The notes under the pieces were generated by a model. The model saw only the letters and a program-made list of their open reading frames with translations, had not been told where the DNA came from and ran no database searches. 64,000 nucleotides of DNA from Owenia fusiformis (Eukaryota > Annelida > Polychaeta > Sabellida > Oweniidae): NCBI GenBank assembly GCA_903813345.2, contig CAIIXF020000011.1, positions 12,879,754 to 12,943,753 on the forward strand, written 5' to 3'. The position numbers and the translations under genes were made by a program. Shown in pieces: positions 1 through 64,000 of the stretch (its first letter is position 1; each line of letters begins with the position of its first letter).

Positions 1-2
1 AA

Positions 3-83
3 ATGGTGAATCGATTCAGCAAAGAAGGAAGATATGAAGACATCAATAAACTATTTGTGACAAAAATCGAAGAAAAAAAGTAA
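3..83 (+). CDS. 26-codon upstream ORF in the 5' leader of GT92 copy 1
   Basis: An ATG at base 3 opens a 26-codon frame ending at TAA (81-83). It lies 146 bp before the main start at 230 and in the equivalent place in the second copy (6,300-6,380). There a good splice acceptor (TTTTCAG, ending at 6,290) comes 9 bases before this ATG, so the ORF would lie in the leader of the mature mRNA. The peptide is hydrophilic and lysine-rich, with no recognised domain. A role in limiting translation of the main ORF is inference. It could also be chance. Confidence 0.35.
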   Translation: MVNRFSKEGRYEDINKLFVTKIEEKK

Positions 84-229
84 ATGTACAAGTACTCAAA
101 ATATCAATGATGACAAGGACTTATAAAAATAATACATTTCAAGGCATCAACATTTTTACATACATGTATCACTGACATCACTGTAAGGGTGACATCAAAA
201 TCAGTGACATCATAACACCTGACATCAAA

Positions 230-1798
230 ATGGCAAGGCAGATGACAGCACGTTTCAGAATCTTTGTTATTATTCTTGGATCAATATATTTCACTGGATT
301 ATATTTCTTCCACAAGGGGCAACACCAAGATGATAATGCCATGTCTAATGAATCAATGGAGAGGCGCGAAGCCTTGCAAATCATCAATCAAAAATTTGAT
401 CAAATTAAACTTGAAAACAAAGAAAAGAAAATGCTTCTTGGGCCATATAAATTCCGCAGACAGCTAAATACCAGTCTTGTTAAAACTCAACGAGTGAATA
501 TCGCTGCAGTTGGAAATAATAATATTGTTCAACAAAATGCGAAACATGACAATGTGATTGAAACTGCCAAAAATAATGATCTTACCAATAACAAATATAT
601 CGAAGATCCAGAAACTGACAATAAAGCTAAGAATTATGCTAATCCTACGTGTCATTCACAAAACAAGCATCTGCCAATTGAACGCTTCGTACCTCTGTCT
701 GATCAATATGATAAAACAGAAGTTTGGGTTTACTCAGCGTATTTAGACTCGAGGAAGTCCGAAGCAGCATTCATTAGAATGATGGTGTTAGCTAATATAA
801 AGACAAAGCCACGTCACAAAATCATTTGTGAATTTGAAGAAGACTTAACTGTAGAAGGAATCTATTATGAACTCTGTGAGAACCACAGAAAAACTTATGG
901 CGGATTTATAATATCATGTCCAGTCCCTGCTAGTTTGAATCATACTCCGTGCAATATTAATGTATATATCACAAAACATTATGGCCATGTTGGCAAAAAG
1001 GTAAAAATACCTATATACTCAACAGAAATTTTGCCTCAGAGAGACGATTTTGGTATTTGTGTTCCACCCTTATTTGGCAATATTGACAAACATCGTCTTA
1101 TTGAATTCATAGAAATGTCCCTTATCATTGGAGCAACAAAGTTTGTATTTTACGATTACAACTTAACACCAGAGATTAAGAATGTATTGGATTATTATAC
1201 ACAACGTGGGGTAGTTGATCTTGTTAAGTGGCATCTTCCAGTAGATGGCAGGGCGGTATATTATAAAGGGCAAATCTTGGCTGTAAATGAATGTCTCTAT
1301 CGAGAGATGGCTTCTTTAAGATATGTGGCATTCCACGACATTGATGAATTGATAGTTCCCCGTCAACACGAGGATGTCCCAAGTATGATGTCAGAGCTAG
1401 CTGTTGATGACAATGTCGCATTCTGTTTAGAAAGTGCATTCTATGATCCAGGACACAACCCCAAATTTCAATCAACACAGCTTATATCTCTTCAACACCG
1501 GACTAGAACAATACAATATCACAAAGTAAGGCGAAAATGTATAGTAGAGCCACGGAAAATATTTGAGCAAGGAATACATCATATTTCAAAGCAGAATGAG
1601 GAATATTACCAAATTATTAAACTTGATCCTGATATTGCAATTTTACATCACTATAGAAAATGCATGAGGGATTTTGGCATGAATTGTGACAAATTTGTAA
1701 ATGATAACTGGATTGATAAATATTCACAGCAACTTGAGCACAATTTTAACATAGCTCTAACAGATATCAATAGAAGTCCCTTCAAAGTATTTATTTAA
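230..1798 (+). CDS. Glycosyltransferase family 92 protein, copy 1 (522 aa)
   Basis: Predicted Golgi type II membrane glycosyltransferase of family GT92 (Pfam Glyco_transf_92, formerly DUF23). The characterised member, nematode GALT-1, adds galactose to fucose on N-glycan cores; donor and acceptor here cannot be read from sequence. Visible features: a short cytosolic tail; one membrane anchor at about residues 9-27; a hydrophilic Asn/Lys-rich stem to about 160; then the catalytic domain with VYSAYLDSRK (167-176), CVPPLFGN (277-284), KFVFYDYN (304-311), the DxD-type motif in HDIDELIVPR (369-378, DID at 370-372) and HHYRKC (473-478). N-glycosylation sequons lie at 80, 311 and 514. The length is normal for the family and no frame is broken. 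The coding sequence is a single exon. The start at 230 puts the anchor near the N-terminus and is preceded by repeated TGACATCAAAAT blocks. An identical protein is encoded at 6,527-8,095. Confidence 0.93.
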   Translation: MARQMTARFRIFVIILGSIYFTGLYFFHKGQHQDDNAMSNESMERREALQIINQKFDQIKLENKEKKMLLGPYKFRRQLNTSLVKTQRVNIAAVGNNNIVQQNAKHDNVIETAKNNDLTNNKYIEDPETDNKAKNYANPTCHSQNKHLPIERFVPLSDQYDKTEVWVYSAYLDSRKSEAAFIRMMVLANIKTKPRHKIICEFEEDLTVEGIYYELCENHRKTYGGFIISCPVPASLNHTPCNINVYITKHYGHVGKKVKIPIYSTEILPQRDDFGICVPPLFGNIDKHRLIEFIEMSLIIGATKFVFYDYNLTPEIKNVLDYYTQRGVVDLVKWHLPVDGRAVYYKGQILAVNECLYREMASLRYVAFHDIDELIVPRQHEDVPSMMSELAVDDNVAFCLESAFYDPGHNPKFQSTQLISLQHRTRTIQYHKVRRKCIVEPRKIFEQGIHHISKQNEEYYQIIKLDPDIAILHHYRKCMRDFGMNCDKFVNDNWIDKYSQQLEHNFNIALTDINRSPFKVFI

Positions 1799-1926
1799 AA
1801 GCCTCGTACAATGTTTGAAAATATGTTTTTATCACTCATAAACTATTTTTAAATCTTATTTTAGAACTTTTAGACGTAAAAGAAATTTGAAAAAGTTATC
1901 ATATTTTAATTTTTCAACTATTCAAA

Positions 1927-2798
1927 GGATTGGTATCGATATGGAGAACTAAATTCGACAATGTTTTTTCTCTTAAACCAATCATTGAAAACATTCTGTA
2001 AAAAATACGGTATTTTATGTAATGTTGACTGATTGACAACAATTTAATGCGAAAATTATTTAGAATTTTTTATACAACATTTTTTGTTTTTTAGTGCAAT
2101 TGTTTTTGCCTTCCAATTCTTGAGAATGAAATAAAATGTCTTTCCGAACCTTGTTGGAACAAAATAACATATACAACATGTTTTTCGACTTCTCAATATT
2201 ATAGTTATACAAAAGAATTTTTGGTTGATTTTAAAAAAGTATAAACAAAATCCCCCAAAATAGATAAAAAATAGATAAAAATCATGATAAACCTTTTATT
2301 TCATTAACAAGATACTTTTTTAAAATCAACCAAAATTTCCTTTATACAATTACAATATTGAGAGACCCAAACATGTTGTGTTTATGTCGTTTTGTTCCAA
2401 TAGGGTTCGGAAAGATGTTTCATTTCACTCTGGAAACATGATACCAAGAACAAAACAAGTGTTTGATGTGTTTTCTAAAACAATATACAGTAAAACCTGT
2501 CTTAGTGAACACCTCTCTCTAGTGAACACCTGTCCCTAGTGGACACCCTTCCTACGCACATAGTCCACTGACTTCTGTATAAATTACCCTCTCTCTAGTG
2601 AACACCTACCTACAGTGAATGTTTTTTCTTTGCAAAAAAATGTTCACTATACACAAGTTTTACTGTAGATGAAAGTATATATTTATTGTTTCCATTCAAA
2701 AGATGACCATTAAATTGACGATATGTTAAATTTTTAGATTTTTTATATGACTTAAGAGAAACGTGTGTTCAAAAAGTTCTCCATATCGATACCACTCC
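1927..2798. repeat. Long foldback (inverted-repeat) element, copy 1
   Basis: The outer ends, GGATTGGTATCGATATGGAG at 1,927 and its near-perfect complement ending at 2,798, start a hairpin with arms of several hundred bases. The inner parts also pair: about 2,140-2,240 matches the complement of about 2,311-2,440, including the TTGATTTTAAAAAAGTA block. The right arm is interrupted by the MITE at 2,488-2,665. The element begins about 130 bp after the GT92 stop codon. A possible AATAAA poly(A) signal (2,130-2,135) lies inside the left arm, so the gene may use a transposon-supplied 3' end. No transposase is visible. Confidence 0.8.
2488..2665. mobile_element. 178-bp pogo/Tigger-like MITE with TA target duplication, copy 1
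   Basis: The ends are inverted repeats starting CAGTAAAACCTGTCTTAGTG on the left, and CAGTAAAACTTGTGTATAGTG read inwards from the right, each flanked by TA (2,486-2,487 and 2,666-2,667). Internally, GTGAACACC-like blocks recur. TA duplication plus a CAGTAAAACC terminus is typical of non-autonomous Tc1/mariner-pogo elements. It is inserted in the right arm of the foldback element and so is younger than it. Confidence 0.8.
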
Positions 2799-3320
2799 TT
2801 TCCCACCATTTTTCAAATAAAAATTGAACTTTTTATTCATCAAATATTGTACTAAACCATGCAAAAAAACAATTTTTTTTATCACCATTGAGGAGATTGA
2901 ACAAAGGGCACACTATTTCATATCTAATGTTCTGCACATTTCCATTGACGTGTTATACATAGATACGTGTATTTAAAAAGAATTGCACCCTTGCGACATC
3001 ATTGTGATGCAAAAACTTTCAAAATAATTAAATGTTAATTGTCTAATACAGTTGAATAGGAGAATATGTTATCTTAAATATACAATTGGCTTCTATGAGA
3101 ACTAAAATTTAAAATGATTTTTTCTCTGGGCCGCTTTGGCGCTTTCATGCATGGGTGAGTTCATTTCTATCTTATTTCTAAGCTCAACCAATTTTTCACA
3201 AGAAGAATGCTATGCGAAGGTGTGACAATTATCGCTTATTAAAGGATATGTGCATACCTTGCTGGCACTCTGTTAAATAGTGACTCAGAAAAAATGCTGA
3301 TTTGGTTTAGAGTGTTTAGC

Positions 3321-4396
3321 ACATATATCGTCCCATTATTTCCACATTGTTATAACTCACTTTTTACAGGTTTTGAGATAAGTATACTACCTTTCTCGGG
3401 AAAAGAATTTAGGCCCACATTGTCATATCCGTTTGTGTAGGCAGCATAGCCAATCAGAGACATAATTTTGATCATGTGACTTAGGACTAATAGCTATAAC
3501 AATGTGGAAATAATGGGACAATCTCTTACTAGTATACTTTTCAGGTAATTAAACAAAGGAGATCATAAATCATGACACCATACATGTAGTACAAACAAAA
3601 GAAAGCAGATTTGACAATTATTTGTCACAAAAAATGTTCATTCAGTGAACTTAATTAATTACTGATCTTGTTATAGCCTTTTTACCTTTGTCATGTACCT
3701 TTTAAAGATCTGGTGGATTTATCCAAAATATTTACAAATTTTCGCGCTTAAGTTGTGTTGTTATGGCTACCACTTGAGTCACTTGACCAATCATGATCAA
3801 ACTTGTCATAGCAACTAATTATATATAGGTACATTATCCCTAGAAATATGAATGTGACTGAAGGTATATAACAGAAATTATTCATGATTATCATAGTACC
3901 CCCTCATAAAAGAAGCCAGGGTAACAATTTGCAGATGCTGAAAAACTAGACCCTATTTTTCAAAATCAATGAGAAATGATATATTTCACATAATTAACAT
4001 GATGAAAAAAATGCAATCCTGTAAGCAAAAACATGGACCAAGCTCATCCAGTACCTTATCAGTCAAAATGGAACAGGAGTCATATTCTTTATAATTAGAT
4101 GGGCAGAATAATGGTATACGAGACAATAACAAAATGGAAGTGAATAAAAATTCAGTTTTCAGGGTTATTTTGATATTTCAAAAACAAGAAATCATAAAAA
4201 AAAGATGTGTTTTATTTTTTGTTAATCAGTGATTTTTGCTCTGCAAGGCCTACATATACACATGATTACCATACCAAAAAATATGTTTTTAAAAATTACT
4301 ACTCAAAAGTTATGAAGACCTAAACTTCAACCTCTGATTTCTCAATATCAGCAAAAATGCAATTGTAACAATGTAGAAATAATGGGACGATATGTA
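3321..4396. repeat. Element bounded by inverted CGTCCCATTATTTCCACATTG motifs, copy 1
   Basis: The motif at 3,329-3,354 is present in inverse orientation twice: internally at 3,495-3,520 and at the far end at 4,365-4,396. The outer pair gives a 34-bp terminal inverted repeat for a 1.07-kb element; the inner pair gives a 190-bp one. There is no coding capacity. It may be a non-autonomous DNA element, or a short MITE plus a solo end. Confidence 0.5.
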
Positions 4397-4750
4397 TGAA
4401 ATTATCATTGGATGTATTTTCCGTAGCTTCATTTGAAAGTGGTTGAATATTTTTAAAATTTTGATGAAGTTATAGTACATGTATAGTCATGATATTTCAT
4501 TATCACTCCACCCAACATTTATTATCAAAATGAAATGTGTTGATTAAAAGATCCCCTACCAAGCTTTAATATATTATTTAAACCATCACCTGCTATAGAC
4601 TGGTTATCATTGTTATTCTCACATATTAATTATAACAAGCCCTGGGATGACGATGTCTCTTGATTAGCAGGGTCTTAATTGACCTTTTTCCATATAAATG
4701 GAAAATAGATGGCATCATGGGTATTGGTAGGGCTAGGCTAGAATACTAAG

Positions 4751-5110
4751 AAATTCTCCATCTAAAATGTCACTCGAATTTTTTGTGATTATGAGTCAAA
4801 GAAAGCATTCTTGAGTTTCAAATTGACTTCTGTCAAAAATCTTGTTGCTATCTAGAAACGAGCAATTGTGATCTTGTTGTTACCTAGGAATGAGCAACTG
4901 TGATGTCACGTCACACTCATGTTAATTCTGGAATCACATGGCAGCCATTTTGGAAATTTCAAAAAAGTTCCCAATTAAAAAGGCTAAATGCTGTTTACAA
5001 ATTGGAAACTATGGCAGAATCAACAAAGGGTTTGTGAAATAATTAGGATATTGTTTCAAAATTATGCACGTGACAATATATGACTACTAAATGCAGGCCT
5101 GTCAACTTGG
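4751..5110. other. Unique AT-rich intergenic sequence
   Basis: This is the start of the stretch lying between the two duplicated units (4,751-6,297). I see no open frame, RNA gene or repeat of note here. Confidence 0.5.
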
Positions 5111-5312
5111 GAACACCTAACATGAGTGACTTGGAAATGTTGAACACCTCCCCTCAAAATGTGGACACCTTGGTCCAAATGTGAACACCTTGATCCAAAT
5201 TTTGAACACCTTGGTTTAAATTTTATTACATCTTGCCAAATTTTGAACACCTCAAATTTTTCGCGCTCGCTACGCTCGCATCCATCAAAAGTGGGGGGGG
5301 GGGGGGGGGGGG
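5111..5312. repeat. Degenerate 20-24 bp tandem repeat followed by a 20-bp poly-G run
   Basis: About six imperfect units of the type GAACACCTTGRTCCAAAT run from 5,111 to 5,255. They are followed by TCGCGCTCGCTACGCTCGC and an uninterrupted run of 20 G (5,293-5,312). Similar GC-rich tails with long G runs occur in dispersed repeats at 15.5 and 15.9 kb, so this is probably a transposable-element fragment. The short open frames across it consist of simple-repeat residues (poly-Pro on the minus strand) and are not credible genes. Confidence 0.6.
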
Positions 5313-5784
5313 TAGGTACGAAAAATTTCGAACGGAATGCATGACATATACGTAATTCGCGTGAAAAGTCTGAACGAAATGCGTACATTTTTTTTCCGGC
5401 GTTCGTATTTTTGCTGTGTAGATGATCTTTTTTAGAAATTTTTCTACAGAAATATTTTTGCTTTTGCTGTGCTGTGCAAAAATGTCCTTCAAAGATTTGT
5501 CCAATAAAAATTGTTTTGTAAGAGTGCACCTTTTATGATTGGTTATCATATCTGTCAGCCCTGACATACTTTGAACCACTTATCCTCCTTATTAAATTAC
5601 AGTTTAAGGAAGTAATTGTGTTATCTGCGACATGTATGTTCAGCCATGTATTCTACTTAACTGCAACAGATAACAAAAGTATTCTTACAATGTAACAGTA
5701 CAAATAGGAGGATATTTTAAGCAATATTGACAAAATGTTCAGAATTTGAAAATATTCCGAGGGATTTACCTGATGGCATACCGG

Positions 5785-6290
5785 GTAAGTGATTTATAAT
5801 ATTTGATGATTTATTTATTAAAGAGAAAAGTTATGATCGATAGATATAATAATTAATAAGTAACAAAATAAAAATTGAACTTTGTCTTTAATAATCTATA
5901 ACTGCATGATGCACCTATATAAATTTTTGCCAAGCTACTGTGGTTTTGTAGCCTTTATATTTAATACCCAGTGATCTCCTCAGCATTAAAGCAAGTAGGT
6001 GCAGCCTGAAAATCCTGAAAATCCATTTACACCAACTTGAAAATGAGAAAAAATCATGAAAAATTGGCATATTTTGACCAATTTTGGTCTATATTTTGAA
6101 AATGAGAATTTTGCACTCACCTGAGAAAAAATCCTGAGAGATCACTATTATATCTACATTGTATTCCATAAAAATGAGGATATGTAGACATTTAACATAC
6201 ATTTAATCTTTAATATTGTGAGACATAAAATCAATTAGAGAAAAACAATTCCAGGTTTTTTATTAATGTACCATAAATTAATCTTTTCAG
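5785..6290 (+). other. Candidate 5'-UTR intron of GT92 copy 2
   Basis: A consensus donor (CCGG then GTAAGT at 5,785-5,790) and a consensus acceptor (pyrimidine-rich tract ending TTTTCAG at 6,290) bound 506 bp of AT-rich sequence. The preceding exon would end at 5,784 and start somewhere after about 5,600. The next exon begins at 6,291 and runs through the upstream ORF into the single coding exon at 6,527. The equivalent acceptor of copy 1 lies just outside the window. Confidence 0.5.
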
Positions 6291-6299
6291 ACACTAGAA

Positions 6300-6380
6300 A
6301 TGGTGAATCGATTCAGCAAAGAAGGAAGATATGAAGACATCAATAAACTATTTGTGACAAAAATCGAAGAAAAAAAGTAA
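6300..6380 (+). CDS. 26-codon upstream ORF in the 5' leader of GT92 copy 2
   Basis: Identical to the ORF at 3-83. It sits 9 bases downstream of the candidate splice acceptor at 6,290 and ends 146 bp before the GT92 start. If the acceptor is used, this would be the first ATG in that exon. No domain is recognised; a translational-control role is inference. Confidence 0.35.
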   Translation: MVNRFSKEGRYEDINKLFVTKIEEKK

Positions 6381-6526
6381 ATGTACAAGTACTCAAAATA
6401 TCAATGATGACAAGGACTTATAAAAATAATACATTTCAAGGCATCAACATTTTTACATACATGTATCACTGACATCACTGTAAGGGTGACATCAAAATCA
6501 GTGACATCATAACACCTGACATCAAA

Positions 6527-8095
6527 ATGGCAAGGCAGATGACAGCACGTTTCAGAATCTTTGTTATTATTCTTGGATCAATATATTTCACTGGATTATA
6601 TTTCTTCCACAAGGGGCAACACCAAGATGATAATGCCATGTCTAATGAATCAATGGAGAGGCGCGAAGCCTTGCAAATCATCAATCAAAAATTTGATCAA
6701 ATTAAACTTGAAAACAAAGAAAAGAAAATGCTTCTTGGGCCATATAAATTCCGCAGACAGCTAAATACCAGTCTTGTTAAAACTCAACGAGTGAATATCG
6801 CTGCAGTTGGAAATAATAATATTGTTCAACAAAATGCGAAACATGACAATGTGATTGAAACTGCCAAAAATAATGATCTTACCAATAACAAATATATCGA
6901 AGATCCAGAAACTGACAATAAAGCTAAGAATTATGCTAATCCTACGTGTCATTCACAAAACAAGCATCTGCCAATTGAACGCTTCGTACCTCTGTCTGAT
7001 CAATATGATAAAACAGAAGTTTGGGTTTACTCAGCGTATTTAGACTCGAGGAAGTCCGAAGCAGCATTCATTAGAATGATGGTGTTAGCTAATATAAAGA
7101 CAAAGCCACGTCACAAAATCATTTGTGAATTTGAAGAAGACTTAACTGTAGAAGGAATCTATTATGAACTCTGTGAGAACCACAGAAAAACTTATGGCGG
7201 ATTTATAATATCATGTCCAGTCCCTGCTAGTTTGAATCATACTCCGTGCAATATTAATGTATATATCACAAAACATTATGGCCATGTTGGCAAAAAGGTA
7301 AAAATACCTATATACTCAACAGAAATTTTGCCTCAGAGAGACGATTTTGGTATTTGTGTTCCACCCTTATTTGGCAATATTGACAAACATCGTCTTATTG
7401 AATTCATAGAAATGTCCCTTATCATTGGAGCAACAAAGTTTGTATTTTACGATTACAACTTAACACCAGAGATTAAGAATGTATTGGATTATTATACACA
7501 ACGTGGGGTAGTTGATCTTGTTAAGTGGCATCTTCCAGTAGATGGCAGGGCGGTATATTATAAAGGGCAAATCTTGGCTGTAAATGAATGTCTCTATCGA
7601 GAGATGGCTTCTTTAAGATATGTGGCATTCCACGACATTGATGAATTGATAGTTCCCCGTCAACACGAGGATGTCCCAAGTATGATGTCAGAGCTAGCTG
7701 TTGATGACAATGTCGCATTCTGTTTAGAAAGTGCATTCTATGATCCAGGACACAACCCCAAATTTCAATCAACACAGCTTATATCTCTTCAACACCGGAC
7801 TAGAACAATACAATATCACAAAGTAAGGCGAAAATGTATAGTAGAGCCACGGAAAATATTTGAGCAAGGAATACATCATATTTCAAAGCAGAATGAGGAA
7901 TATTACCAAATTATTAAACTTGATCCTGATATTGCAATTTTACATCACTATAGAAAATGCATGAGGGATTTTGGCATGAATTGTGACAAATTTGTAAATG
8001 ATAACTGGATTGATAAATATTCACAGCAACTTGAGCACAATTTTAACATAGCTCTAACAGATATCAATAGAAGTCCCTTCAAAGTATTTATTTAA
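6527..8095 (+). CDS. Glycosyltransferase family 92 protein, copy 2 (522 aa)
   Basis: The protein is identical to copy 1 at 230-1,798: N-terminal membrane anchor (about residues 9-27), Asn/Lys-rich stem, and GT92 catalytic domain with the DID motif at 370-372, CVPPLFGN and HHYRKC. I saw no nucleotide difference across the coding region, so either the duplication is very recent, gene conversion keeps the copies the same, or they are alleles misplaced in tandem. This copy has its whole 5' region in the window, including the candidate UTR intron at 5,785-6,290. As in copy 1, a foldback element starts about 130 bp after the stop. Both copies have full coding potential. GT92 genes are commonly expanded in marine invertebrates (family knowledge). 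Confidence 0.93.
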   Translation: MARQMTARFRIFVIILGSIYFTGLYFFHKGQHQDDNAMSNESMERREALQIINQKFDQIKLENKEKKMLLGPYKFRRQLNTSLVKTQRVNIAAVGNNNIVQQNAKHDNVIETAKNNDLTNNKYIEDPETDNKAKNYANPTCHSQNKHLPIERFVPLSDQYDKTEVWVYSAYLDSRKSEAAFIRMMVLANIKTKPRHKIICEFEEDLTVEGIYYELCENHRKTYGGFIISCPVPASLNHTPCNINVYITKHYGHVGKKVKIPIYSTEILPQRDDFGICVPPLFGNIDKHRLIEFIEMSLIIGATKFVFYDYNLTPEIKNVLDYYTQRGVVDLVKWHLPVDGRAVYYKGQILAVNECLYREMASLRYVAFHDIDELIVPRQHEDVPSMMSELAVDDNVAFCLESAFYDPGHNPKFQSTQLISLQHRTRTIQYHKVRRKCIVEPRKIFEQGIHHISKQNEEYYQIIKLDPDIAILHHYRKCMRDFGMNCDKFVNDNWIDKYSQQLEHNFNIALTDINRSPFKVFI

Positions 8096-8223
8096 AAGCC
8101 TCGTACAATGTTTGAAAATATGTTTTTATCACTCATAAACTATTTTTAAATCTTATTTTAGAACTTTTAGACGTAAAAGAAATTTGAAAAAGTTATCATA
8201 TTTTAATTTTTCAACTATTCAAA

Positions 8224-9095
8224 GGATTGGTATCGATATGGAGAACTAAATTCGACAATGTTTTTTCTCTTAAACCAATCATTGAAAACATTCTGTAAAA
8301 AATACGGTATTTTATGTAATGTTGACTGATTGACAACAATTTAATGCGAAAATTATTTAGAATTTTTTATATAACATTTTTTGTTTTTTAGTGCAATTGT
8401 TTTTGCCTTCCAATTCTTGAGAATGAAATAAAATGTCTTTCCGAACCTTGTTGGAACAAAATAACATATACAACATGTTTTTCGACTTCTCAATATTATA
8501 GTTATACAAAAGAATTTTTGGTTGATTTTAAAAAAGTATAAACAAAATCCCCCAAAATAGATAAAAAATAGATAAAAATCATGATAAACCTTTTATTTCA
8601 TTAACAAGATACTTTTTTAAAATCAACCAAAATTTCCTTTATACAATTACAATATTGAGAGACCCAAACATGTTGTGTTTATGTCGTTTTGTTCCAATAG
8701 GGTTCGGAAAGATGTTTCATTTCACTCTGGAAACATGATACCAAGAACAAAACAAGTGTTTGATGTGTTTTCTAAAACAATATACAGTAAAACCTGTCTT
8801 AGTGAACACCTCTCTCTAGTGAACACCTGTCCCTAGTGGACACCCTTCCTACGCACATAGTCCACTGACTTCTGTATAAATTACCCTCTCTCTAGTGAAC
8901 ACCTACCTACAGTGAATGTTTTTTCTTTGCAAAAAAATGTTCACTATACACAAGTTTTACTGTAGATGAAAGTATATATTTATTGTTTCCATTCAAAAGA
9001 TGACCATTAAATTGACGATATGTTAAATTTTTAGATTTTTTATATGACTTAAGAGAAACGTGTGTTCAAAAAGTTCTCCATATCGATACCACTCC
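8224..9095. repeat. Long foldback element, copy 2
   Basis: Same element as 1,927-2,798 at offset 6,297, with the same outer GGATTGGTATCGATATGG inverted ends and the same MITE inserted in its right arm. The one base difference I noticed between the two copies (2,075 C, 8,372 T) lies in the left arm. Confidence 0.8.
8785..8962. mobile_element. 178-bp pogo/Tigger-like MITE with TA target duplication, copy 2
   Basis: Duplicate of the MITE at 2,488-2,665: CAGTAAAACC ends, flanking TA at 8,783-8,784 and 8,963-8,964. Its identical position within the foldback shows that it was copied with the segment and not inserted independently. Confidence 0.8.
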
Positions 9096-9617
9096 TTTCC
9101 CACCATTTTTCAAATAAAAATTGAACTTTTTATTCATCAAATATTGTACTAAACCATGCAAAAAAACAATTTTTTTTATCACCATTGAGGAGATTGAACA
9201 AAGGGCACACTATTTCATATCTAATGTTCTGCACATTTCCATTGACGTGTTATACATAGATACGTGTATTTAAAAAGAATTGCACCCTTGCGACATCATT
9301 GTGATGCAAAAACTTTCAAAATAATTAAATGTTAATTGTCTAATACAGTTGAATAGGAGAATATGTTATCTTAAATATACAATTGGCTTCTATGAGAACT
9401 AAAATTTAAAATGATTTTTTCTCTGGGCCGCTTTGGCGCTTTCATGCATGGGTGAGTTCATTTCTATCTTATTTCTAAGCTCAACCAATTTTTCACAAGA
9501 AGAATGCTATGCGAAGGTGTGACAATTATCGCTTATTAAAGGATATGTGCATACCTTGCTGGCACTCTGTTAAATAGTGACTCAGAAAAAATGCTGATTT
9601 GGTTTAGAGTGTTTAGC

Positions 9618-10696
9618 ACATATATCGTCCCATTATTTCCACATTGTTATAACTCACTTTTTACAGGTTTTGAGATAAGTATACTACCTTTCTCGGGAAA
9701 AGAATTTAGGCCCACATTGTCATATCCGTTTGTGTAGGCAGCATAGCCAATCAGAGACATAATTTTGATCATGTGACTTAGGACTAATAGCTATAACAAT
9801 GTGGAAATAATGGGACAATCTCTTACTAGTATACTTTTCAGGTAATTAAACAAAGGAGATCATAAATCATGACACCATACATGTAGTACAAACAAAAGAA
9901 AGCAGATTTGACAATTATTTGTCACAAAAAATGTTCATTCAGTGAACTTAATTAATTACTGATCTTGTTATAGCCTTTTTACCTTTGTCATGTACCTTTT
10001 AAAGATCTGGTGGATTTATCCAAAATATTTACAAATTTTCGCGCTTAAGTTGTGTTGTTATGGCTACCACTTGAGTCACTTGACCAATCATGATCAAACT
10101 TGTCATAGCAACTAATTATATATAGGTACATTATCCCTAGAAATATGAATGTGACTGAAGGTATATAACAGAAATTATTGATGATTATCTTAGTACCCCC
10201 TCATAAAAGAAGCCAGGGTAACAATTTGCAGATGCTGAAAAACTAGACCCTATTTTTCAAAATCAATGAGAAATGATATATTTCACATAATTAACATGAT
10301 GAGAAAAATGCAATCCTGTAAGCAAAAACATGGACCAAGCTCATCTAGTACCTTATCAGTCAAAATGGAACAGGAGTCATATTCTTTATAATTAGATGGG
10401 CAGAATAATGGTATACGAGACAATAACAAAATGGAAGTGAATAAAAATTCAGTTTTCAGGGTTATTTTGATATTTCAAAAACAAGAAATCATAAAAAAGA
10501 TATGTTTTATTTATTGTTAATCAGTGATTTTTGCTCTGCAAGGCCTACATGTACATATACACATGATTACCATACCAAAAAATATGTTTTTAAAAATTAC
10601 TTCTCAAAAGTTATGAAGACCTAAACTTCAACCTCTGATTTCTCAATATCAGCAAAAATGCAATTGTAACAATGTGGAAATAATGGGACGATATGT
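9618..10696. repeat. CGTCCCATTATTTCCACATTG inverted-repeat element, copy 2
   Basis: Homologue of 3,321-4,396. The far-end motif here reads CAATGTGGAAATAATGGGACG, while the left copy has a G-to-A change, so this copy keeps the more symmetrical terminal repeat. Most of the differences between the two duplicated segments fall in the second half of this element. Confidence 0.5.
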
Positions 10697-11099
10697 ATGA
10701 AATTATCATTGGATGTATTTTCCGTAGCTTCATTTGAAAGTGGTTGAATATTTCAAAAATTTTGATGAAGTTATAGTACATGTATAGTCATGATATTTCA
10801 TTATCACTCCACCCAACATTTATTATCAAAATGAAATGTGTTGATTAAAAGATCCCCTACCAAGCTTTAATATATTATTTAAACCATCACCTGCTATAGA
10901 CTGGTTATCATTGTTATTCTCACATATTAATTATAACAAGCCCTGGGATGACAATGTCTCTTGATTAGCAGGGTCTTAATTGACCTTTTTCCATATAAAT
11001 GGAAAATAGATGGCATCATGGGTATTGGTAGGGCTAGGGTAGGGCCAGAATACTAAACAAATACTGGATGATCAGGAGCTGGATATGGCATGATACCTA

Positions 11100-11180
11100 T
11101 TCGAGAAAAAATATTGGGCGAGGCGGCAGCCAAGCACAATATTTTTTCGAGTTAAGTCGAGTTAAGTCGAGTTAAGTGGA
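11100..11180. repeat. Hairpin with trailing 10-bp tandem repeat
   Basis: TCGAGAAAAAATATTG at 11,101 pairs with CAATATTTTTTCGA at 11,137-11,150 across a GC-rich loop. It is followed by three units of GTTAAGTCGA (11,151-11,180, the last with one change). Probably a short dispersed-repeat end; function unknown. Confidence 0.6.
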
Positions 11181-11248
11181 GTTCTTACTGGAGTACAGGC
11201 TTAAACTGTCGTTTAGTTGACATTATTTTGACATTCATTTATTTTTTC

Positions 11249-11293
11249 GGGTTTGTGTAAAAAAACGGGTGACCGGGTTTTTTACACAAACCC
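11249..11293. other. Perfect 16-bp stem hairpin
   Basis: GGGTTTGTGTAAAAAA (11,249-11,264) is exactly complementary to TTTTTTACACAAACCC (11,278-11,293), with a 13-base loop containing ACGGGTGACCGGG. No terminator role is expected in a eukaryote. It may be a piece of a palindromic repeat; no function can be assigned. Confidence 0.6.
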
Positions 11294-11689
11294 TATTTTT
11301 TCTTTCAAAACTCAGACGACTTCCGGCCAGTTTATTCGCTACACTAGACAAAAATATTTGCCCCGGGAATTTAATTTTTATTTATTCGAGACGTTCTTGC
11401 AGAATTATATGTCACTTTTGAATGATAAGGGTAATTGTGATTGATTAAGTGCATTTTTTTCAGATGTTTCAGATGTAAGCTTTAAGTAGTACTTCAGTTA
11501 TTAAGAAATAAAACTCTGAAGTGGGAATGTTGCAAAAACATTGAAAAAAATATCCGACCCTTTTTCTCGCAAGGGTCAGATATTATTAGTTTTCAGAAAA
11601 GAGCAGAGTATTGCCAAATTACAAGCAACTAAGAACCAATCAGATTTGAGTATTTTAATGAGGTGCATAATAAATGTAAATATATTGCC

Positions 11690-12085
11690 AGAGTCACTTA
11701 ATTTCTTGATTTAAAAATTAATTCCATTTGGATCAACTTTAAACATAATGTAACTATATGTATATGATCTTATTGACAGGTGGATTGTGATTTCACATTA
11801 AATTTGTGATCCTTATAAGAGTAAATGAACTTTTAAAGGTGTTTCAGCATTGTGTCAATGGGGATTTAGTCCAACCTTTTTTTAGAAAACCAGAAAATCA
11901 TTAGAACTTGAATAAAGGTAAATAATGGTGCAAAAGTTGTTTTGATAGAAAATTACACACAGAATTCAAATATGCCATCAAATAGAAGAAAATGTTTTCA
12001 GTCTTCAGTGATTAAAAATGCAGATCTCCTAAAATCTCATTAATAAAAAACTAGACTTTAACGAGATTTCAAAGCTATATGGAAA
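11690..12085 (+). repeat. Diverged dispersed repeat, related to 57,738-58,065 in opposite orientation
   Basis: Several ordered blocks match the reverse complement of 57,738-58,065: a TTTCTTGATT segment, TGATTTCACATT, a CTTTTAAAGGTGT...TGTGTCAATNNGGATTTA block, ATGCCATCAAATAGA and AATCTCATTAA...AACTAGACTT. The order is conserved, so this is one repeat family present twice in the window. No reading frame survives. Confidence 0.55.
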
Positions 12086-12808
12086 AAGGACCATTGCAAT
12101 GAAATATATCAAGGAAGATTGGCCCCCAGACCTCCAATTCGATATTCTTGATCTTGATCTTGATCAATGACATCATTGACAATGCTATTATATTCTGTGT
12201 CTTTAATTCATAATAAGCGATCCAAAGAACTAGTTCTTTGATCATATGTGTTGCCTGGTTTGAATTTTTTGTTTGAAAATAAGTCTAATTACTCGTGATT
12301 CAAATCTTGAAGTGAAAAATGGCGGCTGATTGATTTAGAATTTTGTAATCACGACATGGCATATATGGCAGAATACGGGATGGAACCCTGGGAGTTAATC
12401 CTCCTTGGGAAATGTACATGTAATTATGCAAACTACCACAAAAAAAATAACAATACCCTTTTTAAAGAGTATGCCAATGTTTTGTGAGACATGAGTGAAA
12501 TTTTCTTACTGTTCTTTGACTTAGGCTTTATGTAAAGAGGGCATTATTTCCCATCTGTGATACAGCCCCATCCAAAAGGGGAGGGACTGCCCCTCCCTTT
12601 TTATCAGGACTTTTTTTTTTAATTTGGATGCAAATATGCTCTCATACATATGCTCAGAATGTACCAGAGGGGGTCTAAAGTTCAACGGCTACTAAAACAA
12701 AGAGAGATTGACCAGTAGTGATTAGGAACGTGAAACATTTTTATTTTCTCGCATAAATATGGATAATATTTGATTTAAATACAATTCCGCACTATTTCCA
12801 TCCTCTAG
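12086..12808. other. Non-coding sequence without recognised features
   Basis: AT-rich sequence with one small GGGGAGGG/CCCCTCCC inverted repeat near 12,577-12,600 and a T-run near 12,611. I see no gene. Confidence 0.5.
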
Positions 12809-13040
12809 TCACTGGCGGATCTGGGGGGGCATAAGTGGGCCCAGAAAAAAAATTAGGTCCAAAAAAATTTGGGGCAAAAAAAGGCCTTAAGGCCCCAAAA
12901 AGTGGGCCTTTTTGGTCATTTTTTAATTGCAGGCTAAATTTTGAAGAAAATGGACCTCAAAATTTGGGCCCACTTTGGGTTTTAAGGGCCCAAAATTATT
13001 TTCTGCGCAAGTTATTTTCTCTGACATGGAATTTTGGCAA
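12809..13040. mobile_element. Truncated copy of the GGCGGATCC element
   Basis: CACTGGCGGATCTGGGGGGG starts a stretch alternating GGGCCC/GGCCTT and A-runs. It is closely related in order and wording to 15,529-15,850, including GGCCCCAAAAAGTGGGCCTT and AAATTTTGAAGAAAATGG. The right-hand ATCCGCCA terminus of the full copy is missing. The 86-aa open frame across it follows the element's own repeats and is not a gene. Confidence 0.65.
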
Positions 13041-13300
13041 TATAATACAATATAGTATTAATAACGAGGGACCTAGAGTGTTTTACACTTTTTGACTTTT
13101 TTTTGGATGACTGAATTTTTTTGTGTTTGCTTTCCTCTACCAGGAGACCAACTGGGCAAAACTCCATCTTGATATTCGGAAAAAAAGTCGAAAAGTGAAA
13201 CACCCCAGAGACCCAAATATGCAATTAAATCCAGGTTTGAAAACTCCCAAAAATAACACATCTTGACTAACATACAGTAACACAACTCTAATTACGAACC

Positions 13301-13717
13301 GTTAAGGTACAGCTGGAAAATAACATTTTGGTAAAATATTGCTATACCCGCACATGTTATTTTCTGGTACAAAATAAAGTATGAAGGCATATATCAATTT
13401 CCTTGCTTTTTTCAGGAAAGTATCATTACATTGTCTTCTTTTAGAATATCTGGTAGGCGTTCAATGGGAACTCCAGGAAATTCTGATATTTCACACTTTC
13501 TATTTTTTCCAAATTTTCCTTCAAAATTTCCAGACAACACAGGAGCTACCTGTTTGACCTGTTTCCAGGTTTACTAAAAATAGACAGTGTAATAATACTT
13601 TCCAGAAAAAAGCAAGGAAATACACACATGCCTTCATACTTAATTTTGTACAGAAAATAACATGTGCAGGTATAGCAATTTTTTTACCAAAATGTTATTT
13701 TCCAGCTGTACCTTAAC
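13301..13717. mobile_element. 417-bp element with ~130-bp terminal inverted repeats
   Basis: GTTAAGGTACAGCTGGAAAA at 13,301 begins an arm of about 130 bp. It is complementary, with few mismatches, to the arm 13,589-13,717, and includes AAGTATGAAGGCAT and TTTCCTTGCTTTTTTC. The unpaired centre is about 155 bp. No coding capacity; it looks like a non-autonomous long-TIR DNA element. No clear target duplication was found. Confidence 0.8.
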
Positions 13718-14009
13718 ATTTTCGCTAAGGCGGATTTGAATGACGGCAAACCCGGGTTTTGAGGGTGCAACTTATCATCGGCTTATGCCAACAAGTGCTT
13801 CTGGTATTTACTTCGGTCCAAAGCCTTCTCTATATTGTAAGCTAGAGACTCGAGTAATCTTGTATAAGCTGTACACAAACTCGGCCCCTCCCCCTTGGGA
13901 AATCCTTGGAACTGAAGGCAGAACGTTTTGACCTTTATTAGAAAAAACTTTAAGCTTTAGTCTGCTACAGGATGTAAAGTATGAAAGGAATCTAGATTTT
14001 CTTTATTAC

Positions 14010-14712
14010 TTTGAGAGCACGGTTATGGGAAGTCCTCCATATTTACTTCCTGCGAAAGCTATTTGGATTTTGATATAATAGCTTTCCCACGGAGCATTTG
14101 GACAGCTCAATGATCGTGACCTTTGAAATCGAATTAAGTCGATCCGCGGCTTACTTTTGGTCTCTAACTGTGTCTTACATCAGTATCATCAATCTGTGTA
14201 AGTATTGGAGCGCTGGAGTACTTCTTTTTCGATCAAGACTTGTAATTGTTAGTCGAGTGAATCGTTTTACTGCCAAATTCCAATATGGCGGTTTCTGCTC
14301 GGACATTTCCGTAAATCTCCGGAGGTTGTCCGAACCTAACTAATTCTCAAAATTCCTTACGTTCGTTGCGTATCTCGCACCTAGCAAACCGCCATATTGG
14401 AAATAGGTCTAAAAAACTTTCACTCGATGAACAATTTACAAATCTTGATCGAAAAAGAAGTACTCCAGCGCTCCAATACTTACACGGATTGATGATACTG
14501 ATGTAAGACACAGTTAGAGACCAAAAGTAAGCCGCGGATCGACTTAATTCGATTTCAAAGGTCACTATTGATCAGCTGTTCACTTCTCCGTTTGAGAGCC
14601 ATAAGTTTCAAAATCTAACATGGCTCTCGAAGTGAGTAACTCCATATATATTACTTATATTATTTATATACCTCCTAGATGGAGGACTTTCCACTATCCG
14701 TGTTTGAGAGTG
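14010..14712. repeat. 703-bp foldback with ~300-bp arms
   Basis: The arms 14,010-14,320 and about 14,376-14,712 are complementary. The best stretch runs from GTGACCTTTGAAATCGAATT (about 14,118) through the GATCCGCGGC and GGAGCGCTGGAGTACTTC blocks to CAATATGGCGGTTT. The outer ends, TTTGAGAGCACGG and CCGTGTTTGAGAG, also pair. The right arm carries about 100 extra bases not present on the left. Because the arms mirror each other, similar short open frames appear on both strands (14,098-14,343 plus; 14,347-14,565 minus). These are mirror artefacts, not a gene pair. Confidence 0.8.
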
Positions 14713-15004
14713 AATACTGAAAATTTCAGTGAAATGTGAAAATGATATAAATTTTTGATTTGTTGAAAACAACACACACATAGACTATGGCATAATTTTT
14801 CTTAGGAAATACATCCTAAATGCATGATATGAATTTGAAATGACATAAGTGGAGTACCTTGGATATTGTTGTGATCTGTAAAAGATAAAATACAAAATAA
14901 TCACCAGAATTACCTGAGTAAGACCACGCGTTCACTGTTGTTGTTTTGGTGCACATTTTGAAGAGCTCCACTAGGGGACCTGTCATTGTATCACAGGGAA
15001 CCTG

Positions 15005-15262
15005 TCAATTAGTCAATGTACAATAGATATAAGATTCGGGGAAATCTGGATTGCCTGGATCGTATATTTTCCAGGCACAAGCACTTGTAGACCAATTAAC
15101 CAAGCCAGTGCAGTTAAATAAATGTCCCTTATAATATTTCCCGGTCCATGGTTCACTTACCACACTGTTATCTTGTTCCAACACCCGGGTTCCAACACCA
15201 CCCTCTTCGTTTCTGGTAGAACGTAGAGATAGTCTAACGAGATGTACCAGGGGCCTATTCAA
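15005..15262 (-). CDS. Possible terminal coding exon, unidentified
   Basis: An open frame of 85 codons on the minus strand begins immediately after a plausible acceptor (CTACTTTAG) and ends at TGA. It has no in-frame ATG start. The predicted peptide looks unlike the surrounding repeat translations: it is Cys- and Trp-containing, with WTGKYYKGHLFNCTGLVNW followed by CAWKIYDPGNPDFPESY, and has two NxS/T sequons, as in a secreted or extracellular domain. I do not recognise the family. A GTAAGT inside the frame could be a splice donor. It could be a stray exon, a retroelement fragment or chance. Confidence 0.3.
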   Translation of the reverse strand: MNRPLVHLVRLSLRSTRNEEGGVGTRVLEQDNSVVSEPWTGKYYKGHLFNCTGLVNWSTSACAWKIYDPGNPDFPESYIYCTLTN

Positions 15263-15528
15263 CTAAAGTAGTTGCCCATGTCATGACTTACAATGTACCA
15301 CATTCCATATATGGTCTACATCTTTCAATTTTGTAGAAACAGTGGATGAATAGATTATAAGTTGAGCATTAACTGATATTCTAGATAATGAATAGGAGAC
15401 CATTTGACCTACATTTTATATTGTGTAAGTCACCCGGGTTTTACTTCATTTTCTGATTTTTCATCAATCTCCTAGCATTCATGATCGTTCAGTGCAATCA
15501 TGCCTTCATTCTTAACCTTAGTAACAGT

Positions 15529-15850
15529 CTATGGCGGATCCGGGGGGGGGGGCCCATGGGCCCCCCCCTAAGGCCTTGGCCCAGAAAAAAAAAGTTGGGC
15601 CCAAAAATTTTTTAGGCCAAAAAAGGCCTTAGGGCCCCAAAAAGTGGGCCTTTTGGTCATTATTGGGCCTTCTAAGGCCTTATTTTTTTAATTTTAGGCC
15701 AAATTTTGAAGAAAATGGGCCTCAAATTATCAAAATTTGGGCCCACTTTTCGGTTTTAGGGGCCCAAAAATTTTTTACACGCAAGCGCGGAGGTTTTTTC
15801 TCTAATCTCAAATTTGGGCCCCCCGCTGTTGGTTCCTGGATCCGCCACTG
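15529..15850. mobile_element. 322-bp GGCGGATCC element with 5-bp target duplication
   Basis: Starts CTATGGCGGATCCGGGGG and ends CTGGATCCGCCACTG, giving a terminal inverted repeat of about 14 bp. It is flanked by ACAGT on both sides (15,524-15,528 and 15,851-15,855). The interior is a string of GGGCCC, GGCCTT and A-runs, partly palindromic. A truncated relative lies at 12,809. No coding capacity. The short terminal repeats and 5-bp duplication resemble non-autonomous hAT-type elements, but the superfamily is uncertain. Confidence 0.75.
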
Positions 15851-15903
15851 ACAGTAGTATGGTAAAGTAGGCTACGCAAGGAACTAAATGATTTTGAGAA
15901 TGA

Positions 15904-16597
15904 ATTTATACCAGGTGTAAAAGGGTATGTCTACATGGGCGTAGCCAGGGGGGGTGCGATGGGTGCGATCGCACCCCCCCCCCATAACCTTTGAAAATAT
16001 GACCATTGGATAGAGGTAGAAAATAGCTTTAAAATGCTTTTTATTTGAAGCTTCTAGCTCAATTTTGAAGGAAGTTGCATCAATTTTTGTAAAATTCAAA
16101 AGAAATCTTAATTTTTTGTGTTGCTTATGGCAAAATCGCACCCCCCCCCCCCCCTGACCGAAAACTGAAAAATTTTCGGCGATCGCACCCCCCCTGACTG
16201 AAAGCTGGCTACGCCCCTGGTCTATGTCAATAATCTGCAAAAGGCTAATAAGCCCATATAAGGCAGATATAAGTGGTCCTATCAAATGTTGGTCTTACTC
16301 TCTATTGATTTATATGGTGGCCTAATTACAATTATTTTCCTTATTATTTATACAAAGTTAGGGGCAGTATAGTAAGAGCCGTAAGGAAAGTGGATCATAA
16401 TCCCCAGGGACCATAATTTCTTCCATACCGGTGTGAAAGAAATTATGGTCCCCCAAGGATTATGACCCCCTTTCTTAACGGCCCTTACTGGCCCTATATA
16501 AGATAACGAGGGAAGAGTTGTATTTAGGTCACCATATCAATGGAGAGTAGGACCATAATTTGATAGGACCTCCTACCCTTTACACCTGGATTTATAC
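15904..16597. repeat. Foldback element interrupted by a nested MITE
   Basis: CCAGGTGTAAAAGGGTA (about 15,911) pairs with TACCCTTTACACCTGG (about 16,574). Further in, GGTCCTATCAAA (16,274) and the TGATTTATATGGTGGCCT block pair with about 16,526-16,570. The core GGGACCATAATTTCTT pairs with AAGAAATTATGGTCCC around a short loop near 16,430. Together these form a palindrome whose left arm is split by the 286-bp element at 15,934-16,219. Confidence 0.75.
15934..16219. mobile_element. 286-bp GGGCGTAGCCAG element with 5-bp target duplication
   Basis: Begins CATGGGCGTAGCCAGG and ends CTGGCTACGCCCCTG. It is flanked by GTCTA on each side (15,929-15,933 and 16,220-16,224). Long C/G runs lie just inside both ends with GCGATCGCACC blocks. 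A related copy lies at 49,093-49,345. The minus-strand 133-codon open frame over this region reads through the element's simple sequence and is not a credible gene. Confidence 0.8.
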
Positions 16598-16811
16598 ATA
16601 GCAGAAAATTATCAACTAACCCACTAAATTGTGTAATCTTCTGATGAATTTTGATGAATTTAAAAACCGTCATTCCCATGTAAACCAATAGGAAATGGTG
16701 GGTTCGGGATAAATCAGATTTCAGGATAAATATTCAAGAATTTACCAAAAATTATATTAGAAGATTAAAGAGAGAATCAGAGATAACGAGCAGCCTAACA
16801 AAAAATTGTTT

Positions 16812-17037
16812 CAATTTAAAAATATTTCTGGCTTATGTCATTCCTTTTCATGTCTATTTCTAAAAATCCCCAAAGGGCACACTTTATTTCAGGAAAGCTA
16901 AAGATTTTTACAATAATGTGTTATTTTTCTATAATAATGGTTACCATTCTTATTATTTGGGAGAACTTAAACATTTTTCACCCATTTTTGCACCTTGAAT
17001 CCCTCATAACTTCACCAATTTATTATATATCAAAGAG
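16812..17037 (+). repeat. Left arm of a ~225-bp inverted repeat pair
   Basis: Complementary to 18,855-19,082 along its length, with shared blocks TTTTTACAATAATGT, AATGGTTACCATTCTTATTATTT and AACTTCACCAATTTAT. The arms lie 1.8 kb apart and the sequence between them is not self-complementary except for the element at 18,097. This may be one long-TIR transposon (16,812-19,082) or two opposite copies of one repeat. Confidence 0.75.
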
Positions 17038-18096
17038 GTTATAACATACAAAAATCTTATTGTACAACTTTGAGAACAATTGATTGTCAAATATAACGAT
17101 TTTAACATTTGGTTTGTACCTTTTTTCCTTCCGACACATATCGAATGACTAGTTGAGTCTTGTAATTTATTAATTTTGCTTTTAAAACCTATGTAACAGG
17201 GGGTGGGCCGTTTTGCCCCACCCATGGGCCGTTTTGCCCCTCTCTCGACATCATTTTTGACCATTGAAAATCACAGAAGATAGTCCTAGGCAAGTATAAA
17301 ACACTCGAAAAATATAAACCACAACCCATTAATAAAGTGGAACATCAAAGTGCGTGATGATTGGCAGATAAGAAAATACCCCGTAGGGAACAACTCAAAA
17401 TTAAATTTTTAGGGCCGTTTTGCCCGAGGTTCCGTCAATCTTACGTCTATGGGGGAAAAGGCTGTCAACCAAATGGGGGGGGGAGTGTATATAACTTAGG
17501 CTACTTGAAAATAACATTGTATTCCATGCTAATTATTTTTAAGAGGTCATTAGAATTTCTGAACTTTCAGAAGCTTGTTCTAATTAAAATTCCCGGGGAC
17601 CAACTCCAATGTAGAGTGGGGATATTGATTAATCTCATCGAAACTGAATTGACATATCTAATTCTTCAGTTTATGATTAAGAATAACGTTGCAGTCATGT
17701 TCTTTGATTGATTTTTTCTTCTCGACTTTCTGATTGGTCTTTGTCCAACATGTGACTCAGAAATAAAAAGCACTATTCCTCAAGTGAAGCGTCACTTCAT
17801 ATTTACTCGTATTTCCATTTTATGCATTGCAATCAAATTCTTATCAATTTCATTTTATCTTGTTCAAAATGATATGTGATATATGTGAGTCCACACAATA
17901 CTCCGAAACCAAAATCGAAAAATACGAAAATGACGGACCAACGACCAGTCGCTCTCCACAGTTTGGTACATGTGGTCGATGGTTGGCTGTCTGTCTTTTT
18001 CATAAATATGAATAGATGCAAACGGTCCATGTGCAGTATGGCAAGTGATTTTTGACAGTCATATCTTTCACCATGAGTACTTTCTGGCCATACATA
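17038..18096. other. Non-coding interior between the inverted arms
   Basis: AT-rich sequence with a GGGCCGTTTTGCCCC motif occurring twice near 17,204-17,240 and again in part near 17,410. The open frames at 17,361-17,711 (plus) and 17,833-18,099 (minus) have no recognisable domain and I do not support them as genes. Confidence 0.45.
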
Positions 18097-18667
18097 CAAT
18101 GGCTTTTATTAAAACAATATGTTTTCTTTCAAGTGAAGTCCCCATGATAGTAAAATATCGTTCCAACTCTCTGAAAAATTATGGATAAGGGCCCCACCTT
18201 GGCACTTTTTGAAAAATGTTAGACTTATTTTCTAAAAAGAGGATCTTGTTTTGCTCAATTTAACATATCGAAAGTCTCCTCTACACTCTATTAACAATAT
18301 CTGAAAAGGGGATTGGTATTGAAATGGGTTAAAATTAAAAACCACATACCCATATTATTTTCCCATAGGGAAAACTCGTGCTATCCATTGTTTTCAGCAT
18401 AATTTTGGTCATCGAAAATTGATATCTTCAAAACTAGACGTTCGATACCATTCTAATTTTGAGCATGTGTTAGAACCCTTTTTGAATAATGTTTTCATGC
18501 AATAAAAATCAGAAAAAGATGCTCTTTTGAGTAAATGGGTTCAATATTTTGAAAAAAATGTTGACAACTGGTCCCTATTCATCATTTTTCGAATTGTTTG
18601 ATATATATTTTTATCATCATGGGCACTTCACTTGAAAGAAAATATATTGTTTTAATAAAAACCACTG
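18097..18667. mobile_element. 571-bp TA-flanked element with ~50-bp terminal inverted repeats
   Basis: The left end, CAATGGCTTTTATTAAAACA, continues through TTTCTTTCAAGTGAAGT. The right end is its complement, finishing at CCACTG (18,667). TA flanks both sides (18,095-18,096 and 18,668-18,669), as in Tc1/mariner-type insertions. There is no transposase frame inside. It lies within the larger 16,812-19,082 inverted-repeat region. Confidence 0.75.
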
Positions 18668-18854
18668 TATTTATAATGCCGTTAATTACATTTAATTTCA
18701 CATTCCTTGTATTGAATGTTTGATTCAATTTTGGTATGAGGGAGATTAAAGGCAGAGTCAGATCTAAGCTTATAGGGGTGACAAAGTTACAAGCAACATG
18801 ACTAATTGACCTACCAATCCATTCCTTACAACCTCATACCTACGATATCTCCCA

Positions 18855-19082
18855 AAAGATTCTCGACATGTTATAAATTGGTGAAGTTATTATGGATTCA
18901 AAGTGAAAAAAATGGGTGAAATGTTTCAATTCTCCTAAATAATAAGAATGGTAACCATTCTTATAGAAAAAGAATACATTATTGTAAAAACCTTTAGTTT
19001 TTCTGAAATAAAGTGAACTTCGGGTATTTTTAGAAAATAGATATGACAAGGAATGATATGAGCAAGAAATAATCTAAAATTG
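18855..19082 (-). repeat. Right arm of the ~225-bp inverted repeat pair
   Basis: Reverse-complement partner of 16,812-17,037. Its outer end, AATCTAAAATTG, directly abuts the first monomer of the 145-bp satellite at 19,083. The array may therefore have grown next to, or out of, this element's end. The 69-codon open frames on the two arms mirror each other and are artefacts of the inverted repeat. Confidence 0.75.
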
Positions 19083-19350
19083 CTGGATGACAGGCGAGCA
19101 TTCTACTACTGAACCACCAGTGCTTTTCATGTTGTAAGTAAAATATAATTCATAAAAATAGTAATTTCTCTTCATATAAGTACATGTATTTAAATAAAAA
19201 ACATCGCACTGACCGGGAATCGACCCATGGCCAGCTGGATAAAAGGCGAGCATTCTTCCACTGAACCATCAGAGCTTTCATGTTGTAAGTGAAGTATAAT
19301 TCATATAAGATGTAGTTTCTCTTCATATCAGTATTCAAATGAAAACTATT

Positions 19351-19420
19351 GCACTGACCAGGAATCGAACCACTGCCAGCTGGATGACAGGTTAGCATTC
19401 TACCACTGAACCATCAGTGC
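19351..19420 (-). tRNA. tRNA-like monomer with consensus B box (array left edge)
   Basis: A 70-nt unit with a perfect 7-bp acceptor stem (GCACTGA/TCAGTGC), a D arm GTTC-AGTGGTA-GAAT, anticodon loop CTGTCAT (GTC) and a T loop in GGTTCGATTCC, which equals the pol III B-box consensus. The anticodon stem (CTAAC/CCAGC) is badly paired, so a stable cloverleaf is doubtful. Most likely a diverged relic of the founding tRNA-Gly-derived unit. Confidence 0.45.
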
Positions 19421-22400
19421 TTTCATGTTGTAAGTAAAGTACAATTCAAAAAAATCGTAATTTCTCTTCATATAAGTATTTAAATGAAAAACATTGCACT
19501 GACCAGGAATGGAACCATGGACAGCTGGATGACAGGCGAGCATTCTACCACTGAACCATCAGTGCTTTCATGTTGTAAGTAAAGTATAATTCATAAAAGA
19601 TGAAGTTTCTCTTCATATCAGTATTTAAATAAAAAACATTGCACTGTACATGAATCGACCCATGGCCAGCTGGATGACAGGTTAGCATTCTACCACTGAA
19701 CCATCAGTGCTTTCATGTTGTCCCTAGAATATAATTCATAAAAATTGTAGTTTCTCTTTATATCAGTATTTAAATGAAAAACATTGCACTGACCAGGAAT
19801 TGATCCATGGCCAACTTGATCACAGGCGAGCATTCTACCACTGAACCATCAGTGCTTTCGTGTTGTAAGCAAAATATAATTCATAAAAATAGTAATTTCT
19901 CTTCATATTAGTATTTAAATGAAAAACATTGCACTGACCAGGAATTGAACCATGGGCAGGTGGATGACAGGCGAGCATTCTACCACTGAACCATCAGTGA
20001 TTTCATGTTGTAAGTAAAATATAATTCATAAAAATAGTAATTTCTCTTCATATAAGTATTTAAATGAAAAACATTGCACTGACCAGGAATCGACCCATAG
20101 TCAGCTGGATGACAGGCGAGCATTCTACCACTGAACCATCAGTGCTTACATGATGTAAGTAAAGTATAATTCATAAAAGATGTAGTTTCTCGTCATATCA
20201 GTATTTAAATGAAAAACATTTCACTGACCAGGAATCGACCCATGGACAGCTGGATGACAGGCGAGCATTGTACTACTGAACCATCAGTGCTTTCATGTCG
20301 ACCCTAAAATATTATTCATTAAAATTGTAATTTCTCTTCATATCAGTATTTAAATGAAAAACATTGCACTGACCAGCAGGAATCGACCCATGTCAAGCTG
20401 GATGAGAGGTGAGCATACTACCACTGAGCCATCAGTGCTTTCATGTTGTAAGTAAAATAAAATTCATAAATATAGTAATATCTCTTCATATCAGTATTTA
20501 AATGAAAAACATTGCACTGACCAGGAATTGAACCATGGAAAGCTGGATGACAGGCGAGCATTCTACCACTGAACCATCAGTGCTTTCATGTTGTAAGCAA
20601 AATATAATTCATAAAAATAGTAATTTCTATTCATATAAGTATTTAAATGAAAAACATTTCACTGACCAGGAATGGAACCATGGACAGCTGGATGACAGGC
20701 GAGCATTCTACCACTGAACCATCAGTGCTTTCATGTTGTCCCTAGAATATAATTCATAAAAATAGTAATTTCTATTCATATCAGTATTTAAATGAAAAAC
20801 ATTGCACTGACCAGGAATGGAACCATGGACAGCTGGATGACAGGCGAGCATTCTACCACTGAACCGTCATGTTGTAGGTAAAATATAATTCATAAAAATT
20901 GTAATTTCTCTTCATATCAGTATTTAAATGGAAAAAAATTGCACTGACCAGGAATCGGCCCATGGCCAGCTGGATGACAGGCGAGCATTCTACCACTGAA
21001 CCATCAGTGCTTTCATGCTGTAAATAAAGTATAATTCATAAAAGATGTAGTTTCTCTTTATATCAGTATTTAAATGAAAAATATTGCACTGACCAGGAAT
21101 TGAACCATGGGCAGCTGGATGATAGCCGAGCATTCTACCACTGAACCATCAGTGATTTCATGTTGTAAGTAAAATATAATTCATAAAAATAGTAATTTCT
21201 CTTCATATAAGTATTTAAATGAAAAACATTGCACTGACCAGGAATCGACCCATAGCCAGCTGGATGACAGGCGAGCATTCTACCACAGAACCATCAGTGA
21301 CTTCATGTTGTAAGTAAAATATAATTCATAAAAAATGTAATTTCTCTTCATATCAGTATTTAAATGAAAAAAATTGCACTGACCAGGAATCGACCCATGC
21401 AAGTTGTAAGTGAAGTATAATTCATAAAAGATGTAATTCTCTTCATATCAGTATTTAAATGAAAAACATTGCACTTACCAGGAATCGAACCACTGCAAGC
21501 TGGATGACAGACGAGCATTCTACCACTGAACCATCAGGAATTTCATGTTCTAAGTAAAATATAATTCATAAAAAATGTAATTTCTCTTCATATCAGTATT
21601 TAAATGGAAAAAATTGCAGTGACCAGGAATCGACCCATGGCCAGCTGGATCACAGGCGAGCATTCTACCACTGAACCATCACTGCTTTCATGTTGTAAAT
21701 GAAATATAATTCATAAAAATAGTAATTTCTCTTCATATCAGTATTAAAATGAAAAACATTGCACTGACCAGGAATTGAACCATGGGCAGCTTGATGACAG
21801 GCGAGCATTCTACCACTGAACCATCAGTGATTTCATGTTGTAAGTAAAATATAATTCATAAAAATGTAATTTCTCTTCATATCAGTATTTAAATGAAAAA
21901 CATTGCACTGACCAGGAATTGAACCATGGGCAGCTGGATGACAGGCGAGCATTCTACCACTGAACCATCAGTGCTTTCATGTTGTATGTAAAATATAATT
22001 CATAAAAATAGTAATTTCTCTTCATATCAGTATTTAAATGAAAAACATTGCACTGACCAGGAATCGACCCATGGCCAGCTGGATGACAGGTTAACACTCT
22101 ACCACTGAACCATCAGTGATTTCATGTTGTAACTAAAATATAATTCATAAAAATAGTAATTTCTCTTCATATCAGTATTTAAATGAAAAACATTGCACTG
22201 ACCAGGAATTGAACCATGGGCAGCTGGATGACAGGCGAGCATTCTACCTCTGAACCATCAGTGATTTCATGTTGTAAATATAATTCATAAAAATAGTAAT
22301 TTCTCTTCATATAAGTATTTAAATGAAAAACATTGCACTGACCAGGAATCGACCCATAGCCAGCTGGATGACAGGCGAGCATTCTACAACAGAACCATCA

Positions 22401-25224
22401 GTGATTTCATGTTGTAAGTAAAATATAATTCATGAAAAATGTAATTTCTCTTCATATCAGTATTTAAATGAAAAAAATTGCACTGACGAGGAATCGACCC
22501 ATGGTCATCTGGATGACAGGCGAGCATTCTACAACTGAACCATCAGTGCTTTCATGTTGTAAGTAAAATATAATTCATTAAAATAGTAATTTCTCTTCAT
22601 ATCAGTATTTAAATGAAAAACATTGCACTGACCAGGAATTGAACCGTGGGCAGCTGGATGACAGGCGAGCATTCTACCCCTGAGCCATCAGTGCTTTCAT
22701 GTTGTAAGTAAAATATAATTAATAAAAATAGTAATTTCTCGTCATATCAGTATTTAAATGAAAAAAATTGCACTGACCAGGAATCGACCCATGGCCAGCT
22801 GGATGACAGGTTAGCATTCTACCACTGAACCATCACTGCTTTCATGTTGTAAATGAAATATAATTCATAAAAATAGTAATTTCTCTTCATATCAGTATTA
22901 AAATGAAAAACATTGCACTGACCAGGAATTGAACCATGGGCAGCTGGATGACAGGCGAGCATTCTACCACTGAACCATCAGTGATTTCATGTTGTAAGTA
23001 AAATATAATTCATTAAAATGTAATTTCTCTTCATATCAGTATCTAAATGAAAAACATTGCACTGACCAGGAAGTGAACCATGGGCAGCTGGATGACAGGC
23101 GAGCATTCTACCACTGAACCATCAGTGCTTTCATGTTGTATGTAAAATATAATTCATAAAAATAGTAATTTCTCTTCATATCAGTATTTAAATGAAAAAC
23201 ATTGCACTGACCAGGAATTGAACCATGGGCAGCTGGATGACAGGCGAGCATTCTACCACTGAACCATCAGTGCTTTCATGTTGTATGTAAAATATAATTC
23301 ATAAAAATAGTAAATTCTCTTCATATCAGTATTTTAATGAAAAACATTGCACTGACCAGGAATTGAACCATGGGCAGCTGGATGACAGGCGAGCATTCTA
23401 CCACTGAACCATCAGTGCTTTCATGTTGTCCCTAGAATATAATTCATAAAAATAGTAATTTCTATTCATATAAGTATTTAAATGAAAAACATTGCACTGA
23501 CCAGGAATTGAACCATGGGCAGCTGGATGACAGGCGAGCATTCTACCACTGAACCATCAGTGCTTTCATGTTGTATGTAAAATATAATTCATAAAAATAG
23601 TAATTTCTCTTCATATCAGTATTTAAATGAAAAACATTGCACTGACCAGGAATTGAACCATGGGCAACTGGATGACAGGCGAGCATTCTACCACTGAACC
23701 ATCAGTGCTTTCATGTTGTCCCTAGAATATAATTCATAAAAATAGTAATTTCTATTCATATCAGTATTTAAATGAAAAACATTGCACTGACCAGGAATCG
23801 ACCCATGGCCAGCTGGTTGACAGGTTAACACTCTACCACTGTACCATCAGTGATTTCATGTTGTAACTAAAATATAATTCATAAAAATAGTAATTTCTCT
23901 TCATATCAGTATTTAAATGAAAAACATTGCACTGACCAGGAATCGACCCATGGCCAGCTGGATGACAGGTTAGCACTCTACCACTGAACCATCAGTGATT
24001 TCATGTTGTAACTAAAATATAATTCATAAAAATAGTAATTTCTATTCATATAAGTATTTAAATGAAAAACATTTCACTGACCAGGAATGGAACCATGGAC
24101 AGCTGGATGACAGGCGAGCATTCTACCACTGAACCATCAGTGCTTTCATGTTGTCCCTAGAATATAATTCATAAAAATAGTAATTTCTATTCATATAAGT
24201 ATTTAAATGAAAAACATTGCACTGACCAGGAATTGAACCATGGGCAGCTGGATGACAGGCGAGCATTCTACCACTGAACCATCAGTGCTTTCATGTTGTA
24301 AGCAAAATTTAATTCATAAAAATAGTAATTTCTCTTCATATCAGTATTTAAATGAAAAACATTGCACTGACCAGGAATCGACCCATGGCCAGCTGGTTGA
24401 CAGGTTAACACTCTACCACTGTACCATCAGTGATTTCATGTTGTAACTAAAATATAATTCATAAAAATAGTAATTTCTCTTCATATCAGTATTTAAATGA
24501 AAAACATTGCACTGACCAGGAATCGACCCATGGCCAGCTGGATGACAGGTTAGCACTCTACCACTGAACCATCAGTGATTTCATGTTGTAACTAAAATAT
24601 AATTCATAAAAATAGTAATTTCTATTCATATAAGTATTTAAATGAAAAACATTTCACTGACCAGGAATGGAACCATGGACAGCTGGATGACAGGCGAGCA
24701 TTCTACCACTGAACCATCAGTGCTTTCATGTTGTAAGCAAAATATAATTCATAAAAATAGTAATTTCTCTTCATATCAGTATTTAAATGAAAAACATTGC
24801 ACTGACCAGGAATCGACCCATGGCCAGCTGGTTGACAGGTTAACACTCTACCACTGTACCATCAGTGATTTCATGTTGTAACTAAAATATAATTCATAAA
24901 AATAGTAATTTCTCTTCATATCAGTATTTAAATGAAAAACATTGCACTGACCAGGAATCGACCCATGGCCAGCTGGATGACAGGTTAGCACTCTACCACT
25001 GAACCATCAGTGATTTCATGTTGTAACTAAAATATAATTCATAAAAATAGTAATTTCTATTCATATAAGTATTTAAATGAAAAACATTTCACTGACCAGG
25101 AATGGAACCATGGACAGCTGGATGACAGGCGAGCATTCTACCACTGAACCATCAGTGCTTTCATGTTGTCCCTAGAATATAATTCATAAAAATAGTAATT
25201 TCTATTCATATAAGTATTTAAATG

Positions 25225-25229
25225 AAAAA
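25225..25229 (-). terminator. Pol III T5 terminator of a representative monomer
   Basis: A run of five T on the minus strand, four bases after the end of the tRNA-like body at 25,234. The same spacing is kept in nearly every monomer of the array. Four or more T is the standard RNA polymerase III stop. Confidence 0.55.
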
Positions 25230-25233
25230 CATT

Positions 25234-25303
25234 GCACTGACCAGGAATTGAACCATGGGCAGCTGGATGACAGGCGAGCATTCTACCACTGAACCATCAG
25301 TGC
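25234..25303 (-). tRNA. Representative core monomer: tRNA-Gly-like body with GUC anticodon
   Basis: The 70-nt body has a perfect 7-bp acceptor stem, box A TGGTTCAGTGG identical to tRNA-Gly, a D stem GTTC/GAAT, anticodon loop CTGTCAT and B box GGTTCAATTCC (one change from consensus). A at the discriminator position follows the acceptor. From box A to the anticodon loop only two bases differ from my recollection of metazoan tRNA-Gly(GCC), one of them turning GCC into GTC. The 3' half is weak: the anticodon 3' strand is CCAGC where GCGGG is expected, and the T stem CATGG/CCTGG has two mismatches. A one-base register shift gives a mostly paired anticodon stem (GCT/AGC plus G-C) with an 8-nt loop. 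A functional tRNA is unlikely; a transcribed tRNA-like RNA is possible. Confidence 0.5.
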
Positions 25304-25318
25304 TTTCATGTTGTAAGC

Positions 25319-25326
25319 AAAATATA
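25319..25326 (-). promoter_or_regulatory. TATA-like element upstream of a tRNA-like body
   Basis: TATATTTT on the minus strand, beginning 23 bases upstream of the body that starts at 25,303. It is conserved across most monomers. Upstream TATA elements assist pol III at some tRNA genes. The surrounding spacer is AT-rich, so this may be coincidence. Confidence 0.35.
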
Positions 25327-26389
25327 ATTCATAAAAATAGTAATTTCTCTTCATATCAGTATTTAAATGAAAAACATTGCCCTGACCAGGAATCGACCCA
25401 TGGCCAGCTGGATGACAGGTTAGCATTCTACCACTGAACCATCAGTAATTTCATGTTGTAACTAAAATATAATTCATAAAAATAGTAATTTCTATTCATA
25501 TAAGTATTTAAATGAAAAACATTTCACTGACCAGGAATGGAACCATGGACAGCTGGATGACAGGCGGGCATTCTACTACTGAACCATCAGTGCTTTCATG
25601 TTGTAAGCAAAATTAATTCATAAAAATAGTAATTTCTCTTCATATCAGTATTTAAATGAATAACATTGCACTGACCAGGAATCGACCCATGGCCAGCTGG
25701 TTGACAGGTTAACACTCTACCACTGTACCATCAGTGATTTCATGTTGTAACTAAAATATAATTCATAAAAATAGTAATTTCTCTTCATATCAGTATTTAA
25801 ATGAAAAACATTGCACTGACCAGGAATCGACCCATGGCCAGCTGGATGACAGGTTAGCACTCTACCACTGAACCATCAGTGATTTCATGTTGTAACTAAA
25901 ATATAATTCATAAAAATAGTAATTTCTATTCATATAAGTATTTAAATGAAAAACATTGCACTGACCAGGAATGGAACCATGGACAGCTGGATGACAGGCG
26001 AGCATTCTACCACTGAACCATCAGTGCTTTCATGTTGTAACTAAAATATAATTCATAAAAATAGTAATTTCTATTCATATAAGTATTTAAATGAAAAACA
26101 TTTCACTGACCAGGAATGGAACCATGGACAGCTGGATGACAGGCGAGCATTCTACCACTGAACCATCAGTGCTTTCATGTTGTAACTAAAATATAATTCA
26201 TAAAAATAGTAATTTCTATTCATATAAGTATTTAAATGAAAAACATTTCACTGACCAGGAATGGAACCATGGACAGCTGGATGACAGGCGAGCATTCTAC
26301 CACTGAACCATCAGTGCTTTCATGTTGTCCCTAGAATATAATTCATAAAAATAGTAATTTCTATTCATATCAGTATTAAAATGAAAAAC

Positions 26390-29300
26390 ATTGCACTGAC
26401 CAGGAATTGAACCATGGACAGCTGGATGACAGGCGAGCATTCTACCACTGAACCATCAGTGCTTTCATGTTGTCCCTAGAATATAATTCATAAAAATAGT
26501 AATTTCTCTTCATATCAGTATTAAAATGAAAAACATTGCACTGACCAGGAATTGAACCATGGTCAGCTGGATGACAGGCGAGCATTCTACCACTGAACCA
26601 TCAGTGCTTTCATGTTGTCCCTAGAATATAATTTATAAAAATAGTAATTTCTATTCATATAAGTATTTAAATGAAAAACATTGCACTGACCAGGAATTGA
26701 ACCATGGGCAGCTGGATGACAGGCGAGCATTCTACCACTGAACCATCAGTGCTTTCATGTTGTAAGCAAAATATAATTCATAAAAATAGTAATTTCTCTT
26801 CATATCAGTATTTAAATGAAAAACATTGCACTGACCAGGAATCGACCCATGGCCAGCTGGTTGACAGGTTAACACTCTACCACTGTACCATCAGTGATTT
26901 CATGTTGTAACTAAAATATAATTCATAAAAATAGTAATTTCTCTTCATATCAGTATTTAAATGAAAAACATTGCACTGACCAGGAATCGACCCATGGCCA
27001 GCTGGATGACAGGTTAGCACTCTACCACTGAACCATCAGTGATTTCATGTTGTAACTAAAATATAATTCATAAAAATAGTAATTTCTCTTCATATCAGTA
27101 TTTAAATGAAAAACATTGCACTGACCAGGAATCGACCCATGGCCAGCTGGATGACAGGTTAGCACTCTACCACTGAACCATCAGTGCTTTCATGTTGTAA
27201 CTAAAATATAATTCATAAAAATAGTAATTTCTATTCATATAAGTATTTAAATGAAAAACATTTCACTGACCAGGAATTGAACCATGGGCAGCTGGATGAC
27301 AGGCGAGCATTCTACAACTGAACCATCAGTGCTTTCATGTTGTAAGCAAAATATAATTCATAAAAATAGTAATTTCTATTCATATAAGTATTTAAATGAA
27401 AAACATTTCACTGACCAGGAATGGAACCATGGGCAGCTGGATGACAGGCGAGCATTTTACCACTGAACCATCAGTGCTTTCATGTTGTAAGCAAAATATA
27501 ATTCATAAAAATAGTAATTTCTCTTCATATCAGTATTTAAATGAAAAACATTGCACTGACCAGGAATCGACCCATGGCCAGCTGGTTGACAGGTTATCAC
27601 TCTACCACTGCACCATCAGTGATTTCATGTTGTAACTAAAATATAATTCATAAAAATAGTAATTTCTCTTCATATCAGTATCTAAATGAAAAACATTGCA
27701 CTGACCAGGAATCGACCCATGGCCAGCTGGATGACAGGTTAGCACTCTACCACTGAACCATCAGTGATTTCATGTTGTAACTAAAATATAATTCATAAAA
27801 ATAGTAATTTCTATTCATATAAGTATTTAAATGAAAAACATTGCACTGACCAGGAATTGAATCATGGGCAGCTGGATGACAGGCGAGCATTTTACCACTG
27901 CACCATCAGTGCTTTCATGTTGTAAGCAAAATATAATTCATAAAAATAGTAATTTCTCTTCATATCAGTATTAAAATGAAAAACATTGCACTGACCAGGA
28001 ATCGACCCATGGCCAGCTGGTTGACAGGTTAACACTCTACCACTGTACCATCAGTGATTTCATGTTGTAACTAAAATATAATTCATAAAAATAGTAATTT
28101 CTCTTCATATCAGTATTCAAATGAAAAACATTGCACTGACCAGGAATCGACCCATGGCCAGCTGGATGACAGGTTAGCACTCTACCACTGAACCATCAGT
28201 GATTTCATGTTGTAACTAAAATATAATTCATAAAAATAGTAATTTCTATTCATATAAGTATTTAAATGAAAAACATTTCACTGACCAGGAATGGAACCAT
28301 GGACAGCTGGATGACAGGCGAGCATTCTACCACTGAACCATCAGTGCTTTCATGTTGTCCCTAGAATATAATTCATAAAAATAGTAATTTCTATTCATAT
28401 AAGTATTTAAATGAAAAACATTGCACTGACCAGGAATTGAACCATGGGCAGCTGGATGACAGGCGAGCATTCTACCACTGAACCATCAGTGCTTTCATGT
28501 TGTAAGCAAAATATAATTCATAAAAATAGTAATTTCTCTTCATATCAGTATTTAAATGAAAAACATTGCACTGACCAGGAATCGACCCATGGCCAGCTGG
28601 TTGACAGGTTAACACTCTACCACTGTACCATCAGTGATTTCATGTTGTAACTAAAATATAATTCATAAAAATAGTAATTTCTCTTCATATAAGTATTTAA
28701 ATGAAAAACATTTCACTGACCAGGAATGGAACCATGGACAGCTGGATGACAGGCGAGCATTCTACCACTGAACCATCAGTGCTTTCATGTTGTCCCTAGA
28801 ATATAATTCATAAAAATAGTAATTTCTATTCATATAAGTATTTAAATGAAAAACATTGCACTGACCAGGAATGGAACCATGGACAGCTGGATGACAGGCG
28901 AGCATTCTACCTCTGAACCATCAGTGCTTTCATGTTGTCCCTAGAATATAATTCATAAAAATAGTAATTTCTATTCATATCAGTATTTAAATGAAAAACA
29001 TTGCACTGACCAGGAATGGAACCATGGACAGCTGGATGACAGGCGAGCATTCTACCACTGAACCATCAGTGCTTTCATGTTGTCCCTAGAATATAATTCA
29101 TAAAAATAGTAATTTCTATTCATATAAGTATTTAAATGAAAAACATTGCACTTACCAGGAATTGAACCATGGGCAGCTGGATGACAGGCGAGCATTCTAC
29201 CACTGAACCATCAGTGCTTTCATTTTGTAAGCAAAATATAATTCATAAAAATAGTAATTTCTCTTCATATCAGTATTTAAATGAAAAACATTGCACTGAC

Positions 29301-32300
29301 CAGGAATCGACCCATGGCCAGCTGGTTGACAGGTTAACACTCAACCACTGTACCATCAGTGATTTCATGTTGTAACTAAAATATAATTCATAAAAATAGT
29401 AATTTCTCTTCATATCAGTATTTAAATGAAAAACATTGCACTGACCAGGAATCGACCCATGGCCAGCTGGATGACAGGTTAGCACTCTACCACTGAACCA
29501 TCAGTGATTTCATGTTGTAACTAAAATATAATTCATAAAAATAGTAATTTCTATTCATATAAGTATTTAAATGAAAAACATTTCACTGACCAGGAATGGA
29601 ACCATGGACAGCTGGATGACAGGCGAGCATTCTACCACTGAACCATCAGTGCTTTCATGTTGTCCCTAGAATATAATTCATAAAAATAGTAATTTCTATT
29701 CATATAAGTATTTAAATGAAAAACATTGCACTGACCAGGAATCGACCCATGGCCAGCTGGATGACAGGTTAGCACTCTACCACTGAACCATCAGTGCTTT
29801 CATGTTGTAACTAAAATATAATTCATAAAAATAGTAATTTCTATTCATAAAAGTATTTAAATGAAAAACATTGCACTGACCAGGAATGGAACCATGGACA
29901 GCTGGATGGCAGGCGAGCATTCTACCACTGAACCATCAGTGCTTTCATGTTGTCCCTAGAATATAATTCATAAAAATAGTAATTTCTATTCATATAAGTA
30001 TTTAAATGAAAAACATTGCACTGACCAGGAATTGAACCATGGACAGCTGGATGACAGGCGAGCATTCTACCACTGAACCATCAGTGCGTTCATGTTGTAA
30101 GCAAAATATAATTCATAAAAATAGTAATTTCTATTCATATAAGTATTTAAATGAAAAACATTTCACTGACCAGGAATGGAACCATGGACAGCTGGATGAC
30201 AGGCGAGCATTCTACCACTGAACCATCAGTGCTTTCATGTTGTCCCTAGAATATAATTCATAAAAATAGTAATTTCTATTCATATAAGTATTTAAATGAA
30301 AAACATTGCACTGACCAGGAATTGAACCATGGGCAGCTGGATGACAGGCGAGCATTCTACCACTGAACCATCAGTGCTTTCATGTTGTAAGCAAAATATA
30401 ATTCATAAAAATAGTAATTTCTCTTCATATCAGTATTTAAATGAAAAACATTGCACTGACCAGGAATCGACCCATGGCCAGCTGGTTGACAGGTTAACAC
30501 TCTACCACTGTACCATCAGTGATTTCATGTTGTAACTAAAATATAATTCATAAAAATAGTAATTTCTATTCATATAAGTATTTAAATGAAAAACATTGCA
30601 CTGACCAGGAATGGAACCATGGACAGCTGGATGACAGGCGAGCATTCTACCACTGAACCATCAGTGCTTTCATGTTGTAAGCAAAATATAATTCATAAAA
30701 ATAGTAATTTCTATTCATATAAGTATTTAAATGAAAAACATTTCAGTGACCAGGAATGGAACCATGGACAGCTGGATGACAGGCGAGCATTCTACCACTG
30801 AACCATCAGTGCTTTCATGTTGTCCCTAGAATATAATTCATAAAAATAGTAATTTCTATTCATATAAGTATTTAAATGAAAAACATTGCACTGACCAGGA
30901 ATCGACCCATGGCCAGCTGGTTGACATGTTAACACTCTACCACTGTACCATCAGTGTTTTCATGTTGTAACTAAAATATAATTCATAAAAATAGTAATTT
31001 CTCTTCATATCAGTATTTAAATGAAAAACATTGCACTGACCAGGAATCGACCCATGGGCAGCTGGATGACAGGTTAGCACTCTACCACTGAATCATCAGT
31101 GATTTCATGTTGTAACTAAAATATAATTCATAAAAATAGTAATTTCTATTCATATAAGTATTTAAATGAAAAACATTTCACTGACCAGGAATGGAACCAT
31201 GGACAGCTGGATGACAGGCGAGCATTCTACCACTGAACCATCAGTGCTTTCATGTTGTCCCTAGAATATAATTCATAAAAATAGTAATTTCTATTCATAT
31301 AAGTATTTAAATGAAAAACATTGCACTGACCAGGAATTGAACCATGGGCAGCTGGATGACAGGCGAGCATTCTACCACTGAACCATCAGTGCTTTCATGT
31401 TGTTAGCAAAATATAATTCATAAAAATAGTAATTTCTCTTCAAATCAGTATTTAAATGAAAAACATTGCACTGACCAGGAATCGACCCATGGCCAGCTGG
31501 TTGACAGGTTAACACTCTACCACTGTACCATCAGTGATTTCATGTTGTAACTAAAATATAATTCATAAAAATAGTAATTTCTCTTCATATCAGTATTTAA
31601 ATGAAAAACATTGCACTGACCAGGAATCGACCCATGGCCAGCTGGATGACAGGTTAGCACTCTACCACTGAACCATCAGTGATTTCATGTTGTAACTAAA
31701 ATATAATTCATAAAAATAGTAATTTCTATTCATATAAGTATTTAAATGAAAAACATTTCACTGACCAGGAATGGAACCATGGACAGCTGGATGACAGGGG
31801 AGCATTCTACCACTGAACCATCAGTGCTTTCATGTTGTAAGCAAAATATAATTCATAAAAATAGTAATTTCTCTTCATATCAGTATTTAAATGAAAAACA
31901 TTGCACTGACCAGGAATCGACCCATGGCCAGCTGGTTGACAGGTTAACACTCTACCACTGTACCATCAGTGATTTCATGTTGTAACTAAAATATAATTCA
32001 TAAAAATAGTAATTTCTCTTCATATCAGTATTTAAATGAAAAACATTGCACTGACCAGGAATCGACCCATGGCCAGCTGGATGACAGGTTAGCACTCTAC
32101 CACTGAACCATCAGTGATTTCATGTTGTAACTAAAATATAATTCATAAAAATAGTAATTTCTATTCATATAAGTATTTAAATGAAAAACATTTCACTGAC
32201 CAGGAATGGAACCATGGACAGCTGGATGACAGGCGAGCATTCTACCACTGAACCATCAGTGCTTTCATGTTGTAAGCAAAATATAATTCATAAAAATAGT

Positions 32301-33120
32301 AATTTCTATTCATATAAGTATTTAAATGAAAAACATTTCACTGACCAGGAATTGAACCATGGACAGCTGGATGACAGGCGAGCATTCTACCACTGAACCA
32401 TCAGTGCTTTCATGTTGTAAGCAAAATATAATTCATAAAAATAGTAATTTCTCTTCATATCAGTATTTAAATGAAAAACATTGCACTGACCAGGAATGGA
32501 ACCATGGACAGCTGGATGACAGGCGAGCATTCTACCACTGAACCATCAGTGCTTTCATGTTGTCCCTAGAATATAATTCATAAAAATAGTAATTTCTATT
32601 CATATAAGTATTTAAATGAAAAACATTGCACTGACCAGGAATTGAACCATGGGCAGCTGGATGACAGGTTAGCACTCTACCACTGAACCATCAGTGATTT
32701 CATGTTGTAACTAAAATATAATTCCTAAAAATAGTAATTTCTATTCATATAAGTATTTAAATGAAAAACATTTCACTGACCAGGAATGGAACCATGGACA
32801 GCTGGATGACAGGCGAGCATTCTACCACTGAACCATCAGTGCTTTCATGTTGTCCCTAGAATATAATTCATAAAAATAGTAATTTCTATTCATATAAGTA
32901 TTTAAATGAAAAACATTGCACTGACCAGGAATTGAACCATGGGCAGCTGGATGACAGGCGAGCATTCTACCACTGAACCATCAGTGCTTTCATGTTGTAA
33001 GCAAAATATAATTCATAAAGATAGTAATTTCTCTTCATATCAGTATTCAAATGAAAAACATTGCACTGACCAGGAATGGAACCATGGACAGCTGGTTGAC
33101 AGGTTAACACTCTACCACTG
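26390..33120. repeat. Higher-order block 1 within the satellite
   Basis: Private variants in this block recur in order in 33,340-40,520: ATTTATAAAA (26,632 and 33,590), CTACAACTG (27,313 and 34,272), GGATGGCAGG (29,904 and 37,301), TTGACATGTTAAC (30,921 and 38,463) and ATTCATAAAG (33,011 and 40,408). The offset moves from 6,959 to 7,397, then 7,542 and back to 7,397. These steps are about three monomers and one monomer. Confidence 0.8.
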
Positions 33121-33339
33121 AACCATCAGTGCTTTCATGTTGTCCCTAGAATATAATTCATAAAAATAGTAATTTCTATTCATATAAGTATTTAAATGAA
33201 AAACATTTCACTGACCAGGAATGGAACCATGGCCAGCTGGATGACAGGCGAGCATTCTACCACTGAACCATCAGTGCTTTCATGTTGTAACTAAAATATA
33301 ATTCATAAAAATAGTAATTTCTATTCATATCAGTATTAA

Positions 33340-36300
33340 AATGAAAAACATTGCACTGACCAGGAATTGAACCATGGACAGCTGGATGACAGGCGAGCAT
33401 TCTACCACTGAACCATCAGTGCTTTCATGTTGTCCCTAGAATATAATTCATAAAAATAGTAATTTCTCTTCATATCAGTATTAAAATGAAAACATTGCAC
33501 TGACCAGGAATTGAACCATGGACAGCTGGATGACAGGCGAGCATTCTACCACTGAACCATCAGTGCTTTCATGTTGTCCCTAGAATATAATTTATAAAAA
33601 TAGTAATTTCTATTCATATAAGTATTTAAATGAAAAACATTGCACTGACCAGGAATTGAACCATGGGCAGCTGGATGACAGGCGAGCATTCTACCACTGA
33701 ACCATCACTGCTTTCATGTTGTAAGCAAAATATAATTCATAAAAATAGTAATTTCTCTTCATATCAGTATTTAAATGAAAAACATTGCACTGACCAGGAA
33801 TCGACCCATGGCCAGCTGGATGACAGGTTAACACTCTACCACTGTACCATCAGTGATTTCATGTTGTAACTAAAATATAATTCATAAAAATAGTAATTTC
33901 TCTTCATATCAGTATTTAAATGAAAAACATTGCACTGACCAGGAATCGACCCATGGCCAGCTGGATGACAGGTTAGCACTCTACCACTGAACCATCAGTG
34001 ATTTCATGTTGTAACTAAAATATAATTCATAAAAATAGTAATTTCTCTTCATATCAGTATTTAAATGAAAAACATTGCACTGACCAGGAATCGACCCATG
34101 GCCAGCTGGATGACAAGTTAGCACTCTACCACTGAACCATCAGTGCTTTCATGTTGTAACTAAAATATAATTCATAATAATAGTAATTTCTATTCATATA
34201 AGTATTTAAATGAAAAACATTTCACTGACCAGGAATTGAACCATGGGCAGCTGGATGACAGGCGAGCATTCTACAACTGAACCATCAGTGCTTTCATGTT
34301 GTAAGCAAAATATAATTCATAAAAATAGTAATTTCTATTCATATAAGTATTTAAATGAAAAACATTTCACTGACCAGGAATGGAACCATGGGCAGCTGGA
34401 TGACAGGCGAGCATTTTACCACTGAACCATCAGTGCTTTCATGTTGTAAGCAAAATATAATTCATAAAAATAGTAATTTCTCTTCATATCAGTATTTAAA
34501 TGAAAAACATTGCACTGACCAGGAATCGACCCATGGCCAGCTGGTTGACAGGTTAACACTCTACCACTGCACCATCAGTGATTTCATGTTGTAACTAAAA
34601 TATAATTCGTAAAAATTGTAATTTCTCTTCATATCAGTATCTAAATGAAAAACATTGCACTGACCAGGAATCGACCCATGGCCAGCTGGATGACAGGTTA
34701 GCACTCTACCACTGAACCATCAGTGATTTCATGTTGTAACTAAAATATAATTCATAAAAATAGTAATTTCTATTCATATAAGTATTTAAATGAAAAACAT
34801 TTCACTGACCAGGAATGGAACCATGGACAGCTGGATGACAGGCGAGCATTCTACCACTGAACCATCAGTGCTTTCATGTTGTCCCTAGAATATAATTCAT
34901 AATAAAATAGTAATTTCTATTCATATAAGTATTTAAATGAAAAACATTGCACTGACCAGGAATTGAATCATGGGCAGCTGGATGACAGGCGAGCATTTTA
35001 CCACTGAACCATCAGTGCTTTCATGTTGTAAGCAAAATATAATTCATAAAAATAGTAATTTCTCTTCATATCAGTATTTAAATGAAAAACATTGCACTGA
35101 CCAGGAATCGACCCATGGCCAGCTGGTTGACAGGTTAACACTCTACCACTGTACCATCAGTGATTTCATGTTGTAACTAAAATATAATTAATAAAAATAG
35201 TAATTTCTCTTCATATCAGTATTTAAATGAAAAACATTGCACTGACCAGGAATCGACCCATGGCCAGCTGGATGACAGGTTAGCACTCTACCACTGAACC
35301 ATCAGTGATTTCATGTTGTAACTAAAATATAATTCATAAAAAATAGTAATTTCTATTCATATAAGTATTTAAATGAAAAACATTTCACTGACCAGGAATG
35401 GAACCATGGACAGCTGGATGACAGGCGAGCATTCTACCACTGAACCATCAGTGCTTTCATGTTGTCCCTAGAATATAATTCATAAAAATAGTAATTTCTA
35501 TTCATATAAGTATTTAAATGAAAAACATTGCACTGACCAGGAATTGAACCATGGGCAGCTGGATGACAGGCGAGCATTCTACCACTGAACCATCAGTGCT
35601 TTCATGTTGTAAGCAAAATATAATTCATAAAAATAGTAATTTCTCTTCATATCAGTATTTAAATGAAAAACATTGCACTGACCAGGAATCGACCCATGGC
35701 CAGCTGGTTGACAGGTTAACACTCTACCACTGTACCATCAGTGATTTCATGTTGTAACTAAAATATAATTCATAAAAATAGTAATTTCTCTTCATATCAG
35801 TATTTAAATGAAAAACATTGCACTGACCAGGAATCGACCCATGGCCAGCTGGATGACAGGTTAGCACTCTACCACTGAACCATCAGTGATTTCATGTTGT
35901 AACTAAAATATAATTCATAAAAATAGTAATTTCTATTCATATAAGTATTTAAATGAAAAACATTTCACTGACCAGGAATGGAACCATGGACAGCTGGATG
36001 ACAGGCGAGCATTCTACCACTGAACCATCAGTGCTTTCATGTTGTCCCTAGAATATAATTCATAAAAATAGTAATTTCTATTCATATAAGTATTTAAATG
36101 AAAAACATTTCACTGACCAGGAATTGAACCATGGACAGCTGGATGACAGGCGAGCATTCTACGACTGAACCATCAGTGATTTCATGTTGTAACTAAAATA
36201 TAATTCATAAAAATAGTAATTTCTATTCATATAAGTATTTAAATGAAAAACATTTCACTGACCAGGAATGGAACCATGGACAGCTGGATGACAGGCGAGC

Positions 36301-39300
36301 ATTCTACCACTGAACCATCAGTGCTTTCATGTTGTCCCTAGAATATAATTCATAAAAATAGTAATTTCTATTCATATCAGTATTTAAATGAAAAACATTG
36401 CACTGACCAGGAATGGAACCATGGACAGCTGGATGACAGGCGAGCATTCTACCACTGAACCATCAGTGCTTTCATGTTGTCCCTAGAATATAATTCATAA
36501 AAATAGTAATTTCTATTCATATAAGTATTTAAATGAAAAACATTGCACTGACCAGGAATTGAACCATGGGCAGCTGGATGACAGGCGAGCATTCTACCAC
36601 TGAACCATCAGTGCTTTCATGTTGTAAGCAAAATATAATTCATAAAAATAGTAATTTCTCTTCATATCAGTATTTAAATGAAAAACATTGCACTGACCAG
36701 GAATCGACCCATGGCCAGCTGGTTGACAGGTTAACACTCTACCACTGTACCATCAGTGATTTCATGTTGTAACTAAAATATAATTCATAAAAATAGTAAT
36801 TTCTCTTCATATCAGTATTTAAATGAAAAACATTGCACTGACCAGGAATCGACCCATGGCCAGCTGGATGACAGGTTAGCACTCTACCACTGAACCATCA
36901 GTGATTTCATGTTGTAACTAAAATATAATTCATAAAAATAGTAATTTCTATTCATATAAGTATTTAAATGAAAAACATTTCACTGACCAGTAATGGAACC
37001 ATGGACAGCTGGATGACAGGCGAGCATTCTAACACTGAACCATCAGTGCTTTCATGTTGTCCCTAGAATATAATTCATAAAAATAGTAATTTCTATTCAT
37101 ATAAGTATTTAAATGAAAAACATTGCACTGACCAGGAATCGACCCATGGCCAGCTGGATGAGAGGTTAGCACTCTACCACTGAACCATCAGTGCTTTCAT
37201 GTTGTAACTAAAATATAATTCATAAAAATAGTAATTTCTATTCATATAAGTATTTAAATGAAAAACATTGCACTGACCAGGAATGGAACCATGGACAGCT
37301 GGATGGCAGGCGAGCATTCTACCACTGAACCATCAGTGCTTTCATGTTGTCCCTAGAATATAATTCATAAAAATAGTAATTTCTATTCATATAAGTATTT
37401 AAATGAAAAACATTGCACTGACCAGGAATTGAACCATGGACAGCTGGATGACAGGCGAGCATTCTACCACTGAACCATCAGTGCTTTCATGTTGTAAGCA
37501 AAATATAATTCATAAAAATAGTAATTTCTATTCATATAAGTATTTAAATGAAAAACATTTCACTGACCAGGAATGGAACCATGGACAGCTGGATGACAGG
37601 CGAGCATTCTACCACTGAACCATCAGTGCTTTCATGTTGTCCCTAGAATATAATTCATAAAAATAGTAATTTCTATTCATATAAGTATTTAAATGAAAAA
37701 CATTGCACTGACCAGGAATTGAACCATGGGCAGCTGGATGACAGGCGAGCATTCTACCACTGAACCATCAGTGCTTTCATGTTGTAAGCAAAATATAATT
37801 CATAAAAATAGTAATTTCTCTTCATATCAGTATTTAAATGAAAAACATTGCACTGACCAGGAATCGACCCATGGCCAGCTGGTTGACAGGTTAACACTCT
37901 ACCACTGTACCATCAGTGATTTCATGTTGTAAATAAAATATAATTCATAAAAATAGTAATTTCTCTTCATATCAGTATTTAAATGAAAAACATTGCACTG
38001 ACCAGGAATCGACCCATGGCCAGCTGGTTGACAGGTTAGCACTCTACCACTGAACCATCAGTGATTTCATGTTGTAACTAAAATATAATTCATAAAAATA
38101 GTAATTTCTATTCATATAAGTATTTAAATGAAAAACATTTCACTGACCAGGAATGGAACCATGGACAGCTGGATGACAGGCGAGCATTCTACCACTGAAC
38201 CATCAGTGCTTTCATGTTGTAAGCAAAATATAATTCATAAAAATAGTAATTTCTATTCATATAAGTATTTAAATGAAAAACATTTCACTGACCAGGAATG
38301 GAACCATGGACAGCTGGATGACAGGCGAGCATTCTACCACTGAACCATCAGTGCTTTCATGTTGTCCCTAGAATATAATTCATAGAAATAGTAATTTCTA
38401 TTCATATAAGTATTTAAATGAAAAACATTGCACTGACCAGGAATCGACCCATGGCCAGCTGGTTGACATGTTAACACTCTACCACTGTACCATCAGTGTT
38501 TTCATGTTGTAACTAAAATATTATTCATAAAAATAGTAATTTCTCTTCATATCAGTATTTAAATGAAAAACATTGCACTGACCAGGAATCGACCCATGGG
38601 CAGCTGGATGACAGGTTAGCACTCTACCACTGAACCATCAGTGATTTCATGTTGTAACTAAAATATAATTCCTAAAAATAGTAATTTCTATTCATATAAG
38701 TATTTAAATGAAAAACATTTCACTGACCAGGAATGGAACCATGGACAGCTGGATGACAGGCGAGCATTCTACCACTGAACCATCAGTGCTTTCATGTTGT
38801 CCCTAGAATATAATTCATAAAAATAGTAATTTCTATTCATATAAGTATTTAAATGAAAAACATTGCACTGACCAGGAATTGAACCATGGGCAGCTGGATG
38901 ACAGGCGAGCATTCTACCACTGAACCATCAGTGCTTTCATGTTGTAAGCAAAATATAATTCATAAAAATAGTAATTTCTCTTCATATCAGTATTTAAATG
39001 AAAAACATTGCACTGACCAGGAATCGACCCATGGCCAGCTGGTTGACAGGTTAACACTCTACCACTGTACCATCAGTGATTTCATGTTGTAACTAAAATA
39101 TAATTCATAAAAATAGTAATTTCTCTTCATATCAGTATTTAAATGAAAAACATTGCACTGACCAGGAATCGACCCATGGCCAGCTGGATGACAGGTTAGC
39201 ATTCTACCACTGAACCATCAGTGATTTCATGTTGTAACTAAAATATAATTCATAAAAATAGTAATTTCTATTCATATAAGTATTTAAATGAAAAACATTT

Positions 39301-40520
39301 CACTGACCAGGAATGGAACCATGGACAGCTGGATGACAGGCGAGCATTCTACCACTGAACCATCAGTGCTTTCATGTTGTAAGCAAAATATAATTCATAA
39401 AAATAGTAATTTCTCTTCATATCAGTATTTAAATGAAAAACATTGCACTGACCAGGACTCGACCCATGGCCAGCTGGTTGACAGGTTAACACTCTACCAC
39501 TGTACCATCAGTGATTTCATGTTGTAACTAAAATATAATTCATAAAAATAGTAATTTCTATTCATATAAGTATTTAAATGAAAAACATTGCACTGACCAG
39601 GAATTGAACCATGGACAGCTGGATGACAGGCGAGCATTCTACCACTGAACCATCAGTGCTTTCATGTTGTAAGCAAAATATAATTCATAAAAATAGTAAT
39701 TTCTCTTCATATCAGTATTTAAATGAAAAACATTGCACTGACCAGGACTCGACCCATGGCCAGCTGGTTGACAGGTTAACACTCTACCACTGTACCATCA
39801 GTGATTTCATGTTGTAACTAAAATATAATTCATAAAAATAGTAATTTCTCTTCATATCAGTATTTAAATGAAAAACATTGCACAGACCAGGAATCGACCC
39901 ATGGCCAGCTGGTTGACAGGTTAACACTCTACCACTGTACCATCAGTGATTTCATGTTGTAACTAAAATATAATTCATAAAAATAGTAATTTCTCTTCAT
40001 ATCAGTATTTAAATGAAAAACATTGCACTGACCAGGAATCGACCCATGGCCAGCTGGTTGACAGGTTAGCACTCTACCACTGAACCATCAGTGATTTCAT
40101 GTTGTAACTAAAATATAATTCATATAAATAGTAATTTCTATTCATATAAGTATTTAAATGAAAAACATTTCACTGACCAGGAATGGAACCATGGACAGCT
40201 GGATGACAGGCGAGCATTCTACCACTGAACCATCAGTGCTTTCATGTTGTCCCTAGAATATAATTCGTAAAAATAGTAATTTCTATTCATATAAGTATTT
40301 AAATGAAAAACATTGCACTGACCAGGAATTGAACCATGGGCAGCTGGATGACAGGCGAGCATTCTACCACTGAACCATCAGTGCTTTCATGTTGTAAGCA
40401 AAATATAATTCATAAAGATAGTAATTTCTCTTCATATCAGTATTCAAATGAAAAACATTGCACTGACCAAGAATGGAACCATAGACAGCTGGTTGACAGG
40501 TTAACACTCTACCACTGAAC
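33340..40520. repeat. Higher-order block 2 within the satellite
   Basis: Duplicate of block 1 (26,390-33,120), recognised by shared private variants in the same order. It differs by gain or loss of whole monomers, as expected when long blocks are copied by unequal crossing-over and then edited in monomer-sized steps. Confidence 0.8.
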
Positions 40521-43500
40521 CATCAGTGCTTTCATGTTGTCCCTAGAATATAATTCATAAAAATAGTAATTTCTATTCATATAAGTATTTAAATGAAAAA
40601 CATTTCACTGACCAGGAATTGAACCATGGACAGCTGGATGACAGGCGAGCATTCTATCACTGAACCATCAGTGCTTTCATGTTGTAAGCAAAATATAATT
40701 CATAAAAATAGTAATTTCTCTTCATATCAGTATTTAAATGAAAAACATTGCACTGACCAGGAATGGAACCATGGACAGCTGGATGACAGGCGAGCATTCT
40801 ACTACTGAACCATCAGTGCTTTCATGTTGTCCCTAGAATATAATTCATAAAAATAGTAATTTCTATTCATATAAGTATTTAAATGAAAAACATTTCACTG
40901 ACCAGGAATTGAACCATGGGCAGCTGGATGACAGGCGAGCATTCTACCACTGAACCATCAGTGCTTTCATGTTGTAAGCAAAATATAATTCATAAAAATA
41001 GTAATTTCTCTTCATATCAGTATTTAAATGAAAAACATTGCACTGACCAGGAATCGACCCATGGCCAGCTGGTTGACAGGTTAACACTCTACCACTGTAC
41101 CATCAGTGATTTCATGTTGTAACTAAAATATAATTCATAAAAATAGTAATTTCTCTTCATATCAGTATTTAAATGAAAAACATTGCACTGACCAGGAATC
41201 GACCCATGGCCAGCTGGATGACAGGCGAGCATTCTACCACTGAACCATCAGTGCTTACATGTTGTCCCTAGAATATAATTCATAAAAATAGTAATTTCTA
41301 TTCATATAAGTATTTAAATGAAAAACATTGCACTGACCAGGAATCGACCCATGGCCAGATGGATGACATGTTAGCACTCTACCACTGAACCATCAGTGAT
41401 TTCATGTTGTAACTAAAATATAATTCATAAAAATAGTAATTTCTATTCATATAAGTATTTAAATGAAAAACATTTCACTGACCAGGAATGGAACCATGGA
41501 CAGCTGGATGACAGGCGAGCATTCTACAACTGAACCATCAGTGCTTTCATGTTGTAAGTAAAATATAATTCATAAAAATAGTAATTTCTCTTCATATCAG
41601 TATTTAAATGAAAAACATTGCACTGACCAGGAATCGACCCATGGCCAGCTGGTTGACAGGTTAGCACTCTACCACTGAACCATCAGTGATTTCATGTTGT
41701 ATCTAAAATATAATTCATAAAAATAGTAATTTCTATTCATATAAGTATTTAAATGAAAAACATTTCACTGACCAGGAATGGAACCATGGACAGCTGGATG
41801 ACAGGCGAGCATTCTACAACTGAACCATCAGTGCTTTCATGTTGTAAGTAAAATATAATTCATAAAAATAGTAATTTCTCTTCATATCAGTATTTAAATG
41901 AAAAACATTGAACTGACCAGGAATCGACCCATGGCCAGCTGGTTGACAGGTTAACACTCTACCACTGTACCATCAGTGATTTCATGTTGTAACTAAAATA
42001 TAATTCATAAAAATAGTAATTTCTCTTCATATAAGTATTTAAATGAAAAACATTTCACTGACCAGGAATGGAACCATGGACAGCTGGATGACAGGCGAGC
42101 ATTCTACCACTGAACCATCAGTGCTTTCATGTTGTCCCTAGAATATAATTCATAAAAATAGTAATTTCTATTCATATAAGTATTTAAATAAAAAACATTG
42201 CACTGCCCAGGGATTGAACCATGGGCAGCTGGATGACAGGCGAGCATTCTACCACTGAACCATCAGTGCTTTCATGTTGTAAGCAAAATATAATTCATAA
42301 AAATAGTAATTTCTCTTCATATCAGTATTTAAATGAAAAACTTTGCACTGACCAGGAATCGACCCATGGCCAGCTGGTTGACAGGTTAACACTCTACCAC
42401 TGTACCATCAGTGATTTCATGTTGTAACTAAAATATAATTCATAAAAATAGTAATTTCTCTTCATATCAGTATTTAAATGAAAAACATTGCACTGACCAG
42501 GAATCGACCCATGGCCAGCTGGATGACATGTTAGCACTCTACCACTGAACCATCAGTGATTTCATGTTGTAACTAAAATATAATTCATAAAAATAGTAAT
42601 TTCTATTCATATAAGTATTTAAATGAAAAACATTTCACTGACCAGGAATGGAACCATGGACAGCTGGATGACAGGGGAGCATACTACAACTGAACCATCA
42701 GTGCTTTCATGTTGTAAGTAAAATTTAATTCATAAAAATAGTAATTTCTCTTCATATCAGTATTTAAATGAAAAACATTGCACTGACCAGGAATCGACCC
42801 ATGGCCAGCTGGTTGACAGGTTAGCACTCTACCACTGTACCATCAGTGATTTCATGTTGTCCCTAGAATATAATTCATAAAAATAGTAATTTCTATTCAT
42901 ATAAGTATTTAAATGAAAAACATTGCACTGACCAGGAATTGAACCATTGGCAGCTGGATGACAGGCGAGCATTCTACCACTGAACCATCAGTGCTTTCAT
43001 GTTGTAAGCAAAATATAATTCGTAAAAATTGTAATTTCTCTTCATATCAGTATTTAAATGAAAAACATTGCACTGACCAGGAATCGACCCATGGCCAGCT
43101 GGTTGACAGGTTAACACTCTACCACTGTACCATCAGTGATTTCATGTTGTAACTAAAATATAATTCATAAAAATAGTAATTTCTCTTCATATCAGTATTT
43201 AAATGAAAAACATTGCACTGACCAGCAGGAATCGACCCATGGCCAGCTGGATGACAGGTGAGCATTCTACCACTGAGCCATCAGTGCTTACATGTTGTAA
43301 GTAAAGTATAATTCATAAAGGATGTAGTTTCTCTTCATATAAGTATTTAAATGAAAAACATTGCACTGACCAGGAATTGAACCATGGGCAGCTGGATGAC
43401 AGGCGAGCATTCTACCACTGAACCATCAGTGATCTCATGTTGTAAGGAAAATATAATTCATAAAAATAGTAATTTCTCTTCATATAAGTATTTAAATGAA

Positions 43501-46500
43501 AAACATTGCAATGACCAGGAATCGACCCATAGCCAGTTGGATGACAGGCGAGAATTCTACCACTGAACCATCAGTGCTTTCATGTTATAAGTAAAGTATA
43601 ATTCATAAAAATTGTAGTTTCTCTTTATATCAGATTTAAATGAAAAACATTGCACTGACCAGGTATTGAACCATGGCCAACTGGATGACAGGGGAGCATT
43701 CTACCACTGAACCATCAGTGCTTTCATGTTGTAGGTAAAGTATAATTCATAAAAGATGTAGTTTCTCTTCATATAAGTATTTAAATGAAAAACATTGCAC
43801 TGACCAGGAATCGACCCATGGCCAGCTGGATGACAGGCGAGCATTCTACCACTGAACCATCAATGAGTTCATGTTATAAGTAAAATATAATTCATTAAAA
43901 ATGTAATTTCTCTTCATATCAGTATTTAAATGAAAAACATTGCACTGACCAGGAATTCAACCATGGGCAGCTGGATGACAGGCAAGCATTCTACCACTGA
44001 ACCATCAGTGCTTTCATGTTGTAAGCAAAATATAATTCATAAAAGAGTAATTTCTCTTCATATCAGTATTTAAATGAAAAACATTGCACTGACCAGGAAT
44101 CGACCCATGGCCAGGTGGATGACAGGTTAGCATTCTACCACTGAACCATCAGAACTTTCATGTTGTAAGTAAAATATAATTCATAAAAATAGTAATATCT
44201 ATTCATATAAGTATTTAAATGAAAAACATTGCACTGACCAGGAATCGACCCATAGCCAGCTGGATGACAGGCGAGCATTCTACAAATGAACCATCAGTGC
44301 TTTCATGTTGTAAGTAAAGTATAATTCATAAAAGATGTAGTTTCTCTTCATATAAGTATTAAAATAAAAAACATTGCACTGACCAGGAATTGAACCATGG
44401 GCAGCTGGATGACAGGCGAGCATTCTACCACTGAACCATAAGTGATTTCATGTAGTAAGTAAAATATAATTCATAAAAATAGTAATTTCTCTTCATATCA
44501 GTATTTCAATGAAAAAAATTGCACTGACCAGGAATCGACCCATGGCCAGCTGGATGACAGGCGAGCATTCTACCACTGAACCATCAGTGCTTACATGATG
44601 TAAGTAAAGTATAATTCATAAAGGATGTAGTTTCTCTTCATATCAGTATTTAAATGAAAAACATTGCACTGACCAGGAATCGACCCATGGCCAGCTGGAT
44701 GACAGGCGAGCATTGTACTACTGAACCATCAGTACTTTCATGTCGACCCTAAAATATTATTCATAAAAATTGTAATTTCTCTTCATATCAGTATTTAAAT
44801 GAAAAACATTGCACTGACCAGCAGGAATCGACCCATGGCCAGCTGGATGACAGGTGAGCATTCTACCACTGAGCCATCAGTGCTTTCATGTTGTAAGTAA
44901 AATATAATTCATAAAAATAGTAATTTCTCTTCATATCAGTATTTAAATGAAAAACATTACACTGACCAGGAATTGAACCAGGGACAGCTGGATGACAGGC
45001 GAGCATTCTACCACTGAACCATCAGTGATTTCATGTTGTAAGTAAAATATAATTCATAAAAATTGTAATTTCTCTTCATGAAAGTATTTAAATGAAAAAA
45101 ATTGCACTGACCAGGTATTGAACCATGGGCAGCTGGTCGACAGGCGAGCATTCTACCACTGAACCATCAGTGATTTCATGTTGTAAGAAAAATATAATTC
45201 ATAAAAATAGTAATTTCTATTTATATAAGTATTTAAATGAAAAACATTGCACTGACCAGGAATCGACCCATAGCCAGCTGGATGACAGGCGAGCATTCTA
45301 CCAGTGAACCATCAGTGCTAACATGATGTAATTAAAGTATAATTCATAAAAGATGTAGCTTCTCTTCATATCAGTATTTAAATGAAAAACATTGCACTGA
45401 CCAGGAATCGACCCATAGCCAGCTGGATGACAGGCGTGCATTCTACCACTGAACCATCAGTGCTTTCATGTTGTAAGTAAAGTATAATTCATAAAAGATG
45501 TAGTTTCTCTTCATATAAGTATTTAAATGGAAAAAAATTCACTGACCAGGGATTGAACCATGGGCAGTTGGATGACAGGCGAGCATTCTACCACTGAACC
45601 ATCAGTGATTTCTTGTTGTTAGTAAAATATAATTCGTAAAAATAATAATTTCTCTTCATATCAGTATTTAAATGGAAAAAATTGCACTGACCAGGAATTG
45701 ACCCATGGCCAGCTGGATGACAGGCGAGCATTCTACCACTGAACCATCACTGCTTTCATGTTTTAAATGAAATATAATTCATAAAAATAGTTATTTCTCT
45801 TCATATCAGTCTTTAAATGAAAAACATTGCACTGACCAGGAATTGAACCATGGGCAGCTGGATGACAGGCGAGCATTCTACCACTGAACCATCAATGATT
45901 TCATGTTGTAAGTAAAATATAATTCATAAAAATAGTAATTTCTCTTCATATCAGTATTTAAATGAAAAACATTGCACTGACCAGGAATTGAACCACTGCC
46001 AGCTGGATGACAGGCGAGCATTCTACCACTGAACTATCAGTGCTTTCATGTTGTATGTAAAATATAATTCATAAAAATAGTAATTTCTCTTCATATCAGT
46101 ATTTAAATGAAAAACATTGCACTGACCAGGAATCGACCCATGGCCAGCTAGATGACAGGTTAGCACTCTACCACTGAACCACCAGTGCTTTCATGTTGTA
46201 AGTAAAGTATAATTCATAAAAGATGTAGTTTCTCTTCATATAAGTATTTAAATGAAAAACATAGCACTGACCAGGAGTTGAACCATGGGCAGCTGGATGA
46301 CAGGCGAGCATTCTACCTCTGAACCATCAGTGATTTCATGTTGTAAGTAAAATATAATTCATAAAAAATGTAATTTCTCTTCATATCAGTATTTAAATGA
46401 AAAACATTGCACTGACCAGGAATCGACAAATGGCCAGCTGGATGACAGGCGAGCATTCTACAACTGAACCATCAGTGCTTTCATGTTGTAAGTAAAATAC

Positions 46501-47855
46501 AATTCATAAAAATAGTAATTTCTCTTCATATCAGTATTTAAATGAAAAACATTGCACTGACCAGGAATTGAACTATGGGCAGCTGGATGACAGGCGAGCA
46601 TTCTACCACTGAACCATCAGTGCTTTCATGTTGTAAGTAAAATATAATTCATAAAAATAGTAATTTCTCTTCATATCAGTATTTAAATGATAAACATTGC
46701 ACTGACCAGGAATCGACCCATGGCCAGCTGGATGACAGGTTAGCATTCTACCACTGAACCATCAGTGCTTTCATGTTGTAAGTAAAATATAATTCATTAA
46801 AAATGTAATTTCTCTTCATATCAGTATTTAAATGAAAAACATTGCACTGACAGGGATTGACCCATAGCCAGCTGGATGACAGGCGAGCATTCTACCACTG
46901 AACCATCAGTGCTTACATGTTGTAATTAAAGTATAATTCATAAAAGATGTAGTTTCTCTTCATATCAGAATTTAAATGAAAAACATTGCACTGACCAGGA
47001 ATCGACCCATGGCCAGCTGGATGACAGGCGAGCATTCTACCACTGAACCATTAGTGCTTTCATGTCGTCCCTAAAATATAATTCATAAAAATTTTAATTT
47101 CTCTTCATATCAGTATTTAAATGAAAAACATTACACTGACCAGGAATTGAACCATGGGCAACTGGATGACAGGCGAGCAATCTACCACTGAACCACCGGT
47201 GTTTTCATGTTGTAAGTAAAATATAATTCATAAAAAATGAAATTTCTCTTCATATCAGTATTTAAATGAAAAAATTGTACTGACCAGGAATCGACCCATC
47301 GCCATCCGGATGATAGGAGAGCATTCTACCACTGAACCATCAGTGCTTTCATGTCGTCACTAAAACATTATTCAAAAAAATTGTAATTTCTCTTCATATC
47401 AGTATTTAAATGAAAAACATTGCACTGGCCAGGAATTGAACCATGTACAACTGGATGACAGGCGAGCATTCTACCACTGAACCATTATTGATTTCATGTT
47501 GTAAGTGAAATATAATTCATAAAAAATGTAATTTCTCTTTATATCAATATTTAAATGAAAAAAATGCACTGACCAGGAATCGACCCATGGCCGGCTGGAT
47601 GGCAGGCGAGCATTCTACCACTAAACCATCAGTGCTTTCATGATGTAGGGGAAGTATAATTAAAAAAAGATGTAGTTTCTCTTCATATGAGTATTTAAAT
47701 GAAAAACATTGCACTGACCAGGAATCGACCCATGGCCAGCTGGATGACAGCCGTGCATTCTACCAATGAACCATCAGTGCTTCCATGTTGTAACTGAAGT
47801 ATAATTCATTAAAGATGTTGTTTCTTTTCATATTAGTATTTAAATGAAAATGATT

Positions 47856-47925
47856 GCACTGACCAGGAATCGAACCACTGCCAGCTGGATGACAGGTTAG
47901 CATTCTACCACTGAACCATCAGTGC
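47856..47925 (-). tRNA. tRNA-like monomer with consensus B box (array right edge)
   Basis: A 70-nt body with intact 7-bp acceptor stem, box A TGGTTCAGTGG and B box GGTTCGATTCC. The normal T5 run is disrupted here (ATCATTTTC), leaving T4. The anticodon is GTC, again with a poorly paired anticodon stem. It shares the CAGTGG T-stem wording with the left-edge unit at 19,351, so this is probably the ancestral form. Confidence 0.45.
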
Positions 47926-48000
47926 TTCCATGTTGTAAGTAAAGTATAATTCATAAAAATAGTAATTTCTCTTCATATAAGTATTTAAATGAAAAACATT

Positions 48001-48070
48001 GCACTGACCAGGAATCGAACCACTGCCAGTTTGATGACAGGTTAGCATTCTACCACTGAACCATCAGTGC
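48001..48070 (-). tRNA. tRNA-like monomer with consensus B box (array right edge, second)
   Basis: The next unit to the right of 47,856, with the same acceptor stem, box A, GTC anticodon loop and consensus GGTTCGATTCC. It has T5 just downstream. The anticodon 3' strand is altered (CAAAC in place of CCAGC). Beyond it the array decays and ends near 48,335. Confidence 0.45.
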
Positions 48071-48335
48071 TTCCATGTTGTAAGTAAAGTACAATTCATA
48101 AAAATAGTAATTTCTCTTCATATAAGTATTTAAATGAAAAACATTGCACTGACCAGGATTGGAACCATGGCCAACTGGATGACTTGCGATTGTTATCTAT
48201 CTTCATATCCGTTTTTAACTGACCAGGAGACGACCCATGGCCAGCATTGTGATGGCGAGCATTCTACCACTGAACCACAAATGCTTTCATTTCAACACTA
48301 AAGTAAAATTCATAAAAATTGTAATTTATCTTCAG

Positions 48336-49092
48336 TTGATTAATTATAGACATTTTTAAACAAAAGAGGCAGGCCAACCAAAATATGTCCCTTCATGAGT
48401 ATTGAGTTCACATCGGAAGATTTGAACTTTCAATATTTTAATAGCAGCTAAGAATAATTAAAGTTTTTTTGCATATGAACTGTGGTCAATATAATAATTT
48501 TTGTTCAAGTACTTGGTTAGTCCCCGGGGGTTAGTCGAGCTAAATTTGAAAGCAAATTGATAGAATACTTGTGGGAGTCTAACCCCATAAATGTGGGGTA
48601 GGATTTTCAAATCAACCCCACAACTACTAGACTACTTGTGTATTGAAATCTTGCGGTTGAACAACGTTGTCAGTAGTTGACACCACACTGACGGAGCCAG
48701 GGGGTTGGGGCATGGGGACGCCAAAGACTTTAAGCTGGACACATTTTAAGAGTGAATTCATCAATTGTTGAGTATTTCGAACTAATTACAAGAAACAATA
48801 TGTTTATAGACAGACAGAGGGATGAATAAACACGTGGGCGATAACAATACACTAGGCCAAAAGATGAATTATATTGTGTCAAATCTTCTATATCAAAACG
48901 CCTATTTTATGTTCGTAAAACGTATTTTTATGGCAATATCTTTCTAATGTGCTTAAAATGTTCGAATGTTTTCATTATATAAAATCACCGGCATGGAAAG
49001 TCGATCTTTTAAATCTTGACACAACTCATTCTCACTTTTCTAATGTAAATGTTATTTTTCTCGAACGATATAGACGACTTTCCAGATAACAT
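48336..49092. other. Non-coding sequence right of the satellite
   Basis: AT-rich sequence with a small inverted repeat around GTGGGGTAGGATTTTC near 48,593-48,630 and no open frame or RNA gene that I can support. Confidence 0.5.
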
Positions 49093-49345
49093 CATACGCG
49101 TAGCCAGGGGGTTGCGATGGATGCATCCCCCCATAACCAATAAAACCATGAGAATGAAAAAGAAAGGAGCTTTAAAATGCTTTTTATTTGAAGCTTCTAG
49201 CTCTGGGTCGCATCAATTTTTGTAAAATTCAAATAAATCTTATTTTGGGCTTGTTATGCTGCAATCGCAACCCCCCTGACTGAAGACCGAAATTGTTTTG
49301 GCGATCGCACCCCCTCCCCCCGATCTAAAGCTGGCTATGCCGGCC
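49093..49345. mobile_element. Second copy of the GGGCGTAGCCAG element
   Basis: Starts CATACGCGTAGCCAGGGGG and ends near CTGGCTATGCCGG. The interior matches 15,934-16,219 in order: CATAACCAATAAA, AGCTTTAAAATGCTTTTTAT, TGAAGCTTCTAGCTC, GCATCAATTTTTGTAAAATT and GGCGATCGCACCCCC. It is more mutated than the first copy, and I found no clear target duplication. Confidence 0.7.
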
Positions 49346-49696
49346 TCTGAACATTGAGGGATTTTAACGATTTCTGAATAGTTGAATTGAGATACATATT
49401 ATTGTCTGATTCCATCGTGTACACATGTAATACGACAATACAGATTAAGAAACTAATATGATCAATCGATTGAAAGAAACATATTCGTAATCAATGATAC
49501 AATTAACGCAAATGTCTGCAACCTTTTTATAACATTATATCGCAAGACCAAATAACCTCCCACCCCCTCCAAAAATGTCAAATTGAGGTCAATGTGACTT
49601 AGGGGGTGCCAAAAATGCTATATTTCCTTAAATAATAATCGTTTATGTTTCAAATGAAATAAAATCCAGATAATAGCTTTTCAGAACTGAAGTTGT
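49346..49696. other. Non-coding sequence without recognised features
   Basis: AT-rich, with no reading frame or repeat that I can support. Confidence 0.45.
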
Positions 49697-50040
49697 ACTT
49701 TAAGCTGAGAACGATGGATCTCATAGACACATACAGGAGCTGATCGTGATAAGGATCTCGTAGATATATTCAGTGATCATTGGAAGCTGAGAACTATGGA
49801 TCCAATAGACAAATATAAGAGCAGACATGGATCTCGTAGATATATTCAGTGACCATTGGAAGCTGACAATCATCCCATAAACACAAACAGGAGCAGTCTC
49901 ATTGGAAGCTGACAACTATGGATCATATAGACATAAACAGGAGCTTACATAGATCTCATTAAAATTCATTGATCATTGGACGCTGTGAAAGATGGATGAT
50001 GGATCGACATATCCAGTGATAATTTTGAGCGGACAACTAT
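49697..50040. repeat. Degenerate CTATGGATCTCATAGACA minisatellite, block 1
   Basis: Imperfect units of about 75-95 bp built from CATTGGAAGCTGAGAAC, TATGGATCTCATAGACAC and ATACAGGAGCTGA phrases. The family continues at 51,016, 56,654 and 57,240, so the blocks were one array later split by insertions. Confidence 0.8.
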
Positions 50041-50041
50041 A

Positions 50042-51013
50042 CAGGGCGTATCAAAAAAACGCAACACATTGTTATCTCGAAAAGGCACAAAACCAGTGAT
50101 AACAGCATTGATTTCATTCAATGAACCATAAAGCCATGTGTCTCCTCTTTACAATGATATATCATTCATTGATATTTGGTCATGGTTGGGCGAGTAATCA
50201 TTCCATTTGCAAAGTGGGCCGAAATTAGCTTGGGGCCAAGTTATAAACGGAGGCCAATGCAATATTGGAAGAAAACATAAAACCAATGCTGACTGCATCC
50301 TTTTCATTCAATGTACCAAAAAGCCAAATTACTCCTCTTTGCAATGGAATATCATTCATTCACAGGGAGTCATCTCTGGCCGAATAATCATTAATTTTGC
50401 AAAGTGGGGCAAAATTCAGCTCGGACCCAAGTTTTAAACATTGCAAAAGTCAGTACAAGGGGCATAGGGGCTATTGGAAGAAGGTGTGACAGGTGTGGCA
50501 TAGACAGTTAAGTGTTTATACTCATACTCTTGCAAGAATACATCCTATACCCCTCCAAATTGCCACCACTTCCTTGCACATAAAGATGCGCTCATCTGTC
50601 CACGTCATGCATGGTTTAGCCCTGAGTCATCTGTGGGTTAAAGCAGAGAAAAGCACCCCATTGGCAATTCTTTCTCGAGGTTTTGCAATATCTGGTGGAG
50701 AAATTGTGAGCACAGATGCTCCTGAGATAGCTCCAAAAGAAAAAGTCACAACAATTCAAGTAAGAGGAACTTCCATTGGCACTTAGCCCTTGCACTGATT
50801 TTTTCAATATCTAAAACTTGGCGCAGAGCAGATTTTGACCCACTGTGCAAATGGAAGGATTTCTCACCCAACCATTATCGCATGTGAATGAATGACATAT
50901 CATTGCAAAGAGAGACGTGGCTTCATGGTACATTTAATGAAATTGATGTAGTCATCACTAGTTTTGTGATTTTACGAGATAACTACTTGTTGCGTTTTTT
51001 TTGATACGCCCTG
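50042..51013. mobile_element. 972-bp TA-flanked element with long terminal inverted repeats
   Basis: The ends CAGGGCGTATCAAAAAAACG and the complementary CGTTTTTTTTGATACGCCCTG are each flanked by TA (50,040-50,041 and 51,014-51,015), as in Tc1/mariner insertions. The inverted repeats extend about 200 bp inward (right arm about 50,815-51,013). A second diverged copy of the left arm follows directly (about 50,245-50,450; CATTCAATG, CAAAGTGGGGC and CCAAGTT phrases repeat), so one end was duplicated. It sits in the minisatellite, and the remnant at 50,522-50,626 may derive from its transposase. Confidence 0.8.
50522..50626 (-). pseudogene. Possible Tc1/mariner-type transposase remnant
   Basis: A short minus-strand open stretch inside the TA-flanked element reads TWTDERIF, then about nine residues later IWRG. 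This layout resembles the second catalytic region of Tc1/mariner DDE transposases, where W-[ST]-DE-x-x-F is followed by VWR. Stops lie on both sides and no other transposase motif was found. The match is short, so the call rests mainly on its position inside a TIR element. Confidence 0.3.
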
Positions 51014-51015
51014 TA

Positions 51016-52335
51016 GATCTCAAACAGGAGCTGACTTGATAAGAATCTCATAAATATATTTTGATCGTGACCATTGGAAGATGACAACTATAGATCTCAC
51101 TATATCCCGAGTGATCATTGAAAGCTGAGAACTATGGATCTTATAGACAAATACAGGAGCAGATATGGATCTCAAAGATATATTTAGTGACCATTGGAAG
51201 CTGAGAACTATGGATCCCATAGACACATACAGGAGCTGATCGTGATAAGGATCTCGTAGATATATTCAGTCATCATTGGAAGCTGAGAACTATGGATCCC
51301 AAAGACACATACAGGAGCTGACATGGATATCATAGATGAATAAACGCAAGGAGCACACGCGTCTCGAACTCATATATATATTTAGTGACCATTGGAAGCT
51401 GAGAACTATGGATCCCATAGACACATACAGGAGCTGATCGTGATAAGGATCTCATAGATATACAGTATTTAGTGATCATTGGAAGCTGAGAACTATGGAT
51501 CCCATAGACACATACAGGAGCAGACATGGATCTCATAGATATACAGTATTTAGTGACAATTGGAAGCCGAGAACTATGGATCTCATAGACACACACAGGA
51601 GCTGATCGTGATAAGGATCTCAAACATATTCAGTGATCATTGGAAGCTAAGAACTATGGATCTCATAGACACATACAGGAGCAGACATGGATCTCATAGA
51701 TATACAGTATTTAGTGACCATTGGAAGCTGAGAACTATGGATCCCATAGACACATACAGGAGCAGACATGGATCTAATAGATATACAGTATTTACTGACC
51801 ATTTGAAGCTGAGAACTATGGATCCCATAGGCACATACAGGAGCTGACATGGATCTCATAGATATATTTACTATTTAGTGACCATTGGAAGCAGACAACT
51901 ATGGATCTCATAGATATACTCAGTGACCATTGGACACTGACAACTATGGATCACATAGACATAATAATATAAACAGGAGCTTACGTGGATCTCATTAAAA
52001 TCCACTGGTCATTGGACGCTGTGAAATACAGATGATGTATCGACATATACAGTGATAATTTGGAGCTGACAACTATGGATCTCAAACAGGAGTTGATCCT
52101 GATAAGGATCTCAAAGATATATTTTGATCATTGGAAGATGACAACTATGGATCTCATAGACACATACAGGAGCTAACATGGATCTCATTAAAATTAACTT
52201 ATCATTTGAAGCTGAGAAGTATGGATGATTGATACCATAGACATTAGGCTATACAGTGATTATTTTGAGCTGACAACTATGTATCTCAAACATATTTAAT
52301 GATCATTTGAAGCTGACAACTATGGATCTCATAGA
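51016..52335. repeat. Degenerate CTATGGATCTCATAGACA minisatellite, block 2
   Basis: The longest block, with roughly 15 imperfect units. Between about 51,380 and 51,850 the units are most alike and alternate AGGAGCTGATCGTGATAAGG and AGGAGCAGACATGGATC forms. The minus-strand frames here spell repeated CVYGIHSSQLP phrases and reflect the repeat, not a gene. Confidence 0.8.
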
Positions 52336-53138
52336 CGGGGTCCGCGCAATACCGAATCCCATTATACCGACGCGCATTGTACCGAAAGGCCTTATACCAA
52401 ATGCCATAATACCGATGGGCGTTTTACCGAAGTTTTCTTGCGTGAGTTGTAACGTATATATCTTCTTGTAACCTTTAAGAGCAAGCACAAAGTTATTGAG
52501 AGGCAAAACAGCGAACACACATTTAAAGTTTATTAGAAGTAAAATATGATTATCAAGATTTGATATATGATATTCATTATGCATCCTTACAAACGGGAGA
52601 ACTTCTAATTTGAGACTAAAACAATCTGGCATCGTTTCCACTTGATTCCCAGAGATAAAAAACCCAGTCGATCCGTTTGTTTGTTTGTTTGTCCGCCTTT
52701 TCGGAAAACAACTGATGACAACAGGACGTCTGATTTAGAAGTGTCTTTGAAAATGGAAGCCATTTGATAAAAAGTTGCCATATTTCAACATTTATTCCAT
52801 GTCGTCCAGCATAGGTTCAATGATCCGTTTTTGAGGGCAGAGCATTGGGATAAAAATGATGAAAGAGACAGTAAATTGAACTGAATTTAGATGTAACGCA
52901 TTGAATTATGTAATAGATGATCTGATGAAAATATCTTCGCGGACTTACAGCTTTTGTTATGATATGACATAGCTACGCACCCACACATTTCGCACACCAT
53001 TGGAAAGCTTATCTCGTCTTCTTAAATTCTTCTAGAATTGAGTAAATCATTCAAGGCCTGGGGATTTGAATGGAACACTGAACTTTAATCATAAATAAGT
53101 GACATTTTCAGAAGTACTCGAAGGAAAAAAACGCTTTT

Positions 53139-53430
53139 ACAAACTGGCTTCTTACGTACTACAGAAGCCGGCTTCTGGAGTCACCAAGAAGCCGGCTTTT
53201 AAAAGCCGGCTTCTGAAGGACAACAGAAGCCGGCTTCTGGAGTCACCAAGAAGCCGGCTTTTACAAACTGGCTTCTTACGTACTACAGAAGCCGGCTTCT
53301 ACAGTCAACAAGAAGCCGGCTTTTAAAAACTGGCTTCTGAAGGACAACAGAAGCCGGCTTCTGGAGTCACCAAGAAGCCGGCTTTTAAAACTGGCTTCTT
53401 ACTTACTGACGTACTGCAGAAGATGGCTTT
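53139..53430. repeat. AAGCCGGCTT palindrome array, left
   Basis: About ten copies of (A/C)TGGCTTCT or GAAGCCGGCTTCT-type palindromes, separated by short phrases such as GGAGTCACCAA and GAAGGACAACA. The core AAGCCGGCTT is self-complementary, so each copy can form a small cruciform. A shorter matching array lies at 56,150-56,303. Confidence 0.85.
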
Positions 53431-54980
53431 TGAATATAGTTTATATTGTCATATTTTTGCAAAACTATACGGGTAAATTGAAATCTAAGCATGGATATCG
53501 ATGAATTTGATCACGTTCATCAATTCCAAAAATATTATGCATTGTATTTCTGTTTAATAAAAACGCACCGCTCATTTTTCAAAACTGGCTCCAATTTGGA
53601 GCCAGTTTTCAAATCAGCTCGTACCATTAAACACAAGCTATTAACGGACAATCTAGTCACTGGGAATCACGAGATATTGTCTCCCGATCATTTTGATGTG
53701 GATTATGCATCTTATTCTCGTATAATCTGCATGAAAATGAGGAAAAACTGAAAAATATGTAAAATTATAACATAATTCAAGATTTTTTGCAAAAAGTCAT
53801 TTCAAGTCAAAACTATAAGAGAAAATTGAAGTCGAAGTAAAAATATCGATGAATTAGATCATACTCACTAAATCAGAACATATTATGCATTGCATTTCCG
53901 TTTTATAAAAATGCACCGCTCATTTTTCAAAACTGGCTCCAACTTGGAGCCAGTTTACAAATCAGCTCGCTACATCTTACACAAGCTATGTAGGGACAAT
54001 CTACCAACTGGGAATCACGGGATACTGTCTCACGATCATTTCTATGTGCATTATGCATCTTATTCTGTTATAATTTGCATGAAAATGAGAAAAAACTGAA
54101 AAATACGTAAAATTGTAACTTATTTCAAGATTTTTTGCAAAAAGTCATTTCAAGCCAAAACTATGAGAGAAAATTTATTTCTAAGTAAAAATATCGATGA
54201 ATTAGATCACGTTCACTAAATCAGAACAAATAATGCATTGCATTTCCGTTAAATAAAAACGCACCGCTCATTTTTCAAAACTGGCTCCAACTTGGAGCCA
54301 GTTTACAGATCAGCTCGCTCCATCTTACACAAGCTATGTAGGGGCAATCTAGTAACTGGGAATCACGGGATACTTGTTATACTTGTCATGATAATTATTA
54401 TGTGCATTATGCATCTTATTCTCGTATAATTTGCATGAAAATGAGAAAAAACTGAAAAATACGTAAAATTATTACAAGATTTTTTGGAAAAAGTCATTTT
54501 AAGCCAAAACTATGAGAGTAAATTGAATTCTAAGCACAGATATTGATGAATAAGATCACATTCATTAAATCAGAATAGATTATGCATTGCATTTCCGTTT
54601 AATAAAAACGCACCGCTCACTTTTCAAAACTGGCTCCAATTTGGAGCCAGTTTGCAAATCAGCTCGCCCCATATGGCAAATGCTATGTAGGTACAATCTG
54701 GTAACTGGGAATCACGAAACACTATCTCACGATTATTGTTATGTGCATTATGCATGTTATTCTCGTATAATTTGCATGAAAATGAGAAAAAACTGAAAAA
54801 TACTTAAAATTGTAATATATTTAAAGATTTTTTGCAAAAAATTATTTCAAGCCAAAACTATGAGAGAAAATTCATTTCTAAGTAAAAATATCGATGAATT
54901 AGATCACGTTCACTAAATCAGAACAGATTATGCATTGCATTTCCATTTAATAAAAACGCACCGCTCATTTTTCAAAACTG
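53431..54980 (+). repeat. Four-plus 348-bp tandem units, left arm of the palindrome
   Basis: Each unit carries the 24-bp palindrome ACTGGCTCCAACTTGGAGCC(AGTT), at about 53,584, 53,932, 54,281 and 54,629, plus a partial unit at 54,977. Most units hold a 69-codon open frame (for example 53,890-54,099 and 54,587-54,796) starting MHFRLIKTHRS and ending IICMKMRKN. 348 is a multiple of 3, so the frame is kept from unit to unit. The third unit has lost it. No known domain. Confidence 0.85.
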
Positions 54981-56148
54981 GCTTGAAATTACTTTTTGCA
55001 AAAAATCGTGAAATAAGTTACAATTTTACGTATTTTTCAGTTTTTTCTCATTTTCATGCAAATTATACGAGAATAAGATGCATAATGCACATAGAAATGA
55101 TCGTGAGACAGTATCCCGTGATTCCCAGTTGCTAGATTGTCCCTACATAGCTTGTGTAAGATGGAGCGAGCTGATTTGTAAACTGGCTCCAAGTTGGAGC
55201 CAGTTTTGTAAAATGAGCGGTGCGTTTTTATTAAACTGAAATGCAATGCATAATCTGTTCTGATTTGGTGAACATGATCTAATTCATCGATATTTTTACT
55301 TAGAATTGATTTTTCTCTCACATTTTGGCTTGAAATGACTTTTTGCAAAAAATCTTTAAATATATTACAATTTTATGTATTTTTCAGTTTTTTCTCATTT
55401 TCATGCAAATTATACGAGAATAACATGCATAATGCACATAACAATAATCGTGAGATAGTGTTTCGTGATTCCCAGTTACCAGATTGTACCTACATAGCAT
55501 TTGCCATATGGGGCGAGCTGATTTGCAAACTGGCTCCAAATTGGAGCCAGTTTTGAAAAGTGAGCGGTGCGTTTTTATTAAACGGAAATGCAATGCATAA
55601 TCTGTTCTGATTTAGTGAATGTGATCTTATTCATCAATATCTGTGCTTAGAATTCAATTTACTCTCATAGTTTTGGCTTGAAATGACTTTTTCCAAAAAA
55701 TCTTGTAATAATTTTACGTATTTTTCAGTTTTTTCTCATTTTCATGCAAATTATACGAGAATAAGATGCATAATGCACATAACAATTATCATGAAACAGT
55801 ATCCCGTGATTCCCAGTTACTAGATTGCCCCTACATAGCTTGTGTAAGATGGAGCGAGCTGATTTGCAAACTGGCTCCAAGTTGGAGCCAGTTTTGTAAA
55901 ATGAGCGATGCGTTTTTATCAAACAGAAATGCAATGCATACTTTACTCTTATTTAACGAACATGATTTAATTCATCGATATTTTTACTAAGAATTAAATT
56001 TCCGCCATAGTTTTGGTTTGAAATTACTTTTTGCAAAAAATCTTGCAATATGTTACAATTTTACATATTTTCATTTTTTCTCATTTCCATGCTAATTATA
56101 CGAGAATAAGATGCATAATGCACAACAAAATGATTGAGAGAGAGAATC
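54981..56148 (-). repeat. Three-plus 348-bp units in inverted orientation, right arm of the palindrome
   Basis: The same unit family, reversed, with the GGCTCC...GGAGCC palindrome at about 55,183, 55,531 and 55,874 and 69-codon frames on the minus strand (55,384-55,593; 55,725-55,934). The switch of orientation is abrupt, at AACTGGC/TTGAAAT near 54,978. The right-arm unit at 55,384 encodes the same peptide as the left-arm unit at 54,587, so the arms were copied from each other recently. Confidence 0.85.
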
Positions 56149-56149
56149 T

Positions 56150-56303
56150 GGCTTTAAAACTGGCTTCTTGGTAACTGCAGAAGCCGGCTCCTGTAAGTCA
56201 TCCGAAGCCGGTTTTTAAAAGCCGGCTTCTTGATGACGCCAGAAGCCGGCTTCTGATGTACTGTAGAAGCCGGCTTTTAAAGCCGGCTTTGAAAGCCGGC
56301 TTT
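56150..56303. repeat. AAGCCGGCTT palindrome array, right
   Basis: About six copies of the AAGCCGGCTT palindrome with spacers such as GATGACGCCAG and TGATGTACTGTAG. It mirrors the array at 53,139-53,430 but is shorter and has different spacers. Confidence 0.8.
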
Positions 56304-56653
56304 GTATATTTGCCTTCGACTCTTTCTCGACATTTTAGCAGACAAACAACAGTACCTGAATGTACGCTATGATATGATACAGTGATAATATATTACTTCT
56401 TAGTCCCTGAAATTTTGAGATCTAACTGAAGCTACATGCCAATCTGTTTCATCAACCTAGATGCTCAACCTGGGCTTTGATTTTACGCGGTTTTGAATAA
56501 CCATTCCTTGATGACGCCTATGTTATCTACTCTTGTATTCTGTTGCTATTTCTTCTTATCACACATCTTCCATTACAAGCCTTTTTACATCAAAAATATT
56601 GTGTAGGTATACAGGTTTTCGGTACAATGCGCATCGATATAATAAGACGATGC

Positions 56654-57000
56654 CTCATAGATACATAATGTACATAAGCTTACATGGATCTCGTAGATAT
56701 ATTCAGTGATCATTGGCAGCTGACAACTATGGATCTCATAGACACATAATGTACATAAGCTTATATGGATCTCGTAGATATATTCAGTGATCATTGGCAG
56801 CTGAGAACTATGAATCTTATAGACACATACAGGAGCTTACGTGGATTTCATAGATATATTCAGTGATCATTGGCAGCTGACAAATATGGATCTCATAGAC
56901 ACATGCAGGAGCTTACATGGATCTCAATGATATATTCAGTGATCATTTGAAGCTGAGAACTATGGATAACCATAGACATATTCAGTGATCATTGATACAA
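56654..57000. repeat. Degenerate CTATGGATCTCATAGACA minisatellite, block 3
   Basis: Four to five units right of the palindromic element, with TTCAGTGATCATTGGCAGCTG phrases close to those left of it. This supports insertion of the element into a once-continuous array. A short GTAAGTCACCCC / GGGGTGATTTAC inverted repeat follows at 57,000-57,075. Confidence 0.75.
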
Positions 57001-57239
57001 GTAAGTCACCCCACTCTCAAATATTCTCTATCGAATATAGGCTACAGAATAAACGAGGGAGGGGTGATTTACTCCCAATATCTTTGACAACTAAATGATA
57101 AATGAATGAACGCAAGGAGCTCATACGTTAAAATTCATAATCAGCGTTCTAAAAGATTGGAATTGATATCTTGATCACTTTTTGTGCTTTGAATTTTTTG
57201 TTAGGAAATAATAGAGATAGAACCCTATGAGCCAATTCT

Positions 57240-57700
57240 TCCTACACAGTCCTTAAATATACTCCACGATCGTTGGTAGCGGACAACTGGATCTAATAGA
57301 CATTTTAAGCGTTTATTTGAGTATGACATCCATGAGTGCCATGGATTGAATACTGTATGTACACATAGTGATATTTCGGAGCTAACAACTATGGATCTCA
57401 TGGACATATTCAGTGATGATTTGGAGCTGACAACTATGGATATCATAGTCATGTACAGTGATCATTGAAACTATGGATATCATAGACATATTCGGTGATC
57501 ATTGAAAGCTGAGAGCTATGGATCTCATGGACCTATACAGTGATAGTTTGGAGGGGACAACTATGGTCTCCTGGACATATACAGTGATGATTTGGAGCGG
57601 ACAATGGATCTCATGGACATATACAGTGATGATTTGGAGCTGACAATTATGGATCTCGTAGACATATAGTGGTAATTTGGTACAAACAACTAAGGAACTC
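57240..57700. repeat. Degenerate CTATGGATCTCATAGACA minisatellite, block 4
   Basis: Shorter, more diverged units of about 45 bp (TGATTTGGAGCTGACAAC, TATGGATCTCATGGACATAT). This is the decayed edge of the minisatellite. Confidence 0.75.
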
Positions 57701-57737
57701 ATTGAAACAGATATTTTTTATCTTTGTTTCATTTGAT

Positions 57738-58065
57738 CACTATGATGGACGCTTGCTACATAGATTTGAAATCTTGTTGAAGTCTAGTTCTTAATGAGAT
57801 TTGAATTGTTAACTATTAAAAACTTTTTTATCTATTTGATGCCAAATTCAAGTTCTGTTACACTAACATTTATTTGCATTTATTTTTCCATATTCAACTT
57901 TGTCAGGGTAAATCCTAATTGACACAACACATCTTTAAAACTTCAAAACATTTATTCTCTAAGGTATCAGACTTTAAATGTGAAATCATAATAAGCACTC
58001 CAAAATTACCATCTAGTTGCATGCCAATTGGATATATTGATGAATCAAGAAATACAGGGACCCTT
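57738..58065 (-). repeat. Diverged dispersed repeat, related to 11,690-12,085
   Basis: Opposite-orientation relative of the repeat at 11,690-12,085, matched over several ordered blocks including TGACACAA, TCTATTTGATGCCAAATTCA and AAGTCTAGTTCTTAATGAGA. No reading frame survives. Confidence 0.55.
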
Positions 58066-58744
58066 TTCTGCTTTTCCATATCATAAACAGTAATCTTGCT
58101 TCACCAAAACCTCTTATGCCATCTTTTTACAGTAAAACATGTATATAATTAACATCAGTCACAAAAAATGTTCATTGATGTAAATTACTAAATAGTAATC
58201 TGATAGTAATGTAATCTGATAGTAATCTAATTCAAAGTAATCTGGTATTAAAGAGTTCATTGTACTTAAGTATTCATTACAGATATAGGAGTCAATGTTA
58301 AATGCATCTTGAAGTGGTATTCACTAAACATGTGTTTACTTGAGAGACATGTTTCAGACTCCAGAAACAGGTTTTAACTGTATCAATATTCAATATAGCT
58401 ACTACTCTATTAGAAATATTGCATCAATATTGTTCAATTAATAAAAACAAAAACTTCATCAATCAGTTAAATCTTATTTCTGTTCCAATTTGGGTTCAAT
58501 ATCAAAGAATGGAAAAATATTTATATGGCTACAGATTTTATCCCATCAGACAGATAGAGTCTTCAATACTATTGGACATTGGTTTGCCAGTCATTTCATT
58601 ATTTGATGGACTTATCATAAAATTGCACTAGAGAAAAATGAAGTCAGTCAGAATATTTTTGTATTACATATGTTAAAAAATAGTAAACAAAAAGTACAGT
58701 GGTCAATATTAAATCATGATTTTTGTACACATGTATATATATAT
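58066..58744. other. Non-coding AT-rich sequence
   Basis: No gene seen. A short palindrome of alternating TA flanked by ATG/CAT lies at about 58,733-58,752. The 70-codon open frame at 58,419 shows no domain. Confidence 0.45.
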
Positions 58745-59470
58745 ATACATGCAGTTCATGGCAATTATATGTTTGTTCATAATTTGTCCAACAAAGAATA
58801 GGAAATTGCAGTCCATAACTAAGTTCCACCATCTTTACAGTCTTGTAAGTCATTAGTGGTGCCACAGAAGAGTATGATAATGTTGGTTTCTCCAAAGTAA
58901 GAATTGCATAGAATATGTAATGGCAGTCGATAACTAAGTTCCATCATCCATACAGTCTGTGTAACAGTCAACAGGATATGATGAAGCTGTTCTCTCCAAG
59001 GTAAGGTATACACACAATACGTAATAGCAGTCCATAACTAGGTTCCATCATTACAGTCTGGTAACAGAGCAGTCATTATTGTTGCAACAACAGAGTATGA
59101 TAATGTTGTTCTCTCGAGGGTAAGGATAACACACAATTTTAATAAGTTCCACCACCATTGTAGTCTAGGTTATAAAAGCATTAGTGGTGGCACAAGAGAG
59201 TATGATAATGTTGTTCTCTCGAAGGTACTGTAAGGATAACACACAATTTTAATAAGTTCCACCACCATTGTAGTCTAGGTTATGAAGGCATTAGTGGTGG
59301 CACAAGAGTGTATGATAATGTTGTTCTCTCCAAGGTAATGGTTCCGCCCAATATGTAAAAGCAGTCGGTAAGTTTCATCATCATTACAGTCTGGTAACAG
59401 TGTTATTAGTGGTGCCACAAGAGACTTTGATAATGTTATTCTCTTCAGACACACGTTGCTTATTGTAGTT
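58745..59470. repeat. Six imperfect ~103-120 bp tandem units
   Basis: The GTTCCACCACCATTGTAGTC-type phrase occurs at about 58,823, 58,938, 59,042, 59,145, 59,265 and 59,372. Each is followed by a GGTGGCACAAGAG and GATAATGTTGTTCTCTC phrase and then AAGGTAAGG. The two units at 59,145 and 59,265 are the most alike. The recurrent AGGTAAG looks like a splice donor on the plus strand, but no exon frame is shared between units. Confidence 0.7.
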
Positions 59471-61409
59471 ACAATTTGAAACATCTCGAAAGGGTAGAAG
59501 TTTTTACCTCCAGGGTAAGAGGAGTGCATCTGTAAGTACATATAAAATAGAAAGTCAGCGATGATTTAAATTTTGATTTGTTGTTACAATGCCAAAATGA
59601 TTGAGCCACTTAACAGGCGGAGGGGCAAATGCAAGACATTCCTTTTATTGATTCTAGTAAATCTCTCATGGCCTTTCACCCCTGCCGGCTCAAGATTTAC
59701 ATCATCAAATCAACTAACTGCCTGAACAGAAGTATCTCTGTAGAAGTGAATTGTGGTCTATATATTTTAGAACATGAATTAAAATTATGTTTTTGAATAT
59801 TGAATTACCACCACCTGTTGTTTCTTTAGTTGCACACACCTATTTGTACAGGCAGTAGCAATATGCTTTGTAGATACATACACTGCAAACAACTGATCCA
59901 AATCATTGATCCATTTCGAAAGACCACAACCAGGGTAGAAATTGTTATGACCTGAAAGTACTTAAAAAAGAAAAAAAGTCAGCAATGATTTGACTTTTTT
60001 CCTTAAAAGAAACAAGGAAATATGCCCATCTCACTGAAATGGCCATTTTTCAGATGTGAGTACATTTACCTATAACTTTTAAGAGAATGCATGAACATGC
60101 AAAATGTCACCACTGGCCATTTGTTAAAGATGCACTTGGTTACAGTAAGCCGAACACTAATTGATTACTGCCATCAAGAAGTTTCGTCCACCCATCAGTT
60201 TGAGAATATAACATTATGTCAACACTTCTGTAGTGACATAAAAATCAAATCATTGCCCAGTAAGTACAGTTTACTAAAAAAACTATGAACAAAAATCATA
60301 TCATTACTGAATAAATTTTCAAATTGTTACTTTAAAAGCTAGCATTATAGTATTCAAATGATCAAGACCAAATTGATAGAGCTAGAACTATTTTGTTGGT
60401 AAGTTTCCAAAGTCTCAGAATGAAAATTACCAAACACATGCAAACAGAACCACTGTTCCTTGTGTTGCAGCCAAGAACCTGCTTTGCTGGAAATACAAAA
60501 AAGATGCTGTAGTACTTGTTAATATTACAATTTAAATATATTGCAAAAATTCAAATCAATTAGGAGGGATGGAGTAAGGTACATGTATACATAGTAATAC
60601 ATCTTAACTAGGTAAACAATACTGCTTCCAGCACTGTATAGCTGATTCTTCTGGTGGGTGTATGATCCTGTGAAAAGAGAATTCATTTATTAGTAACTTC
60701 CGCATGCAACAGTAGTAGTTGTAGTTCAGGCAAGGAGCAGTATTTAACCCTCTTCAAAACACCTGCAATGAGAAAATTATTTTACTGTCTACCTTAACTC
60801 CAAAGCATGCAAGGGATTATCATTTGCAAAAAAGTTGCCAAGTTGCCTTTATCAATCAGATTCTAGGTCGTAAATACCTAGATGGTTGATTGCTTATTGG
60901 ACCAAAACATGGTCGCATTAACACTGACCTCAAAACAAGAAAAAAACAGTCAAATTGAAAAATTGATGATGATTTAATGAAACTTAAGATCATCTACCAA
61001 CTCGCACCAAAAAAGAGAATGGTATCCGAAAACTGAGACTAACATACGAAGGTATGTTAAATCTCAGGTGAAAATGAGTTTATAAAAAAAATATGAAGAC
61101 AATATTTTCCAAATATAGCACACATTACTTCCATTTTGATAAAACCAGGTGGATTCCATTATTCTTTCATGTCAGAACATAGAATCCGTTAGGAAGCTTT
61201 CAAGCCAACACACCTTAACAAAAGATCAAACATTGGGTGACCATCCCCCCGCTCATGCTGTATGCTGTCCAGAGAGATTAAGAAGAATAACAAGAATGAC
61301 ATCCTCGGCCATGCATAATTAGGATACATCACATTAAAAAGATGAAATACAAGACCATACCACTGTCAATTCCCAATAGTATCTTTACTGTAACACTGAT
61401 AAGCAATGT
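59471..61409. other. Non-coding sequence without recognised features
   Basis: AT-rich, unique-looking sequence. I checked for RNA genes, long frames and terminal repeats and found none that I can support. Confidence 0.45.
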
Positions 61410-61925
61410 CTACCTACCTAAAGAGTACAAGGTAACATGTATCAACCCCAAGGCCATTCCGTACAGATCCAAGTGAACTCTTGCTGCGTCCTCACGAGAT
61501 CTCTGGATCACACTATATCCGTCATAGCTAACTACTAACATTACAATACGAGCAAGTAAAAATGAGTGGACCTTCACCAGAGCTCAACGATACCCCTCCA
61601 GAACGACCCAATGCATGCCGGCACCACAGCATGCATTGAAGAAAGAAAATTCAGAATACCTCCTCCTGGTGGGTGCAAGACCCACCATTTTGACTCGCAA
61701 GTAAAGAATGCTTTCACCAGCCATCAGAATATAGGCAAAACAAAGAACCAAGCTCAACAATAAGAATCCAACTTGGAAACTGTTGGTCGGGACTTACAAG
61801 GAATTGATACCTGAAACCCATGCATCTAGAGATTGATAGACACTGATCATCAGAATCACGGTGGAGGTACTACGAGGAACATCAAACAGTATGACCAAGT
61901 AAACCAGAGCTCTCAATGCAATGGA
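61410..61925 (-). pseudogene. Interrupted hydrophobic reading frame, unidentified
   Basis: One minus-strand frame of 172 codons runs from 61,925 to a TAG at 61,410-61,412 with only two internal stops (about 61,795 TAA and about 61,590 TGA), fewer than expected by chance. The translation has several hydrophobic stretches (RALVYLVILFDVP, FLLLSLVLCFAYILM, FLLARIVMLVVSY, YGMALGLIHVTLYSLG) separated by charged loops, as in a multi-pass membrane protein. Another open frame at 61,913-62,122 overlaps its start in a different phase and also has a hydrophobic stretch (LGGLPLFMFYVVPIDF), so a frameshift or small intron is possible. The TAA at 61,795 lies in a TGTAAGT context that could be a splice donor. 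Family not recognised. Confidence 0.22.
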
Positions 61926-62105
61926 TCAGAATGACCCATGCTCAACGATGCCATTCTTAGATATTCCTCAAAATCAATCGGGACAACATAAAACATGAAC
62001 AGGGGAAGGCCTCCCAACACTTGATCAAGTGTTAAGACATGTTTAGCCATCCAGCCTCCTAGCAGATTCCAGGTTCCTTCACTCCAGAATAATGGGTCGG
62101 CCAAC

Positions 62106-62344
62106 AAAATCCACCGGTTCAATCAAAATGGAAGGTGTCCCACTAACGAGAAAACCTGCCGCTCCTAAACCATAGATGGAAAACATGTCTAGCTGGTAGA
62201 TGACCCCATATGGAATACCTAAGATAACCTAACCAAATAACTAAGATAACTCAACAAGATTACTTAACTTAGGTGACAGGAACTTCGTGATAAGGCTCAT
62301 CTTAAAGGGAGTGGAGTCTAGGGGGCGACTCATTTTCCAATGCA
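62106..62344. repeat. Duplicated flank of minisatellite 1
   Basis: AAAATCCACCGGTTCAATCA (62,106) and GATGACAGGAACTTCGTG-type sequence through GGAGTCTAGGGGGCGACT (about 62,270-62,335) recur at 63,360-63,490. This marks a local duplication of about 1.2 kb that copied the minisatellite along with its left flank. The right copy lacks roughly 95 bp between the two blocks. Confidence 0.8.
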
Positions 62345-62890
62345 TGGTTGCTCTTCTTCCAGTTGGTTGCTCTTCTTCCAGTTGGTTGCTCTTCTTCCAG
62401 TTGGTTGCTCTTCTTCCAGTTGGTTGCTCTTCTTCCACTTGGTTGCTCTTCTTCCACTTGGTTGCTCTTCTTCCAGTTGGTTGCTCTTCTTCCAGTTGGT
62501 TGCTCTTCTTCCAGTTGGTTGCTCTTCTTCCAGTTGGTTGCTCTTCTTCCAGTTGGTTGCTCTTCTTCCAGTTGGTTGCTCTCCTTTCAGTTGGTTGCTC
62601 TTCTTCCAGTTGGTTGCTCTTCTTCCAGTTGGTTGCTCTTCTTCCAGTTGGTTGCTCTTCTTCCAGTTGGTTGCTCTTCTTCCAGTTTGTTGTTCTTATT
62701 TCAGTGGGTTGTTCATCTTCCAGTGGGTTGTTCACCTTCCAGTGGGTTGTTCATCTTCCAGTTGTTTGTTCATCTTCCAGTGGGTTGTTCATCTTCCAGT
62801 GAGTTGCTCATCTTCCAGTGAGTTGCTCATCTTCCAGTGGGTTGCTCATCTTCCAGCGGGTAAATTATCTTCCAGCGGTTGAATAATCTT
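62345..62890. repeat. 19-bp minisatellite 1
   Basis: About 28 units of 19 bp. The first 18 or so are nearly identical TTGGTTGCTCTTCTTCCAG; the rest are the TGGGTTGTTCATCTTCCAG type. Because 19 is not a multiple of 3, every frame cycles through the same phrases, producing long overlapping open frames on both strands (up to 180 codons). None is a credible protein gene. Confidence 0.93.
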
Positions 62891-63359
62891 TCAGTGGGTG
62901 GATCATCATCTAGCAGTTGGATCATCTTCAAGGTTGCCATCTTCCACCAGATAGATCATCTTCAACTGGGAACTTGGCTTTCCAATGGAGGACTTGTCTT
63001 GCAGTGTGTGGCTTCCAGTGTGTGGCTCAGGTACTAGTGGGCTGATCACCTCCAAGCTAAAGGTAAATCTGGAAGAAATATTGTACATTAGGAAATAAAA
63101 ATACTGTACTTACTTGAACCCCACATCCTAGAGATAATCTTCCCTCCCGGGCAATGCTTCTTCAGTAACACACAGATATCACCAGAATAACAATATCCTA
63201 TGTAGAAACAGGCGTTGCAGGCAGATGGTGCATATTGAAGTTACTCTCATAAACTTGTAGGAAAGGACAGAAACTTATCTTCAGGGGAAGAGGAGTGCAT
63301 CTGAAAGTAAATACAAAATAGAAAAAGTTAGGCAATGGTTTCAATTTTCAATTTTTTCA
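62891..63359. other. Spacer between the two minisatellites
   Basis: Decayed minisatellite phrases (ATCATCTTCAA, CTTGTCTTGCAG) to about 63,060, then unique sequence with no supported gene. Confidence 0.5.
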
Positions 63360-63484
63360 AAAAATCCACCGGTTCAATCAAAATGGAAGGTATCCCACTA
63401 ACGATAAGAGCAAGATCACTTAACTTAGATGACAGGAACTTCGTGATAAGGCTCATCTTTAAGGGAGTGGAGTCTAGGGGGCGA
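63360..63484. repeat. Duplicated flank of minisatellite 2
   Basis: Second copy of the 62,106-62,344 flank, with a few substitutions. The two blocks sit closer together here than in the first copy. Confidence 0.8.
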
Positions 63485-64000
63485 CTTATTTTCCAGTGGG
63501 TTGTTCATCTTCCAGTGGGTTGCTCATCTTCCAGAGAGTTGCTCATCTTCCAGTGGGTTGCTCATCTTCCAGTGGGTGTATTTTCTTCCAGTTGTTTGCT
63601 CATCTTTCAGCTGGTTGCTCTCCTCCCAGTTGGTTGCTCTTCTTTCAGTTGGTTGCTCTTCCTTCAGTTGGTTGCTCTTCTTTCAGTTGGTTGCTCTTCT
63701 TTCAGTTGGTTGCTCTTCTTTCAGTTGGTTGCTCTTCTTCCAGTTGGTTGCTTTTCTTCCAGTTGGTTGCTCTTCTTCCAGTAAGTTGTTCATCTTCCAG
63801 TGGGTTGTTCATCTTCCAGTGGGTTGTTCATCTTCCAGTGGGTTGTTCATCTTCCAGTCGGTTGTACATCTTCCAGTGGGTTGTTCATCTTCCAGTGGGT
63901 TGTTCATCTTCCATTCGGTTGTACATCTTCCAGTGGGTTGCTCATCTTCCATCGGGTTGCTCTTCTTCCATTTGGTTGCCCATCTTCCAGTGGGTTGTTC
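63485..64000. repeat. 19-bp minisatellite 2, runs off the window
   Basis: About 27 units of the same 19-bp family as 62,345-62,890. Here the order is TGGGTTGTTCATCTTCCAG types, then a run of TTGGTTGCTCTTCTTTCAG, then TGGGTTGTTCATCTTCCAG again to the window end. The Ts in CTTTCAG mark a local expansion. Confidence 0.92.

Follow-up and report, generated by a model that had tools for sequence, protein, structure and literature searches.

A 145-bp tRNA-like satellite array in Owenia fusiformis and its probable origin in a tandem tRNA-Gly(GCC) gene cluster

About 200 head-to-tail copies of a 145-bp monomer in the genome of the annelid Owenia fusiformis are, very probably, satellite DNA to which unequal exchange and decay in a tandem tRNA-Gly(GCC) gene cluster gave rise. 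Judged by sequence homology, the satellite shares its ancestry with a tandem array of such genes, and the tRNA layout that can be traced in each monomer is best read as inherited from that ancestry rather than as the sign of a working new RNA. Most of the copies are probably untranscribed, or transcribed only incidentally. An earlier reading, made from the sequence alone, had left two alternatives: a large tRNA-derived satellite, or a gene cluster encoding a new tRNA-like RNA with a maintained layout. Homology to a gene unit on contig C7 over both gene and spacer, together with the alignment and a tree of units, bears out the first; body and spacer that vary alike, within the power of the test, lend the second no support. 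The origin of satellite monomers is usually unknown; with tandem tRNA genes, recurring defective units inside gene arrays and several graded families of decayed units all in one assembly, each step on the way from genes to satellite can be traced here.

Results

The array in the window

The window, a stretch of 64,000 nucleotides, is part of contig C11 in the searched assembly (498.26 Mb, 525 contigs). TRF reports a period of 145 at 19082-21399 (16.0 copies) and at 21403-48183 (184.7 copies), and nhmmer, applied to the minus strand alone, returns 203 monomer matches from 19082 to 48202; their chain is interrupted three times by more than 3 bases. Beyond 48202 a further degenerate unit is legible, by direct reading of the sequence, to about 48335. 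The extent and copy number given by the sequence-only reading are thus confirmed (Table 1).

Identity within blocks of 20 monomers is 0.93-0.94 in the core and 0.89-0.90 at both edges (mean 0.898 in the first block). Runs of as many as 12 monomers are duplicated within the core, and in the four longest the copies lie 48-52 monomers apart; one array-private variant occurs 23 times genome-wide, always within 23807-43120 of the window. The gradient from core to edge, the recurring runs and the private variant are what unequal exchange and local copying should leave behind, and a homogenised core with diverged edges accounts for the tRNA register that runs through the array. Both hallmarks of satellite DNA are found: long arrays of one monomer evolving in concert, and occurrence at several chromosomal sites. 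In the terminal unit of the right edge, the spacer stretch TGTAATTTATCTTCA (plus strand) resembles that of a 147-bp family located at 11.86 Mb of C11.

Table 1. Features of the satellite array, in window coordinates.
Feature	Position	Strand	Evidence
Array of ~200 head-to-tail copies of the 145-bp satellite, very probably tRNA-Gly-derived	19082..48335	- (tRNA-like strand)	TRF, nhmmer, direct reading
Left flank of array, diverged, 16 copies	19082..21399	-	TRF; within-block identity
Homogenised core of array	22304..42600	-	within-block identity 0.928-0.939; near-identical runs; array-private variant
Best-scoring tRNA-like body in window	23638..23708	-	Rfam 45.1 bits, against up to 66.7 for this genome's tRNA-Gly genes
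Right flank of array, diverged, last unit decayed	42604..48335	-	within-block identity 0.903, 0.890; sequence
Terminal decayed unit, right edge	48203..48335	-	direct reading against consensus alignment

Anatomy of the monomer

Searches for tRNA structure, of the kind suggested with the sequence-only reading, gave a divided answer. The Rfam tRNA model, applied to both strands, produces 107 matches above the gathering score, all of them in the array and on the minus strand (best 45.1 bits), whereas ARAGORN makes no tRNA call across the window. The likeness to tRNA exceeds chance because of homology to real genes.

Anatomical counts are based on 199 near-complete copies, the four of the 203 monomers with more than 15 gap columns having been left out. 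Three elements of the proposed layout are nearly universal, as claimed: discriminator A is present in 197 and T5 in 190 of the 199 copies, and the box A consensus TRGYNNANNNG in 192 of 198. The claim that every monomer carries the full layout does not hold. A perfect 7-bp acceptor stem, said to be a constant feature, is found in 75 of 199 copies. Its first pair, 1:70, is unpaired in 111 of 198, being T-C in 68 and G-A in 40 of the 199; the compensated T-A occurs in two copies against 15 expected under independence, so that the two kinds of break lie mostly on different sub-lineages. Of the B box, the parental form GGTTCGATTCC is left in only 4 of 199 copies, the prevailing forms being GGGTCGATTCC (82), GGTTCAATTCC (48) and GGTTCCATTCC (45). 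Canonical box B (GWTCRANNC) occurs in 58 of 198 window copies, compared with 10 of 12 and 15 of 17 units in two tRNA-Gly gene arrays described below. Box A, box B, T4 and a 7/7 acceptor stem are found jointly in 36 of 198 window copies, versus 10 of 12 and 14 of 17 gene units.

The five pairs of the anticodon stem, in tRNA-Gly register, are formed in 2, 122, 2, 194 and 0 of the 199 copies, and the full stem in none; the anticodon positions read GTC in at least 183. In the alignment of the best copy the T arm requires a bulge, and the typed consensus body gains no folding advantage over its shuffled versions (z -0.84, matched by 33 of 200). Window copies therefore do not combine the paired acceptor, anticodon and T stems and the anticodon GCC of a functional tRNA-Gly gene, and the canonical boxes A and B with terminator that mark a functional pol III gene are not present in each copy.

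The TATA-like stretch noted upstream is real in so far as 135 of 199 copies contain TATAWWW, but the motif also turns up in 29% of mononucleotide shuffles made from the upstream consensus, and it is absent from both gene-array consensuses. On these grounds an inherited upstream TATA or pol III element was rejected; the stretch is AT-rich spacer.

Tandem tRNA-Gly(GCC) gene arrays

Genes were located by searching with a typed tRNA-Gly(GCC) sequence and with an exact 32-base core; the core has 21 matches, 11 on C2, three on C6 and seven on C7. Many of the genes belong to two tandem arrays, on C2 near 29.32 Mb (period ~150 bp; 18 ARAGORN tRNA-Gly calls) and on C7 near 34.70 Mb (period ~147 bp; 11 calls), with Rfam scores of up to 66.7 bits. 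Among the 18 units of the C7 array are defective ones of two deletion types, each occurring three times. Higher-order repeats of 607 and 715 bp with recurring defective units are visible in the gene arrays (L011, L012): this is gene death in progress within a tandem array.

Each of the five satellite spacers compared with the C7 spacer proves homologous to it (z 6.4-8.0, equalled by 0 of 500 shuffles), and remains so once 10 nt are trimmed at both ends (z 3.3-8.1, equalled by 0-2 of 500). The monomer is thus homologous to the C7 array unit across gene and spacer. tRNA-Gly genes outside tandem arrays (C6, C2 at 4.5 Mb, C7 at 12.5 Mb) match the C7 unit over ~80 bp, that is, the gene only. The spacer of the C2 genes bears a weak likeness to that of C7 (z 3.6; trimmed 2.1) and no detectable relation to that of the window (z 1.5; trimmed -0.4), and descent is therefore tied to the C7 lineage only.

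Degenerate arrays and their families

Searches with the window unit, a C4 unit and the C7 gene unit as queries revealed further degenerate arrays on C1, C4 and C492, on C11 (8.28, 9.90-10.08, 11.86, 12.90, 13.39, 13.51 and 15.28-15.30 Mb) and on C2 (9.98-10.01, 11.28 and 14.09 Mb). From 20 array pieces (two gene, 18 degenerate) we cut 614 units and aligned the piece consensuses. The degenerate arrays were assigned to four families: S1 (C4, C1 and C492; 19 units), S2 (C11 at 8.28 Mb, C2 at 11.28 and 14.09 Mb), S3 (C11 at 11.86 Mb; 147 bp) and S4, the 145-bp family to which the window array belongs, found on C2 and at several sites along C11. A 28-base S4 motif has 520 exact matches in the assembly, 144 of them in the window, and the first 100 of the 520 in the match list all lie on C2 and C11. 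The placement of these 100 argues against a general centromere role; a general centromere satellite was considered and finds no support in them.

A midpoint-rooted tree of 104 units drawn at random from the 614 (149 columns; bootstrap unsettled and many forks unresolved) separates the genes from all degenerate units (100/96). It recovers S1 (99/96) and S2 (99/99) and places S4 in one group (96/76); S4 is joined at 100/94 by two units of the C11 11.86-Mb locus, which fall just outside it. S3 as labelled is not one group, because that locus is mixed.

At the 11.86-Mb locus (L014:1671-9000, L015:1-2834) several satellite sub-families adjoin, and the locus is a possible birthplace of the 145-bp form. 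ARAGORN accepts eight units there, of which one is called tRNA-Gly(GCC) and seven have a different anticodon or one that could not be read; it accepts seven more in other 145-bp arrays (L016-L020; the scan left out L031-L040). The degenerate copies are not all equally dead. In the C4 family (L031, L027) a two-base shift of register lets the anticodon arm, as read by eye, pair 5/5 (CGCCT-TGCATGC-AGGCG); this may be a chance product of the TGCATGC palindrome.

Decay of CpG sites

Of the seven CpGs in the gene body, the two gene arrays each retain 0.89 and S4, S3 and S2 between 0.15 and 0.24, and in the window consensus five are gone. Among C/G sites of the window, those in former CpGs are changed at a rate of 0.59 and the rest at 0.17. 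Hypervariable body positions include 28, 29 and 55, which are former CpG sites, and 1, 23, 45 and 52, which are not. This is the pattern to be expected of DNA that is unconstrained and, we infer, probably methylated (S1 was left out of this analysis and of the within-family tests below).

Variation in the tRNA-like body and the spacer

For comparisons of body and spacer a length filter kept 435 of 436 units of the 145-bp family and 66 of 74 of S2; such copies are not independent, and copy-level tests are therefore approximate. Of the C7 gene-array units it kept 12 of 15, those removed being defective, so that the data overstate the health of that array. These tests and the family consensuses do not include the mixed piece C11_11.86a (34 units).

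Within the window, minor alleles have a mean frequency of 0.064 for body positions versus 0.041 for spacer positions (p=0.24); a second alignment gives 0.063 and 0.051 (p=0.49), and the 435 copies of nine S4 arrays give 0.065 and 0.069 (p=0.66). Body and spacer are alike in S2 (p=0.80), and in S3 the body is the more variable (p=0.0004). The four families differ from one another at 23 of 69 columns in the body and at 26 of 72 in the spacer (p=0.86). The window body carries more rare variants than the spacer (p=0.011), and boxes A and B of S4 together hold more of them, not fewer (p=0.014; p=0.54 excluding the window). Equal substitution in body and spacer, which the sequence-only reading had named, together with an absence of RNA reads, as the mark of plain satellite DNA, is thus what we see within the limits of power. 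The body is not slower than the spacer among satellites, and within the same limits selection on it was rejected. In the control arrays the body is the quieter part, at 0.014 versus 0.049 on C7 (p=0.11) and 0.022 versus 0.047 on C2 (p=0.06); the direction is right but the difference non-significant, which shows the limited power of the test on small arrays.

Comparison of genes with satellites gives fewer differences in the body than in the spacer for S4 (12/71 v 26/74), S1 (8/69 v 19/74), S2 (11/71 v 20/72) and S3 (17/71 v 22/74). Constraint on the gene branch alone would yield this result, which is therefore not decisive.

These data bear on the possibility that the array is a gene cluster for a novel tRNA-like RNA whose function maintains the layout, with pol III reading each monomer from its internal boxes A and B to the T5 stop. 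The near-universal box A, discriminator A and T5 of the window copies are in keeping with it, as are a box A that is nearly invariant across families and the few units of other degenerate arrays that pass ARAGORN. Nevertheless, at no level tested is the body slower than the spacer among satellites, the excess of variants in the S3 and window bodies runs the other way, canonical box B is found in none of 19 S3 and none of 66 S2 copies, and the consensus body folds as shuffles do. Position 55, the most variable site of the window monomer, which lies in box B, and a first acceptor pair that is broken in two ways and hardly ever compensated also speak against a maintained pol III layout. We consider such a gene cluster very unlikely.

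Two elements hint against a wholly neutral reading. Box A differs between the four families at one of 12 columns and the spacer at 26 of 72 (p=0.09); in the 145-bp family the T run has a mean minor frequency of 0.024 versus 0.069 for the spacer (no formal test). For boxes A and B together, four of 23 columns differ (p=0.12).

A role at the level of DNA is another reading: an array of inert origin might, through retained boxes A and B that bind TFIIIC or part of it, serve as a boundary, a fork barrier or a clustering site and make no RNA. tRNA genes and TFIIIC sites act in such roles in yeasts and animals, and box A is kept in 402 of the 435 copies of the 145-bp family. Box B, however, is the main TFIIIC contact, and it is worse kept (161 of 435 canonical) and not clearly slower (between families it differs at three of 11 columns; within the 145-bp family its mean minor frequency is 0.10). 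We regard this role, too, as highly improbable. There is a slim chance that pol III still reads, or TFIIIC still binds, some of the decayed tRNA-Gly satellites, and that box A and the T run are held in this way. If so, the array would be a large, fast-evolving pool of pol III units making tRNA-like small RNA, on C11 and C2, or alternatively a chromatin boundary on these contigs.

Origin of the satellite

Least credible of all is a tRNA-derived SINE turned tandem, in which the head of a retroposon rather than a gene cluster was amplified: such SINEs are common, and a dispersed family with a tRNA-like part exists in this genome (eight of nine chosen loci), but that family lacks the satellite's spacer and tail, whereas the satellite spacer aligns to that of a tandem array of intact genes, with a unit length of 145-150 bp common to both. 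No dispersed single 145-bp unit was noticed among the matches listed. The dispersed family (L021-L026, L028, L030) has its tRNA-like stretch ~60 bp inside a common 5' flank (TCACTTCCGAATCATAGC..); parentage by this family was rejected, its spacer and tail being unrelated.

Growth from a tRNA-Gly(GCC) gene cluster, the explanation we favor, would have proceeded as follows. Unequal exchange in a tandem gene array would have amplified defective units until no working gene remained; the anticodon and T arms would have fallen to C-to-T decay at probably methylated CpGs and to the loss of constraint. Further unequal exchange and segmental copying may later have carried the 145-bp form to C2 and to several places on C11, and may also have homogenised the core of each array. 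The register of body, discriminator A and T5 would then have been inherited and copied along, not selected.

Other features of the window

Outside the array, the window contains a tandem duplication of ~6.3 kb (~1-12600), with minor repeats recurring 6,297 bp apart. Two frames of 540 aa, at 176-1798 and 6473-8095, have identical translations, the first of which matches glycosyltransferase family 92. A large palindromic element at 53121-56290 has 348-bp tandem repeats in both orientations, arms of up to 472 nt that are 99% complementary, and flanks formed by inverted arrays of a 62-bp repeat; it looks like a mobile element with repeat-built ends. On either side of it, at 51110-51963 and 56654-57668, lie 45-82-bp repeats that by eye appear related (CATTGGAAGCTGA.. 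and CATAGACATA..). Stretches of a 19-bp minisatellite occupy 62345-64000, which is GC-richer than the remaining window and has several frames open.

Discussion

Relation to known systems

The 107 satellite units that the Rfam tRNA model scores above threshold are a warning for annotation. tRNA-derived SINEs have a tRNA-like 5' part with boxes A and B, are dispersed and carry a tail; the monomer has the same tRNA-like part, but here the copies are in tandem and the spacer is common with a gene array.

For the passage of a tRNA gene array into a satellite, the open-licence literature searched offered partial parallels only. Titles in the reference list of PMC12692304 tell of satellites derived from 5S rDNA in Hoplias malabaricus, Physalaemus cuvieri and a B chromosome of Plantago lagopus. 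To judge by these titles, a tandem pol III gene family has there become satellite DNA, as it very probably has here; the differences are that the probable parent here is a tRNA-Gly gene array, with a monomer of ~145 bp, and that gene arrays and several graded stages of decay coexist in one assembly. Passages of PMC11955569 describe satellites of Harttia catfish with parts related to tRNA genes or to tRNA-derived satellites; as depicted there, these are complex mosaics with SINE or LINE parts, whereas the present monomer consists of one gene unit, its spacer and a T run.

The proposed parent state also has its counterparts. Tandem tRNA gene arrays in Entamoeba (PMC2652664) and tandem tRNA duplications in plants (PMC12652284) place tRNA genes head to tail, like the arrays on C7 and C2. 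There they are described as tRNA genes, while the window array is without a single gene that ARAGORN accepts. The kind of satellite reported here is known in outline; what distinguishes this genome is that gene arrays and several stages of their decay stand together within it.
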